In this document: one piece after another, positions 1 through 64,000 of the stretch | Layout of the letters: each line of letters starts with the position of its first letter | How positions within the stretch are numbered: position 1 is the stretch's first letter | Assembly: GCA_008330645.1 (NCBI GenBank) | Contig: VLTN01000064.1 | Coordinates: 124,001 to 188,000 of the forward strand | Origin: Cafeteria roenbergensis | Lineage: Eukaryota > Sar > Bigyra > Bicosoecida > Cafeteriaceae | Direction: 5' to 3' | Length of the DNA: 64,000 nt | The notes under the pieces: generated by a model | Seen by the model: the letters and a program-made list of their open reading frames with translations, nothing else | The model's database searches: none | Told to the model about the DNA's origin: nothing | Program-made: the position numbers and the translations under genes

Positions 1-468
1 CCATCGCGCGCGCCAGTCGCCGCTGTCGAGGCACTGGGTGCCCGGCCCTACGACCTGCGCGGCCGCAGCGCCCGCTCCGGCCGGCGCAGTCAGCGGGCAG
101 AGCCGCCGGCGCTGACCACGGGCGCTCCCGATTGCAGAGCGCGCCGCGGCCCCGAGCGCCCCGCCCGCCACCGCCCGGGGAGGAGCGAGGTCCGTCTGCG
201 CGGCCCACGCACAGGGCACGCGCCTCGTCGGGCTGCGCCGCTCCGGCCGCGCCCGCCAGCCGTCAGCGGGCACCGCTCGCGAGACGCCAGAGCCAGTCTC
301 GACAACTGCGGCATCAGGCGTTGCTGCGCGGCCTGCTCTCGCCCCTAGCGCCGCACGGGCTGGCCGGCCGGCACCAGGCGTGGCTCCAGGAGTTTGGCTG
401 GCTCTCCTCGCTTGCGGCCTCGGGATCCTGCGCCTCTGGGAGGCCGCACGCCCAGCGGCCCGGCCCGC
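1..468. other. Upstream region of the kinase gene, no clear gene
   Basis: GC-rich sequence before the first ATG in the kinase frame. The same frame is open from base 1 to a TAG at 346-348, so the first about 115 codons could be the 3' end of another plus-strand gene. The translation is Arg/Pro/Ala-rich and not recognisable. One GGCAGAGCC word, typical of the neighbouring genes, lies near 103. Otherwise I see nothing. Confidence 0.4.
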
Positions 469-3400
469 ATGTCAGCTCCAGCCGCAAGTGCATCATCAGC
501 GGCAGCGGCAACGGCAGCGGGGTCGTCGCCAGCACCAGCACCAGCACCAGCACCAGCGCGGGCATCCCTGGCGTCTGCACCGGAAGCGGCGCCCCAAGCA
601 GCTGCATCGGGCAGCGGTGGCGCCCGCCGCCCTCCCCGCCTCGCGCAGGTGCCGGACACCGCGGAGCCCCCCGCCGGCACGCCCGTGCCAGACCCCGGGC
701 GCGTGGTCACCGGCGCCGAGCCGGCAACCGCTCCCTCGCCCCGGGCCGCGGCCGCTGCGGCTGGCGCTGCGGACGAAGCGACCCCGTCGGCGCATCCTTC
801 CGCCGACGACCTGGCGTCGCTCACGGAGGCTGTCTCCAAGGACGGGTCGGTGAGGGTGCCGGTTTCGCGTGGGCGTCTCTCGGCATACGCCGTCGATCGA
901 CCAATCGGCAAGGGTAAGTTCAGCACCGTCTTCAGGGCGCGGCGCATAGAAGACGGATCCCTGGTCGCGCTGAAGCGCATTCGCATCTTCGACGCGCTGG
1001 ACGAGCGGTCCAGAGACAAGGTGAGAGACGCTGAGCGGCGCGACCCCTGTCGGGTTGTCGCAGGGTTTCGGTCAGATTTTCGGTCAGATTTTCGGCAGGG
1101 ATTTGGCAGGGTGTTGGCGATCGGTATCGAGTGCCCAGTGATTGACAAGTGACTGGCAAGTGACTGGCGGCCGTGCGCTCCAGTTGAGCGTGGTACTCTG
1201 AGCGCCAGTCTCGTCATGACTTCTCCCTTCATCTCGTCGCCGCCCCATCACCGCCCCATCACCGCAGTGTCTCCGAGAGATCGGCCTGGTCCGGCGAGTG
1301 ACCCACCGGCACATCGTGGCCTTCCACGAGGCGTTCATCGACGAGGACCCGTCCCAGCCCGGCGCGCTCACGCTCATACTGGTGTTCGAGTTCGCGCAGG
1401 CGGGCGACCTCAAGCGGCAGCTTCGCAAGGCCCGCGAGAGACGCGCCCGCTTCGACGAGCGCGTCGTCTGGAAGTACTTTGCCCAGGTGACGGCGGCGGT
1501 TTCGTGCCTCCATCAGCAGCGCATCATGCACAGGGACCTGAAACCGGCCAATATCTTCCTGTCGCTGGACGGAACAGTCAAGGTCGGCGACCTGGGTCTG
1601 GGGCGGTTCCTCTCGGAACAGTCGCTGGAAGCCCACTCCAAGGTGGGGACGCCGCTGTACATGGCCCCAGAGGTGCTCAAGGGCGTCGGATACGGGCCCC
1701 CCAGCGACGTCTGGTCGCTGGGCTGCATCCTCTACGAGCTCGCAATGCTCCGGTCGCCCTTCAAGGAGGAGGGCCTCAGCCTCTATCAGCTGTTCCAGAA
1801 GATTGCGCTAGGAAAATTCCCGGAAGTTTCTTCGGTGTACTCCGCGACGCTGCGAAGGGTGGTCGCTGCCGCATTGGCCGTGGACCCCGCCGAACGACCA
1901 TCATCGGCAGAGCTCCTCGAGGTTGCCGAATATATGCGCGACCGGCTAGATGCGGAGCGCAAGGCCGCAGCCGCTCAGGCGGCCGAAACGGAAGGATCGG
2001 CAGAGCCAAGTGCGACCGGCTCTGCCAGTCGTGGTGGTGAACCCGGCGATGCTGGCGCCGGCGCTGGCGCGACCGCGGCTGGGGCGTCGCCAGCAGCGGC
2101 GCCGGCAGCAGCGGCATCAGCAGCAGCAGCGGCGGCGCCGGCACCGGCACCGGGCTCGGCTGTCCGGTCAGAGGCGCCTGCCACTGGCACTTCGCATGCA
2201 GAGCCGCAACCCGATCCAGCGGTTTCGCGCGGCAGAGCCAGCGATGATGCACAGGACCTGCGATCCCAGGGCTCTGCCGCCCCCGGGGCTCTGCCCAGCT
2301 CCGGCAGAGCCGTCGACTCGCCGGCACACGCCGCCGCCGTGACGGCTGGGCCTGGTGCCGAGTCTGTCACGGGCCAATCAGCGCACGGTCAAGATGACAG
2401 AGGATTGACCGGCAGAGCCGGACCGTCGTCTGATGCTTCCGCCTCCAACAGGCCGTCAGGCCACAGTCATCGGCCAGTCCCCGCGCCATCAAGCAGCTCT
2501 GCCACCTCCGGCACTCCCAGGCCGTCCTCGTCCTCGGCGCATCGTGACTCGAAGAGGCCGACGCTTGAGCGGCGAAACCGCCCGAGAGCGACGCGAGACG
2601 CTCGCAACCCGTTGCAGACTCGTCGATCACAAGTCCATCACCAGGCCATCACACCCGCTGGTGCTGCGGCCGCCGCTGGTGCTGGCGCCAGTATCGCCGG
2701 TGCTGCTGCTGCCGCCGCTGGTGCTGGCGTGTCCGGCGGCGGTGGCGGCGGCGGCGGCGGTGGACCCTCGAGGAGTAGGCTGCCAAGGTCAGCACCGGCT
2801 CTGCCGGATCCTTCCGAATTGCTGTCGTCGAGCGGCGGAGCGGTGGTGCTCTGCTGCCGGCTGGCCGACGCGCTGGGGGCGCTGCCGGAAGCGGCGCGGA
2901 GTGGCGACGGCAGCGTCTCTCGCCTGCGGTCGTGCCGTTGGGAGTCTCGCTTCTGCAAGTGGGCTCTGCAAGCCACTTCATCGGCATCAAGCCCTGGCGG
3001 TGGCGGGGGCAGCGGCGGCGGCGGCGGCGGCGGCGGGAGTGTCCCCGGCCTTGCTGACGTGCTGTCACTTCCGGCAGAGCCGCCCAGTGGGTTGACGTCC
3101 TCGAAATCGTCAACATGGCCCGCCTCCCACGGCGGTTTCGCCGGGTGTCTCTCAATCGACCCCTTGGGGTGGGTGAGCGATGGTGGTCCATTGCGGAGCC
3201 GTGCCGAGTCAGTGGCTGTCACTGCGGCAGCCTGTCACTGGCTGCTGGCAGAGGCTCGTGCTGGCAGAGCTCGAAGTGGCAGAGCCGCAGGATCCCGAGA
3301 GGCGACGTCTGTTCCAGCAGTGACTGCTGCGGAGGCGGAGTGTTGGTCACCGACAGGGTTGCACGATGCGCCACACGAGCTCTGCTCTGCGGTTTCACGG

Positions 3401-4501
3401 CTCTGCAGTGAGACTGCACCGGGTTCCGTTTCGGAAGTGGTTGCCGACCACTTTGCCGCGACGCGCGGCAGAGCCGGCGGGGGCCCCGCTGTTGCAGCTC
3501 TGCTGCTATGCCTGGCAGAGGGGGCCCTGTCGGCCTGGAGATGGGCCCCGCGTCCCGCTGACGTCACACCTGGCAGGGCCGAATCGGACGTGGGCGAGAC
3601 GTCGCTGGCGGGGGCGCCGCCGCTGGTTGATCGTCAGCCGGACGAAGTGGGTGACGGCTCGGTGGGCGATCCTTCCGACTCAGAGTGGCTGGCCAACCAA
3701 ATCCATGGCTCTGCTGACGAAGAGGCTTTGCTGGTAGAGCGCGAAGTGCCATGGAAGGATTCTCCACTGACCCGCTCAGTCCGGCCGGCCGGCGCAGTGC
3801 ACCACGGTCCGTCGGACGTCGTGGCAGAGCCGCTGGCGAAACCGCTGACCGGAGCGCAGGCGTCGGAGTGGGCTTTGGAGGTTGAGCGCATGGGCCGCAA
3901 GCTGCGGTTTCGCGCCCCGCCAGCGGCCCGGCGTTGGCGTCCGACGCTTGCGTCGTGGACCTCGGCCGTGCCAGCCCGCTCCACCAGCGGTTTCACGGGC
4001 TCTGCCAGGCAGGCAGTGTCCGTGGGCGCGGGCGGGGTGGAGTCACTCGCGGGCGACCTGTCGCGCGTGGGGGCTCTGGCCGCGAGCGACGCTGGCAGGA
4101 TTTCGGCGGCGGAGCGGGGACTGTATGACTCTGGCGTCGGTGTCGGCGATGCGGCGGAGAAGCGTCTGCGAGCGTGGCAGTCGGCGGAACAATACGCCGG
4201 TGCGGAGCGGGTGGCGTCTGATCGCGTGGCACGTCTCGCCGCGGAGTTGGCAGAGGCGGAAGCTGATTTGGCCGACGTCGCTGCGGCGGTGACAGCAGCA
4301 GCTGGACGGTCGAGCGACGTGTCTCCGATAACTGCCGTGCGAAACGCCCTAGCCACTCTCCGCACGGAGACACGTCGCGTCGACCTTCAAATTGGCGTCC
4401 TGCGATCGCAAGTCGATCGCTTGCGATTGGCCAACGCAGCGCAGAGCGACACAATCGAGGATGGTGATCGGTCAGCTGACGATATCGCGAGCATCAGCTG
4501 A
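469..4501 (+). CDS. NEK-family (NEK6/7-like) Ser/Thr protein kinase with long disordered tail
   Basis: Protein kinase of the NIMA-related family, typically involved in mitotic, centrosomal or ciliary control. CDS join(469..1020,1268..4501), 1,261 residues. Seen: an Ala/Pro-rich N-terminus (1-135); kinase domain about 140-405 with glycine loop IGKGKFSTV (146-154), VALK lysine 169, alpha-C Glu 188 (KCLREI, created by the splice), HRDLKPAN with Asp 274, DLG with Asp 292, and activation-loop Thr 312 in VGTPLYMAPE. IRIFDALDERSRDK and WKYFAQV resemble NEK6/7. Beyond 410 the chain is disordered Ala/Gly/Ser-rich with two poly-Gly runs, then a probable coiled coil over the last about 130 residues. The start is the first ATG in frame; nearer upstream codons are TTG only. 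Assignment to NEK is firm; the exact subfamily is inferred. Confidence 0.88.
529..557 (+). repeat. CAGCAC hexanucleotide microsatellite coding (Ala-Pro)n
   Basis: Nearly five copies of CCAGCA in the kinase N-terminus, read as alternating Pro-Ala. The same hexamer recurs in other genes of the window in other frames (5191-5236, 12069-12110, 16596-16700). Confidence 0.85.
1021..1267 (+). other. Phase-0 GT-AG intron in the kinase gene
   Basis: Donor AAG|GTGAGA at 1021 and acceptor ACCGCAG|TGT ending at 1267, 247 bp. Removing it joins ...RSRDK to CLREIGLV... and restores kinase subdomain III with its conserved Glu. The intron has in-frame stops and a short direct duplication of GTCAGATTTTCG near 1074-1097. 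Confidence 0.88.
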
Positions 4502-4875
4502 CGATGGCTCGGGCGTGATACGAGTGGCGCGCACTGATGGGCTGCTTGCACGGATGGGCTGCTTGCACGGATGGGCCGCTTGCACGGATGGGCCGCTTGC
4601 ACGGATGGGCCGCTTGCACGGATGGGCCGCTTGCACGGATGGGCCGCTTGCACGGATGGGCCGCTGGCACGGATGAATTGGCACGGTGCGTGGCTGCTAT
4701 CCTGTGGTGCAAACTCGACCAGCCAACCCAAGGCGTCAATCATAGAACGGTCGTGACTCAATCAGCCACACATCACTTGCGTTTGGTCATTCAGCCTCCA
4801 AGCCCGTCCGAGCACTCTCCAAGGCCAGCGGGTCGCAGCGTCACGGTCGTGCCTCACTCACCCATCTATCACGCG
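4502..4875. other. Convergent intergenic region
   Basis: Lies between the 3' ends of the kinase (+) and the 4876-6222 gene (-). It holds the 17-bp minisatellite at 4534-4674. The remaining about 200 bp have no recognisable feature. Confidence 0.7.
4534..4674. repeat. 17-bp minisatellite, about 8 copies
   Basis: Tandem units CGGATGGGCCGCTTGCA; the first two full copies read GGGCTGC instead of GGGCCGC, and the last is partial with CTGGCA. Starts 33 bp after the kinase stop codon. The period is not a multiple of three. Confidence 0.95.
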
Positions 4876-6222
4876 TCAATCACCACCCAGTCTGCTGCGC
4901 TGCCGGCGGCGCTTTGCGAGAGTGCTGGGCAGAGCCCCCTGCTCTGCCCGCCGAAGCATCGGAGTTGTGGTCTCCTCGCCAGCAGCGCCGCCGGCGCCCG
5001 CAGGCGACCAGCCCTGCTGCTGGCCGTGGCCGCTGCCGGGCGTGCGCGGCATCCCTTGCAGAGCCGCAGACGATCGATGAATCGCGGCAGCTCTGCCCGA
5101 TGGATCTACCGCGGCGGAGCCATCGGCCGGACGATTCGCGGAGGACGAGCTACTGCCGGGTGATGTGCGGGTGATGGAAGGCACGGCAAGCACCTGCACC
5201 AGCACCAGCACCAGTAGCAGCACCACCAGCACCAGCGCCGGCGACAACGGCAGCGTCTCGGAGCTGGGTCCAAAGAATCCCCCAGACTGCACCGGCGTGC
5301 CGGACGCGGCTGTCGCGACGGGTGCGCCAGCGGCACCCGATCCTGCCGCTGGCGGTTTCGCGTCCCACCTTTCCACGCAGGGCAGGATCTCTGCCTCGCT
5401 GCTGCGTGTGACAGAGCCCGTGGCAGAGCCCGTGGCAGAGCCATCTGCGTGGCAGCGAATCGAGCCCATTCGGCCGACGAAGGATATGGGAGTGAAGGTC
5501 CCTCGCTGCTGCCCGCGGGCCCATGCCTGCTTCAGGGCCTCCCGGAGGGCCCTCTCGGGCCGGGGCCCCGCGCACGCAGCTGCAATCGATGCTGCGTCGC
5601 GGTTGGCCAATGGCCCAGCGGCTCTGCCGCCGCTGTCGCCACCGCTGCCACCCCCAGCAGCACCAGCATCGGGCGCATCGACCGCGCCAGCGGCAGCAGC
5701 AGCGGCAGCGCCGGGTGCCGCGGCGGCGGAATCAGCGGCAGCGGCGGCGTTGGGAGCTGCAGCGCCGTCGGCCGCGGCAGCGCCGGAGCCCGGGCGCACC
5801 AGCAGCAGCACGGCCGCGCCCCGCACGTCCACCATCCGCCCCCCCGCCGGCAGAACGTGTCGCGAACGGTCCGCCATCGCGTGCACGGGGTTGAGGGACG
5901 CCATGTCAAAGTCCGCTCCCGTGCTGGCCCCGCGCACCACCAGCAGAGTGCGCCCGGGCGACGCAAGGGACGCGGCCACTCGCTCCCACGCGCCTGCGCC
6001 ACAGCCGATGTCAGCGGTCACCACGCGGTCGATGCAGCTTCCCCTGCCGATTTGACTGCCCCAGTCAGATGCCCGGCGCGCGCTCGCAGTGCCGTCCAGA
6101 TCCACCAGGAGCCGCGACTGCGCAGCGCCGTCGGAGCAGTCCACCCACCCGGCGGCGCCGCCTGCAGCTCCGGAGGCTGCCGCGATGGCCGCGCACGCTG
6201 CCCACACACACGGCACGCGCAT
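4876..6222 (-). CDS. Putative type I membrane protein, unrecognised
   Basis: 448 residues, ATG at 6222-6220. Visible: an N-terminal signal-like segment (MRVPCVWAACAAIAAAS), a possibly folded N-terminal region (about 25-140) with several Cys (WVDCSDG, RGSCIDR, DIGCGAG), a long Ala/Gly-rich linker, a second short region around CHADGS and LPCVERWD, then one hydrophobic stretch at about 324-343 (LVLVVLLLVLVLV) and a polar, basic tail of about 100 residues. Topology would be extracellular N-terminus, single pass, cytosolic tail. I recognise no family. The hydrophobic stretch is coded by a CTGGTG-type microsatellite, so the membrane segment may be recent or fortuitous. The CDS is rich in GGCAGAGC words. 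No intron is apparent; an undetected one cannot be excluded. Confidence 0.6.
   Translation of the reverse strand: MRVPCVWAACAAIAAASGAAGGAAGWVDCSDGAAQSRLLVDLDGTASARRASDWGSQIGRGSCIDRVVTADIGCGAGAWERVAASLASPGRTLLVVRGASTGADFDMASLNPVHAMADRSRHVLPAGGRMVDVRGAAVLLLVRPGSGAAAADGAAAPNAAAAADSAAAAPGAAAAAAAGAVDAPDAGAAGGGSGGDSGGRAAGPLANRDAASIAAACAGPRPERALREALKQAWARGQQRGTFTPISFVGRMGSIRCHADGSATGSATGSVTRSSEAEILPCVERWDAKPPAAGSGAAGAPVATAASGTPVQSGGFFGPSSETLPLSPALVLVVLLLVLVLVQVLAVPSITRTSPGSSSSSANRPADGSAAVDPSGRAAAIHRSSAALQGMPRTPGSGHGQQQGWSPAGAGGAAGEETTTPMLRRAEQGALPSTLAKRRRQRSRLGGD
5191..5236 (-). repeat. CACCAG microsatellite coding the (Leu-Val)n membrane segment
   Basis: Imperfect CACCAG/CAGCAC repeats. On the minus strand they read CTG-GTG, giving alternating Leu-Val, which forms the only strong hydrophobic stretch in the C-terminal half of the overlapping gene. 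Confidence 0.8.
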
Positions 6223-6471
6223 GCTTTGCCGCCCTCAGTCGGCGCGAGCCGCGCGCCTCTCTCAGCGCCGGTGCACCCGTCCCCTGTGCAAAGCAAAATG
6301 TGTGCGATTCCGGTGCTGACCGCGCATGCTTGCGCGCGCGCAAAGATTTGCGGCTGGCAGATCGAGTTCAGGGCACGAGGCGGCGTCGCGCGATGCTGCC
6401 GAGGAGGCTGCAGGGGCGGCTTCCCGCAGAAGCTGCGCCGCAATTGGCTGGGCCGGCGTGCCGAGGCAGCC

Positions 6472-8496
6472 TCAGCGCCGCCACAGGGCCAGCAATCGGC
6501 GTCGGTGCCATCGCTGCAGCGGTTCCACCCGTCGGAGGACAGCTCGGCATTCGTCGTTGCGGCAGGTACTCAGTGCGGTCATCCCCCGCTGCGTGTCCAG
6601 CGACGGGACGTGGCGTGGCGGGGAAACAACGTGCAACGTTGCGGCAGCCAGCGCGACTGCCCGACGGCATGCAGTGCAGTGCAGTGCAGTGCAGCGCTCA
6701 ACGCACCTGCGCACCACGCGATGCAGGCGGCCTGCCAAGGCTTGCGGCCGCTGGGCTCATGGCTGGCCTTGCCACCGCTCTGCTGGGAGAGCCAGCGCTT
6801 GCGCTTGGCGGTCAAGAGCCAAAGCGCAAGGCACGCGTGGGCAGGCGGACAGTGGGCCACTGGCCCGAGGGCCCGCGGAACGCGCAGTGCGAGGCAACAG
6901 CGAGTGCCATTTCGACCGAGCCGCGAGCCTGGGTTTCGAGGGCCTGCGGGCCCGGCCGCACATTCACTGCAGCGTGCGCGGCGTGAGCAACGCCACTCAC
7001 ACTCTCCCGCGCTGAGGCGTCGGCTCCTCGCTCCAGCAGCAGGCGCACCATGGCTGAGTTGCGACGCAGCGCCGCCCAGATCAGGGGCGTGTGCCCGCCC
7101 TGCGGGAAGCTTTCCACGACCACCAGCGTCGCGGCAGCAGCTGTGGCAGCAACGCTGGCAGTTGCGGCGGCAGCAACAGCACCAGCTGCACCAGCAACAG
7201 CCAAGCCGCGAACGGCGCCTCTCGGCAAAGGCGGGTGCGACTGTGCTGCTGCCCTCGCCCTGGACGGGCACCCCGCCCGGACGCGTGCAGGGCCCATCGG
7301 CGGCCAAACTGCTCGAGCTCACGCTGTCCTTGGCATCCACGTTTGCGCCGCGATCGATCAAATGCCTGGCCACATCGTCTTGATCCGCAACCATGCAGAG
7401 GAGCAGTGGCGTGAGCCGCCCCTGAGTTGGCAACAAACAGCTCGCTCACGCAATGTGCCTTTGAATCGGCACGCCGGCAGCCAGCAGCCCAGCCTCGCAA
7501 GAGCCTTCTCGCCGACTCCCCCGAGCCCAGGCACCGAAGGCCTATCCGAGCCTCCAGGGGAGTGCCGCCCGGCTCTGTTTGTCCGGGCGCGGGCTTCCCA
7601 GAACCCGGATCCCCGCACCCGCTAGCTTGGCAGACTCTTCGTTTGCATGCCGGATCGCATGCATAACAAGTCCAACGGCGCTGCTCTCACGTCGTTTGTG
7701 GCCTCAATGTCGGCGCCGGCGTCCAGAAGCATCGACACCAAATCCAGTTGGCCCGTCACAACTGCCACCATGACTGCCGTGTACCCTGACTGCGAGCGCG
7801 TCCACAGCCGACGTGCGCGCTGTTGTCCCTCGAACCATGCGGCCGAGCCACTGCGAGCCCGCCACGCCCGCCGCCGCCGTGGCAATCAGCACGGCGAGGC
7901 CGCCGTGCGGCTGGACCACCCACCGGGGCGAGCTTCCAACCAGGCAGGCTGTGGCGCCTCGGCTTTGTATTCCTCGCCGCCCCCGATACACCTTGGCCCC
8001 GCTGGCAGCTTCAAGGCAGTCGTCGGATTCGCACGCGGGTGCACTGGGGCGCACGACGAGGCGCTGCCTCCACAACAGGGCAGCAGCGCTGGGCCAGCGA
8101 ACCAAGCTGCTCACCGTGTCCTTGGCCTCGGGGTTCGCGCCCCGGTCCAGCAGCACCTTCACGACAGCATCTCGGCCATGCCGCACTGCTGCCGCTAGCG
8201 GGGCGCTCCGGAACTGCGCAGGCAAAACCTTGCCCAAGAGCCATCACCATAACAACAAACTGCATCGCCACGTATCTCCCTGGTCGAGATTGTGCTGGGG
8301 AATTCGCCCGCTGGTCAGCTTGCAATTCATTCGCGCTAGCGCTGGATGCACACGCGCTTCTCACCGCGTCGTCATTCGCCCAGTCGGTCCTGGCTCCCGA
8401 GTCCAGCAGACTGACTACCTCGGGGACATTCCCGTGACTGGCGGCCTCCCACAACGCCTTTTCCCGTGCGGGGGCTGCCATGGCAGCGGCGCCCAT
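6472..8496 (-). CDS. Ankyrin-repeat protein A, six exons, one repeat per exon
   Basis: complement(join(6472..6588,7001..7099,7323..7421,7691..7789,8115..8213,8365..8496)), 214 residues. Exon 1 is 44 codons (MGAAAMAAPAREKALWEAA...); exons 2-5 are each exactly 99 nt, phase 0, one 33-residue ankyrin repeat (for example GRLTPLLLCMVADQDDVA.., GGHTPLIWAALRRNSAMV..) ending in ...EAKDT/S; exon 6 codes a degenerate half repeat starting RGMTALSTC and then a TGA. All five donors are GTGAG(A/C/T); acceptors are CAG preceded by pyrimidine-containing tracts. Introns are 151, 325, 269, 223 and 412 bp. Ankyrin repeats are protein-binding scaffolds; the partner is unknown. It is the downstream copy of a tandem pair with 9215-10764: same exon count, and the first five exons have the same lengths. 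Exon edges are derived from splice signals plus repeat register, not transcripts. Confidence 0.8.
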
Positions 8497-9214
8497 TGCT
8501 GGCGCCGACCCTCCGCTGCTCGCTGACCAGAGCCACACCAGGAGCTCTCAGCCCAACGGGGCAACGGTCCGAGCTATGAGTTCGACTATTAGCGGGAGAG
8601 ACCGGCTGGGCTTCGCGCATGCATGGGAGCTGGGTGCCTCCGAGGCTTTGGCGGTGCTTCGGCCCATCGATGTTTGCAGCGGCGCAAGCATTGCAGGCGG
8701 CGCACAAGCAGCCTCTCGTAAAAACACAATCACGCTTTCCCTGTGACTGCAAAAAGCGCATCGGTGTCCCCACACGCAGCTGGCGAGCACGCACAGCCGC
8801 CAGCCTCGACCCTGGCGGCGCGCTGGCCCTGGGGGCTCAGGGCTTGACGAAGAAGCCGGCGCAACACTCCGGCTAGTCCGTCGAGGCTGACGCCCGACGG
8901 AGGCGCAAGCTCGGCCGGTCCATATCTCGGGACGAGGTCGGGGCTGCTTGTGCGGGCTTGCAGGCCCTGCGCCTGGGCTGGCGCCTTGCGCCCCCGTTGG
9001 CCGCGCCCAAGCGCACGCCCGTCCGGTGGCGCCAGGCGCAGGTAGAGGACCGCTCGCCTGCCGGGACGGAGCCGGTTTCAAGAGCCACCCCGCTGGCAGC
9101 CGCTGACAAAGCCGCGGCCGTGCTCCTCCGCTCCCTGTTCTCGGGGGGCGCCAGCGCTCAAACAATGTCCGCTGTCGCCGAGCAAATCAATGCATGCAAT
9201 CTCGCCCGCTTGCA
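8497..9214. other. Spacer between the two ankyrin genes
   Basis: Probable promoter and 5' region of ankyrin gene A and 3' region of gene B, both on the minus strand. No ankyrin-like peptide, repeat array or RNA gene seen. A 205-codon minus-strand open frame here is Arg/Pro/Ala-rich and shows no family resemblance. Confidence 0.5.
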
Positions 9215-10764
9215 TCAGGTTGAAGTCGGCGGCTTGGCCCCGCGCTCCACAAGCAGCTTGGCCACGTCGGACGGTCCTCCCAGGGAGGCAATTGTCAGCG
9301 CCGTCTGGCCGCCCTGCGGGGGGAAGGAACGCGGCGCAAAGACTTGCCAGCAGCACGCAATGCTTGAGCTGCTGCGGTGTATCTCACGCGTGGCCCACCC
9401 ACGAAGGCTCTGTGTGCGGCGTGCCGAACGCGAGCTGCCCGCTTTTGGACAGACAGCAGCGGGTGCCCCCGCGCTGGCCGAGGCTCACGCTGTCCTTTGC
9501 CTCGATGTCTGCTCCTCGGTCAAGCAGCAGGGTAGCCACCGCGACGTGGTCCCGTAGAGTTGCCCAGATGAGCGCTGTCCAACCGTTCTGCATCGGAGAG
9601 TTGCACGCGCGGCGGCGAGGAGCCTGGCGGGGCGAACGCATCTCGCTGCGCCCTGGCCGGCGCCCTGCGCGGCGCGTTGATCGCGCCAACGCCTCAGAGC
9701 CCTCGCGCCACGTGGCAGGTTGCGCTTCTTGTGCACTGCATAATTGACCGACCAAACAGTCGAGCAAGGTCTTGTGGCTGCCGAGTCCTCACGTTGTCCC
9801 TGGCCTCAAGGTCTGCGCCAAGGTCAAGCAACTCCTTCGCGATCTCGATGTGGCCTCTGAATGCAGCGCAAATCAGAGGGGTTTGGCCAAGCTGCACGAG
9901 GCACTGGAATCACGGGCAGCAGCATTTCGAGCTTTGCGTCACCGCTTCCTTGATCGAGCACAGCCGGGGTTGCGGCAACGGCGAAGCACGGCCAAGGCGA
10001 CGGCTGGTCCAGGACCGCAGGGGGACTCGATCGTGGCATGCTGCCTCGGCAACACCGCAAAGCTGGGCGCCGTGCCGCTGCCGTACGTGGTCCTTGGCCT
10101 CGAGGTTCGCGTCTCGGGCCAGCAAAAAGGAAACCGCCCCCGTGCTGCCTTGGTCCACCGCCATCAGGAGCGCCGTGGCGCCTCGCTGCGGGTCAAGACA
10201 CATCGTGCACTTTCGAAACTGTACTGCTGACGCTCCCTTCCGGGCACGAGTCACCGCGGCTGGCGGCAACCACCTGCGGCCGCGCTTGCTCGCGGCCCGC
10301 ACCCACGACTCCGTCATCAGAGGGCGCCACGAAGCTGGTAGCGCAAAAGCCCGGCTCCGGATGCCTCCGGGAACGCCGATGGGAGGCGCGGCTGGCTGCG
10401 TTGCGAGCAGACTGACCGAGTCCTTGGCCTCGATGTCAGCCCGTCGGTCAAGCAACACGCCCGCGACCTCGACAAAGCCCTTGGCGCAAGCACAGGCGAG
10501 AGCTGTGCAGCCAGCCTGCAAAAGGTGTCCCCGGGCAGTGAACAGCAAGTTGTCTGGCAGTTACGGGACAAACGCTGCCTGGAGGGCGCCTCGGGTGCTG
10601 GCAGGCATGCGCTTGCGGAAGCGCGTCAGTACCTCGACCTCGTTCGCCCAGTCGACGGGCGCCCCGCCGTCCACGAGCCGAGCCACCTCGGCAGCGTTGC
10701 CCGCGTCAGCAGCCTCCCAGACGGCGCGTCCCATTGCGGGAGAGCGCAGTGGTACGGCTCCCAT
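9215..10764 (-). CDS. Ankyrin-repeat protein B, six exons, one repeat per exon
   Basis: complement(join(9215..9313,9489..9587,9793..9891,10087..10185,10417..10515,10633..10764)), 208 residues. Exon 1 has 44 codons (MGAVPLRSPAMGRAVWEAA...DWANEVE), matching the length of exon 1 of gene A residue for residue around WEAA and DWAN. Exons 2-5 are each 99 nt, phase 0, one 33-residue repeat (AGCTALACACAKGF.., RGATALLMAVDQGS.., LGQTPLICAAFRGH.., NGWTALIWATLRDH..) ending D-(I/L)-EA(K/R)D-x. Exon 6 is also 99 nt including TGA: GGQTALTIASLGG..ERGAKPPTST. Donors vary: GTACTG, GTCAGT, GTACGG, GTGAGG, GTGAGC. Introns are 117, 231, 195, 205 and 175 bp. A second in-frame ATG at codon 11 is an alternative start. 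Likely a scaffold; partner unknown. Confidence 0.8.
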
Positions 10765-11256
10765 CGGTCAGGCGACGGGTCAACTGTGACAAGGCGTTGA
10801 CCAAAAGCCCTCGAGCACTGCACTTCAATAGCGGCGCCGCTCTGCCGCCGCCAAGGCAGGCGTGCGACGGTGCGAGCGAGTGCCGCCCAGTCTGGCGAGC
10901 TCCGCGTTCTCGTGTGCTCCCGGCCCGCGAGCCGCCAAGCCCGCAACACGTCCTTTGCTGTCCAGGCAACGCTCTCGTTTGCGACACCGGACACGCGAGT
11001 GCCGAGCGCAGCCAGATCATGTCGCGTGACTGGCGACTCGGCCCGATTGACGAGCGCACCAGGGCGTTCCAGGCCGATGGTTGACAGTCATGAGCGCGCG
11101 GCGCAACCGTGGCTGCGTTTCCGTTTGGCCGCGAGGCTGCGTGGCTGCAAGCGCGCGAGTTGTTGAGGCAGCGCTGGCAGCAGCCAGCCACACACAGGCG
11201 CCTGGGCCCGCCGAACCTCCTGAAGACTGCTGGAAGGCAGACGCATCTCGGCCCCG
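10765..11256. other. Spacer upstream of ankyrin gene B
   Basis: About 490 bp between the start of ankyrin gene B and the stop of the SCAPER homologue, both minus strand. It should contain the gene B promoter. I see no coding signal or repeat. Confidence 0.5.
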
Positions 11257-11902
11257 CTAGTCTCCGCGGCTTGGCCCCAGAAGCCTTGCAAGCCGGAAGC
11301 GCAGTGGGGCGGCCGACTCTGGCCTGCCCAGCATCGCATCGGCTGCGAGGATGAGCGACTCTGCCGTCTTGGCATACACCACCGCCGCCGCCGCCTCGTC
11401 CGCCCTGGCCACGAGGCTGAGGGTGGGGAGCAGAGCCAGCATCCCTCGCGGGTCAGTGAAAAATCCCAGCGGCATCATTGTCAGCTGCTGCAGCGGCGAC
11501 AGCGCCCCCAGGCGATGCGCCGACGCGCCGAACCTGAGAGACGCTACGATGTCACGCCCGCAGCCAGCGGCCCAGCCCCCCACAGCCACGCACGCCTCAT
11601 CGGCCAGCGACATCAGCAGCGCGGCGACAGGCGCCGTCGCCTCTCCTCGAGAGCCAAGCCTGCTGCTGCTGCCACCGCCACCGCCACCGCCACCGCCACC
11701 GCCACTGCCACCTGCAGCGGCAGCGGCGGCAGCAGCCAGCCTGGCAAGCGCTGCCGCTGCCAAACGCCCATCGCCAGCGAGACCGCTGCGCGAAACCGCA
11801 GCCCAGAATCCTTCCGGCGAGTGCTCGGACGCGGAGCGGTTGGCAGCCACCATGGCCACCAGTGTGATAGCGGCCTCCCCTCGGCGCTGGCGCGTCTCAG
11901 CA

Positions 11903-11934
<32 letters not shown>

Positions 11935-14900
11935 CGGCGCGCCAACAAGGGCGCTGCCACCTGCGGCAGGGCAGCTTCCCGGCCCTGCGGCGGCGGCTCG
12001 TGGGGCGACGTCTGCGGCGAAACCTTCCGCCGATGCCGCCGACCTGGATGGCAGCACCACAGACGTTGCAGCACCAGCACCAGCACCAGCACCAGCACCA
12101 GCACCAGCAGCAGCACCGGCAGCAGCACCCGCTGCAGCGCTGGCTCTTGGAGAGACGCAGGCGGAGCGCGGCGGCGACGTCGGCGGCGGCCGCAGCTGGG
12201 AGGGGGCGAGGCGCAGGGCAGCGGCGGCAGCGGCGGCCACCACGTCGGCGCAGGTTGCCAATGGCACGCCGCTGGAAGGATTCCGTCCGGCAGAGCCGCC
12301 TGGCTTGGCCGTCAGGTCTTCTCCAGCGGATGACGTCACGGGCGCACCGGCCACTGCAGCGACGAGCAGTACTGTTGCAATGCCAGTCAGGCCCGAGTCA
12401 CTGACGGCCTGCACGCGTGCCAAGGCGCTCCGGCCGGCAGAGCTGGGAGAATCCTTCTTCACCCACGACGGCGACGGTGTCCCGCCGTGGTCCGACGCGG
12501 GAAGCCTCCCCGCCGGGCCGGCAGAGCTGCAAACCACGGGAAGTGCCATCACTGCAAGCGTCGACGCGAAACCGCACGATCCTTCCAGCGCCGACGACAC
12601 AGCCTGCCAGGCGCCCACACGGCATCGCTCGGCAGTCAGTCCAGCATCAGCCTGCCTTGCGTTCGGAGTCACTCGGGGCAAGGTGCGAAGTGCCTGGCAG
12701 AGCCCGCCGAGCGCAAGACAGCTGAACGCCAACGGCTCTGCGAGCGCCTGGGATTGAGGATCTGCTCGCGGCGACGCGCCGGCATTTTGTTTCGCCGAGC
12801 GACTTCCGTCGCCAGCGCCTCGTGCAACTGCGGCCATGGCCGAGGTGACAGCCGCTGCAAGCATTGATGCTGTGCTGATGCGGGCGTGACCGGCGGACGA
12901 TTCGCTCCGGTCAAGGCCACTGCCGACCATCAGCGCTGCTGCGGTTTCATGAGGGAGGAGGAGAGACGCTGCCGCCACCAGCTGGGACGCAAGGAGGGCA
13001 GCATCACTTCCCGGTCTGGAGCCAGTCACGTCTGTATCAGCCGTGGAATGGGCAGCCCGCTTGCCCGAAGGCAGGTGCCCTCCCGTCCGAGCCGGTGTCG
13101 CTGACAGCGGTTTCGCCTTGCTGGCGGATGACGTGGCCGCTGCCCCTGCGTGCGTCGCCACTGCAACTAGTGCAGCCAGCAGCGCCGGTGACTGCAGCAC
13201 CGCCCAGAGCACATCCCTCGGATCAGCGGGGTCAGACACCCTTGGAGCTGCGGCAACTGCAATTGAAACTGCAGCATCAGGATGGTCAGCCCCGGAGGCG
13301 CTGGTGACGCTTGCCTTGCGAGAGGCGGGCGCAGTTGCAGGTGAGGTTTCCATTGAGGTTGCGCCGCCTTGATAGACAGCCTCGGACACGGCTGCGGGTG
13401 CGGCCAAACAATCCTCCGTGGCCTCCTCGTTCCATCCAGCGATGGCTCCCGTTCCGGGGTCTGACTCCGGATTCCACGGTGCGAGGCCCCCCGCGAAACC
13501 GTGCGGTGATCCGCGCGACGAAGGCGCTTCGCCGCGGTTTCGCGCGAGCTGTGCCTGCCCAGCGACCACGAGTCCAACGGCAACTGCCGCGTCCTGCCAC
13601 GCATCCGCTCGATGCGAGAGTGGCGAAGAGGCAGCCGCCTTGGCTGATGCTGGGCGGCCCGTCGATGCTGCAGCGGCGTCTGGCAGGGGTGCGGAGCCGT
13701 GAACAGTTGTAGTTGCAGTTGCAGTTGAAGCCGTAGATGTGGCTGAAAGTGCGCTGGGTGGGTCGGCAGAGCCGGGAAGTGACGCATCGGGCAGCACGTT
13801 GCACATCCAAGCGAAGAGGCTCTGCCGGCAGGACACGGAACCCTTCCATGCGGCATAAAGACTCGCCGATCGGCTGGCAGCACCATGGCGATGGCTGGCG
13901 GACAGGCCGGCGGACGAGTGCCGCCTGCTGCGGTGATTGGCAGCTGACTGATGAGAGATGGCGATGAGACGTAGGAGTGACTCCTCCACGGCCGCAGTTG
14001 CTGCTGTTTGCTGCTGAAGCGATGCTGACTGGACGAGCTGGCGGGCCGACTCGATGATGGACTTGTGACACGCCGATGACTGCCTTCTGATGGTGTCTGA
14101 TACCATCCGTTGGGCTTCCAACTCCAGCCACGCCTCCCCAGACCGCAGCAGCTCTGCCGGCTCATCCAGTGCAGTCACCACGCGACCCAACCGCATCGCA
14201 AGGTAGTCACCCATGTGTCGCGACCCGGTCGCCATCAGGTCACGGAGTCGCTTCGCTTGCCGACGTCGCTCCCTCTGCGCGGCTCTACCGCTGGCTTTGC
14301 GTGACACGTCATCCGAGGCTACCACCGCGCAGCCGCGTGAGAGCTCCGCAACAGCCGACGTCACCCCACCCTGCACTGGCGCCCCATCACGCGCCGTGAA
14401 CCCAGTTGCTGCTGCTGGCACATCGGAACCCGGTCCGGCTGCGGGGGCCGCTGGGCGCCGCCCCGGTGCGCTGTGGTTTCCGGCGGCGACAGCGGCAGCT
14501 GCGGCGGCAGCGGCTGCAGGTGTAGTTGAAGTTGCGGTTGAAGTTGAAGTTGACGTTGACGTTGCAGCGGCGCTGGCTGCTGCTGGTGCCGAAATATCTG
14601 TCTCTGCCGCTGTCGGTGTTGTTGCTGGTGCTGGTGCTGGCGCCGACACTGGCGACGCAGTTGCAGCTACAGTTGTAGTTGTAGTTGCAGTTGCAGCTGT
14701 GACTGCTGCTGCTGCTGCTGCTGCTACTGCCGCAGTGGTATCCAACGAAGGAGTGCCCGCCGGAGTCAGACCGTGCCTGCCAGCTCCGGAGTGACCCTTC
14801 GGGGCCCGGGAAGGCGCCCTGCCCTGAGTCCCTGAGGCGAAACCGTGCGAATGCGCTGGTCGATCGCAGTCGGCCGGCGTCGCGTGACTCGCTGCGGTTT

Positions 14901-15543
14901 CGCGAGGAGGGGTCACACTGCTGTCTCTCCGCGACCCAAGCGGTTTCGCGTGAGCTCTGCCCCCTGCCGCCTGCAGAGCCTCCTTCCGACGTCGACCCTC
15001 CTCGATGCGCTTGGCCGATCGCTCCATCAGCTCCTTCCGGGAGTGTTGGTCCCTCTCCTTCGCGGCTCTGCCAGCCATCGCGACGGCAGCCAGCCGATGA
15101 GCGACACCGCCCCTGATTGCCTCGAGGCGTCTGACCCTGCGTCGCTCGGTGTCCCCCATGCGCGACTGCAACTCCGCGCGCGCGCCAATGGCAAGAGCCT
15201 CTCGCACATAGATGGCCTCGCCAACGCGGCCGCTGAGACTTGCGGCTCTGCCGGCGACGTCGCTCACGTGTCTGGCGTGCCGCTCCTCGGCAGAGCGGAG
15301 TCGCTCATCCATGGCACTTCTTCGGTGCTCTGCCGCATCCTTCCGTCGCGCCGCCGCCTCTGCCTGCTTGCGTTGCTGCCGGCGAAACCGCGCCTCCTCC
15401 GACCTGCGAGCCGCGGCTCTGCGCGCATCCGCTTCCGCGATGCGGCGGCAGCTCTGCAGCCACGTGTGCTCTGCCGAAGGGCGGTTTCGCGATCGACCTT
15501 CGAGTTTCGCCTGCAGGGCAGCTCTGGACAGCGGGCCCTCTGA

Positions 15544-15574
<31 letters not shown>

Positions 15575-18500
15575 GGAGCGGCAGCCTTTGCGGCTCTGCC
15601 GTTCCGCGACTGTCGCCATCCGTCGTCCATCAGACCCGCGTCAGATGAGGAGGCACTGCTGTGCGGCAGAGCTCTGCCAGCAGGTGGCCGTCGCTGCTCG
15701 GGTGAAACCGGCGGCAGAGCGATTCCCGAGCGATTGACCAGCGACTGATGCTGCGAAACCGCCCTGGATCCAACGCTTGCAGGACGCGGGTCTGCAGCCG
15801 AAGTCAGCGGCAGAGCCGGCCTGCGGCGAGGTGGCGACGGTGTCAGCGGGTGGTGACCCGCCGCTGACCCGTCACCGTGCCGTGTGTCGGCTGGCTGTGG
15901 CGCCGCAGCGGTGACGCCGCTTGCAACCAGACCCGGATCCGGGTGTGTCGTCGGCTGGGTAGAGCCTTCGGCGGCAGAGCCGCGGTTTCGCGTTGGGCTG
16001 GAGTATCCGCCGAAGAGAGCCCTCCAGGGTTGCGAGGGCTTGGAGCGGGCGGGCGGGGTTCCGGCAGCGGCAGCTGGCGGTGGGGAGGCGGTCTGGGGCG
16101 TTGGCTGACGGTCCAGTGATGCGGCGGTGACCGGTGACTGACGCTCTGACGATTTTCGCAATGATGGCCTCGTGACCGGCCCCGATGGCGCGTCAGCTGA
16201 CGCAGGGCCGTGGCCGCTGCTGCGAGCAGCGGCCGTCCCGGAGGCGGGGTCCCTGTCCAACTCCGAGCTCTGATCACGGGAGGAGGAGGCTACCGCTGGT
16301 GCAGGCGCCGCTGGTGCCGCCGCTGGTGCCGCTGCCGCCGCTGGTGCAGCTGCTGGTGCCGCCGATGCTGCTGCTGCCATGACTGCAGCCGCTGCCTGGG
16401 TTTGCGATTGCGGCTCTGGCTGCGGTGCTCTCAGTATGCTAAGCCGCATCGGCGGGCGCGAGGCGTCGTCGTCGTCGTCGTCGCCCCAGTCGCCCCAGGA
16501 AACACGGCAGCCGCCTGGCCGTGAAACCGTCAACGATCGCATTCCCATCACCGATCCATCAATGGCGGCACGTGGTGCTGGCTCTGATGGACGCTCAGCA
16601 CCAGCACCAGCACCAGCACCAGCACCAGCACCAGCACCAGCACCAGCACCAGCACCAGCACCAGCACCAGCACCAGCACCAGCAATACCAGCACCAGCAG
16701 CAACAACAACAGCTGAAGCTGCAGTTGCAGTTGCACTGCCACTCTCAGAGTCGGTGTCGGCTCCGTCGATCGCAACGGCCCTGGCGGCAGCGCCTCGCTC
16801 CGGATCCTGATGTGACACGTTTGTGCAATCAGCTGACTCTGCCCGTTGGTCGATCACAGGGACCTGGCATCCGACCGAGCGTGTCACGCTGCGACCGGCA
16901 AAACGTTCTTCCGGGTCAGCAAGGGCACCGCAGGCAAACCTCTCGAGACGACTGGTCTCTGACTCGTCAGTGACCGGGTGCTGATGGTTGAAGCTCGCGC
17001 TCTGACCCCTCAGAGCCGTTACGAGAGCCAGCACCTCCGCTCTCGAGTGCCGTCTGGTCCAGCCGAGGAACGGCTCTGCCAGGCCGTCGTCGACGGCGGA
17101 GCCGCTAAACACGCCGCCACGCACTCGACCGCGATGTCCAGATGATGGAGGGGTGACCGGAACATGATGTGCGCGTGACTCGTCGTCGAGCGAGTGGGCC
17201 GCCCGGTGGCCGTGGCCCACCCCGACCCGACTCTCTGCGGGTGTTGCGGCTGCCCCCGCCGCAGCTGGGCGGATGGGGTTGCGGGGTGCGCCTGCTGGGG
17301 TCTGGGTGGGCCCGAAGCGCGTCAGGCGGCCAGCGCTTTGGGCCGATCGGGGACTACGATTCAGCCCATAGTTATCTTCAAATATGGAGTCAGAGCTTCC
17401 GAACTGAGGGCTAGGGCGCGGAGCAACGCGTACCTCCCAAGCCACTGCCTTGCCAGAACGAGCCACCCAAGCCCTCTGAGGCAGTTGCGGTTGCGGTTGC
17501 GGTTGTTGCTGCGGTTGCGGTTGCTGTTGAAGTTGCGACGCAGTCGACGGTGGCGCTGCCTTGCCGAGAGGCTCGTCGTCATCCTGCCCACTCCGACGGC
17601 GGGCCGCGGGAGCGCTGTCGAGGGCTGTGGGGTGGGTGTCGGGTGCTGGTGATGGCGCCCTGACTGGCTCTGCTGGGGCTGACCCCACAGCTTGGTTGCC
17701 CCACGCAGCCGATGGTCCATCGAATATGTCCGTTGGGGAGTCAGACCCCAGTCGTGCAGGCATGGGCGCGGACACGGGCACGATGTCGTGAGTCAGCAAC
17801 CGCGCGTGGCTGAGCGGTGACGATGACAGGCCGCTGACCGGCGATGACGTCACACCATCATCAGGAGCGCTGAGAGCCGGTGACCCTGCAGAGCTGCGAA
17901 ACGGCTCGTGTTTCGCCGCCGCCATCCCAAGCCGCTCGCTGCGCTGCGTGATCTGTGCATCCATCGAAACAGCTCTGCCGGCTCTGCCGGCTGAACCCCC
18001 AGCACCAGCAATAGCGACTCCAGCAGTACCGGCACCAGCAGAACCGGCAAAACCAGCACCAGCCGCCTTGGCAGATTTAGAGTCACCAGCACCAGCGGCA
18101 AAACCAGCACCAGCCGCCTTGGCAGATTCAGAGTCACCAGCACCAGCGGCATTACCAGCACCGGTAGCGGCTTTGGAAGCTGGGGCAGCATGCCGGGGGT
18201 CTTCTCGCGGCGCCGCGGCAGGGCCGACCGCCGCGGACCCGTGCTGCGGTTCGGCGCGCGGCGCAGCGCCCTCTTGCAGCTCGAGCGTTTGCACCAGCGC
18301 TCCAAAGTCCTCCGCCGCCCGCGTCAGCAGCGCAAAGCCGCGCCGCGCCTCGTCGATCGCCGACTCGAACTCGCACACAGAGTACAGGTCGTCGGCGCTG
18401 CAGAGGAGGCTGTGGCGGAGGTAGCGATAGAGGGCGGCGCGGTTGCGGGCGGCAGACGCAGCGGACCTGGTTGTCGAGGCCGGGGAGGCCGGGGGATCGC

Positions 18501-18627
18501 CCGAGCGCGGTGATGGACGCGCAGTCGACCCATGTGACGAGGGCGTGACCGGGGGTCCGCGTGGCGCAGGTGCTGGGGCAGCCGGGGATGACTGCGGCCG
18601 GGCCGCCGAATTCTCCGGTGCGCTCAT
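11257..18627 (-). CDS. SCAPER: SCAPER homologue (cyclin A-associated ER protein family), giant disordered form
   Basis: 2,456 residues in one open frame, ATG at 18627-18625. Family: in animals SCAPER is a perinuclear ER protein that binds cyclin A/CDK2 and is linked to cilia. Seen: residues about 61-120 (RAALYRYLRHSLLCSADDLY...DFGALVQTLELQE) resemble the SCAPER N-terminal domain, and VAWEV near 395 matches the conserved LAWEV that follows it; about 270 disordered residues separate them. Residues about 1040-1240 are a highly charged Arg/Glu/Ala helix (RRQQRKQAEAAARRKDAAEH) like the SCAPER coiled coil. The C-terminus has PLGFFTDPRGMLALLPTL, matching human PFQYFSDPRLIKVLFPSL. Human SCAPER is about 1,400 residues; the excess here is Ala/Ser/Pro-rich low complexity, including (Gly-Ala)n. 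No C2H2 finger is evident. Homology was judged from remembered motifs; function in this organism is inferred. Confidence 0.8.
12069..12110 (-). repeat. CAGCAC microsatellite inside the SCAPER homologue
   Basis: Seven near-perfect hexamers, read on the coding (minus) strand as alternating Gly-Ala. Confidence 0.85.
16596..16700 (-). repeat. Long CAGCAC microsatellite inside the SCAPER homologue
   Basis: About 16 uninterrupted CAGCAC hexamers followed by degenerate CAG/CAA units. On the minus strand it codes (Gly-Ala)n. This is the longest pure hexamer tract of this class in the window and is likely length-polymorphic. Confidence 0.9.
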
Positions 18628-19152
18628 TGGCCGGAGCGGAGGCTATCCCTCGTCAGCGCCCGTCGTCGGCACACACGACTGCAAGGCCCTAGACAACAAC
18701 AAAAGTGTCAGCGGCGTGCTTTCCCCCCGGGCCGCAAGTCGGGCGTGGCTGGCGGGCGGTGCGGGTGCGTCGCGGGGTCGCTGTGGCTCTGCCTGCGCAA
18801 ACTGCCACCCCAATCGCTGGCGATGCGAAACGCGTGCCCCAGGGATTTTGCCAGTGGTAATTTCAGCGATGTCACGCCCACTGGAGCTCGCACCAGCCAT
18901 CGGGGCGCGGAGAACAGCCGTGCCCGCCGGGTTTGCCACGCCAGGCCCTGCAGAGCCGGGCAAGCGGAACATTGGCCTCCGCCGCGCGCGCCCTCGCACG
19001 GCAGGAGCGGGGCTCGGACCACCGCCTTCCCCCGCCTCCCTCTCTTTTCGCCCGGATAGTGCCTCTGAGCCTCTCTCGCCGATTGCCTCGGTCACCAGCC
19101 CGGTGGCTTCGCAAGCCTGTCGGGATCGGGCGCGGCTGCTTCAGCTCAGGCG
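18628..19152. other. Divergent promoter region between SCAPER homologue and ankyrin gene
   Basis: About 525 bp between two divergently transcribed starts. It must hold both promoters. No TATA-like or repeat element stands out. Confidence 0.5.
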
Positions 19153-20085
19153 ATGGCAGCAGCCCGAGGGCGCTCCGGAGAGCCCGGAACGCCCCAGGGG
19201 GGAATGGACACTTTCAGGACTGCGCGGTCAGGTTTCGAGGAGGACGGCTTTCACACTGGCCGAAGCGGCGCCACGAGCGCCCGGTTTGAGACGGCCAGGT
19301 CGAATTTCGAGACGGCTCGGTCAAATTTCGAGACGGCGCGGTCGGCCTTTGACACCGCCCGGGGCTTCGAGGACCCAGCCCCGTATAAGGTGGACGCAGG
19401 GCTCGGCGATATGGGCGTGGGTACTGCCGTGGTGGGCGAGCTGGAGCGGTCGCTGGCGGCGCAGCCTGCCGCCAAGCCCGCCGCAGGCCACCCGCGGGGC
19501 GGCTCCGGCCGCGAAACTGAGACGGACGGCGGTTACACTGTCCCGGCAGCGCACGAAGCTCATCGCGCTGGCCCGTCGCCTGGCCACGCAGGGGGCATCG
19601 GCGGGGTCGGCGCCGGATTCGAGGAGTTCGGGGAGAGCGATCCCGCTGGGGCGGCGGAGCACGAAGCGCGTCGCTCAGACCCGCCGCCGCACAGGGGCGC
19701 GCCGGGCGAAGTCCCCGTGGCGCCGGAGGCGGCTGCTGGCGCGCTGAGCAGCGACGCGGTGAAGGACGTGTTCAGCCTGGCACGCCACAACCGCGTCGCT
19801 GACCTCACGGCTCTGCTGGACAGAGGTGTGCCCGTGGACATTGCCGACGCCCACGGGAACACCATCCTCATTGTGGCCTGCCAGAACGGGCTCAAGCGCG
19901 TGGCCAAGCTAGCGCTGCGGCGGGGCTGCGACATCGACGCGCGCAACTCCCGAGGTAACACGGCGCTTCACTTCTGTTACGCCTACGGCTACGGAGAGGG
20001 CCTCGGCGCCTACCTGGTGTCCAAGGGGGCGGACCCTGCGGCGCGCAACGACGCGGGCTTCCTACCGCACGAGGGCATTGGCTAG
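19153..20085 (+). CDS. Ankyrin-repeat protein with octapeptide repeats, single exon
   Basis: 310 residues, first ATG after an in-frame stop that ends at 19059. Residues about 33-75 carry a degenerate 8-residue repeat (ARSNFETA, ARSAFDTA), probably helical or disordered. Residues about 76-195 are low complexity. The C-terminal about 110 residues hold three ankyrin repeats: VKDVFSLARHNRVADLTALL, HGNTILIVACQNGLKRVAK, and RGNTALHFCYAYGYGEGL...YLVSKGADPAARNDAG. The core (NTILIVACQNG, TALHFCYAYGYGE) is a strongly conserved protist ankyrin type that I recall as widespread in flagellates, often ending ...YEG; here the end is LPHEGIG-stop. It is unrelated in exon structure to the pair at 6.5-10.8 kb. 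The stop codon lies inside the first unit of a 35-bp minisatellite. Likely a scaffold; a flagellar role would be speculation. Confidence 0.82.
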   Translation: MAAARGRSGEPGTPQGGMDTFRTARSGFEEDGFHTGRSGATSARFETARSNFETARSNFETARSAFDTARGFEDPAPYKVDAGLGDMGVGTAVVGELERSLAAQPAAKPAAGHPRGGSGRETETDGGYTVPAAHEAHRAGPSPGHAGGIGGVGAGFEEFGESDPAGAAEHEARRSDPPPHRGAPGEVPVAPEAAAGALSSDAVKDVFSLARHNRVADLTALLDRGVPVDIADAHGNTILIVACQNGLKRVAKLALRRGCDIDARNSRGNTALHFCYAYGYGEGLGAYLVSKGADPAARNDAGFLPHEGIG

Positions 20086-20385
20086 CGGGCGTGTTGCTGC
20101 CGCACGAGGGCATTGGCTAGCGGGCGTGTTGCTGCCGCACGAGGGCATTGGCTAGCGGGCGTGTTGCGGCCGCACGAGGGCATTGGCTAGCGGGCGTGTT
20201 GCTGCCGCACGAGGGCATTGGCTAGCGGGCGTGTTGCTGCCGCACGAGGGCATTGGCTAGCGGGCGTGTTGCTGCCGCACGAGGGCATTGGCTAGCGGGC
20301 GTGTTGCTGCCGCACGAGGGCATTGGCTAGCGGGCGTGTTGCTGCCGCACGAGGGCATTGGCTAGCGGGCGTGTTGCGGCCGCGC
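20071..20385. repeat. 35-bp minisatellite, 9 copies, starting inside the last codons of the ankyrin gene
   Basis: Units begin GAGGGCATTGGCTAGCGGGC at 20071, 20106, 20141, 20176, 20211, 20246, 20281, 20316 and 20351. The first copy contains the gene's final codons (EGIG) and its TAG stop, so the array looks like amplification of the gene's own 3' end. Copies are nearly identical; two have GCGGCCGC in place of GCTGCCGC. Confidence 0.95.
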
Positions 20386-20777
20386 GCCTGGCTGCTGCAT
20401 GCAGGGGCGTGGCCCCTGCGCCCGCGCTCTGCGGGGCGGTTTCAGCGCGCACCCTCTCTTGCGTATTGTTTGCTTTCGGCGTTGCAAGCGCGCCGTGAAT
20501 GTTTGATTTGCGTGAAATATTCAGTGTGCGAGTCAGCGACGCAGCCGGCACAACATCCGGCTGCGACCCGTGACCATTGGCAGGCGGCACCACGCGCGCC
20601 AGCGAGCCGCGCACTCAGCGCACTCACTGCCATCGAGCCGCGCACTCACTGCCAGCGAGCCGCGCACTCACTGCCAGCGAGCCGCGCACTCACTGCCAGC
20701 GAGCCGCGCACTCACTGCCATCGAGCCGCGCACTCACTGCCATCGAGCCGCGCACTCACTGCCAGCGAGCCGCGCAC
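20086..20777. other. Convergent intergenic region filled mostly by minisatellites
   Basis: Between the ankyrin gene (+) and the TGT gene (-). It holds the 35-bp array, about 210 bp of unremarkable sequence (20386-20600, including an AT-richer patch near 20460-20530), and the 22-bp array. No gene seen. Confidence 0.75.
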
Positions 20778-20782
20778 TCACT
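20629..20782. repeat. 22-bp minisatellite, 7 copies plus a degenerate copy, starting at the TGT stop codon
   Basis: Units GCC(A/C)..GCGCACTCACT at 20629, 20651, 20673, 20695, 20717, 20739 and 20761, with a longer degenerate copy at 20598-20628. Read on the minus strand, the first unit starts with the TGA of the tRNA-ribosyltransferase gene (CAG-TGA-GTG-CGC), so each unit repeats the stop-codon context. Confidence 0.93.
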
Positions 20783-22370
20783 GCCCGAGCCCGCCGTCAG
20801 CGCTCCCGGCTGCAGCCGCCACAGCAGCCGCGGCGGCCGCCGGTTTGGCTGCGGCGGCAGCCGGTTTGGCTGCGGCGGCAGCCGGTTTGGCTGCGGCGGC
20901 CGCCGTCCAGTCTGGCGCCACCACCGGCAGCGCCGCGGTGTCGGGGTCGGGTGTTCCTTCTGGCTCTACCCGCGCCGCCAGATCCGGGCCGATGTCCACG
21001 CCCGCGTATGCCAGCGCCTCGGCCGCCCACCGGGGGACCGCGACGGGGCCCTGGGGGCCCTCCGGGGGGAAGTACTCGTTCAGAAACCCCCTCACAAACG
21101 CCTGGAAGGGCTCCGGCCCGGCGACGATGGACGATCGCATCCGCCGGCAGAGCCCCAGCATGTAGGCGATGTTGTGGTGGCTGAGCAGCTGCGGCCCCAG
21201 GGAGTCGCTGGAACGAGCCAGCGCGTGCAGCTGAGCGCGGCTGTAGCGCCGGCACACGGCGCAGCCACACGCCGGGTCCAGCGGCCGCGGATCGTCGCGA
21301 AACCGCGCACCCTTGACCCTGAGCTGGCCGCCGGTGACGAGCGCCACCCCGAAGCGGGCCGTCCGCGTGGGAAACACGCAGTCGAACATGTCCACGCCCA
21401 GCGCGGAGCACACCACGAGGTCCAGCGGGTAGCCGACCCCCATGAGATACCGCGGCTTGTGGGCGGGCAGAGCCTCACAGCACTGCGCCACCACTCGCCA
21501 GAAGCTGCCCTTGTCCTCGCCCCCCGCCAGCCCGCCGATCGCAAACCCCGGCAGAGCCGCGTCTCGCTCCAGCAGCCCGTGCAGGCAGGCCTCGCGGAGG
21601 CCGCCGCTGCTGACGTCCAGCCCTCCCTGCACGATGGCGAAGAGGCTCTGCCGGTCGGGGTTGGCGTTGGCGGCGATGCAGCGGTCGATCCAGCGCAGGG
21701 TCCTGTGGCAGGCTTCGAGAAACCGCTCGTCATCGACCGTCTTGCTGTCGACGACGTCGTCGAGCGCCATCATGACGTCCGAGCCGATGGCGTTCTGCAG
21801 CGCGATGCTGGCCTCTGGCGTGAGCAGCATGGTCGTGCCGTCGGACGGCGACTGGAACGTCACGCCCTCCTCGGTGATGTTGGCGAGATGGAGCAGTGAC
21901 ACCATCTGGAAGCCGCCGCTGTCGGTGAGGAGGTTCCTGGGCCAGCGCATGAGCCCGTGGAGGCCCCCGTGGGCGTCGAGCACGGCCTTGCCGGGCTTCA
22001 CGCCCAGGTGGTAGGTGTTTGCGAGCGCGATTCGGCAGTCCAGCTCCTCGGCCAGCTCCTCGCTGGGAATGCCCTTCACGGTGCCGTGGGTGCCCACGGG
22101 CATGAAGATGGGGGTGTTCACCTCGCCGTGGGGCAGGCGGAGCGTCGTGGCGCGCGCGCGCAGGCTGCAGCCGTCCGGCCGAAGCGACAGCGCTGGGCCG
22201 CAAGCCACGGCCTCGGGGCCGCCCCACCCGTCCGCAGGGGCGCCACGCGGGGAGATTGCGGGAAAGGGGACCGTCGGACGGGGAATGGTGGCCGCCGCAG
22301 CTGGCGTGACGGACGGGGAGAGCCGGGCGGCGTCGAGCGCGGCGATGGTGGCGCGGCTGGCTGCGGCCAT
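20778..22370 (-). CDS. QTRT1: Queuine tRNA-ribosyltransferase catalytic subunit (TGT)
   Basis: 530 residues from the ATG at 22370. Exchanges guanine-34 for queuine in GUN-anticodon tRNAs (Asp, Asn, His, Tyr); the eukaryotic enzyme works with QTRT2, often at the mitochondrion. Seen: TIM-barrel signature from about 70; LLTDSGGFQ with the base-binding Asp150; ALDDVVD (202-208); AIVQGG and GFAIGGLAGGE substrate loops; GVDMFDCVFPTR (325-336) carrying the nucleophilic Asp; zinc site C368, C370, C373 and H399 with family spacing. After about 470 there is an added Ala-rich tail with three AAAAAKP-type repeats, absent from the family. The frame is open upstream to 22661 but only GTG is available there, so I chose 22370. 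The stop codon begins a 22-bp minisatellite. QTRT2 is not in the window. Confidence 0.95.
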   Translation of the reverse strand: MAAASRATIAALDAARLSPSVTPAAAATIPRPTVPFPAISPRGAPADGWGGPEAVACGPALSLRPDGCSLRARATTLRLPHGEVNTPIFMPVGTHGTVKGIPSEELAEELDCRIALANTYHLGVKPGKAVLDAHGGLHGLMRWPRNLLTDSGGFQMVSLLHLANITEEGVTFQSPSDGTTMLLTPEASIALQNAIGSDVMMALDDVVDSKTVDDERFLEACHRTLRWIDRCIAANANPDRQSLFAIVQGGLDVSSGGLREACLHGLLERDAALPGFAIGGLAGGEDKGSFWRVVAQCCEALPAHKPRYLMGVGYPLDLVVCSALGVDMFDCVFPTRTARFGVALVTGGQLRVKGARFRDDPRPLDPACGCAVCRRYSRAQLHALARSSDSLGPQLLSHHNIAYMLGLCRRMRSSIVAGPEPFQAFVRGFLNEYFPPEGPQGPVAVPRWAAEALAYAGVDIGPDLAARVEPEGTPDPDTAALPVVAPDWTAAAAAKPAAAAAKPAAAAAKPAAAAAAVAAAAGSADGGLGQ

Positions 22371-22956
22371 GGCCGCGGCGGCAGCACGGGCGGGCCGCGT
22401 GGTGAGGGGGGAGGGGGACCTGGCGGCGGTGGGGCTGTCCGGGGGCGCGGGCCGGCTGGCTCCCGAGCTTGTGGCGCGGGCGAGCAAAGCGGCTGCTTTT
22501 CCCCGGCGCTTGAGGCTCTGCAGCGGGCGTGGCCTGGATGACGTCACTGGCGCAGTATCGGCGAGAATCTCTCCACAGTTCCGCCCTAGTTGGAGACGGG
22601 CAAAGTTAGAGCTGCGGCGGGGACTGTTCGAGCAAGGCCTCGCTAAGTTGCAGCAAAACACTCACTCCCCCCGAGAGCTGCACTCGGCCACAGCGGCCGA
22701 TTCACGGGCGCCCCCTCCCGCCCCACCCCCCCAACCCTTCGCAGGACTGACGCGCACGGCTGCTGCTGTGCCTGTTGCCGAAGTGACCCCCAGGCGTCCC
22801 CGTCACCCGTGCGCACCGGCAGTCGGTCCGCCGCGCTGCCGGCGCGCTTGAAGGCGCTCGCCCCTCCTGCCACAGCACCACCAGCGCGGCCTGCAGGGTT
22901 GCAGGGCTGCAAGATCCGGCACTTGCGCTGCAGCTTTTGTTGCTGCGGCCGGCACG
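22371..22956. other. Divergent promoter region between TGT and the 22957 gene
   Basis: About 590 bp between divergent starts. The minus frame of TGT stays open through about 290 bp of it (to 22661) without an ATG, so part could be 5' UTR or an unrecognised coding extension. No other feature. Confidence 0.5.
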
Positions 22957-25900
22957 ATGCATCACGGCCACGCGCCTCACTGGGGCGCCTCGCCAGGCTC
23001 CTACTCGGCGGTCAGCGCGCTTTCGGGGCTGTTTCCGGCCCACACCCCCGGGCACGACAGCTGGAGACCTGTTCAGACGCCAGTCGCCGGCCAGGGTCGC
23101 GCGGCCGCGGCTGCAAGCGCCGTGTCGTCTGGCGCTGCTGCGGCTCGCGGCGCTGCCAGCGCCGCAGCCGGCGCCCGCCACCGCATCCCCGGCGCGGCCG
23201 TCACTCCCACGGGCAGGCACCAGGACCGTCCGGGTGTCCGTTACGGCTACCCCAGCGCCGGCGCCGAGGCCAGGCCCCTCCTGCCGCCCGGCAGCGCGGC
23301 TGCCCGGGGCGTTGCGCAGCGCCTCCACTTTGCAGCGGCCTCAGCCACCGGCGGCAGCGGCGGTGGCGGCGGCGGCGGCTCAGGCGGTGATGCCGCCTTG
23401 GCCAGCGGCAGCGGTTTCGGCGCGGTGTCGCCCCTGTCAACCGACTCCGCCTCGGAGCACGGACACTCCGCGCGACGGCCCGCTGCAGCGGATCACATGC
23501 CAGTCACCAGCGGATCACGTGCCTATCGTCCGGCAGTCACTCTGGCCGACTGGCCTGCGGGGGTCATCATCCCCGACTTCTTCGCCTGGCCAGAAGTGAG
23601 CGACGCGCGTCGCGTGCTCTGCATGGCTCTGCCGGAAGAGCTCTTCGCCGGGGCACCTGCAACAAGCGGCAGAGCAATCTGCAGCAGCGGCAGCGGCAGC
23701 GGCAGCGGCAGCGGCAGCGGCAGCGGCAGCGGCAGCGGCAGCGGCAGCGGCAGCGGCAGCGGCAGCGACACCGCCAGCGGCAGCGGCAGCGGCAGCGGCA
23801 GCGGCAGCGGCAGCGGCAGCGGCAGCGGCAGCGGCAGTGGCGCTGTGCCGGCTGCGCGCGCCGTCGCCGCCGCCCACCCGGCGTCTGTTCAGCGCGCTGC
23901 CCTGCTGTGCGTGCGGCTCTGCCGGAGGAAGGATTCGCAGGTCTGGGCGCGGGCTCGCGCTCGTCAATCGCAACTCCGCATCGCCGCCGACGTCGACGTC
24001 ACCAGCTGGGCGCACGACAGCATCCAGCAGCTGATCACGGCCCTGGCGGAAGTGGCCAAGAAGGCGGCTCTGCCGCAAAGTGGCTCTGCAGCTCGGGCGA
24101 GGGCTGACCTGGCGGCTGCGGCAGCGGCTGCCTACGACGAAGCGGACGTCGGCAACGGCCGTGACGGGGACGTCGGCGACGAAACCGCACCGGCTCTCGT
24201 GGTTCCTGGGTTCGGGTCCCTTGCGAAGCTTCTGGCGGCTGTGGCAGAGCCAGCGGGGACGTCGTCGGGTGAGCGGCGGCGAGGCCGTGCCGCCAAGGCT
24301 GTGTATCGCTGGGCGAAGGCTGCACTGTTCGCCCAGCGAGCGATGCGCCGCGCTGACGTCCAGTCACGGCAGAACAGCGGGCGGCGGTTTCACCGTCGTG
24401 ACGGGTCGGTGACCGACTCCGGGTCGGCAACGGCCGCGTCCGCAGGCGGGGTCACTGGCGCAGCCCATTCCGGCAGGGCACCCGGAGCGACGCGCGGCAC
24501 GTTTAGCCTGGAGAGTTCGCGACACGCCGTCAAGACGGGAAGTGACGGGCAGAGCTGCAGAGCCAGCGATGTGTTGGAAGGATCGCCGGCAGCACGAGCC
24601 GCGGCAGCCCGGCGGGAGGCCCTCCTCGAGCGTCGCTCGGCAGAGCGACTGGCCGCGCGTCGTGCCCGCATCAACGCCAGGCGGCAGATCAGGGAAGCGC
24701 AAGCAGAGGCAGCAGTTGCAATTGCAGTTGCAGTTGGGTGCATGCTTCCAGGTCCGGGAAGGTCGGTTGACCGGCGACGGGGCCGCGTGGCAGGGACTCC
24801 CAGGGACATTGCGGCCGGTCAGCTGACAGCGTACGACGGCACCGGAGCCCAGAGGCCCGGCGACCGCCACCTCCGACGGGTGCCCGGCGATCTGTCGGCG
24901 CCGGGCGTGGTGTCGGCGACAGCAGCTGCCCGCCCCCTGCCCGGCGGTTTCGCTGGAGGGGACGGGGACGAAGTGGCCGTAGTGATGGACATCGGACTGC
25001 CGATTGACTCGGCATCGCAGCGCGAAACCGCGCTCGGGTCGCATGGGCTCCTAGCCGCTGGAGCCCCTCGCGACGACGAGCACGGCAGAGCCGACACTGG
25101 CAGAGCCGAAACTGGCAGAGCCGCGATCGCGAGGCAGGGTGCCGGAGCCGCTACGGACGGCGGCGCCCCTGTGGCTGCCGGTGACGCCGCCCCAGCTGAC
25201 GGCGCCGCTGACAGCGCTGCCGACGGCGACGGCGGGCTCGGTGGCGGGTTCGACGACGACGACGCTGACGGCGCTGACGACGGGTTGTGGGACGTTCCTG
25301 ACGAAGTGATCGTCGTCGCCGAGCGGTGCGGGAGCCAGCCCGTGATGGTGGCGGCTGCGGCGATTGCAAGGCTCCTTCGCATCGCCGGCAGAACGATTGC
25401 CCGCCGGTCGGACATTCTTTTGTCCGCCGACATGTCGCTGCAGGCTTGCGAGGCCATCGCGAACCAGCTGCGGTCAGACGTCGTCAAGCTGGACAGCGAG
25501 TCGCTCGCCTGGAGGCGGGCTCTGCAGACGATCGACGAAGCAACGGAACACTCGCGGGCGACGACTCCATCGCCAAGTGGGCCCAAGGCCGTCACGCCCG
25601 AACCGGGAGGCGGCTCTGCCGCTCCCCAGGCAGCTCTGCAGGAGCTGGCAGGGGTCCTGCCGGAGGGATCTGCGGCCCCGACCGTCGACGTCATCCGCGC
25701 AACGTCAACCGTGCTTCGACAGCTCTGCCGAGAAGTGCGTCGGTGGACGTCGGACGAGGCCGCGCCGCGCGGCGGCGAGTCGGCTGCCAGCGCGGACCTG
25801 GAGACACTTCCGGAAGGATCCGTGGACGCTAGCTCTGCCGGCGGTGCAGCTGCAGCGGCAGCGGCAGCCTTCGCCCGCGCCGACGCGGCGTCTCCGCTGG

Positions 25901-27090
25901 ACGCCATTCGTCGATCGTTCTCGGCTCGAGAGGCCGCAGCGCCGCGGTCGGACGCCGGGACTGACGGCGCGGCGGCGGCGCGGTCTAACCTAACCCTAGC
26001 CGCGGCGGCGCGGTCAACGCGGTCCGCGGCCGCTTCGGGAGGGGCTAGCCTGGCAGCATCGCCGCCGGACGGCCCCGGGGCCAGTGACCCGGGAGTGGCT
26101 TGGCCGGCAGCGGCCACAGCACCGGCAGCGGCCACAGCACCGGCAGCAGCCAGTGCCGCCGCGGCAGCACCGCCAGCCCCGGCAGCTGCGCCGTCCGCCT
26201 TCCCTAGCCAGCGCTCGTCAGCCGAACATCACAGCCGCATCAGCGAGTGGTCGGGCCCCGGTCAGGCAGGGCCCCCAGGCAGCGTCCTGCCAACCTCCCA
26301 GGGAACCTCGCCGCTGCGCCGTGCCCTTCTCGCACCCGCGACCGGCCCTGCGGGCTCTGCCGATATGGTCGGCTCTGCCGATAGGATTGGCTCTGCCGGT
26401 GGTCTGTTTGCGGCTCTGCAGTCCAGGGAGGCAGTGGCCACAGTCGCGTCGCGTGCGTCGGGCCCGGGCCAGCTGGAGCGCGGTTTCAGCGTTTCGGCTC
26501 TGCTTGGAGTTGCGCATCTGGCGGAGGAGGGGGTCGCGTCTTCGGCTCCGCAGGGACCCGGGGGCCTTGTCAGGGGCCCTGCGCACGCGACGGGAGCTGA
26601 CAGTGCAACCGCAAGTGAAGCGCTGGCGTCTCAGCGACCCGCCCCTCAGACCCCTGCAAGGCAGAGCGCGTGGCTGGCAGAGCCGGCCACGGCCGGCCAC
26701 GCGGGGGGCCGAGGTGCGCGGGCGGGTGCAGCCGCTGGGGCGTCACTCGGCCATCAAAGTCCCATCCACCACCAGTCACGCGCCAGCCTCATCCACTCCC
26801 TGGGAAGCGCTGGCGCTGTCGGCAGCGGGCCCGGCAGCGGTGTCGGGGCCAGCCTCGCGCACGCTGCTGCCCACGACGCCGACGACAACAACGACGACGG
26901 AGCTAGATGGCCGCAGGCGCGGTTTCACGGCGGGGCGGCGTCGTCTCGGCCGTCGGTTGCACCGTCAGGGTCGGACGCCGTGTTTGCCTGGGACGCAGCG
27001 GTGGAAGGCACAGCCGAGAGCGTTGGCTGGGGCGGCAGCGACGACGGCACCGTGTCCAGCCGGAGCAGCGCAATGGGAGACTCCCCTTGA
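22957..27090 (+). CDS. Large low-complexity protein of unknown function
   Basis: 1,377 residues, single open frame from ATG at 22957 ([18 protein letters not shown]). I recognise no family. Visible: a Gly/Ala/Ser-rich N-terminus; about 55 residues of (Ser-Gly)n at about 242-295 coded by GGCAGC repeats; short conserved-looking patches such as [19 protein letters not shown]; a basic helix near 555-590 ([20 protein letters not shown]); and the most structured segment, about 780-865 ([20 protein letters not shown] then [20 protein letters not shown]), predicted helical and possibly a coiled coil. The rest is disordered. The gene is full of GGCAGAGC-type words, like the SCAPER homologue and the kinase tail. 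No signal peptide or membrane segment. The stop is followed within 10 bp by a GAGT-rich minisatellite. Confidence 0.7.
23684..23840 (+). repeat. GGCAGC hexanucleotide microsatellite coding (Ser-Gly)n
   Basis: Two nearly pure blocks, about 14 and 12 hexamers, separated by a short CGACACCGCC interruption. In frame it gives alternating Gly-Ser. Confidence 0.95.
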
Positions 27091-27753
27091 CGGGCCAGTG
27101 GGCGAGTGCGCCACTGAGTGAGTGAGTGCGTATGTGGGCGAGTGCGCCACTGAGTGAGTGAGTGAGTGGGCGAGTGCGCCACTGAGTGAGTGAGTGAGTG
27201 CGCCAGTGAGTGGGGTCTTTGCTGGCGCCCACGCAAAGGAGCGTTCTTCCGATGCGAGCAACTCTGAGGGTTGAGTGTTGGGCCGTCCCCGGATCTGCAG
27301 GCGTCTCTGGCCATCGCGGCGGGATGCTGCTGCCACAGCCACGGTCGTCCGATTGCGTGTGGCGTGCCACAGGAACCAGCGCCACCTGCCGCGAGCACGC
27401 CAGGCACGGTAGGAAGCTGATTGCGTCTGGCCCAGCCAACGCGGCTGATGCTGAGAACGTGGCTAGAACTGTGCTGCAGGTCGCTCTCAGCGCGGACGGC
27501 CCAGCCGTCCTCAGCTCGCCGCTTGGGCAGGTGGTGCAAGCACGGCACTATTGGGCAGTGTGTGCGACCGCAGCGGTTCGCTCTTGATTCGGCGGCTCCC
27601 TGCAGCGAAAGCCACGTGTCCCATCGATCTCATCGTGTCACGCGCCGCACACCGAGCCGGCTCCCCACAGCAAAGGAGTTCGCAACGCAAGCGCCTCGCT
27701 TGGGCTGTCGGCCCCTCGATAGCTGTTTTCAACAGCGCCGAGCGCGAGCAGTG
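27091..27753. other. Convergent intergenic region
   Basis: Between the 22957 gene (+) and the 27754-29115 gene (-). It holds a GAGT-rich minisatellite at 27100-27212; the remaining about 540 bp show no coding signal or repeat. Confidence 0.65.
27100..27212. repeat. GAGT-rich minisatellite, three higher-order copies
   Basis: Units start GGGCGAGTGCGCCACTGAGT at 27100, 27136 and 27168, each followed by a run of GAGT tetramers of different length. It begins 10 bp after the stop codon of the 22957 gene. The words GAGTGCGC and CACTGAGTG also occur in the 22-bp array at the TGT stop. Confidence 0.9.
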
Positions 27754-29115
27754 CTAGCCGTGCTCGCTGGCAGAGGAGCGCGTCGGCGAGTCGTCGCCCG
27801 TTTCGACGCCGGCGCCGCGTCTGCTCGCTCCCACCGATGTGGCGTAAAACGGGGCGACCGCGGTGACCCTGTGCGACTCCTCCGCGGGAGATGAGGAGTC
27901 CGGCTGCGAGGACGTGCCTCGGTTCAATGCTGCCGTGTGCGATAGCCGGCTGCTCCGCTGCGATTGCCGGTACACCGACGTGCGCTCTGACTCGTAGGTG
28001 GGTTCCGTCTCCTGGGTTGTGGTCTCTGGCAAAGCAGACATGGCCCGCACGTTCATGGGAGGCTCGGGGGTGAGGGGCCTGATGGCCGATCTCGCAATGA
28101 TCCCGGCTGCAATGCGACCAGCTGCCTCCGCCTGACGAGACGCCGCCGCTTGAGCGTCGGCTTCCGACTGAGGCAGTTCCGCATCCCGCGCCAAGAGCCC
28201 TCCTGGGGCAAAGAGCTCAGCGTCAACGCCCACAGCGGCGCCACACATGGCCGCAAGGGTCGCACCGGCGAGGCCGGCGTCCATGCCAGGCTCAACAAGG
28301 AAGTCCAGCTCTTCGAGGGTGGACCCCCCGAGAAGAAGCAAAAGCCCTCCCGAAACGAGAACACAGGGCCCCAGCCCCGCCACGATTTCCGCGACCTTGG
28401 AGGCGCGCCGGCCCAGGCGTGCTGCAAGGTAGCACGACGCAGGCGGATGCCGCTGCTCCCTTCGCTTGCTCACTCCGCAGGCCGACGACAGGCGAATCAG
28501 CGAGACAACCCCCAGTAGGAGAAGTGCAATGCCAAGGGCGCTGGCCTTGCCCCGGGCGAGACCAAAGAGCTCCTGCCCAGGCGCCTGCAGCGACGCGTCC
28601 CGGGCAGTTTGGCCGAGCACGACAACCGTCCGTTGGTTCTCGGCCACGTTCAGCACGGTCGAGACTCCGCTCGCACAAGCGGCCACAAACAGCACGAGAG
28701 CAAGCCGCGGGGGAAGAAGCGTCGCGCTTGTCGGAGACCGCACGCACGGCCCAGCCATCAAAGCCGCTTCGCTGGCCAGCAGAGAGAGGAACGCAGCTGT
28801 CTGAGCCACCATTGCTGGGCCCTCGATCTCCTGCATCCGCACCAGCCACGTCCGCTGCAGTGGGGCAGCGCTTGGCGTTGGCCCCATGGCTGCGGCGAAG
28901 TCGGTCTCGTCTCGCGCCATCGTCAGCAAGGCCGTGGCGCGACCGAAACCTCGGGACGGGAATTGCTGAAGCGGCCGCAGCGGGAACTCGTTGGGACCAA
29001 GCGCGGCCCGCTGCGTCAGGACTGCTGCGGCAATCGCCGCACCGAAGGCGAGCAGGCCCCACCCAAAGGCGCAGTGGTTTGCCTGGGGTCGCTGCGCCGG
29101 GGCGGTCGCGCGCAT
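27754..29115 (-). CDS. Multi-pass membrane protein, unrecognised
   Basis: 453 residues, ATG at 29115-29113. Five or six hydrophobic segments: about 17-37 (WGLLAFGAAIAAAVL), 102-122 (VAQTAAFLSLLASEAALMAG), 133-155 (LALVLFVAACASGVSTVL), about 190-210 (ASALGIALLLLGVVSLI), about 242-265 (IVAGLGPCVLVSGGLLLLLG), and a weaker one (GLAGATLAAMCGAAVGV). The C-terminal about 140 residues are polar and Ser/Thr/Glu-rich, likely cytosolic (EPTYESERTSVYRQSQRSSR). The arrangement of a four-helix core plus long tail recalls small tetraspan proteins, but I can name no family. The gene is nearly free of the GGCAGAGC word class. Same strand as the methyltransferase upstream. Confidence 0.68.
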   Translation of the reverse strand: MRATAPAQRPQANHCAFGWGLLAFGAAIAAAVLTQRAALGPNEFPLRPLQQFPSRGFGRATALLTMARDETDFAAAMGPTPSAAPLQRTWLVRMQEIEGPAMVAQTAAFLSLLASEAALMAGPCVRSPTSATLLPPRLALVLFVAACASGVSTVLNVAENQRTVVVLGQTARDASLQAPGQELFGLARGKASALGIALLLLGVVSLIRLSSACGVSKRREQRHPPASCYLAARLGRRASKVAEIVAGLGPCVLVSGGLLLLLGGSTLEELDFLVEPGMDAGLAGATLAAMCGAAVGVDAELFAPGGLLARDAELPQSEADAQAAASRQAEAAGRIAAGIIARSAIRPLTPEPPMNVRAMSALPETTTQETEPTYESERTSVYRQSQRSSRLSHTAALNRGTSSQPDSSSPAEESHRVTAVAPFYATSVGASRRGAGVETGDDSPTRSSASEHG

Positions 29116-29643
29116 CTGCGCAAGCGTTTCGGGGCCTGCCAGCGTCGCGCGCGGCCTTGCAGTGAGTGCCCCGCGCCAGCCCCCTCAGCGCGTTCCCCAA
29201 CTTGCCAAGGCCCGCGGCGTGCCGGAAGCTCAAGGTGAACAGGACAGCAACCTGACGGGCGCCTTGCGCAGCAAGCAAGAATGCTGCAGACCTGTCGCTG
29301 TCCCTTTGGTGCAGCGCTGGCTGTTGAAATGGCTGTTAAAATGACACCTGTGGTTGTTGCTCGCGGCGCAAACATTGGGTGGGCGGCGGCGCCTTTCAAA
29401 GCTCTGCGTGGCAGCACGAGGCAGGACCAACGCTCTCCTCGCCGGGCCCGACCGCCAGCGACTCGCCCTGGGACCTTGCGCGCCGGCAGATGCTGCTTTT
29501 TGAGCGGGAAGCGGGGTGGGGGGCGTTTGTGTGCGGGCGCCCAGCATTTGCGTGATCACAGCAGCGCCTCCGCCGCAGATCTGGACACACATCGGCCCCG
29601 GCTCCACATCGACCAAGTTCTAGGTCGCTGCCTGGATGAGCAA
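29116..29643. other. Spacer between methyltransferase and membrane-protein genes
   Basis: About 530 bp between two minus-strand genes. It should contain the promoter of the 27754-29115 gene. Nothing else seen. Confidence 0.5.
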
Positions 29644-31065
29644 TCACCTGGCCAAGGCTGCTGGCATGTGCCACACGTCGCACGCTTCGAGCCCGTGGCA
29701 AAGGCTTGCAACGTCGGCAGGCAGCGAAAGGCGTTGCAGGAGCGTCCAACCCCGCGCTGCAGGCCCGTCATCTTGCGCCGCGGGCCAGCGAGGAGAAGCA
29801 GCAAGCACGTCAACAGCAACGTCGCGGCCGTTTGCCAACGCCTGCAGCCACTCCGCTTGTTTGAGCGCCTCGACGTGGCCCCGCTCCCCGCGGGCCAGCG
29901 CCTCGCACCACAGCGTCACTGCAGACGCCGACCTGCTGTCATACATCACGTCCCCGGCAGCGACAAGAACCCGCACTGGCCCCTTTGCGGCCCCCAGGCT
30001 CACCCAGCCTCCTGGCTCTGGAGTTTGGGGGTCGAGGCTCGACTCGGTCCACGAGCCAGCAGGGCCAGAGGCTTCACCTCCACAGCCAGAGCGCTTGCCG
30101 TGAGCCGGCGTGACGAGATTTCGTGCCTCAAGCCAAGCCCCCTGCCACTCCCGTGGAGCGGTGGCCGGAGGCTGGGTAGACTCGCAGGCGCTCCACCCTG
30201 TGCCGCCCCACGCCAGCCCCGTGCTTGAACCAGCCACCGCCACTCCGTTCAGCTCTGCCGCGGCTGTCGACGCCACCAGCGCCACCGGGCAAATGTCGTT
30301 TAGCACAACTCGGCGGCACCCCAAAGCAGCCGCCGCGAGGCCAATGATGCCCCCACCACACCCAAGGTCGACCACGACGTCGATGCCGTGGAGCAGCTCG
30401 GGGCTTGCCTGCAACGTCGCGCAAGCTGCCCACGCTCCCGGCCACACCCAGAAGCAGTATGGCCCATCAAGTCCCCATAGGCCGAGGTCCTTAACCTCCG
30501 AGGGGCTTGCCCGCCAGAGAGGGGACTGGGGCTTGAGGGCCGGCGCAAAGACGGGGCCAAGGGGGGGAGCGCCCTCCCAGCGCCACGGCCGGCTCTCGCA
30601 GTGCGCTTGCAAGTGCCTCACAGCCGCATCCAGGGCACCACCTGGAGCAAACCTTCGCCCAACGGAGAGCATTTGGGCTGCAGCCGCCCCGGAGATTGCT
30701 GCGGCCATCGCCGCCCGCCCCCAAGGTGGCTCAGGACCGGCTTGCGTGCCGCGCGCGGGCGCCCTGGCTCTGTCAGCTGCCGCATTGGCGCTGCGGGGCC
30801 AACGAGAGCAGCCGAGCCGGGCGCCGCCGCGCGAGCTGCAGATCGCGGCATGCTGGCGAGAAATGGAATGACCTGCTGTGGCGCGGCGCAAGATTAGACG
30901 TTGACCTTGGCGGGGCCACGCGCGGCAACGGGTGGCGGGCGCTGCCCGGTCGCGGTGGCCGTGCCAGGGACTCCCTAGGTGCGCATGCGCCCTCCCGAGC
31001 CTTGGCGCGGTTCGCTTTGCCTCTGCGTGAAAAGTGCCGCAGGGCGGAGGCTTCCGCCGAAGCAT
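29644..31065 (-). CDS. Seven-beta-strand methyltransferase, ETFBKMT (METTL20)-like
   Basis: 473 residues from the ATG at 31065; a second ATG at 30708 (codon 120) is possible. Family role: METTL20/ETFBKMT trimethylates lysines of the electron-transfer flavoprotein beta subunit in mitochondria. Seen: PYCFWVWPGAWAAC (202-215) matching the family's PYWGFYWPGG; SAM motif I VVDLGCGGGIIGLA (231-244); acidic motif VVLNDICPVALVAS (253-266), matching ANDIDPIA; and GDVMYD, matching GDMFYD, after an insertion of about 80 residues. The N-terminal about 115 residues are Arg/Ala-rich with few acidic residues and could be a mitochondrial transit peptide. The class I methyltransferase fold is secure; the ETF-beta substrate is inferred. 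The start lies 476 bp from the divergent giant gene. Confidence 0.7.
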   Translation of the reverse strand: MLRRKPPPCGTFHAEAKRTAPRLGRAHAHLGSPWHGHRDRAAPATRCRAWPRQGQRLILRRATAGHSISRQHAAICSSRGGARLGCSRWPRSANAAADRARAPARGTQAGPEPPWGRAAMAAAISGAAAAQMLSVGRRFAPGGALDAAVRHLQAHCESRPWRWEGAPPLGPVFAPALKPQSPLWRASPSEVKDLGLWGLDGPYCFWVWPGAWAACATLQASPELLHGIDVVVDLGCGGGIIGLAAAALGCRRVVLNDICPVALVASTAAAELNGVAVAGSSTGLAWGGTGWSACESTQPPATAPREWQGAWLEARNLVTPAHGKRSGCGGEASGPAGSWTESSLDPQTPEPGGWVSLGAAKGPVRVLVAAGDVMYDSRSASAVTLWCEALARGERGHVEALKQAEWLQALANGRDVAVDVLAASPRWPAAQDDGPAARGWTLLQRLSLPADVASLCHGLEACDVWHMPAALAR

Positions 31066-31541
31066 CAGCTGTGGCGCGTGCTGCTGGTCGCATGCCTGGT
31101 CAGGTGCCCCTCGTGCTCAGCGGTGGGTTTGGCCACGCGCCGCTGAGGAGCGCAGAGCGGAAGCAGCCGCGACGCCACAAGGCTTCGGTCCGTGTCGTGC
31201 CTTCAGGGTCGCCAGGCTCGGCTTGCGGGCTCCAGGCACTCTGCAAGTGTGAGTGGCGCGGGCACGAGGTGCGGCACGCGACATCCGTTGCTTCCGCCAA
31301 TGCGCAGCTGATCGATGATCTCGACAGAGTTGCGTCCCGAGCTGATCCGGCATCAGCGGCGCGAGGTTGCCAAGCAAGCGGCACTGCAGCACCCTCGTTC
31401 GGGGCGCTCGCGAAAGCTCTTTCCTTGTTCAAGTTCGACGCCCGCTGGGGCAAGACCAGGCAATTTGGCCTGGGCTCAAGAGGTGGAGGGCTCGCAAGTC
31501 CCGCGCTCCTGACTGGCGACGTTGCAGCGGACCCAGCTGTC
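31066..31541. other. Divergent promoter region; giant-gene frame open throughout
   Basis: Separates the methyltransferase start (-) from the giant gene start (+). The giant gene's frame has no stop back to at least 31083, and an in-frame ATG lies at 31092. The 31542 ATG is preferred because it directly begins a good signal peptide. Confidence 0.55.
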
Positions 31542-34500
31542 ATGGCGGTGCCTCGAGCCCCCCGCGGCGCCGCAAGCCACGTCGCATTTTTTGTCCTGTC
31601 TTGGGCATTGGCTGCTGCGCTCGAGTGTGACAGTGGCGATTTGCAAGGTGCGTGCATCCTGACGGAAACGCACGTGCTGACGGAACCAGTCGAGTTGTCT
31701 GGGAGCGGGCGGCTTGAAGTTTCAGCCTCCGCCGCCATTTCCTGCCCCACTACCGGCTGCAGCGTCTCGTTTGCGTTCCAAGGCGACGTCGTGGTGAACG
31801 GTCTGCTGCGCGCTGGCCAGCTCAACGTGTCAGGGGCGTCTGTGGTGCTGGGAGCGGGCGCCCAACTGGACGCTTCCGGGCTGTCCGCAGTTTCGGCGGA
31901 GAACGCACGCGACTTTGCCCCCTGGGTGGGCGGGGCGGCGCGCGGCGAGTGCACCGGGTCCGCCCCAGGAGGAGGGGGGGGGCTGGGTGGCCAGGGCTCC
32001 ACGGGAACAGAAGTTAAGCCAGAAGAGGGGTGCCTCAAGGAACAGTTGCAGCCCGGCCGCGGAGGCAGCTCGCGAGGCGACTCTCTCGTCTCGCAACCCG
32101 GCTCACCCGGTGGGCCGGCTGTTGTGCTCTTCCGCAACCCTGGTCAGGCTGACATCCAGTCTCTGGTCGTGCAAGACGGCGGGGCGGGAGGCGGGCAAGT
32201 CACAGTGAAGGCCGAATCAGGGTCAATCGTTGCAGCCCAAGGTGCGTCGATCTCCGCCAATGGAGCGCCTGGAGTATACGTGTCCGACATCGGTACTTCA
32301 TCAGGCGGAGGCTCTGGCGGCTCTGTGCAGCTTCTCGCGCCTGCAGGCTCCATTCAAGGACAGGCCATCGTGTCTGCAAATGGGGCTGGCATCTCGTCGT
32401 CGACCGGAGCCAGCGGCGGTGCTGGAGGAGGAGGCCGCGTCATCCTCCTGACAAAGGAAGCTGGGGTGTCTGACAGTGCCACAATTGCGGGTTCGCTGGA
32501 CGCTCGCATCGTCGCGCAAGCGCTTGGCGGCTCCGCCAGAGTCCCGGTGCCTGGTGCCGCAGGAACAGTGGCTCACATCGCAAGCAACGGCCATGCCCAT
32601 GTCAGCCTAACCATCGACAACGGCGGCGAGGAATCTCAGGCGCTGACTGTGCTCTCTGCGTCGGACGCGCCGCTGGTGGTGCCAGAACCCTCGCTGAGCA
32701 GCGACTCGGAGGTCCCGTCCGGGATGCCCACTCCGGCTCAAGAGGCAGCCGCACTGGCAGCATCGCGCAGGTGGGGACGTGTGACGGTGCGAGGCAAAGC
32801 CAACGTCGCAACGGCGCTGCTGGCGACGAAGGTCGCCTTCGAGTCGGTCCAAGCGGCCGCCGAAGCTGGCATCGCAGTGCCAGCCCCTGAGGCCGTGGTT
32901 GACGACTTGCGCCCGGGCACTCACCTCAACTGGCTGAGCTCAGCGCTCCGCAGAGGGGCGACCAACACGAGCGTCCCTGAAACCCTCGCTTTGGAGCGAC
33001 ATTCGCTTGCGGACAAGCTCTTCGCTCTCGACCCGCCGATGACGACGCTCAACTCCGTTGTTGGAGATTGGGCCGACATTGTCCAGGCTGCCAACGGTGC
33101 CCAGTGGGCCACTTTGGCCATGGCCCAAGCTCGTGCCCGACAGGCGTGGCCTTCTAGCATGATTCCTCGCGCGACGGCTGTCCTCAGCAGCGCGTCGCTC
33201 CAGGTGGACCAGGGGTGCCGGCTTGCCGGCCCCTCCCGGCTTCTTGTGCAGACGGTAGACGCGCTCATTGCCGGCGAAGTCGTGGCTGGGGCCCGCGTGG
33301 AAATCAGCGATGGTGGCGTGGGCGCACCAGACATCGCGCCGCTAGTCGTCGATGGCTTTGCCAGCGCTGCCGAGCGATGCAATTCGGCAACCAATGCGCA
33401 GCGCCTCGACAGCTACACAATTGACAAGGACAAGACGGACGAGCCCGACCCCGAAACGCTGCTCCGCGGCGGAACAGCGGCGGACTTGAGGTCCATGAAT
33501 TTTTCGAGCGGGTTCCTCACCGTGCGCGTCAGCAAGCCTGCGCTGGTCGTGGATTTTGGCGGCGAAGCGACCATGACCGGTATTGCCCTTGCTGCGCTTG
33601 GGGCAGGTCAGGCGGGTGCCCTGAGCTCTCTTGAGGTGCAAGCAGCGGTCAATGGGGGGTGGGAAGACGTCTCGCTGCTCTCTCCAGGCTCTGAGCCGAA
33701 GTCAGTGGGAATTCCTGCGATGATTCACTTTGCCCGGCCGATCACCACGTCAGCTGTCCGACTGCGTCTTCGGTCCACTGGCGCGCTGGGCGCCGGGTGG
33801 TTGCGTTTCTCTTGCCAGCCGGCGCGTGGCGTGCTTCTGAGCGGAGCAAGCGCGCAGCTCTCTTGCCTAGAGGATGCGTGCGAGGTCAGCGTAGACACCA
33901 CGGCAAGCGGCCTTCCCTTGATCGTCGAGGACGGGGCATCCGTCGTCGCCCCAAGGCCGAGCGTTGCAGCCGCTGCCATCTTTGTTCAAAAGCTTTTGGC
34001 TGGCGGGTTTGGAAGCTCCATCTCCGCGACTGGCCAGGGCTGGCGCTCTTCATCTGGCCCGGGCGCGGGCCGGGCTGCGCTCGTCAGCGGCACTGAAGGC
34101 TCGTGCAACGGCCATCCGTCCGCTGGGGGCACTGGCGCGTCGCATGCTGGCACAGGCGGCAGTGGCTGCGCCATCCAGCCCGACTGCTTCCGGCAGCCCA
34201 CCTCTTGGCAAAACGCCCGCGGCCCCGCTGGGCCAGGAAGCACCACCGATGATCCTGCAGATTCAGAGACATATGCGGGCGCCTTCAGCGTCGTGTATGG
34301 GTCGGCAGTGGCCCCGGCTGACATGGGAAGCGGCGGCGGCGCGGGAGTCGTGCGCGGCGAACCGGCAGGCCGTGGTGGACGCGGAGGCGGCATCGTGCGT
34401 GTTTCAGCCACAGGCCCAGCCTCTGCTGGAGACTCCTCGGCAGCAGTTCATCCTCTGGGCCTGCCTCACGGCGTGATCGGACTCTTGGTCGTGTCTGACA

Positions 34501-37500
34501 AATCCTCGCTGACAGCAGACGGCTCGGACGGCGCATTCGATCCCGATCCCGCTTCGGTCACCAGTTTCCGAGGCGGAGCTGGGTCGGGCGGATCGGTCGT
34601 GATCCAGGCAACCCGTGTCGCCGGAGGGGGGACTGTTTCGGCGCGTGGTGGCGAGAACAGCCGCATCAATTCACGTTTCACGTCCATCGGCGGCGGCGGC
34701 GGCGGCGGGCGAATCCTGCTCGCAACCAAAGTTGAACCATCAAACACAGCGTCCGCAGGACGGTCGCTTGTGGCATCAGCAGCAACAGGCTCCAGCGGAG
34801 ACTGCCCAGGCGGGTCCGGCACTGTCCTGTTCTCTCACTCGGTCAGCGCTGCGGGGTACGAGCATCCCCAGCCCGTGACCGTTCTGAGCCTGGAGAGCCT
34901 ATGGCCCGCAGACAAGACTGACGGCAAGCAAATGGTCACGCCACTGACGCCAGCGTCGCTCGGAGATGCCAGGCTGCTGGGTACAGTCCGCATTGCGGAC
35001 GCAATCGTCGTGGCTCCATCGTTCAGGGCCCCTGAAGCTCTCCAAGGTGCGACGCTCAACCGCGCAGGCGACGCGCTTGACCCCGCTCCCGAGCCGACGC
35101 CGTTGCGAGTGGGCTCCCTGGTGGTGCTGTCAGGTGGTGAGTTGGTGGGCGAGGCCGTTGCGGTGGAGGCAGCTGAGATTGTCGTTGCGCCAGGCGGGAC
35201 AATCTCCGGAAGCGCAAGCCTGCTTCTGTCCGCGCGCGACGACATGGACACGCTTTCCCGCCCCAGCCTGTCACGAGGCCGGTGTGCAAGCAACCCGTCC
35301 GCCGACCCATCCACCGGGGCCAGCTTCAACCTGCCTTGGACCTGGGCAAATGCAGAGGAAGACTTTCACGAGAGTGCCAACGCCGGCCCATGGCTCGAGC
35401 CGGGGTCTCTCCAGGACGGCGACGCGACGACAGGGTTTCGAATGCGAGGGACGCGCCCGCTTCTGGACATGGGAACACCCCGGTGGGTCAGCGGACTGGA
35501 AGTGCGCGGCGGCAGGCTGTTCGCAGACAGCTCGGAAGCCGAGTGGACCGGCTGGTCGGTGCAGTGGCGGCCATCTCTGCTCGCGGACTTCGAGGATGTT
35601 CCATTCACCGAGGCACGGGTGGGCGACAGAGTCAGCGCGGACTTCACGCGGCAGTTGAGGTTCCCAGAGCCCGTTCTGGCCAAGCAGCTGCGCCTCATTC
35701 CCGCAGGCACGTTGGCAAGCTCTGTCCTGTCGCTGTCTGAGCTGCGGCCGTTCTGCGCACCGGCTGGCCTCGCTCTGCTGGCTGCACCAGACAGTCCCAG
35801 GGAAGCTGTCCGCTGCCAGCAGCGCAAGTGCCCGCTCCGCATTGAGGCGGCAGGCCTTGGCGAAAGGCCTCCTGGAGGCGGCGGGTCGAGCTCCGGCTCG
35901 AGCACCAGCTCTGCGGCTGCAGGTCTGATGTCCGTAGGAAGGTTGAACGCGGTGCTGGAGGCGTCTCTCAGGGGGGGGAACATCTCCATCATCGTGAAGG
36001 GCGACGTCGAGCTGTACGCTGAGGCAGTGGTGTCTGCAATGGGCCACGGGCCTGCCGAGGGGCCTGGCACGCCGTCTCTGCCCGCTCCCCGCGGGCTCGG
36101 AGTTGCGGCTGTCAGCGGCGCAGGCGCGGCCCATGGCGGAAACGGTGGACCAAACCGCTTCATGCTGGCCGCGGGGGGAGGGGACCTGCCGCCCAACCCG
36201 CCAGTGTGGGCGGGGGGCGCATCGTACGGCAGCGCACTGCATCCCCACTGGTCATTTGGAAGCGGCGGGGCCGACCCAGTGCACTTCGACCCCCAGACCG
36301 ACGCGCAGTGGGCGCTCACCGCGGGCAGCGGTGGAGGCGCAGTCAGCGTGGTCGCTGACGGAGACTTGTGGTTTGGCTCTCCCGGTTGCGGCGTGCGAGC
36401 CGACGGCTACTGGCCGTTGAAGCCTTCTGAGTCGCAGACTCTCGGAGGGGCCGGCTCAGGAGGTGGCGTGCTGCTTTCGGCCGGACGCTCTGTTCTTGGC
36501 ACCGGCCAAGTCTCGGCGGACGGCGGCGAGAATTGGGGGTCGAGCAGGCCGCACGGCGGGGGTGGAGGCGGCCGCATCCTCGTGCGTGCGGCGAATGGAC
36601 TCATTGCGCCGACAGTCGACGTGCACGCATTACCCTCCGAAGGCTTTGGTAGGCGGTATGTGGATGACCGCAGCTCTGGCGGCGCGGCTGGCACTGTCGT
36701 GTTCGAAGCAGGATCGGGTGAGACGGTGACGAGAACGCTGCTGATTCGCGACAACGGCGACGTTGAGCGCGGAAGCGGACTGGTGGACTCTGTGCCCGGC
36801 GTGTTCACCCCTTTGCCGCTGGACCTCGCTGTGAGCTGGAACGACACGGACTTTAGTGCCTCGTCGGCTGTCGCCTTGCACCGGGTGGTAGTGACCGCCG
36901 GGGCCCTGCTTCAAGTGCCTGACGGGAAAAAGCTGCGCGCTGAGACTATCCGGCTGGACCAAGGCAGCCGCATCAACGGCTCAGCCTTCGCGATGGATGT
37001 TCGCCAGGCCGACATCTCCGGGCACCTATCGGCCACTGATGAGCTGCATTGGACCGACGAGTCGTTTCGCCAAGCCGCGGGGCTTGCTGGAAAGCCAGGA
37101 AGCAGCGCAGTCTGGTTTCCCTCTGAGGGCAGCGACGCAGCAGTCGGAAGGCTGCCCAGCAAGATGGCGTGCGATGCGGATCTGACGGACGAGCGGGGCC
37201 ACGTGCGCGGCTGGCTTGCTGTTCGGTCTCCTGACGAGAGGGCGGTCTTCGGGTCTGCAGCTGCTCAAGGCCACGACTCCAGCCTCGTGGACGGCGACTT
37301 GCGCACCCCACCTGCCCTAGGTTCTCGCACAGCTGACGGCTTTGCTCACTTCCATCTTTCCTCGACGGGACGAGTGCCCGTGCAAGACCTTCTGCTGTTG
37401 GCGTCGCCAGATCAACAAGCCGACCTTGCGGATATGCAGCTTTTCGCAGAGCAGCAGCCCCACGGAGACTTGGACCCCGAGGCCGAGTACGTGTCGCGCG

Positions 37501-40500
37501 CAGAGAACAGAGAGGAATGGTTTGACCCGGACGAAGAGGCTGGACGCAGATTCCAGCCGTGGACAACCACCGGCTATGAGCCGCTTGCAGGCGCCTCCTC
37601 GTTGGTTCGCTTCCGGCCGCCAGCAGCTGTCAGGACCTCGGCTGTGCGGCTTGGCCACCCCAGGGGTTCATCACGCACCTACGACAGTTTCGCTGAGGCG
37701 CGGCCCGTGTGCGGAGCGGACATCTCAGTGCTGGATCCCAGCGCGCGGCTGACGTGCGGGGCAGAAACTCTTGACGGCGGCTTGCTGATCCACGGCGGCC
37801 AGATGACTGGAACCAGGCGCCTCCGCACAAGGGGCTGCCGGCTTTTGGTGACCCTCGGTCGGTCGTCCGCGCACCTGGTGATCGAGGGCCAGCTGGCCGC
37901 AAGCAACATTTCCGTGAGCGCTCCAGCAGTTTTTTCTGCCGGCCTAGTTTCGGCAACGGGCCTCGGATTCCCTGCTGCCAGCGGGCCGGGGGCCCCGCCC
38001 TCTGTGGACGCCTTGCGCTGTGGCACCAGGAGGAGTGGCTCGGGAGCCGGCCATGGCGGCGTCGGCGGTCGGTCGTGCCGCCTGTACGAAGACGAGTGTG
38101 GGTCGCCCGACGCCAATGACGCCGGAAACTACTTGCGTGGGGGCAGAGCCTACGGCGACTTGGCATTCCCGAGCACCTGGGGCAGTGGCGGCGGGCACTC
38201 GTTCAACAGCAAGCTGGCCGCGTCGGGCGAACAAGGGCATGGCAGAGGCGGGCCGGGAGGCGGAGCGGTGGTCATTGACGCCACGCACGAGCTCTTCCTG
38301 GGCCGCTCGTCAACAACTGGCCTCACAATCCAGGCGAAGGGCATGCCAGGTACCTATGACACCTTGGGCGAGACAGTGGGCGGCAGCGGGAGCGGTGGGT
38401 CGGTGGCTCTGCGCGCGGGCAGAGTCCTGGTGGGGAGCGAAGGGACGGGGGTCGACGTGACGAGCGAACCTGTGGCATCGCTCGCAGCGAGCGGCAGCAG
38501 CGGGGCGGGCGGGCGGATCTTGGTGCGAGCTTCTCTTGCCAACCCACCTCCCGAGCTGCTCGACAGTCTCCACTCTTTTGGGCACGAAGCAAAATACGCG
38601 TGCGCCCGCGGCGGGGCGGGTCCCGTATTGCTCGAGGTGGCGCTGGATGGCTCGCGGGGCAACCCGACTTTCGGCCCGGAGCTGATGGTCAGTCCAGAGC
38701 TCAATCGCGGATGGAACCGCACGCTCAAGCTGGCCGGTGCTGGCTCTGCGCAAGCGGATGCAGACGAGCTGGGCGCCACGCCCATGCCGCTGCAGCTTCC
38801 CGAAGGTGTGGGCCGATCTGATGCTGATGCCGTGCTGGCGCTGCTGGAGCAAGTGGCTGTGGCTTCCACCTCGGACCCTCGCAAATGGCGACCTGAGCTG
38901 GACAGCTCGCGACTGTCCCCGCTGCCCACGGGCTTTTTGGACAGCGTGGACGTGCAAGCGGCCATTGCCCAAGCGGGCCCACTGACTCCCTTGGCTGCCC
39001 GGCGCGTGCTGGTGCGCGAAACGGCTTTGGTCATGGGCGACAAGGAGGCGCGAATCTCAGCGCTCGAGCTGCAGGTCGAAGGGCAGGTTTCGGCTGAGCA
39101 ACGCACAGTCGTTGAAGATGACGACTGGCTTGTTGACTCGGAGCAGCACTTGCGGCGCCTGCACAGCACCTGCAACCCGGCAGAGGCAAGCCGAATGCAA
39201 AGCTACACGCTGCTGGCTCGCTCGCATGTGGATGGTCCAAACGGCGAGTCCGTCACTGTCGACGACGCGAGCGTCATTCTGAGCGACGGCGACCCCAACA
39301 CCGCCGTCATCACGCAGAAAAGCGAGGCGGGCTGGCTTCGGTTCGATTTTGGAGAGCCGGTGACCTTGGACCAGGTCCGCATCGGCGGAGTCTCCAAGCG
39401 GAGCGGGGCGTTCCAGTCTGGCCGCATATCTGTGTATGCATCGAACCATCCCGACGTCAATGAGGCGCTCACTGTGTATGGTACTCGGTCAACGGCGTCT
39501 GCAAAGCATCTCGGGTGGGAGGATGCGTCCCTCCTTCGCTGGCCTGCCGTTCGCGCTCGATACTGGGGTCTCTGGACGAGTGCAGCCTCACACGTATGGC
39601 CCGCGGTCTCAGAAGTGATGTGGGGCTGTGGATCGTATCCGAGCTGGATCGTCGCCAACTCTGCCAAGCTCAAGTGCACTGGGAGCCTCTGCGCGGTGGC
39701 GTTGCAGCAGCGGTCAACGGGCAGCCGCCTGCTCGTGGAGAGCGACATTGCAGCCCCGTTCATCAGCTTGCAAGCCGCCGGCGGTATTCACCTCAGTGGG
39801 GTTGCGATTAGCACGACGGGCCTAGGGCATGGTCCGTCCCAAGGGCCAGGAACCCCCGAGCAGGTCGCGCCCAGTAGAGGTTGCCGAGAGCGCATCTCCG
39901 GGGCCGGAGCGGCGCACGGTGGCCTCGGCGGGTCTGCCAATTACTTCACAACCGAGACGGACTGCCCCCCGACGAGCGACGGGGCCACTCAGCGCTTTGC
40001 AAGTCGCAACGCCTACGGCAGCTTTGATGACCCTGGAGACTTCGGGTCGGGCGGAGGCGCCTCGTGGGAATTTGACTGCGCCGAGCCGATCGATGGGCAG
40101 GCGCTGTCTGCCCAAGCAGTGGGTTCCAGCAGCGCCCCTGTGGGAACATCTCACCGATGGTGCGGGATCGGGGGGTCCGGCGGTGGCGTGATTCGGATTG
40201 CCACCTCTGCACAGCTCCGGCTTGCCGAAACGGTGTTGGAATCGAACGGCGTGCGTGGGGAAAAGGGACCCAGCTCGAAGTTTCAGGGCGGAAGCGGATC
40301 AGGAGGGTCGATTTCAGTCACTGCAGCAAGCGTTGTGGGAGTGGGGCACGTGTCTGCAAGCGGAGGCGGCCTGGGCAGCACCTACTACGGTGGCGCCGGC
40401 GGCGGCGGCCGCGTTTCCTTCTTGCTTGACGGCGGTGACCTTGACGGCAGGATTGCCGTGTTTGCCGACGGGGCATCGAACCGCGGCGGTGAAGTCGGCT

Positions 40501-43500
40501 ACTCTGCTGGGGGGACAGTCTTCGTTCGGTCTGGGGACTTTTCGGCCTTGTACATTCGGGATCAAGGCAAGCGTTCCAGCGTGGCCACAACGCCGCTGCC
40601 TGCAAATCTGCCCGACTCGCTCTCTCTGATAGCAATCAATGGGACGTCCAGAGTGCGCGTGCCCCGCGGCGGCGTTGTGAAAGCTGCGCAGTTGCGCATT
40701 GGCTCTTGGGCACACTTGGAGGGACCCGAGTTTACGATTGATGCGCTACAATTGTTCTTGGAAAAGGATGACCCGAGATCCGTTGGAGCTCACATCGCGG
40801 CGGATCGCTCGCTTGTCATCACAGACACATCATTCCGAACGGTGGACAGCCCAGACTCGCTGCTTTGGCGCTCCGGCCCCTTCGCAACGTTGGCCAACCC
40901 TGGCTGGGCTGCAAGCACTCCAGGCTCGGGCCGAATTGAGGGCGCACCTCCTGTCTGTGGCGGTCCCACTGGGGGACGAAATGGGCCCGGCGGGTGGCGA
41001 GCCACTGACCCGGCGTACGTGCGCTCCATGGACGGCGCCTACGATGACTTCTCGAGCCTCCACTGCGCACAGTCCGACCAAGAGGCCCGCCAGTGGCTCT
41101 CCGACGGCGACTCAGACGTGGAGCGCGGCAGCAGCACAGGCGTTTGCATCAAGCCGCACGGTGGCGTCGCACCTGGTGTCGCGATGGGGTTTCACGAACC
41201 AGTCACGGTGTCTCGCATTCGGGTTGGACTGCTTCGTACGGTGGACACGGGCTCCGCGTCTACACAGTCTCTCGTGCTGCTAGTGTCTTCCGATGCTGTC
41301 GATGCGGAATCTCCGCAGTGGACACAGATACCGGCCGGCCAGTTTGCGGAATACCATGACAGCGCGGGCTCTGAGACCGTCTCGGGCTCAAGCCTGTATC
41401 TCAATTTGAGGCACCCTGTCCGGGCACGGCACTTTGCCCTGCAGGAAACCTCGTCGAGCAACAGCCTGAAGCTCTCAGAAGTCTCCCTGGAATGCGGGGC
41501 GGTGGGTCTGTTCATGTCTGGAATCACAGAGACCTCGTCAAGCTGGGATCAGCTCAGCGCACTTCAGACACGAGTGCTTTGCGGCGAGCGGGACTGCTCC
41601 GTGGCCGTGTCCCTTGGCCACCCTCAGGCTCTTTTTCAATCGTTTGGCATTGTCAACGGATCAGTTGTGTCCATTGAGGCGCCTGAGGTGCGTTTGGGGG
41701 GTGCGGTGCACGCAGACGCTGCAGGACACGTTGGGTCAGCGGGTGCAGGCGCCGCCGCGCGGGACCTATGGAGCCCGTTTTCCCGCTCCATCTACAGCCA
41801 GGACGCCTCCGGCATCCAAAATCTGGGGGTTTGCGCCGCCTCGACGCTGGCATCTGGGGCTGGCGGCTCTGGGGGGGGGCAAGGAGGCCAGGCCTGTGTG
41901 GCCAGCGCGCCTTGCGCGCCTGGCTTTGCGGTCAGTGATGCACAGGGACTGGCACTCGCTCCTTGGACGGCTGGGGCAGGCGGCCAAGGCGTGTGGGTAA
42001 GAGGCCAAGAGCACCCTGCCCTCGGTGGCGCTGGAGGCGGCCGCGTCCGAGTGGAGGCGGGCTCCGGCCCGATCCGCTTCGAGCACACGTGGTCGCAAAG
42101 TGCACCTCGCGTGTCGGCTGATGCTCAGGGAGGGTCTGCTTTTGAGGACTTCGGAGGGGGCGGCGGGGCAGGCGGAAGCGTAGAGCTTCGGAGCTCGCAT
42201 GCCGTCCTCGGCGTGGGCAGAGCCGCGGCAACTGGGGGCGATGCTGTCTGGGCCGATGGGCAGTACGTGTCCGGTGGAGGCGGCGGCGGACGAGTTGCTG
42301 CTGTCGCCACAGTGGGCTTGTCAGCGACAGTGTCCCTGTCGGCAAGCGGGGGGCTCTCCACGGACGAATGCTCCGGCGCCTCTGGGACTGTCTTCACATC
42401 GAGCCAGGCCAGAGGCACGCGCATCGAAGTGGCCAACGAGCAAACCGCGCTTGCCACTACTCCGTGGCCTGCTGATGCCCCGCCGTCGCTGTCGGAGGCC
42501 GCGATCGGTCAGAATTCGCGCGTTGGGCTCGCAGAAGACACTGTCCTCATGGCAGCGAGAGTCAGAGTTCACGGCACTGCTGCAATCAGCCCGCTGCGCA
42601 CGTTCAACGGCACGTTTCCCCAACTGCAAACCCGGGTGTTGAAGTTGCGAGCGCGTCAACTCGATCTGGATGGGACGGTGGAGGCTCTTGGCCCTGGCTC
42701 TCATGCGTCCGTCGGGGCTGATGTGATGATTCTGGGCTCGCAAGCGAAGGTCTTCGTTCCCAGGGGCTCTGTCGAAGCAATAGGCCGCGACGAAGTGGTG
42801 GAGGCGGCCGACTCGGGCATGTCGCGCCGGGCAACGCGCGTGCCGCAGCAGGCCATCGACAGCACCGCGGACAGCAACGCATGGAGGCATGAACACGTTT
42901 GCGGCATGCACAACACGACGCAGGTGGCGCAGCTCCGCATGTTTGACGTGACCCGTTCCAAGCCAGTGTCGCAGGATGAGGCAGTGCTCACATTCGATGG
43001 TGACGGTGGCACTTCCGTAACTATGTACAAGACGTTTGATGTTTACTTCCTGGACGACCGAGGACGGCGCGCTTCCACGAATATTAACAGAATCTCGGGA
43101 GCCACGGCACCTGGCGGGAACATTTTGGACCACGCCATCCTGCCGCTTGTCGGCAATGGCGAAGGAACGACAGCCAAAGTCGACGAGAGCCGCATCTTCA
43201 AGGCAGGTCGCAGGCACTCGCGCACTGGGTACGGCGCCGGTACAGTCAACCTGGGCGACTCGGGAGCGTTTCACCTGTACTTGGCCGACGCATGGACCAA
43301 TGTGTCGGGCCTCCAGTTCCGGTACGTGGCCGGTTCTGAACTCAGGCCAATCCTCGCAGAGCTCTCCCTTGACTGCGACGGCCAGTTCTTTCACATGCTG
43401 CCGTCAACGTCGATCGACTGTGCAAACGAGCGTTGCGCCGTCGAGGTTCGGTCTCGCTCTGCCGTTGCCGCCATCCACGGACGCATCAGGGGCGGTGACG

Positions 43501-46500
43501 TCACCGTGGAGTCTCGGTCAGCGCTCGTGGGCTCGTGCGGTCTGGTGGACGCATCCTCTCTTGGTTTCCCGGGCGGCATGGGCCCTGGCACCCCGCTGGC
43601 AATTGCGACGGTGAAGCAGGCGGAGGATCTCTGTGGTCCGGTTGCGTCTGGCGCGGGGGCTGGCCATGGCGGGCGCGGGGGCAGGGCCTTTACGCTCCAG
43701 AGCACATGCGGGACACCAGTCAGCGATGAGTGGCCTGAGCGCGCCCACGGCGGTCTAGCATACGGTAGCGCCGCCTTTCCAAGGGACTTTGGGTCAGGCG
43801 GCGCGCGGGGCTTTGCTCTGCGGGACTTGTCTGCCAGCAACCCCGCCAACGCCTGGCCCAGCAACTCGCTCAACTGGGGCGGGGACGGAGGGCCGGGCGG
43901 AGGACGCATCCTCGTCAACACAAGCGGGTTTGTGCGGCTCGACGGAACTGTGTCCGCAGACGGCGGCGGAATGCAGCAGGTGGACGACTTTCCTAGCGCT
44001 GCAGGGGGGGCTGGATCGGGCGGATCTGTGGTAGTATCGGGAGCCGCAGGCGTGACCGTTTCGGGGGCCATTCGTGCGCATGGCGGCTGGTGCCGCTCAG
44101 GCTCCGTCTACTCGGGGTGCGGAGCGGGAGGCCGCGTGGCGGTGCTCGCCAGCAGCGGAGTGGTCTCCATCGCGGACCCGAGCATGGCCTCGGCGTTCGA
44201 CGCAGCAACAAGCTGGGAGCTGGCCGCAGCTCCAGGCACAGTCCTGATCGAGGACTCGCTCATTCGGGAGCTGCGCATCGCAAACTCAGAGGCATGGCCC
44301 TGGCCTGATGAGGTTGAAACCCCGTGGCCCCTCGATCTCGCTGGCAGGGACCTGACCCACGCATCAATTTCGCGAGCATCCGTCCGCGTGGGGCTCAGCC
44401 CGCATGAGCCGCTTCGAGTGGGCGATCCCAGCACCAAGGGCCTTGGCGCCGAAGAAGTTGCCTCCAGAATACCTCCCGCATGGATGCAAGCTCACCAAGT
44501 AGCGGTGGCAGATTCCGCAACAATTCAGGGTGTCGATCTCGACGTGCGGGCCCTGGGGATGCGCTTGGATCCGACGTCATCCATGCGCGGGAGCATTCGG
44601 GCGAGACTGCGGGATCACCCGTTTGTCGAGTCGGCGCTTTCGCTTACGCCGGCTGGGCGGTGCCTTGCCGGCGAGGCGCGGTCCCGGTATCGCGTGAACA
44701 CGAGCTCGACAGAGTCCTTCCCAGCGTCCTGGCTCCGGGACGGTGATCCCGAGACGATGAGCGGGGCCCGCGACATTGTCTTTCAGTTCGACGAGCCGAT
44801 GGCCCTGTCCTCGCTGCGTATGAAGCTCATGTCCCACAAGTCATGCGTGGGCGGCGTTCGCGTGTTTGCTCATCGCAAAGTTGACGACTGGCGGGAGACG
44901 GACGAGTCCATTTGGTCCAATGGCGATTTTTGGGCACCTGTCGTAGAGCCGAGCGGCTCAGAGCCACCCATTGATGACGTGGGACAGTGGCGGCGACTGA
45001 TGTGGCCGATGCATACTGCGCGGACATGGTTGCTCGCGTGCAAGTCCGGGAGGCTCGACATTGCTGAGGCCGAGTGGGGATGCGAGGGCGGTCCATTCGA
45101 GCTGGAGGGCCTGCTCGAGTGCCAGAGCGAGCTTTGCGAAACGGAGGTTCGCGGCCAAAGCCCGTTCCACGCCACTGTGGTTCGAGGGGAGATTCGAGGC
45201 GCAAGCATCGTGGTTGAGGACGAGCACTTGCAGTTGCACGCCAAGCACGCGGATATTCTGGCAGGCATCCACGCCAAGGGGCGTGGGCCAGCTTCCCGCA
45301 ACGAATCCCGAGCCGACGGCTTTGGGGAGGCAGGAGTGGGTCGCGATCCCATGCGCTGCGGCTGGGACGCCCCCACCGGAGGTTCAGGGGGAGGGCACGG
45401 GGGGGACGGCGGCACGAACAGCATGCTCGGATCCTCAGAGGCCACCCAAATGTGCGGGATCAACTCTCAGCCCGGTCTTGCCCATGGCTCAGCAACTTCA
45501 CCCTGGTCATTCGGCGGCGCCGGCGCTGAAGGCATAGATGGTGGCGAAGTGGCTGCTGCTGGCGGCAGGGGAGGAGGCCGAATTCGCTTGCAGGGCACTG
45601 CCTGGCTTGACCTGCTTGACGCGCCGATGGTCGACGCAAGCGGGGAGCAGCCTGCAACATGGGTGGCTGCGACTGGCGACAAGGTCAGTGGCGGTGGCGG
45701 CGCGGGTGGCTCAGTGCAGATTCGCGCAGGGGAGGTGACCGGACGGGGCATGGTTCTTGCAGCAGGCGCGTCTGGACACACGAACCACGCAGGCGGGGGA
45801 GGCGGAGGAGGTCGCATCGCCCTGTTTGCAGTCGCTGCGCTGTCTCCAGCCGTCGAGCTGAGCGTGAGAGGAGGCCGAAGCGAAGTGGACGACCGGCACG
45901 GCGCAGCTGGGACAGTGTTCACAGAAGTTGCAGGCCGCTCCGAATTCATCGTCGACGCAGAACACGACGCTCCCAAGTCCTCGGGATATGCCCCGGTTCC
46001 CCACACCCCGTGGCCGCAAGACGTTCCGGAATTTGTCGATGTCGTGACGGTCCGAAACGAGGCCGTGGTGCGGGCGCCAGACGGTGCTGTGCTGCGGGCC
46101 CGGCGGCTCAACTTGGAGCCCGACTCATCGATTGAAGGCAGCTCGTTCGAGCTTGCAGTCGGTGTGTCGAGAATTCGGGGCGCTATTCGAACGACAAGGG
46201 GTGCCAAGCTGAGCGACCGCGGATTCGAGGCATTGCCGGCTCTGGCTGCTGCGGTGCACCTCTCGAGCAACGGGGCCATTTGCGGGGAGCATGGCCCTGC
46301 GTTCCGGCCCGAGCCAGTCTCCATCTTGCGGTCCGGGAGCGGTGGTGAGGCCCTCTTGCGAGTTGACGCGTCTGTGTTCTTGGACTCGGACCCTACCTCT
46401 GTGCTCCAGCTTGAGCAGGACAGCTGGGTAGAGTTCGACTTTGGCAAGCCCGTGCCCCTCAGCCACATGCGCCTGCAAGTCACGCACGGTGGCAGGGAGC

Positions 46501-49500
46501 TTGGGGTGTGGGCTTCAAACGAGTCGAGCGTCCCGTCAGCTGACGACGCGTTCCCAGACCACCCAGTTCCCGTCACGACTTGGGGCCTGGACCATGGCGA
46601 GATCGAAGACGGAGCTTTTGTGTATGACTTTGAATTTCCGAGGACGGCTAGGTTTTGGCAAATCGTCAGCAAGGCCAGGCAGGTGGATCTTGCAAGCGTT
46701 GAATTCGGCTGCGGCGCCCGAGGGCACGAAGTTCGTCCAGATGCCGTGCTCCAGTGCGTTCCGATGCCTGGCCTCGACGCCGAAGCAGCGTTGCCAGACT
46801 GCAGCGTCTCTGTGGACTTGCGGGGTGTCGGGGCCCGATTTACTCTCGGGGGTGAGATTCGTGCCCCCACCGTTTCGATTACAGCTCCCGAGATGCTAGC
46901 TACGGGCCTTATCGACGCGTCCGAGGCGGTGCCGCCGAGGGACGTTGTTGTGGTGAGCCACCACACCTGCTCTCACACAGACGCGCTGACGGTTGGGGGA
47001 CCGGGAGGCAGCCATGGTGGCCTGGGAGGCAGCAGCGGCGAGCCGCAGTTCTCCTGCATGACGCGCGCCTTGCCGGCTGCCGAGCTCGGCTCCGCCGTCG
47101 AGCCTTTCTCCTTCGGAAGTCCAGGGTTCGCGGCGATGGAACGCGGCCGGAAAGCAGCACCGGGTGGCCGCGGAGGAGGCAGAATCCGAATGCGAATCGC
47201 CGGTAGGTTGGTGCTCTCGGGCGGGGACGCGCAAATCCTTGCCAATGGCGGTGAGGGCATCAACGGCAACTTGCGATCCTCGGGCGGTGGAGCTGGCGGG
47301 TCCATCGACATCGAGGCTGCCGTCATTGGCGGGCGTGCCAGTGTGACAGCGCTTGGCGGCCGGGGAAATGACCGTTCCTCGTCGGGAGGGTGTGGCTCTG
47401 GCGGCAGAATCGCGCTCAAGGCCTTGTGGCTGAGTGGACTGAGTGACGCTGTGACTGCGCTTGCAAGCGGCCAGGACTACCGCTGCGTTGCATCCGCGGC
47501 TGGCACGGTGTACCTGGAGGAGCAAGGTCGCGCGACCCTTTTGATTGCTGCAGGAGAGGTGGACTCGTCTGAGTCAAACGCGACGACGGCGTTTCCGCGA
47601 GTGGAGCTTGGCGCAAACTTGCACGCGCTACGCCTCACTGGTTCGGCACGACTGGCGGTTCCGCCTGCTCAGGTGTGGCTGGGAGCGTCCGGACTCGACG
47701 GACCCTCACCGGCCTCTCCCCGCGAGGACATGCGGCAGGCGTCGGTACTTCTTGCTCAAGGTATTTCAGGTGGACAGCGGCCGGCCTCACTCTCTGTCGA
47801 TGTGCTCAACGTCGATCCCGGCGCTGCAGTCGTCAGTAGCAGCGTCTCAGCCACGGAGAGCCATGCCCCGACACAGGCCTCTATCTTGGAGCTTGAGTTT
47901 GTGACGGCTGACGTGCACGGCAGCCTTGAGGCGCCGTGGGGCGTGCGGCTGCTTGAGCGTCCCACAGGACGTGTTGGGGCTGGCGCTGCTCCAACCAGCG
48001 GGAACGGCTGCGCCGTTGTTCTTCACCAGCGGCGTCTGGAGTTGGGCGAAACGGCCAAGATCCGATGCTTCCTGCGCGGTTGCGACGTGTTGGCAGATAT
48101 GCCAAACACTGCGTTTTCAATGCTTCCATCAAGCTCGACAGCAGCCGGCGCAACGGTCCAGGGCAGCACGATCGACATGCGCTTTGGTGCCGTGCACTTG
48201 GGCCGGCACGCGAAGGTCACGGCAGCCGGGCTGGGCTACGCCTGGAACGTGGGAGCCTTTTCTCGCGGCGGTGCGTGGCAGCAGGGTGGCGACAAGCTGA
48301 TGCAGCAGAACCTGGACGTGGAGGCCGGCCCCGTTCTTGGGACGCCGCGCAAAGCAGCGCCAGGCGGGCGGAGCATGCCACCACAATGCTCTGTCTCCGG
48401 ATCTGGAGGCTCTCACGGCGGCACCGGCTCCAGCTCGCCGCACCGGTCTGACGAAGGCGTCTGTGGAGTTATGCCGCGCGCCGCTCCGTACGGCTCAGCG
48501 ACAGATCCATGGCTGCCTGGTGGCGCGGGCGGCCGCGGGCGGCTGGGCGAGTCACACGGCTTCCGATGGTCGGGTCAAGGCGGAGCTGGCGGCGGCCGGA
48601 TCCGCATCGTGTCACACTCGCGGCTGCACATCGAGGACCAGGCAGTTGTCGACGCATCTGGGATCGCTGGTCTGCCGAGCCCGCTCGACGGGTCCGTGTA
48701 CGGAGGTTCCGGAGCTGGTGGAAGCGTGTCCCTTCACGGGCAAGTTGTTCGCATCGAAGGCCAAGTGCATGCCGACGGTGGAGCTGCCGCCTGGTCGGCT
48801 GGCGGGTCGGGAGGCCGCGTTGCCGTCTATTCTGGCTGGTGGCTGGATCGACACAGCAAGCGGGTCTCAGCCACGGGATACGAAGCACAGGGCACGTTCA
48901 CCCCGGATGCCGGGACAGTGTTTTGGCAAGTGTCTGGCGTAAGCCACCTCTTGATCGAGTCCAGGGCGGCCGGGTCAAGTTTCCCAGACGGCGGGTTCGA
49001 AGACGTCGTGGCAGCAGGAACAATGTACGACACAGCCGAGCTGCCGCCGGAGCGACTGGCATCGCTCACGGTGCATGGCCCGGCAAGGCTGGCAGCCATA
49101 CCGTGGGCCACGGTGTCGCTCTCGCACTCCTGGGAGGAGCTCTCTGGCTGGGTCAGCTCGTCGTCGCGATGGGCTGAGTCGCTACATCCTTCCGTCTCGC
49201 GAGCGCCTGCCCAGGCCACCGTTCTCTTTGGTGGCCTGAATGGCACAGCCGTGCTGAGAGGCATTCGCCCTGGAGTTCAGGCCCGAGCAGAGAAAGCACG
49301 CTCAGACGTGTTGCTGGCGCTGCGGCGAGTCGCTGGCGGGGGCAGCGTGGTGCTGGACGCGACTGGAGTCGGGCAGCTGTCCATCCTGGGAGCAGCATCG
49401 CAAGTTGTCGGGGCATCGTTCGTATGGGTCCAGGCTGAAGCGTGCGTGGCGGGCCTGGCTCCAGTTGTGGTTGCGCGAGATGCAGTCATTGGCGGACGGA

Positions 49501-52500
49501 TCGTCGGCGAGTGGTCTGCCACGGCCGGAGACTGGGGTGCCCTGCTTCCGGTGCTTCCAGCAGAGGCAGCCCCTGCGAGCAGTGCCTCTGCGTGGGGCCA
49601 CCCAGGAGCAGCCGCCTTGTCTGCCTCGCTCAATGCAACGGGTCGTAGTGCCTCCGAAAGAGCACGCAGCCTTCGAAGCAGTTTTGCAGAAGCCGCGAGG
49701 GAGGCGGACTCAGCTGCTGGGGGGCGACGTTTCTGCCCAGCGGAAGCCCTGCAAGCCGCAGCAGCAAACGCGGCGGGGCCCGATTGGCATTGGAGGCTGC
49801 GGCACCCGGGTGTGCGAGCCGGAGGAAGCAGCTCCTCACTTGACGGCTGGACAGCTGCGAGTGGCAACCGCCTTGCAGAGCCACACGTGGCCCTGTGGGA
49901 CGGAAACGCAGCAACATATGTCGAATCTGAGACGCCATGGATTGAAGTTGACTTTGGCAAAACTGTAGCCATATCGCACCTCACCCTTGGATGGCACAAC
50001 GTCAAGGGAATCTATGCAGCCAATGAATCCACGCCACAAGGCCTGGCCAGTTTCCCCACAGTTGACCAAGTCCCGTCCCTCCGCGAGGTTCGGTGGACTG
50101 CCGACTCTGACGACGTTATAGATGCATATGACGTGTCCGAAGTCGACGGCGGCCCAGTGTTTGCGCGTGTTCTTCTCCTCAGGGGAGGATCCAAAGCAGT
50201 TTTGGGCGAGCTGCGAGTCAACTGCGGCACTGCCCTGTGGCAGGTCAAGCAAGATGCGACGATTGGGTGCTCGGGAGAGATGTGCAGCACGAGGCTGGCC
50301 TTGGCCGAGTCGGAGTCGGACTTGTTCGCTCAACAGTCCAGCATCTTTGGATCGATGGTCGAAGTCGCCGCCGGCAACCTCTGGCTTTCGAGGCACAAGT
50401 CGAAGCGAGCACTTGTTGATGCGTCTGGCCGAGGCCTGTCATTCGCTCGCTCGCAATCTGCCGACGCGAGGCTCTTCTTCACAACTATTGCCTTTGGCTG
50501 TGCCTGGAGGGTGGGAGCCACAGGCTCACGAGCAGTAGCCGAAGCTTGTGCTTGGACGCTTCAAGGCGTGCCGATCGGCCAGCTCGGCGCTCAGCTATCA
50601 GCAGACACCCTTCGGTCCGCCGCTGCGCTGCCACCCCAGCCTCCGCTGGCACTGCAGTTTGTTCCTGGCTGCACAGGCACAGTTGGAGGTGTGGGCGGCA
50701 CTGGCGTCGACCGCGGTGGCTTGCCACTCTCAAGCGGGTGGGTCGAAGCGCTCTCTCCAGCGACTGAGGAAACGAAGTTTTGCGACTTCCCTTCAGGAGT
50801 CGACTTCACAAACGCCCGGACGCCCCCTCCCGAGGCCGCATGGGCCGATGCCCTGTGGATTTCAGGCCGCAGGGCACCCGTGATGGGCTTTGGTGCGCCA
50901 GGCGGCTTGCCCCAGTCGGGTGCCGTTGCAAGCGGAAGTTTCGAGGACGCTGCCGGGCAGCCCGGCACCGGCGGAGGACTGATACGCGTATCTGGTGCTC
51001 AGACAGTTGTGCTTTTCTGCGAAAACAGCTACAGCGACTGTCTGACTGCAGCGGGGCGAGAGGGTGAATCGGCACACATCGCAGGTTCGTCCGTGTCTAG
51101 CGGCAGCGGCGGAGGCGGATCCATCGTCGTTGCCGGTGACCGCATCCTGGGTGTTGGCGTCCTGCGAGCGTCTGGTGGTGGCACGTCCTCGCCGTCGGCT
51201 GACATTGATGGCGGAGGAGGAGGTGGCGGCCGGGTGGCAATTCTTAGCAAGACTGAGCTCAGCAATTCTGTCCGCGGTCACACGTTCGCGGAGGCGCGCG
51301 ATAGCCAACTCTCTGGGGCCCACGGTAGCACGGTTCGCGAAGTGGCCATTGCTGGCATTCGGACGTTGGAGGTCGGAGACGAGACCCAGAGCAAGTCGCT
51401 GACGACGTCGACCCTGCCAGCCGGGATGCCGTTTGCCGGCATTTCGCGGCTCGAAGTCTTTGAGGGTGCGCGTGCCCAGCCGGCACACGCCGGGGCTGTG
51501 GTTGTCGCTACTCAAGTTGTGGCCCACGGGCGGATCGTTTCACCAGGCGTTGGCAAGCTCTATGACGCAGCAGCGCTTGCTGACGAGGACACGCTGCAGG
51601 AGAGCGTTTTTGGCAGGAACCTTCCAAGCAACGACTCACTGATTGTGTCTGCATCATCGCTCGTCACGGGCCGGTCATCTGACAGCTCGCTCGAAGGGCT
51701 GGCAGGAGTGGCTCTGCTTCCCGCGGGGGCGACAGGCCGGGCCGACTACGCTGCCGCGTGGGGACCCGGCTTTGCGTCCTTGTGGGGGCAGCAGCACGCG
51801 GGCCCTTGCGCCACACTTCAGGCCACCGGTTTCGACGCCACGTCGAACACGGCGGCTCCGGTGCATGTCTTGCCACCCGCGTACCAGCGCGTGTGGCTGC
51901 AGGCGCATTCCACGCTGCAATGTTTGCGGCAGGGCTGCTCGGTTCGCATCGCAGTTCCTTCTGCCAGGGTTTCTGTTGAAGGGGTCGTACGTGGCGGCGA
52001 CGTGGTGGTACAGGCAGACGTGCTCGAAACGACAGACGTGGAGTCGCGAGCCGCCCCATCGATTTCGGCCAGCTGGATGGGCTTCGCGCCCGGCACTGGG
52101 CCTGGGGTTGGGCAGAGCTTTGCGGATGCTGGCTATCACGACGGCATGGACGCGACTGCGTGCCCCGGGGTGACTGGTAGCGGCGCGGGAGGGTCGCATT
52201 CAAGCCTGGGTGGCAGCAAGCATGTGGACGACGCCACCCCGTTCAACTCGGCGCCCCAGTGCAGGCGCTCGCCTCGCGTGGATGAGAGTTCGACATACGG
52301 GGGCCTTCCAGGTGTTCATGGCAGCCAGGCCAACGCCAGCTACAGCCCACTGGCTCTCACGTTTGGGTCCGGTGGTGGCGCCGGCTGGGCGGCAGACGGA
52401 AAGCCTGTTCCTGGAGGCACGGGAGGAGGCCGTGTCGTAATGGTTGCAAGAGCCATGAACCTAGTGAATGACAAGTTGGCGGTCTCAGCGGATGGCGGAG

Positions 52501-55500
52501 ATGCTCAATGCCGAGCAAACGCGTGTGGCGGTGGAGGCGCAGCTGGCTCAGTTGTCGTTGTTGCAACGGAATCGTTCGAGGGATTCTTGTCCGTCAGCGC
52601 GGTCGGAGGGTCCGGTGCCGCCTCTTCGCGGAACGCTGGGGGGGGCGGGTCGGGCGGAAACGGCATGTTCATGGGTGTGCCGAGGGCATCCGTGTCTCTC
52701 GCAATTGATGGCGGTGATTCCTCGGGCCAGGGTGGAGTGCAACTGTTTCAAGAAGACATGAACGATTCAACCTTGAGGAGCGCATTTGCGCAATTGGGGT
52801 CCAGAACTGTGTCGACCGTAGAGGCCCTTTCTCCCGTCGGTACTACGGATCGATGCCATGGGCTTCGCAGCATCCTTGCATCGTGGTCTGCAGGAGAGTG
52901 CGCCCAGGCTCGCAACGCAATGTTGCCTTGCGTCATGGTCCTCAACATTACCCAACAAGTCGAGCCCACAGAGCTCACAACGGCTGTGCTTCGGCAAACC
53001 GGGACTCCGGCCATCGACCAGCACTTGGCATCCATGGTGGAAGTCTCGCGGCATTTCGTGGCGCCGTTCCCGGTGCCATCCTCCGAATGGCCAGTCCCCT
53101 TGCCGTTTGATATGCCAGAGGGGCTCTCAGCTGCACAAGCTGTGACTCTGGGGCCGCCCTCGGCAGCTGCACATTCTGCACCGATCGATAAACGCGTTAC
53201 CATCAACCTGGTCTCGTGGCCTCCTTTGGACAGCTTCGGCCACGGAAACGAAGACGGTGCTGTGAGGGCGAGCGGCAATTGGGCACCGGCAAGGCCCACA
53301 AGCGACGCGTTCCGCAGGGAAGCGCACGCAACCGCCCACGCAGCCACTGGCGCAGTGTTCGAGTTGAGCCTTGGGCATCGGGCGCGTTTCTCCCCGCCCT
53401 CTACGCGGGAACAATCGTCGACTCAGCACGTGAGGTTCAGGTGTGGCCGTCGCGCAGAGTTGCCTTGGACCTCCCTCCGACTGGAGACCGGAGCCAACAG
53501 CTCGTCCTTGTTGCGAAACGGGGTGGATGCCGAGACTGGCCTTCGGACCGCTACCTTTGCACTACTCACCGGGTCCAGCCGAGCTGATCGAAAGAGCCTG
53601 ACAGCCAGTTTGCCGAATCCGCCGGTGGGGACTGCCTTCGGGTCCAGTCTTCTCGTGTCGATATACTCGCAGCCCGCGCTTGCGGCTGCAGCGCGTCAGT
53701 GTGCTAACACCAGTGCGAGCCAAGAGTCCGAGCCTGCTTTGGCTTGTGCCTGCGAGATGGAGATGCCTCGAGGAACTTTCGTCGACATTTACTCGGAGCC
53801 CATGCCTGACTGGGCAGTTCAATTTGACTTGCTGCCACTGGCATCTGCTCCAAGAGCTGTGGGTGCTGGGCTAGGGACCTCGCTCTCAGCGCCGCGCGCA
53901 CCGCCGCTGCAACTGACTGAGGCCGGAAATGGAACGAATTCGGTTTCCGAGGCCCGTGCCTCGCTTGAGTTTGATGCAGACGTGTCCGAGTGTCCACTGG
54001 CTGGGCGTCCGAGGTGGTCCGCAGTGCAGCTGGTCCGCAGAGGCAGCTCCAGCGACGGAGAAGCGAATCCACTGCTGCAGCCGGACTTTGGCCCAGCGAT
54101 GAGCGAGGTTTGGTTCTCCCTAGGGGGAGCCTCGGGCGCGAACCACTCGTCTGTGCCTCGGGGACTTCGGGTACCGTTCGGATACAATGGCACCGTGGGG
54201 AAGGACGACTCTCCTGCCTTTGTCCCCCTGCGGCGGGGCTGGAATATCGACCCCCAGCGAACCCGCGAAGCGGCACCCGACGACGGTACCATGGAGGCCC
54301 CAATGGCTGCACTTGTGTTCATCGACGACTTGTCCGCCCCTGCTGATCAGGCACCCGAGCCCGGCACAAACACCGGCATTTACTTGAGTGATGAGGCGAT
54401 GCCGTTGGCTCACTGGCTTGGAGACGCTGGTGCTGGTTGGGGTCTCACCTCAGCCGGAACAGCATTGCTGAGTCCCGCCAAGGCGATGGCAAGCCATCCG
54501 GCTTCCTGGAAAGCCACTGCTCTCGCAATCACAGCACCAGATGGCAAGGAGGTCGGCGCCTTGTCTCAAGACATCATCTCGCCGGGACACGCAGACGACT
54601 TTGTGCTTTCGGCACGATTCACATTACCGTACGACTCCGGGCCTTTGCCCCTAGCTCGAGCCGCTGGCGTTCGCTCGCGAGGCCACGCATTTTCCTTCTC
54701 GCTGGTATCTGCCGCCGTCGCTGACCTTCGGGGAGAGGCAGTTGCACGTCCTGACACTTGGTCGGCAACCAGCAACAACCTCGTGGCCGGTGGAAGCTCG
54801 CTCAGCGGGTTCCGCGCACGGGACAGCACGTTCTTGACAGTGGCAATGAACGTTGGGTCAACATCGGGATCTGTTTCAATTGCTTCCAGCGTAGCCAGCG
54901 AGGTTTCGTGCATTGGGCAGATCGAACCATATCACACGTACGACTTGAGCATCATTGGGGGGGCTTCCGGCGCTGCGTCGCCAGAGTGGTCGCATCCCAA
55001 GGTTGCCTTTGCTGGCACCAGCATGCTCCTCGAGATTCAGGATACGACGACTGGATCCAGAGCGTGCAGAGTCAGGCTTCCAATCACGGCTCGCCAGCTG
55101 GGTCCTTTCCGCGTCGCACTGCACGCAGTCCCCGCAAGACAGCAGTATTCAGCCGCGGCCTTCCTGCACTGGCTTCGCATCGGGCGGCTTGCGACCGCGC
55201 CACAGAGCGCTGTCCTGCCGATGGCGCCATTTGGAGATGCTGTCGACGAGTTCGTCACGAAACGAGACGCCAGCAGCTTGGCAAAGCAGGCAGCAGCAAC
55301 ATTTGAAGTACGTAGGGCCAACGACACCCACCAGCACCAGCTGGTCGGCTCGATGTCAGGAGGGTCAACATCGCTTGCAACGTCTGAGAAGTGGCTTGCC
55401 ACTCGCCGCAAAGAGCTTGGATTGCCTTTTGCAAAGCATGCAAGAGTGGTGAGCATCGCCTTCCACGAAGCCTCGGAGGCAGCTGCAATGCTGTCCGCAA

Positions 55501-58500
55501 GCTCAAGCTCAATCCGCGTTGGCTTCGACAACGTCACCGTTGGGACAAGATCCGGGTCCTCTTCTCCCCAAGGACTCTGGCCAGGAATATCGCTGGCTCC
55601 TGCGACGATCTCTGCCGGAAGCGGTCGGCAACTCGGCTGGGGCCAGCGCGCGACTGCGCCAATGCGACCACGACCGACGCTGGCGCGCGACCCCGCTGTC
55701 ACGCAGCTTGATCCGAATGCGGCCTGGGAGATGGACGCCGCGCAAGACCGCGAGCTTCCTTTCGAAGTGGCAGGCTTCATCCCCGAGCAAGGCGAGTCAG
55801 GCGTGCCACTTAGTCTTCCAATGGTGTCAGTCATTATCCGTGGCCAAGCAACGCCTATGCTCTCGTCCTCCGGGAAAACCGCAATGGCAATCGTTGAGGT
55901 TTCCACAGGTGCCCAAGAAAACAGCAACAGCTGGGCCTTGCAGGCACGGATTTCGCTGAATCAGAGTTCTGAATTCGCTTGCGGCCGAGTCAACGTGAAG
56001 TTGGAAGAGTCTGTGATTCAGCGGCCAGACACGCTGTACCGTGTGCGAATCCCAAAAGGGGCCTTTACCCCCTCGCTCTTGAGCGCACATAGGAGCCCGG
56101 CCTTGACGGTATCGTTCCGAACTGCAGCCGATGCGTCTCCACCTCGCCTTCTTGCTCAAATCCCAGCTCCCGGAAGCCAGGCTGTGCAAGCTGGCCTGCC
56201 ATTTGTTTGTATGCTCTGGTCGGAGCCAGTGGAGGCGGCAATTCTTTCCGGCTCTACATCAAGCGCCTGGGGCACCTTGTCGATGGCTAAGTTTGTCAGC
56301 GGTGCAGAAGTTTGGCACGCTTCGGCTGGCGACGTTCGAGCGGGCCCAGCAGGCTCGAACAGCACATATGTATGGGTAAACGTGTCGCTCCCGGCAGGAG
56401 CCACTGCTTCCGACGGCTCTGAATTCAGCTTGTTGCTGGGAAGTGGCTTCGTGCGAGATTTAGCTGGGAATCCAAACAAGGCCATCACCAGCCTGTCATC
56501 CTGGAGGTTCAGGACGATTGATACAGTGCCACCCGTCCTTGTGCAGCTGACGCCCAGGCCACTGCGCAGCAGCGGCCCCCCTATTGCACCATTCTCGGTT
56601 GCGTCCGTCTCGCTTGAGTTCTCAGAGCCCGTCGTGCTCTCCGCAACGTCCGCCAGCACCCTTGACGTGTGGGAGCGATGCCGCCCGAGCACGTTGGCTC
56701 TGAACGCTTCCACAGGCAGTGCAGGCACAGCGCTTGCGGAAACCGTTTGCAGCAAGACATGGATTCACAGGCAGCATGTGCCCTTGGACGACACCCGGGC
56801 CGTCAGCGTTGCAGGCACGTCCGCGAGTGTGGCCATTGCGCCCGGGGCCATTCGGCTTCCGGGGGCTGAGTACATGGTCAACATATCTGGTCCCTTTGTG
56901 GCGGATCATGCGGGGATCTCTTGGCTCTCATCCGAGCTGAAAGCCACTTGGACGTTTGCTACCTTGGCAGACAGCCTGGCACCAGTCATTGTGGCGCTCA
57001 CACCGGCTAGTGACCGCACGGGCGTCGCCTGGCCTCCGGGCCTGCTTCCGCCAGTCAAGATTCTCTTCGCTGAACCCGTGGTTCTAGCCAAGCCTTGGAG
57101 CAACGTCTCAGGATGCGGATTGATATTGCGAGTTTTTGAAAAGGCGAACAGCGAGACGAGCTACGAAGCGAGGGCACCTGCAGACACGGGGACGTTGCTT
57201 GAACCAGCTCCGTTGGCAATTCAGAGGAACGGTGCTGTTGTGCCGTTTGCCAGCGCGACCGACGAAGACAGAGCTCGGGAAGCTGACCCTTCAGGACTGA
57301 CGTGGACAGTTGGAACTCTGATGTTACTCAGGACTGCAATCGAGCCCGACACGCTCCGGCCCGCAAATGTCAGCCGGGTGGCAGCCAGTTCTGCTCGTAT
57401 TCAAGTCACCCTGGAAGGCTCGTGCTGGACGGACAGCGCCGGCAACGCGCTGGGACGACACGAGTGGTGGTTCCAGAATGCCGATACGCTAGCACCAGCG
57501 ATCGTCGACGCCATCCCCAGAATTGGGTCGTCTGACGTCAAACTCAGCTCGCGCCACTTCGTGATCGAATTCGACGAACTGGTGCAGCGAGGCGAAGGCA
57601 CGATTCGTGTGGTCGACTATCGGTCAGGGCTCTTGATTGTCGCCATCGATGCCTCGTCAAGTCCGGCCGTGGCAGTCACTGGCAGACGCTTGGCTGTCAC
57701 ACTGCCAGCGAATGCATTGTCTCGGTACGCCATGCGGCTTTGTATCGTCTTTCCGCACGGGGTTGTGTCGGACACCAGCGGAAACAGCGCAGCCGAAGCA
57801 AAGCTTTGCTGGTCGGTTGAGGCCGACTCCACTCCTCCTGTTATTAGCAGCCTTGTTGTCGGCAACGGAAACAGTGGAGTGCTGAATCCCCGTTCTGCAG
57901 CAGAATCAACCTTGTTGTTCCAATTTTCTGAGGCCGTGGCCATGAATGCCTCATGGCCGCAAACCGCGCGGCCGATGGTTACTATTTCCAATGCTGACAC
58001 AGGAGAAGTTGTGATGCAGCGATTTGGGTCACACTTTGAACTCGAGGAGACCGGTGAATCTGCGTTCCTGGGAGTGAGAGTTCAGGTTCCCAGTTTCGCG
58101 GGTGCCATGCCGCCTGCAGATTTTTGGGCTCAATCTGCGACCAGATACTCCATCGTTTTGGAGGGGGGCGTTGTGGTTGACGCCGCAGGGAACGGCAACC
58201 TCCCCGTGTCGGCATCTGGAGGCTTTTGGTTTGCCACGGCTGACTGGCAGCCTCCGAAAATCGTCGCAGCAAGTCCTCAACATCAATCAAATTCCACGCA
58301 AGTGGGGTTGCGCTTGCTTCGGCTGGAGTTTAATGAAGCAGTGGCTCCAGGACAAGTGTCATCTGCCACTGGACAGCAAGGGCCGCTGATCAAGGTATTC
58401 CACGACCCCGGAGCAAGCTTGCCTGTTCTTGTTGCCGAGCTTCGGGTTCGGCTTGCCGCCCACGTTCGAGTTGTGAAAAGCTCTGTGTCAATCTTTCTGC

Positions 58501-61500
58501 AGGGCGGGCAAGTCTCCAGGCCTTTTGCGCGGTACTACGTCACGATGGCCGACGGCGCGTTCGTCGACGGGAGCGGCAACGCGCTTCCGGGGATTCAGGC
58601 GGGCGACTGGGCCTTCACGACCGCACCGGACAGCACGGCGCCAATGTTGCGGGCTTCGGTCCCGCACCTTGCTGCTACGGGAGTGTCCCAGTCGCTGGCA
58701 AAGGCGACCTTGCAGTTCAACGAAGCCATCCGCTTGGGTGGTTCCGGCACCATCGCCGTCGCTGCGACCCCTGGCCAATCACTTCTCAGCGTGGATCTGG
58801 GGGCTGATTCTGCCGAAGCAATTGCTGAGTTCCTGACAGTTGACGACGACACCCTGACCGTCTCGTGGCCGGCAGCAAGAGGGCCCATCCCTGAGCAGGC
58901 CAAGGTTGCGGTCACACTCTCGGCCGGTGCAGTGGTGGATGTTGCAGGAAACGAGCTTCCGGGACTGCCGGACCCGCGGTTCGTCAGCGACACCGCTGCC
59001 GCAGCAGCGTCTGCCCAGCATGCGCTCGAGTTCACGATTGAAGACGTGTCCCCTCCTTCGCTGGTCACAGTCACACCGGCCCAAGGCTCGGCAAGCGTTG
59101 ACGCAGAGGCAAGTTTTGTCTCTCTCACCTTCAGCGAAGCAGTGACAGTCGCCGATTCCGCCGTGCTGCGAATCTACGCCCTGCCTCCCAGCGTCGAAAC
59201 CGTTGAGCAGGCGAATGCGGTGGACCCCGAGAAGTCAAGCGAGGCAGAGCTCACCGACGAGGCCGCATTTGCAGTTGCTCCGGGTCGGTTCCGGGGAGCT
59301 GGCACTCCGTCCCTGGTCGTCACCCTCGGCAGCGCGTCGCTCGCACGGTCCAAGACATGGTTCGCCATTCTGCTAAGCGGGCCGCAATTTGTCAAGGATG
59401 TCGCAGGCAACCCGATGGCAGCGTCGTCGTTGCTTCCGAACTCGGGGGCGTCTGCGTGGCGAGTCCGCACGCAGGCGGATGAGTCTGCCCCGGTCTTGGT
59501 CTCGTCATCCCCCGCCAGCGGATGGACAATTGCAAGCTCCGCACTTGCGCAAGTCTCACTTCGGTTCTCGGAGGACGTGGTGCTCTCAAAGCAGCCAGCC
59601 CCGCTGTTCACAGGCGCCGGCGCGCTTGCCGTGGTTTGGTGGCCGCCGGGCGCGGCTGCACCGACCTCGTTCGCGGAGGCGGTGCGCCAGGTGCAGCTCG
59701 CCTCCGAGTTTGCGGCGTGGATTCGACTGACTGGCCCTGCCGCTGCCGTAGCAGCGCGGGCAGCCGGCAGCGGAAACGCCAACGCCACGGCGCTGGATTC
59801 TAGCGGATCGACCGTCGCTGTCCCGCTGGCGTTCGCTGGACTGGACGTCGCTGCACTGCCTGTGGTGGAACACGCCATTGCGGCTGGCACGGCACTGGAA
59901 GGCCAGAGCATAGGGCGAGAAATCGTCGTGGCGGCCGTTCCTGCCCAACGCCGTCTGCAGTCCGGGGCATCCTATTCGCTCCTGCTTGCCCCTGGAGCTG
60001 TCGTGGATGCGGCAGGCAACGCTGCCGCCGGAGCAATGCTGCAATTCACAACGGAAAAAGCAGAGTGCACTCGCGATGCAGACTGCATTCCTGGGAGTGG
60101 GTTGTGCGACTTTGAAGTGCTTAAATGCGCGCAGGCCACCTGCGGTGACGGTGTTCGGAACTGGCACGGACTGGCCCAGGAGGCTGGTGTCGACTGTGGC
60201 GGGCCTTGCCCTGCGCCCTGCAGCGCCGGTTCGGAGTGCACTCTTGGAACGGACTGCAGCAGCGGCAACTGTGGTGCCGACGGCAAATGTCTCGCCGAGT
60301 CTTGTTCCGACGGGATCAAGGCGGCAGCGGAGGCAGGGACGGACTGCGGCGGCGTGTGTGACGCTCCCTGCCCAGACCACAGCACTTGCCGCGTCGACGC
60401 CGACTGTGCCAGCAGCAGGTGCTCCGCTGGGCGCTGCAAACCCGAGCCCGAGGGCGGAAACGTCGGATGTCCGGCAGGGACCACGAAATGCAACGGGGGC
60501 TCCAGCCCGTGCTCGCCGTGTTCGACCCTCGCGCAGTGCACGTTCGGGCCCGAGTGTGCCAGTGGCGTGTGCAACGCCACTTCCGGGACGTGCGACTCCC
60601 CCACCTGCAGCGACGGCGTGCGCAACGGGGCCGAGCTCGGCGTCGACTGCGGCGAGGTGGCGTGCGGGTTCCGCTGCGACGGCGGGGCCAAGTGCACCCG
60701 GGCCACGGCTGGCCGAGTATGCGCGTCGGGCGTGTGCGCGGCCAACGGCACGTGCGCGGAGGCGCGCTGCGATGACGGCGTGAAGGCGGACTCGGAGCTG
60801 GGCGTGGACTGCAGCGGGGCGGTCGGGCCGTGCGGGCTGTGTCCTGCGGGCCAGCCGTCCGGCTGGTCGGCGTCGAACTGCGTTTCGGGCGTGGAGGCGT
60901 ACGGGGTGTGCATGGCGGCGACTTGCAGCGACAGCGTGCGGAACAGTCCGGGCGGCATCCGCAAGGCCGGCGTCGATTGCGGCGGACCTTGCCCGGCCTC
61001 CTGCGACTCGGGCGTGGAGTGCTCGCGTGCCTCCGATTGCTCCAGCGGCGTGTGTAACGCCACTTCCGGGACGTGCGACTCCCCCACCTGCAGCGACGGC
61101 GTGCGCAACGGGGCCGAGCTCGGCGTCGACTGCGGCGAGGTGGCGTGCGGGTTCCGCTGCGACGGCGGGGCCGAGTGCACCCGGGCCACGGCTGGCCGAG
61201 TATGCGCGTCGGGCGTGTGCGCGGCCAACGGCACGTGCGCGGAGGCGCGCTGCGATGACGGCGTGAAGGCGGACTCGGAGCTGGGCGTGGACTGTAGCGG
61301 GGCGGTCGGGCCGTGCGGGCTGTGTCCTGCGGGTCAGCCGTCCGGCTGGTCGGCGTCGAACTGCGTTTCGGGCGTGGAGGCGTACGGGGTGTGCATGGCG
61401 GCGACGTGCAGCGACGGCGTGCGGAACAGTCCGGGCGGCATCCGCGAGGCCGGCGTCGATTGCGGCGGACCTTGCCCGGCCTCCTGCGACTCGGGCGTGG

Positions 61501-64000
61501 AGTGCTCGCGTGCCTCCGATTGCTCCAGCGGCGTGTGTAACGCCACCTCCGGGACGTGCGACTCCCCCACCTGCAGCGACGGCGTGCGCAACGGGGCCGA
61601 GCTCGGCGTCGACTGCGGCGAGGTGGCGTGCGGGTTCCGCTGCGACGGCGGGGCCGAGTGCACCCGGGCCACGGCTGGCCGAGTATGCGCGTCGGGCGTG
61701 TGCGCGGCCAACGGCACGTGCGCGGAGGCGCGCTGCGATGACGGCGTGAAGGCGGACTCGGAGCTGGGCGTGGACTGTAGCGGGGCGGTCGGGCCGTGCG
61801 GGCTGTGTCCTGCGGGTCAGCCGTCCGGCTGGTCGGCGTCGAACTGCGTTTCGGGCGTGGAGGCGTACGGGGTGTGCCTGGCGGCGACGTGCAGCGACAG
61901 CGTGCGGAACAGTCCGGGCGGCGTCCGCGAGGCCGGCGTCGATTGCGGCGGACCTTGCCCGGCCTCCTGCGACCCGGGCGTGGAGTGCTCGCGTGCCTCC
62001 GATTGCTCCAGCGGCGTGTGTAACGCCACCTCCGGGACGTGCGACTCCCCCACCTGCAGCGACGGCGTGCGCAACGGGGCCGAGCTCGGCGTCGACTGCG
62101 GCGAGGTGGCGTGCGGGTTCCGCTGCGACGGCGGGGCCGAGTGCACCCGGGCCACGGCTGGCCGAGTATGCGCGTCGGGCGTGTGCGCGGCCAACGGCAC
62201 GTGCGCGGAGGCGCGCTGCGATGACGGCGTGAAGGCGGACTCGGAGCTGGGCGTGGACTGTAGCGGGGCGGTCGGGCCGTGCGGGCTGTGTCCTGCGGGC
62301 CAGCCGTCCGGCTGGTCGGCGTCGAACTGCGTTTCGGGCGTGGAGGCGTACGGGGTGTGCATGGCGGCGACGTGCAGCGACGGCGTGCGGAACAGTCCGG
62401 GCGGCGTCCGCGAGGCCGGTGTCGACTGCTCCGGCAAGGGGGGCCCTTGTCCGTTCCAGCCGTGCCCGGAGAAGTCACCGTGCGACGGCGACGATTCTGT
62501 CTGTGCAGGGGAGATGTTTTGCTCGCCTTTTACCCAGGCTTGCGAGGTGCCCACCTGCTCGGACGGCCTGCTCAACGGCTTGGAGACTTGCATCGACGGC
62601 GGCGGGCCAGCTTGCGCAGATAAGTGCGCGAACAATGCGTCCTGCGAAACTGCCTCCGACTGCGCGAGCCAGGTATGCTCGGGTGGGGTGTGCCAGGCGC
62701 CATCGTGCTCAGATGGCATTCAGCAAGGGGTGTTTGGCGAGGCCTACTTTGAGACGGACGTCGATTGCGGTGGGAACTGCAGCGGCTGCCACTCCGGCTC
62801 GGCCTGCCTGGCTTCCAGCGATTGTGCTACAGGACTGGTTTGCTTCATGGGCACTTGCAAGGCGAGCTCCCTGAGTCCCGGAACAGGAGGCAGCGGAGGA
62901 GGTGCGACGGCCCCTCAGCTCGTCGACAACTCCACCACAAACGTGGCAGACTTTGGCGCTTGCGTGTTTGATCGCCAGTGCCGCTCCCTGGTGTGCAGGC
63001 AGTGGGGGCGGCCCAAGGGGACCTCACCAGCGCGAACCCAGGAATCTGCGCCCCGGCTTCGCTCAGCGACGGGGTGCGCAACGGGGAGGAGCCCTGCGTG
63101 GACAGGCGCCCCGGTGAGCACAAGTGCCAGCTTGGCGAGTCCTGCCTTGTTGCCGCAGACTGCTCGACGGGAGGCGCATGCACCAACGCAACGTGCCAGG
63201 CCCCAACCTGCAGCGACGGGATCCTGGACCCCTCGCGCGAGACCGACGTGGACTGCGGTACCGCTGGCTCGTTGGTGCCCTCGAGTGTCAACGCCTGCAG
63301 CCTTTGCGCAGTGGGGCGGAAGTGCGCGTCCGCGGACGATTGCTCAACTGCATTGTGTGTGTCCGGCGTCTGCGCTCCGCTTCCCACGTGCACTGACGGA
63401 GTCAAGGGCGGCGAAGAGACATGCGTCGACGGCGGAGGCCCGACCTGCCCAGCGTGCGGCGACTTCGCGTCGTGCCAGCTGGATCGCGACTGCACCTCAG
63501 GCAACTGCAACCCGCTGGCAAAACGGTGCGAGCCCCCCAGCTGCTTTGACGGGAGGCGGAATGGCGACGAAACCGGTGTGGACTGCGGCGGCCAGACCAG
63601 CTGTGCTCGCTGCTCTGCGGGCTCGCGCTGCAGCGTGGGAGCAGACTGTGCCTCCAAGTCGTGCTCCGGCGGCTTCTGTGCGGCACCGTCTTGCAGCGAT
63701 GGCATCGCCCAAGCTGACGAGGCTCCCGGCGGAGACTGTGGCGGGCCGCGCTGCAGTCTCTGTAAGCCCGGTGTGTCCTGCACCTCGCATTCCCAATGCG
63801 AAGGGCAGTGCACGGGCGGCGTGTGCCAGGCGCCTAGCTGCTACAATGGCATCCGCGACGGGCTGGAGCAAGGGGTGGATTGCGGCGAGCCTTCGTCTGG
63901 CTGTCCGCAGTGCCTGCCTGGCGACCGCTGCACGACCAACGCTGCATGCCTCGGTGGGTCGTGCAGCGGCGGACTCTGCGCGAGGCTGTCGATTGAAGCC
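31542..64000 (+). CDS. Giant secreted/surface protein, glycine-rich modules + Ig-like + Cys-rich arrays (3' end beyond window)
   Basis: One frame runs from ATG 31542 with no stop and no evident intron to about 62999, then coding continues in a shifted frame to the window edge: at least about 10,800 residues. Residues 1-27 are a signal peptide (hydrophobic core VAFFVLSWALAAAL). Residues about 60-7,060: about 12 glycine-rich modules, each opened by a Cys pair (C-x4-C-S/A-V pattern), containing GAGHGGxGG and YGS...GSGGG elements and GGGRI/GGSV strands like parallel beta-solenoids, and often closed by a discoidin-like segment (for example WLRFDFGEPVTLDQVRI). Residues about 7,060-8,070: beta-rich linker. 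Residues about 8,070-9,500: 9-10 SbsA/Big_5-like Ig domains. From about 9,507: Cys-rich repeats. Related glycine-rich giants occur in plants and protists. Probable adhesion or cell-coat protein; a C-terminal membrane anchor, if any, lies outside. I checked the frame at ten spaced points. Confidence 0.85.
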   Translation, partial: MAVPRAPRGAASHVAFFVLSWALAAALECDSGDLQGACILTETHVLTEPVELSGSGRLEVSASAAISCPTTGCSVSFAFQGDVVVNGLLRAGQLNVSGASVVLGAGAQLDASGLSAVSAENARDFAPWVGGAARGECTGSAPGGGGGLGGQGSTGTEVKPEEGCLKEQLQPGRGGSSRGDSLVSQPGSPGGPAVVLFRNPGQADIQSLVVQDGGAGGGQVTVKAESGSIVAAQGASISANGAPGVYVSDIGTSSGGGSGGSVQLLAPAGSIQGQAIVSANGAGISSSTGASGGAGGGGRVILLTKEAGVSDSATIAGSLDARIVAQALGGSARVPVPGAAGTVAHIASNGHAHVSLTIDNGGEESQALTVLSASDAPLVVPEPSLSSDSEVPSGMPTPAQEAAALAASRRWGRVTVRGKANVATALLATKVAFESVQAAAEAGIAVPAPEAVVDDLRPGTHLNWLSSALRRGATNTSVPETLALERHSLADKLFALDPPMTTLNSVVGDWADIVQAANGAQWATLAMAQARARQAWPSSMIPRATAVLSSASLQVDQGCRLAGPSRLLVQTVDALIAGEVVAGARVEISDGGVGAPDIAPLVVDGFASAAERCNSATNAQRLDSYTIDKDKTDEPDPETLLRGGTAADLRSMNFSSGFLTVRVSKPALVVDFGGEATMTGIALAALGAGQAGALSSLEVQAAVNGGWEDVSLLSPGSEPKSVGIPAMIHFARPITTSAVRLRLRSTGALGAGWLRFSCQPARGVLLSGASAQLSCLEDACEVSVDTTASGLPLIVEDGASVVAPRPSVAAAAIFVQKLLAGGFGSSISATGQGWRSSSGPGAGRAALVSGTEGSCNGHPSAGGTGASHAGTGGSGCAIQPDCFRQPTSWQNARGPAGPGSTTDDPADSETYAGAFSVVYGSAVAPADMGSGGGAGVVRGEPAGRGGRGGGIVRVSATGPASAGDSSAAVHPLGLPHGVIGLLVVSDKSSLTADGSDGAFDPDPASVTSFRGGAGSGGSVVIQATRVAGGGTVSARGGENSRINSRFTSIGGGGGGGRILLATKVEPSNTASAGRSLVASAATGSSGDCPGGSGTVLFSHSVSAAGYEHPQPVTVLSLESLWPADKTDGKQMVTPLTPASLGDARLLGTVRIADAIVVAPSFRAPEALQGATLNRAGDALDPAPEPTPLRVGSLVVLSGGELVGEAVAVEAAEIVVAPGGTISGSASLLLSARDDMDTLSRPSLSRGRCASNPSADPSTGASFNLPWTWANAEEDFHESANAGPWLEPGSLQDGDATTGFRMRGTRPLLDMGTPRWVSGLEVRGGRLFADSSEAEWTGWSVQWRPSLLADFEDVPFTEARVGDRVSADFTRQLRFPEPVLAKQLRLIPAGTLASSVLSLSELRPFCAPAGLALLAAPDSPREAVRCQQRKCPLRIEAAGLGERPPGGGGSSSGSSTSSAAAGLMSVGRLNAVLEASLRGGNISIIVKGDVELYAEAVVSAMGHGPAEGPGTPSLPAPRGLGVAAVSGAGAAHGGNGGPNRFMLAAGGGDLPPNPPVWAGGASYGSALHPHWSFGSGGADPVHFDPQTDAQWALTAGSGGGAVSVVADGDLWFGSPGCGVRADGYWPLKPSESQTLGGAGSGGGVLLSAGRSVLGTGQVSADGGENWGSSRPHGGGGGGRILVRAANGLIAPTVDVHALPSEGFGRRYVDDRSSGGAAGTVVFEAGSGETVTRTLLIRDNGDVERGSGLVDSVPGVFTPLPLDLAVSWNDTDFSASSAVALHRVVVTAGALLQVPDGKKLRAETIRLDQGSRINGSAFAMDVRQADISGHLSATDELHWTDESFRQAAGLAGKPGSSAVWFPSEGSDAAVGRLPSKMACDADLTDERGHVRGWLAVRSPDERAVFGSAAAQGHDSSLVDGDLRTPPALGSRTADGFAHFHLSSTGRVPVQDLLLLASPDQQADLADMQLFAEQQPHGDLDPEAEYVSRAENREEWFDPDEEAGRRFQPWTTTGYEPLAGASSLVRFRPPAAVRTSAVRLGHPRGSSRTYDSFAEARPVCGADISVLDPSARLTCGAETLDGGLLIHGGQMTGTRRLRTRGCRLLVTLGRSSAHLVIEGQLAASNISVSAPAVFSAGLVSATGLGFPAASGPGAPPSVDALRCGTRRSGSGAGHGGVGGRSCRLYEDECGSPDANDAGNYLRGGRAYGDLAFPSTWGSGGGHSFNSKLAASGEQGHGRGGPGGGAVVIDATHELFLGRSSTTGLTIQAKGMPGTYDTLGETVGGSGSGGSVALRAGRVLVGSEGTGVDVTSEPVASLAASGSSGAGGRILVRASLANPPPELLDSLHSFGHEAKYACARGGAGPVLLEVALDGSRGNPTFGPELMVSPELNRGWNRTLKLAGAGSAQADADELGATPMPLQLPEGVGRSDADAVLALLEQVAVASTSDPRKWRPELDSSRLSPLPTGFLDSVDVQAAIAQAGPLTPLAARRVLVRETALVMGDKEARISALELQVEGQVSAEQRTVVEDDDWLVDSEQHLRRLHSTCNPAEASRMQSYTLLARSHVDGPNGESVTVDDASVILSDGDPNTAVITQKSEAGWLRFDFGEPVTLDQVRIGGVSKRSGAFQSGRISVYASNHPDVNEALTVYGTRSTASAKHLGWEDASLLRWPAVRARYWGLWTSAASHVWPAVSEVMWGCGSYPSWIVANSAKLKCTGSLCAVALQQRSTGSRLLVESDIAAPFISLQAAGGIHLSGVAISTTGLGHGPSQGPGTPEQVAPSRGCRERISGAGAAHGGLGGSANYFTTETDCPPTSDGATQRFASRNAYGSFDDPGDFGSGGGASWEFDCAEPIDGQALSAQAVGSSSAPVGTSHRWCGIGGSGGGVIRIATSAQLRLAETVLESNGVRGEKGPSSKFQGGSGSGGSISVTAASVVGVGHVSASGGGLGSTYYGGAGGGGRVSFLLDGGDLDGRIAVFADGASNRGGEVGYSAGGTVFVRSGDFSALYIRDQGKRSSVATTPLPANLPDSLSLIAINGTSRVRVPRGGVVKAAQLRIGSWAHLEGPEFTIDALQLFLEKDDPRSVGAHIAADRSLVITDTSFRTVDSPDSLLWRSGPFATLANPGWAASTPGSGRIEGAPPVCGGPTGGRNGPGGWRATDPAYVRSMDGAYDDFSSLHCAQSDQEARQWLSDGDSDVERGSSTGVCIKPHGGVAPGVAMGFHEPVTVSRIRVGLLRTVDTGSASTQSLVLLVSSDAVDAESPQWTQIPAGQFAEYHDSAGSETVSGSSLYLNLRHPVRARHFALQETSSSNSLKLSEVSLECGAVGLFMSGITETSSSWDQLSALQTRVLCGERDCSVAVSLGHPQALFQSFGIVNGSVVSIEAPEVRLGGAVHADAAGHVGSAGAGAAARDLWSPFSRSIYSQDASGIQNLGVCAASTLASGAGGSGGGQGGQACVASAPCAPGFAVSDAQGLALAPWTAGAGGQGVWVRGQEHPALGGAGGGRVRVEAGSGPIRFEHTWSQSAPRVSADAQGGSAFEDFGGGGGAGGSVELRSSHAVLGVGRAAATGGDAVWADGQYVSGGGGGGRVAAVATVGLSATVSLSASGGLSTDECSGASGTVFTSSQARGTRIEVANEQTALATTPWPADAPPSLSEAAIGQNSRVGLAEDTVLMAARVRVHGTAAISPLRTFNGTFPQLQTRVLKLRARQLDLDGTVEALGPGSHASVGADVMILGSQAKVFVPRGSVEAIGRDEVVEAADSGMSRRATRVPQQAIDSTADSNAWRHEHVCGMHNTTQVAQLRMFDVTRSKPVSQDEAVLTFDGDGGTSVTMYKTFDVYFLDDRGRRASTNINRISGATAPGGNILDHAILPLVGNGEGTTAKVDESRIFKAGRRHSRTGYGAGTVNLGDSGAFHLYLADAWTNVSGLQFRYVAGSELRPILAELSLDCDGQFFHMLPSTSIDCANERCAVEVRSRSAVAAIHGRIRGGDVTVESRSALVGSCGLVDASSLGFPGGMGPGTPLAIATVKQAEDLCGPVASGAGAGHGGRGGRAFTLQSTCGTPVSDEWPERAHGGLAYGSAAFPRDFGSGGARGFALRDLSASNPANAWPSNSLNWGGDGGPGGGRILVNTSGFVRLDGTVSADGGGMQQVDDFPSAAGGAGSGGSVVVSGAAGVTVSGAIRAHGGWCRSGSVYSGCGAGGRVAVLASSGVVSIADPSMASAFDAATSWELAAAPGTVLIEDSLIRELRIANSEAWPWPDEVETPWPLDLAGRDLTHASISRASVRVGLSPHEPLRVGDPSTKGLGAEEVASRIPPAWMQAHQVAVADSATIQGVDLDVRALGMRLDPTSSMRGSIRARLRDHPFVESALSLTPAGRCLAGEARSRYRVNTSSTESFPASWLRDGDPETMSGARDIVFQFDEPMALSSLRMKLMSHKSCVGGVRVFAHRKVDDWRETDESIWSNGDFWAPVVEPSGSEPPIDDVGQWRRLMWPMHTARTWLLACKSGRLDIAEAEWGCEGGPFELEGLLECQSELCETEVRGQSPFHATVVRGEIRGASIVVEDEHLQLHAKHADILAGIHAKGRGPASRNESRADGFGEAGVGRDPMRCGWDAPTGGSGGGHGGDGGTNSMLGSSEATQMCGINSQPGLAHGSATSPWSFGGAGAEGIDGGEVAAAGGRGGGRIRLQGTAWLDLLDAPMVDASGEQPATWVAATGDKVSGGGGAGGSVQIRAGEVTGRGMVLAAGASGHTNHAGGGGGGGRIALFAVAALSPAVELSVRGGRSEVDDRHGAAGTVFTEVAGRSEFIVDAEHDAPKSSGYAPVPHTPWPQDVPEFVDVVTVRNEAVVRAPDGAVLRARRLNLEPDSSIEGSSFELAVGVSRIRGAIRTTRGAKLSDRGFEALPALAAAVHLSSNGAICGEHGPAFRPEPVSILRSGSGGEALLRVDASVFLDSDPTSVLQLEQDSWVEFDFGKPVPLSHMRLQVTHGGRELGVWASNESSVPSADDAFPDHPVPVTTWGLDHGEIEDGAFVYDFEFPRTARFWQIVSKARQVDLASVEFGCGARGHEVRPDAVLQCVPMPGLDAEAALPDCSVSVDLRGVGARFTLGGEIRAPTVSITAPEMLATGLIDASEAVPPRDVVVVSHHTCSHTDALTVGGPGGSHGGLGGSSGEPQFSCMTRALPAAELGSAVEPFSFGSPGFAAMERGRKAAPGGRGGGRIRMRIAGRLVLSGGDAQILANGGEGINGNLRSSGGGAGGSIDIEAAVIGGRASVTALGGRGNDRSSSGGCGSGGRIALKALWLSGLSDAVTALASGQDYRCVASAAGTVYLEEQGRATLLIAAGEVDSSESNATTAFPRVELGANLHALRLTGSARLAVPPAQVWLGASGLDGPSPASPREDMRQASVLLAQGISGGQRPASLSVDVLNVDPGAAVVSSSVSATESHAPTQASILELEFVTADVHGSLEAPWGVRLLERPTGRVGAGAAPTSGNGCAVVLHQRRLELGETAKIRCFLRGCDVLADMPNTAFSMLPSSSTAAGATVQGSTIDMRFGAVHLGRHAKVTAAGLGYAWNVGAFSRGGAWQQGGDKLMQQNLDVEAGPVLGTPRKAAPGGRSMPPQCSVSGSGGSHGGTGSSSPHRSDEGVCGVMPRAAPYGSATDPWLPGGAGGRGRLGESHGFRWSGQGGAGGGRIRIVSHSRLHIEDQAVVDASGIAGLPSPLDGSVYGGSGAGGSVSLHGQVVRIEGQVHADGGAAAWSAGGSGGRVAVYSGWWLDRHSKRVSATGYEAQGTFTPDAGTVFWQVSGVSHLLIESRAAGSSFPDGGFEDVVAAGTMYDTAELPPERLASLTVHGPARLAAIPWATVSLSHSWEELSGWVSSSSRWAESLHPSVSRAPAQATVLFGGLNGTAVLRGIRPGVQARAEKARSDVLLALRRVAGGGSVVLDATGVGQLSILGAASQVVGASFVWVQAEACVAGLAPVVVARDAVIGGRIVGEWSATAGDWGALLPVLPAEAAPASSASAWGHPGAAALSASLNATGRSASERARSLRSSFAEAAREADSAAGGRRFCPAEALQAAAANAAGPDWHWRLRHPGVRAGGSSSSLDGWTAASGNRLAEPHVALWDGNAATYVESETPWIEVDFGKTVAISHLTLGWHNVKGIYAANESTPQGLASFPTVDQVPSLREVRWTADSDDVIDAYDVSEVDGGPVFARVLLLRGGSKAVLGELRVNCGTALWQVKQDATIGCSGEMCSTRLALAESESDLFAQQSSIFGSMVEVAAGNLWLSRHKSKRALVDASGRGLSFARSQSADARLFFTTIAFGCAWRVGATGSRAVAEACAWTLQGVPIGQLGAQLSADTLRSAAALPPQPPLALQFVPGCTGTVGGVGGTGVDRGGLPLSSGWVEALSPATEETKFCDFPSGVDFTNARTPPPEAAWADALWISGRRAPVMGFGAPGGLPQSGAVASGSFEDAAGQPGTGGGLIRVSGAQTVVLFCENSYSDCLTAAGREGESAHIAGSSVSSGSGGGGSIVVAGDRILGVGVLRASGGGTSSPSADIDGGGGGGGRVAILSKTELSNSVRGHTFAEARDSQLSGAHGSTVREVAIAGIRTLEVGDETQSKSLTTSTLPAGMPFAGISRLEVFEGARAQPAHAGAVVVATQVVAHGRIVSPGVGKLYDAAALADEDTLQESVFGRNLPSNDSLIVSASSLVTGRSSDSSLEGLAGVALLPAGATGRADYAAAWGPGFASLWGQQHAGPCATLQATGFDATSNTAAPVHVLPPAYQRVWLQAHSTLQCLRQGCSVRIAVPSARVSVEGVVRGGDVVVQADVLETTDVESRAAPSISASWMGFAPGTGPGVGQSFADAGYHDGMDATACPGVTGSGAGGSHSSLGGSKHVDDATPFNSAPQCRRSPRVDESSTYGGLPGVHGSQANASYSPLALTFGSGGGAGWAADGKPVPGGTGGGRVVMVARAMNLVNDKLAVSADGGDAQCRANACGGGGAAGSVVVVATESFEGFLSVSAVGGSGAASSRNAGGGGSGGNGMFMGVPRASVSLAIDGGDSSGQGGVQLFQEDMNDSTLRSAFAQLGSRTVSTVEALSPVGTTDRCHGLRSILASWSAGECAQARNAMLPCVMVLNITQQVEPTELTTAVLRQTGTPAIDQHLASMVEVSRHFVAPFPVPSSEWPVPLPFDMPEGLSAAQAVTLGPPSAAAHSAPIDKRVTINLVSWPPLDSFGHGNEDGAVRASGNWAPARPTSDAFRREAHATAHAATGAVFELSLGHRARFSPPSTREQSSTQHVRFRCGRRAELPWTSLRLETGANSSSLLRNGVDAETGLRTATFALLTGSSRADRKSLTASLPNPPVGTAFGSSLLVSIYSQPALAAAARQCANTSASQESEPALACACEMEMPRGTFVDIYSEPMPDWAVQFDLLPLASAPRAVGAGLGTSLSAPRAPPLQLTEAGNGTNSVSEARASLEFDADVSECPLAGRPRWSAVQLVRRGSSSDGEANPLLQPDFGPAMSEVWFSLGGASGANHSSVPRGLRVPFGYNGTVGKDDSPAFVPLRRGWNIDPQRTREAAPDDGTMEAPMAALVFIDDLSAPADQAPEPGTNTGIYLSDEAMPLAHWLGDAGAGWGLTSAGTALLSPAKAMASHPASWKATALAITAPDGKEVGALSQDIISPGHADDFVLSARFTLPYDSGPLPLARAAGVRSRGHAFSFSLVSAAVADLRGEAVARPDTWSATSNNLVAGGSSLSGFRARDSTFLTVAMNVGSTSGSVSIASSVASEVSCIGQIEPYHTYDLSIIGGASGAASPEWSHPKVAFAGTSMLLEIQDTTTGSRACRVRLPITARQLGPFRVALHAVPARQQYSAAAFLHWLRIGRLATAPQSAVLPMAPFGDAVDEFVTKRDASSLAKQAAATFEVRRANDTHQHQLVGSMSGGSTSLATSEKWLATRRKELGLPFAKHARVVSIAFHEASEAAAMLSASSSSIRVGFDNVTVGTRSGSSSPQGLWPGISLAPATISAGSGRQLGWGQRATAPMRPRPTLARDPAVTQLDPNAAWEMDAAQDRELPFEVAGFIPEQGESGVPLSLPMVSVIIRGQATPMLSSSGKTAMAIVEVSTGAQENSNSWALQARISLNQSSEFACGRVNVKLEESVIQRPDTLYRVRIPKGAFTPSLLSAHRSPALTVSFRTAADASPPRLLAQIPAPGSQAVQAGLPFVCMLWSEPVEAAILSGSTSSAWGTLSMAKFVSGAEVWHASAGDVRAGPAGSNSTYVWVNVSLPAGATASDGSEFSLLLGSGFVRDLAGNPNKAITSLSSWRFRTIDTVPPVLVQLTPRPLRSSGPPIAPFSVASVSLEFSEPVVLSATSASTLDVWERCRPSTLALNASTGSAGTALAETVCSKTWIHRQHVPLDDTRAVSVAGTSASVAIAPGAIRLPGAEYMVNISGPFVADHAGISWLSSELKATWTFATLADSLAPVIVALTPASDRTGVAWPPGLLPPVKILFAEPVVLAKPWSNVSGCGLILRVFEKANSETSYEARAPADTGTLLEPAPLAIQRNGAVVPFASATDEDRAREADPSGLTWTVGTLMLLRTAIEPDTLRPANVSRVAASSARIQVTLEGSCWTDSAGNALGRHEWWFQNADTLAPAIVDAIPRIGSSDVKLSSRHFVIEFDELVQRGEGTIRVVDYRSGLLIVAIDASSSPAVAVTGRRLAVTLPANALSRYAMRLCIVFPHGVVSDTSGNSAAEAKLCWSVEADSTPPVISSLVVGNGNSGVLNPRSAAESTLLFQFSEAVAMNASWPQTARPMVTISNADTGEVVMQRFGSHFELEETGESAFLGVRVQVPSFAGAMPPADFWAQSATRYSIVLEGGVVVDAAGNGNLPVSASGGFWFATADWQPPKIVAASPQHQSNSTQVGLRLLRLEFNEAVAPGQVSSATGQQGPLIKVFHDPGASLPVLVAELRVRLAAHVRVVKSSVSIFLQGGQVSRPFARYYVTMADGAFVDGSGNALPGIQAGDWAFTTAPDSTAPMLRASVPHLAATGVSQSLAKATLQFNEAIRLGGSGTIAVAATPGQSLLSVDLGADSAEAIAEFLTVDDDTLTVSWPAARGPIPEQAKVAVTLSAGAVVDVAGNELPGLPDPRFVSDTAAAAASAQHALEFTIEDVSPPSLVTVTPAQGSASVDAEASFVSLTFSEAVTVADSAVLRIYALPPSVETVEQANAVDPEKSSEAELTDEAAFAVAPGRFRGAGTPSLVVTLGSASLARSKTWFAILLSGPQFVKDVAGNPMAASSLLPNSGASAWRVRTQADESAPVLVSSSPASGWTIASSALAQVSLRFSEDVVLSKQPAPLFTGAGALAVVWWPPGAAAPTSFAEAVRQVQLASEFAAWIRLTGPAAAVAARAAGSGNANATALDSSGSTVAVPLAFAGLDVAALPVVEHAIAAGTALEGQSIGREIVVAAVPAQRRLQSGASYSLLLAPGAVVDAAGNAAAGAMLQFTTEKAECTRDADCIPGSGLCDFEVLKCAQATCGDGVRNWHGLAQEAGVDCGGPCPAPCSAGSECTLGTDCSSGNCGADGKCLAESCSDGIKAAAEAGTDCGGVCDAPCPDHSTCRVDADCASSRCSAGRCKPEPEGGNVGCPAGTTKCNGGSSPCSPCSTLAQCTFGPECASGVCNATSGTCDSPTCSDGVRNGAELGVDCGEVACGFRCDGGAKCTRATAGRVCASGVCAANGTCAEARCDDGVKADSELGVDCSGAVGPCGLCPAGQPSGWSASNCVSGVEAYGVCMAATCSDSVRNSPGGIRKAGVDCGGPCPASCDSGVECSRASDCSSGVCNATSGTCDSPTCSDGVRNGAELGVDCGEVACGFRCDGGAECTRATAGRVCASGVCAANGTCAEARCDDGVKADSELGVDCSGAVGPCGLCPAGQPSGWSASNCVSGVEAYGVCMAATCSDGVRNSPGGIREAGVDCGGPCPASCDSGVECSRASDCSSGVCNATSGTCDSPTCSDGVRNGAELGVDCGEVACGFRCDGGAECTRATAGRVCASGVCAANGTCAEARCDDGVKADSELGVDCSGAVGPCGLCPAGQPSGWSASNCVSGVEAYGVCLAATCSDSVRNSPGGVREAGVDCGGPCPASCDPGVECSRASDCSSGVCNATSGTCDSPTCSDGVRNGAELGVDCGEVACGFRCDGGAECTRATAGRVCASGVCAANGTCAEARCDDGVKADSELGVDCSGAVGPCGLCPAGQPSGWSASNCVSGVEAYGVCMAATCSDGVRNSPGGVREAGVDCSGKGGPCPFQPCPEKSPCDGDDSVCAGEMFCSPFTQACEVPTCSDGLLNGLETCIDGGGPACADKCANNASCETASDCASQVCSGGVCQAPSCSDGIQQGVFGEAYFETDVDCGGNCSGCHSGSACLASSDCATGLVCFMGTCKASSLSPGTGGSGGGATAPQLVDNSTTNVADFGACVFDRQCRSLVCRQWGRPKGTSPARTQESAPRLRSATGCATGRSPAWTGAPVSTSASLASPALLPQTARREAHAPTQRARPQPAATGSWTPRARPTWTAVPLARWCPRVSTPAAFAQWGGSARPRTIAQLHCVCPASALRFPRALTESRAAKRHASTAEARPAQRAATSRRASWIATAPQATATRWQNGASPPAALTGGGMATKPVWTAAARPAVLAALRARAAAWEQTVPPSRAPAASVRHRLAAMASPKLTRLPAETVAGRAAVSVSPVCPAPRIPNAKGSARAACARRLAATMASATGWSKGWIAASLRLAVRSACLATAARPTLHASVGRAAADSARGCRLK
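31740..52750 (+). repeat. Array of about 12 glycine-rich beta-solenoid modules
   Basis: Modules open with a Cys pair: ISCPTTGCSV (about 31740), LSCLEDACEV (33865), VRCQQRKCPL (35812), a single-Cys form TRGCRLLV (37830), LKCTGSLCAV (39676), VLCGERDCSV (41578), IDCANERCAV (43421), LECQSELCET (45118), a long form ending LPDCSV (46753), IRCFLRGCDV (48067), IGCSGEMCST (50263) and LQCLRQGCSV (51919). Spacing is 1.3-2.2 kb. Core elements in order: VxGxVxGxxVxV strands, GAGHGGxGG loop, YGS-x-GSGGG, GGGRIxI, ADGG, GSGGSVxI, GGGGGGRIAx, AGTVF, then in most modules a discoidin-like domain with DGD-T and FDFG-PV motifs ending near a Cys. The modules at about 46.7 and 51.9 kb lack the discoidin part. Confidence 0.8.
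55750..60050 (+). repeat. Tandem SbsA-type Ig-like (Big_5) domains, 9-10 copies
   Basis: Each copy of about 130-170 residues starts D-x-x-(P/A)P-x-(I/L)-V and carries an (F/L)xF(S/N)E(A/P)V strand and a VVDxAGN motif. Starts at about 55750, 56133, 56520 (DTVPPVLVQLTP), 56973 (DSLAPVIVALTP), 57483 (DTLAPAIVDAIP), 57828 (DSTPPVISSL), 58242 (DWQPPKIVAASP), 58632 (DSTAPMLRASVP), 59046 (DVSPPSLVTVTP) and 59478 (DESAPVLVSSSP). Such domains usually act as stalk spacers in surface proteins; they are best known from bacterial S-layer proteins. Confidence 0.8.
60060..64000 (+). repeat. Cys-rich repeat array of the giant protein
   Basis: Repeats of about 40-60 residues built on CSDGVRNGxE..VDCGG.C..C..G..C....DC.SGVC, running to the window edge. 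The spacing suggests disulfide-stapled small domains. Four units form the higher-order 483-bp repeat at 60564-62430. An apparent frame change lies near 63004. Confidence 0.85.
60564..62430 (+). repeat. 483-bp (161-residue) near-identical tandem repeat, 3 full + 1 partial copy
   Basis: Copies start with GGCGTGTG at 60564, 61047, 61530 and 62013. The period is exactly 161 codons. Only scattered differences separate copies (for example GGIRK/GGIRE/GGVRE, CMAAT/CLAAT, AKCT/AECT). The fourth copy departs after GVREAGVDC near 62425. The near identity contrasts with the diverged Cys modules on both sides. Confidence 0.95.

Follow-up and report, generated by a model that had tools for sequence, protein, structure and literature searches.

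A giant modular and probably secreted protein is encoded on the forward strand of the window (the whole stretch of 64,000 nucleotides analysed here), and both its reading frame and its domain map support this well. We read it, with moderate confidence, as a secreted single-chain adhesive fibre of at least about 10,800 residues, encoded by a single nuclear gene of a microbial eukaryote. The unusual feature is how the modules are combined, in one near-intronless eukaryotic gene of more than 31 kb; singly, the parts are already known or occur in prokaryotes as well. The features of the gene are as follows:

31542..31640, + strand: likely start codon and signal-peptide-like leader, read by eye from the translation
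31716..52817, + strand: twelve glycine-rich solenoid modules (own HMM)
31716-32651, 33843-34913, 35787-36770 and 37731-38645, + strand: solenoids 1-4
39645-40604, 41550-42476, 43389-44333 and 45099-46022, + strand: solenoids 5-8
46725-47600, 48039-49028, 50451-51422 and 51888-52817, + strand: solenoids 9-12
33369..50234, + strand: nine discoidin/CBM32-like domains (own profile, Pfam F5_F8_type_C, Foldseek)
33369-33824, 35271-35765, 37158-37721, 39159-39638 and 40944-41504, + strand: discoidin-like domains 1-5
42888-43385, 44652-45092, 46269-46721 and 49722-50234, + strand: discoidin-like domains 6-9
52818..55754, + strand: unassigned stretch of about 980 residues, in which Pfam and own profiles gave no F5/8, Big_5 or solenoid domain
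55755..60056, + strand: ten Big_5-type Ig domains in tandem (Pfam, own alignment and HMM)
60057..63000, + strand: main-frame part of the Cys-rich array (13.7% Cys)
60559..62429, + strand: 483-bp tandem repeat, 161-residue unit, 3.9 copies, 98% matches
62990..63040, + strand: frame change by +2, through a short intron or, near a GGGGG run, a one-base indel
62972..64000, + strand: open second frame that carries on the Cys-rich array and runs off the window

Coding continuity and genomic setting

The + strand frame that holds the ATG at 31542 is open throughout from stop to stop (30537..63998). Between 31542 and 62990 (10,482 codons) it contains no stop, against about 276 predicted from base composition, so that a chance open frame can be rejected across these 31.4 kb; the other five frames carry 118-231 stops each over the same interval. 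This confirms the initial annotation, made from the letters alone, in its central observation of a frame free of stops for more than 31 kb from this ATG. Several genes could lie within one such frame only if splicing separated them. A codon model trained on two ORFs of the same contig, the queuine tRNA-ribosyltransferase-like ORF (20781-22661, - strand) and the kinase ORF (1301-4498, + strand; its entire stop-to-stop span, which may contain some non-coding sequence), placed the giant's frame top of the three + frames in all 35 stretches of 900 nt, and top of all six frames in 33 of them; a minus frame outscored it at 53142 and 55842. With 300-nt steps the model flagged 9 of 208, seven because another + frame scored higher and two because the score was slightly negative.

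Following ATG 31542, a Met, a basic n-region and a hydrophobic core look by eye like a signal peptide. Since a second in-frame ATG lies upstream at 31092, ATG 31542 is the presumed start. The main frame gives about 10,486 residues and the second frame about 320, close to the length of about 10,800 originally estimated. As had been anticipated, the 3' end of the gene lies outside the window, the second frame being still open where the window ends.

The initial annotation had carried a single frame on to 64000, and here it needs correction. Beyond about 63.0 kb the main frame drops its Cys pattern and the Cys-rich array resumes in the frame offset by +2, while the frame preferred by the codon model changes between 62.85 and 63.03 kb. 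With both the Cys pattern and the codon signal moving to the other frame, we discarded the last 1 kb of the frame as first drawn as spurious. The change is probably either a tiny intron or a one-base indel. Intron lengths compatible with the frame are 29-38 nt (counted by hand on the sequence), and a one-base indel would also explain the change, a run of five Gs lying nearby. A tiny intron is favoured by the shorter Cys spacing that would result, and disfavoured because the sole traceable intron, in the kinase gene, is 247 nt long. A longer intron starting at about 62.84 kb was set aside by eye, as the Cys pattern persists up to about 63.0 kb. The original description of a gene with no visible intron thus stands up to about 63.0 kb, and at that point a tiny intron or an indel must be invoked.

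Judging by sequence matches of the neighbouring genes, the host is a eukaryote: we base this on the tRNA-ribosyltransferase match, the split kinase domain, an ankyrin ORF and weak flagellar-type matches. The neighbours are:

901-4498, + strand: protein kinase gene with a split kinase domain
9913-10560, - strand, and 19069-20082, + strand: ankyrin-repeat ORFs
11257-18627, - strand (2,456 aa), and 22957-27090, + strand (1,377 aa): long low-complexity ORFs rich in Ala, Gly, Ser and Pro, with weak Pfam matches only
20781-22661, - strand: 627-aa ORF like queuine tRNA-ribosyltransferase catalytic subunit 1; its catalytic domain lies within a single open frame
29644..31065, - strand: divergent neighbour ORF, methyltransferase-like (PrmA/METTL type; Pfam PrmA, E 3.9e-7)

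The ORF at 20781-22661 matches the eukaryotic queuine tRNA-ribosyltransferase catalytic subunit 1 at 1.6e-134; bacterial enzymes reach about 2e-85 at best. For the kinase gene the most plausible intron is 1021-1267 (247 nt, GT..AG), the best of four frame-compatible pairs, which bears out for one gene the earlier statement that other genes here have introns. Near its end the kinase ORF has a sub-cutoff match to IFT57 (38.8 bits; cutoff 40), and weak flagellar-type matches occur among the neighbour ORFs. Weak PDB matches of the methyltransferase-like ORF include METTL21C. In the two low-complexity ORFs our own profiles found no solenoid, discoidin-like or Big_5 domain.

Module architecture

The order first proposed, solenoids with discoidin-like domains followed by Big_5 domains and a Cys-rich array, was recovered in the domain map drawn from Pfam and our own profiles. 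Where about twelve glycine-rich solenoids had been expected, our HMM resolved exactly twelve, with i-E values between 1e-60 and 1e-92 (the training sequences being among those scored); a weak partial match of 14 bits also lies before solenoid 11. The module is about 300 residues long; 16 positions, namely 15 Gly and one Cys, are invariant across the 12 copies. No Pfam family was reported across the solenoids, their profile matched no PDB chain, and we found no relation between the solenoid and discoidin-like profiles. We modelled unit 7 (a solenoid with its discoidin-like domain) with AlphaFold2, using the 12 units as alignment, and obtained a mean pLDDT of 70.5 and a pTM of 0.66. The solenoid half forms stacked short parallel-type strands with pLDDT mostly above 80 outside loops; confidence in the discoidin half is mostly poorer. 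A fold search with this model returned nothing at E <= 0.001 in PDB (Foldseek) or BFVD, and no confident beta-helix match.

Discoidin-like caps had been ascribed to about twelve solenoids; we count nine, with none found after solenoids 9, 11 and 12. A conserved Cys stands at both ends of the domain in all nine copies. Pfam F5_F8_type_C (PF00754) scores 44.3 bits (cutoff 28.2) when summed over copies in the first 5,000 residues; the copies are very divergent, and as single slices two of seven gave sub-cutoff Pfam matches and five gave none. Top-ranked in Foldseek with the unit model were fucosidases, sialidases and domains of CBM32 or F5/8C type, at probabilities mostly of 0.9-1.0 and E 0.02-0.3; confidence in the discoidin half of the model is low. 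Searched against PDB, the nine-domain profile gave six rows at E <= 1, all of them CBM-bearing glycan hydrolases (E 0.018-0.42). The terminal Cys pair, the fold neighbours and the Pfam match for the first half of the giant point towards F5/8 type C/CBM32 domains, but the copies are very divergent and most go unrecognised singly. All nine copies may adopt the discoidin fold, and glycan binding is their putative activity.

Between the last solenoid and the Big_5 domains lie the approximately 980 residues that NCBIfam, too, left without a match. Within them, 54333-55593 gave nothing in Pfam and nothing convincing in PDB; a guess that this is an L-type lectin was a reading by eye with no Pfam or PDB support, and we dropped it. 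The ten Big_5 domains (PF13205) score E 1.6e-35 and 122.4 bits against a cutoff of 23.6, and four stretches pass alone; their profile found no relative in PDB at a limit of 0.01. Nor did the Cys-rich unit find a relative in PDB. The 483-bp repeat within the Cys-rich array is a recent amplification. Its copies differ, per pair, by 1-7 synonymous and 1-5 non-synonymous codons, too few to gauge selection. Copy number at 60559-62429 may vary, and the assembly may collapse there.

Relatives of the modules

On sequence evidence, the solenoid, Big_5 and Cys-rich modules are homologous to prokaryotic modules. A scan of prokaryotic genomes for the solenoid confirmed at least three loci among the 585 pattern stretches listed. 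When frames from those and overlapping loci were scored (418 in total, database size set to one million), the profile matched 12 of 209 forward frames and none of 209 reversed frames at E <= 1, several of the twelve being overlapping loci on the same contigs. With at most 11 candidates scored per genome and the seed genomes (G001 and G003) included, the module was found in at least 7 of 199 genomes in the phylum of a Thermoanaerobaculia MAG and at least 15 of 199 in the phylum of a Phycisphaerales MAG, both counts being lower bounds. It also occurs in an archaeon, uncultured archaeon LFW-252_3. The prokaryotic proteins are large (open frames of 357-6,157 aa), and match across most of the 304-position profile, often with three or four modules in tandem. 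The domains that accompany the solenoid in them are of extracellular type:

Thermoanaerobaculia MAG (L001): Big_7
uncultured archaeon LFW-252_3 (L002): NosD/beta-helix
G037 (L025): Big_7, Big_5 and carboxypeptidase-regulatory-like domains
G203 (L023): Ig_3
L020: fn3

In L001 and L025 the solenoid alternates with Ig-type domains (Big_7, and Big_7 with Big_5); L025 is the single case among the prokaryotic proteins in which Big_5 adjoins the solenoid. Other large prokaryotic proteins with the giant's solenoid come from the Phycisphaerales MAG (L003) and G328 (L022). These proteins differ from the giant in their prokaryotic host; in the two sets scanned with Pfam (six and three proteins), neither an F5/8-type domain nor a Cys-rich array was reported. 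Separately, a 2,769-aa frame in the phylum of the Phycisphaerales MAG (L024:4811-13117) has one solenoid beside LamG, TIG and RHS.

Of 149 genomes searched in each phylum, one in that of the Thermoanaerobaculia MAG carries the Cys-rich repeat (G062, locus L027; 49% identity, E 1.5e-23) and none in that of the Phycisphaerales MAG. The bacterial protein shares the giant's repeat pattern C.DG..NG.E.GVDCGG.C..C...C....DC.SG.C; it differs in its frame of 965 aa, and the part of it that was read has no solenoid. A viral, plasmid or phage source of the modules was set aside: among viral contigs, 600 pattern stretches yielded no confirmed solenoid, and one module used as query had no match in the plasmid and phage collections.

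A tree was built from 42 solenoid rows, 12 of the giant and 30 prokaryotic, after removal of domains whose E exceeded 1e-5 or that covered no more than 180 positions. All twelve rows of the giant cluster together, with support 99/98. Two pairs among the prokaryotic rows each come from a single locus and are nearly identical, and long branches were flagged. The tree holds no eukaryotic relative and says nothing on where the module came from. The giant's solenoids sit on long branches, which points to old duplications, in contrast to the tandem array with its 98% matches. We met no description of the order in the openly licensed literature searched, and the earlier remark that no described protein has it is thus uncontradicted there. 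Three of the four recognised module types (solenoid, Big_5 and Cys-rich) do occur in prokaryotic proteins, so that the unusual points are how they are combined, how large the protein is and that its host is a eukaryote.

Titin, SwmB of Synechococcus, PKZILLA and the Omnitrophota giants are in the same size class, built of other modules and mostly with other roles. Larger proteins exist, and the giant's size is therefore no record. Plant glycine-rich proteins of the At5g11700 type have about 1,400 residues and are wall- or membrane-associated; the order of Gly-rich motifs in At5g11700, At4g32920 and At5g47020 presumably resembles that of the giant's solenoid.

Proposed function and competing readings

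In the reading that we prefer, twelve beta-solenoid rods alternate on the N-terminal side with nine galactose-binding-like (discoidin/CBM32-like) domains, so that many weak glycan-binding sites would line a stiff rod. The ten Big_5 domains would make a stalk, the Cys-rich array, probably disulfide-stapled, would lie toward the C-terminus, and an anchor would be expected at the C-terminus, outside the window. Such a fibre could adhere multivalently to glycans, be they on prey, on surfaces, in the matrix or on sister cells. That the protein is secreted, comes from one continuous mRNA and has this orientation, anchoring and biological role is inferred. In favour of this reading are the open frame with its coding signal, the domain map, the predicted solenoid, the CBM32 and F5/8C structural neighbours with the weak glycan-hydrolase rows, prokaryotic proteins in which this solenoid alternates with Ig-type domains, and the eukaryotic neighbour genes. 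Against it count that only some discoidin copies reach Pfam, that the unit model has no PDB match at E <= 0.001, that about 980 residues are without assignment, that no anchor or C-terminus is seen within the window, that the frame changes at about 63.0 kb, and that a minus frame scored higher in 2 of 35 stretches.

Multivalent adhesion seems the most likely use of such a fibre, and a structural coat its main rival. As a coat, wall, cyst or scale protein, the giant would use its discoidin-like domains to bind the cell's own polysaccharide, for protection and not for adhesion to others. This accounts for the same modules as the adhesive reading, a stable coat is well served by solenoids and Cys-rich arrays, and the plant proteins whose motif pattern is presumably similar are associated with walls or membranes; no specific point tells against it. 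We judge a coat unlikely, though a serious contender. A further objection would be that splicing takes out in-frame introns, or that alternative splicing gives smaller proteins, the whole chain being seldom or never made. The neighbouring kinase gene does have an intron, an intron of 3n nucleotides and free of stops would escape frame analysis anywhere in the giant gene, and the frame change near 63.0 kb may itself be a tiny intron. However, an intron would break the frame in roughly two cases out of three, and the 31.4 kb contain no such break, which argues against hidden splicing; moreover, the modules abut edge to edge (the longest gap being the stretch of about 980 residues) and the codon signal persists. 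Splicing into smaller products is accordingly improbable.

That bacterial or chimeric sequence was joined to a eukaryotic contig might be supposed from the prokaryotic relatives of the solenoid, Big_5 and Cys-rich modules, but the codon model drawn from eukaryotic neighbours picks the frame in every one of the 35 stretches, base composition has no break at the 5' start of the gene, and the twelve solenoids group apart; we consider such a join very improbable. We give equally little credence to a decaying gene in which a genuine inactivating mutation caused the frame change near 63.0 kb, since the 31.4 kb upstream of it and about 1 kb downstream are both open and patterned, and the change is more simply explained by a tiny intron or an error in the sequence.

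More tentatively than the adhesive fibre itself, we suggest that a eukaryote has built an adhesive surface fibre of more than 10,000 residues, effectively in one exon, of an otherwise prokaryotic kind: bacterial-type solenoid, Big_5 and Cys-rich modules combined with discoidin-like domains, with ancient duplication of the solenoid and very recent amplification of the Cys-rich repeat. It might be a counterpart of the bacterial giant adhesins, whether acquired by transfer or assembled in parallel. Prey capture or surface protection, the putative roles named at the outset, are plausible. If made whole, the protein would be among the larger ones known, and a microbial eukaryote would keep a coding frame of more than 31 kb nearly intron-free despite introns in its genome. 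The gene links a widespread, unnamed prokaryotic solenoid module to a eukaryotic surface giant, and offers a defined test case for how such a fibre may bind and be anchored, and for whether its parts arrived by gene transfer.
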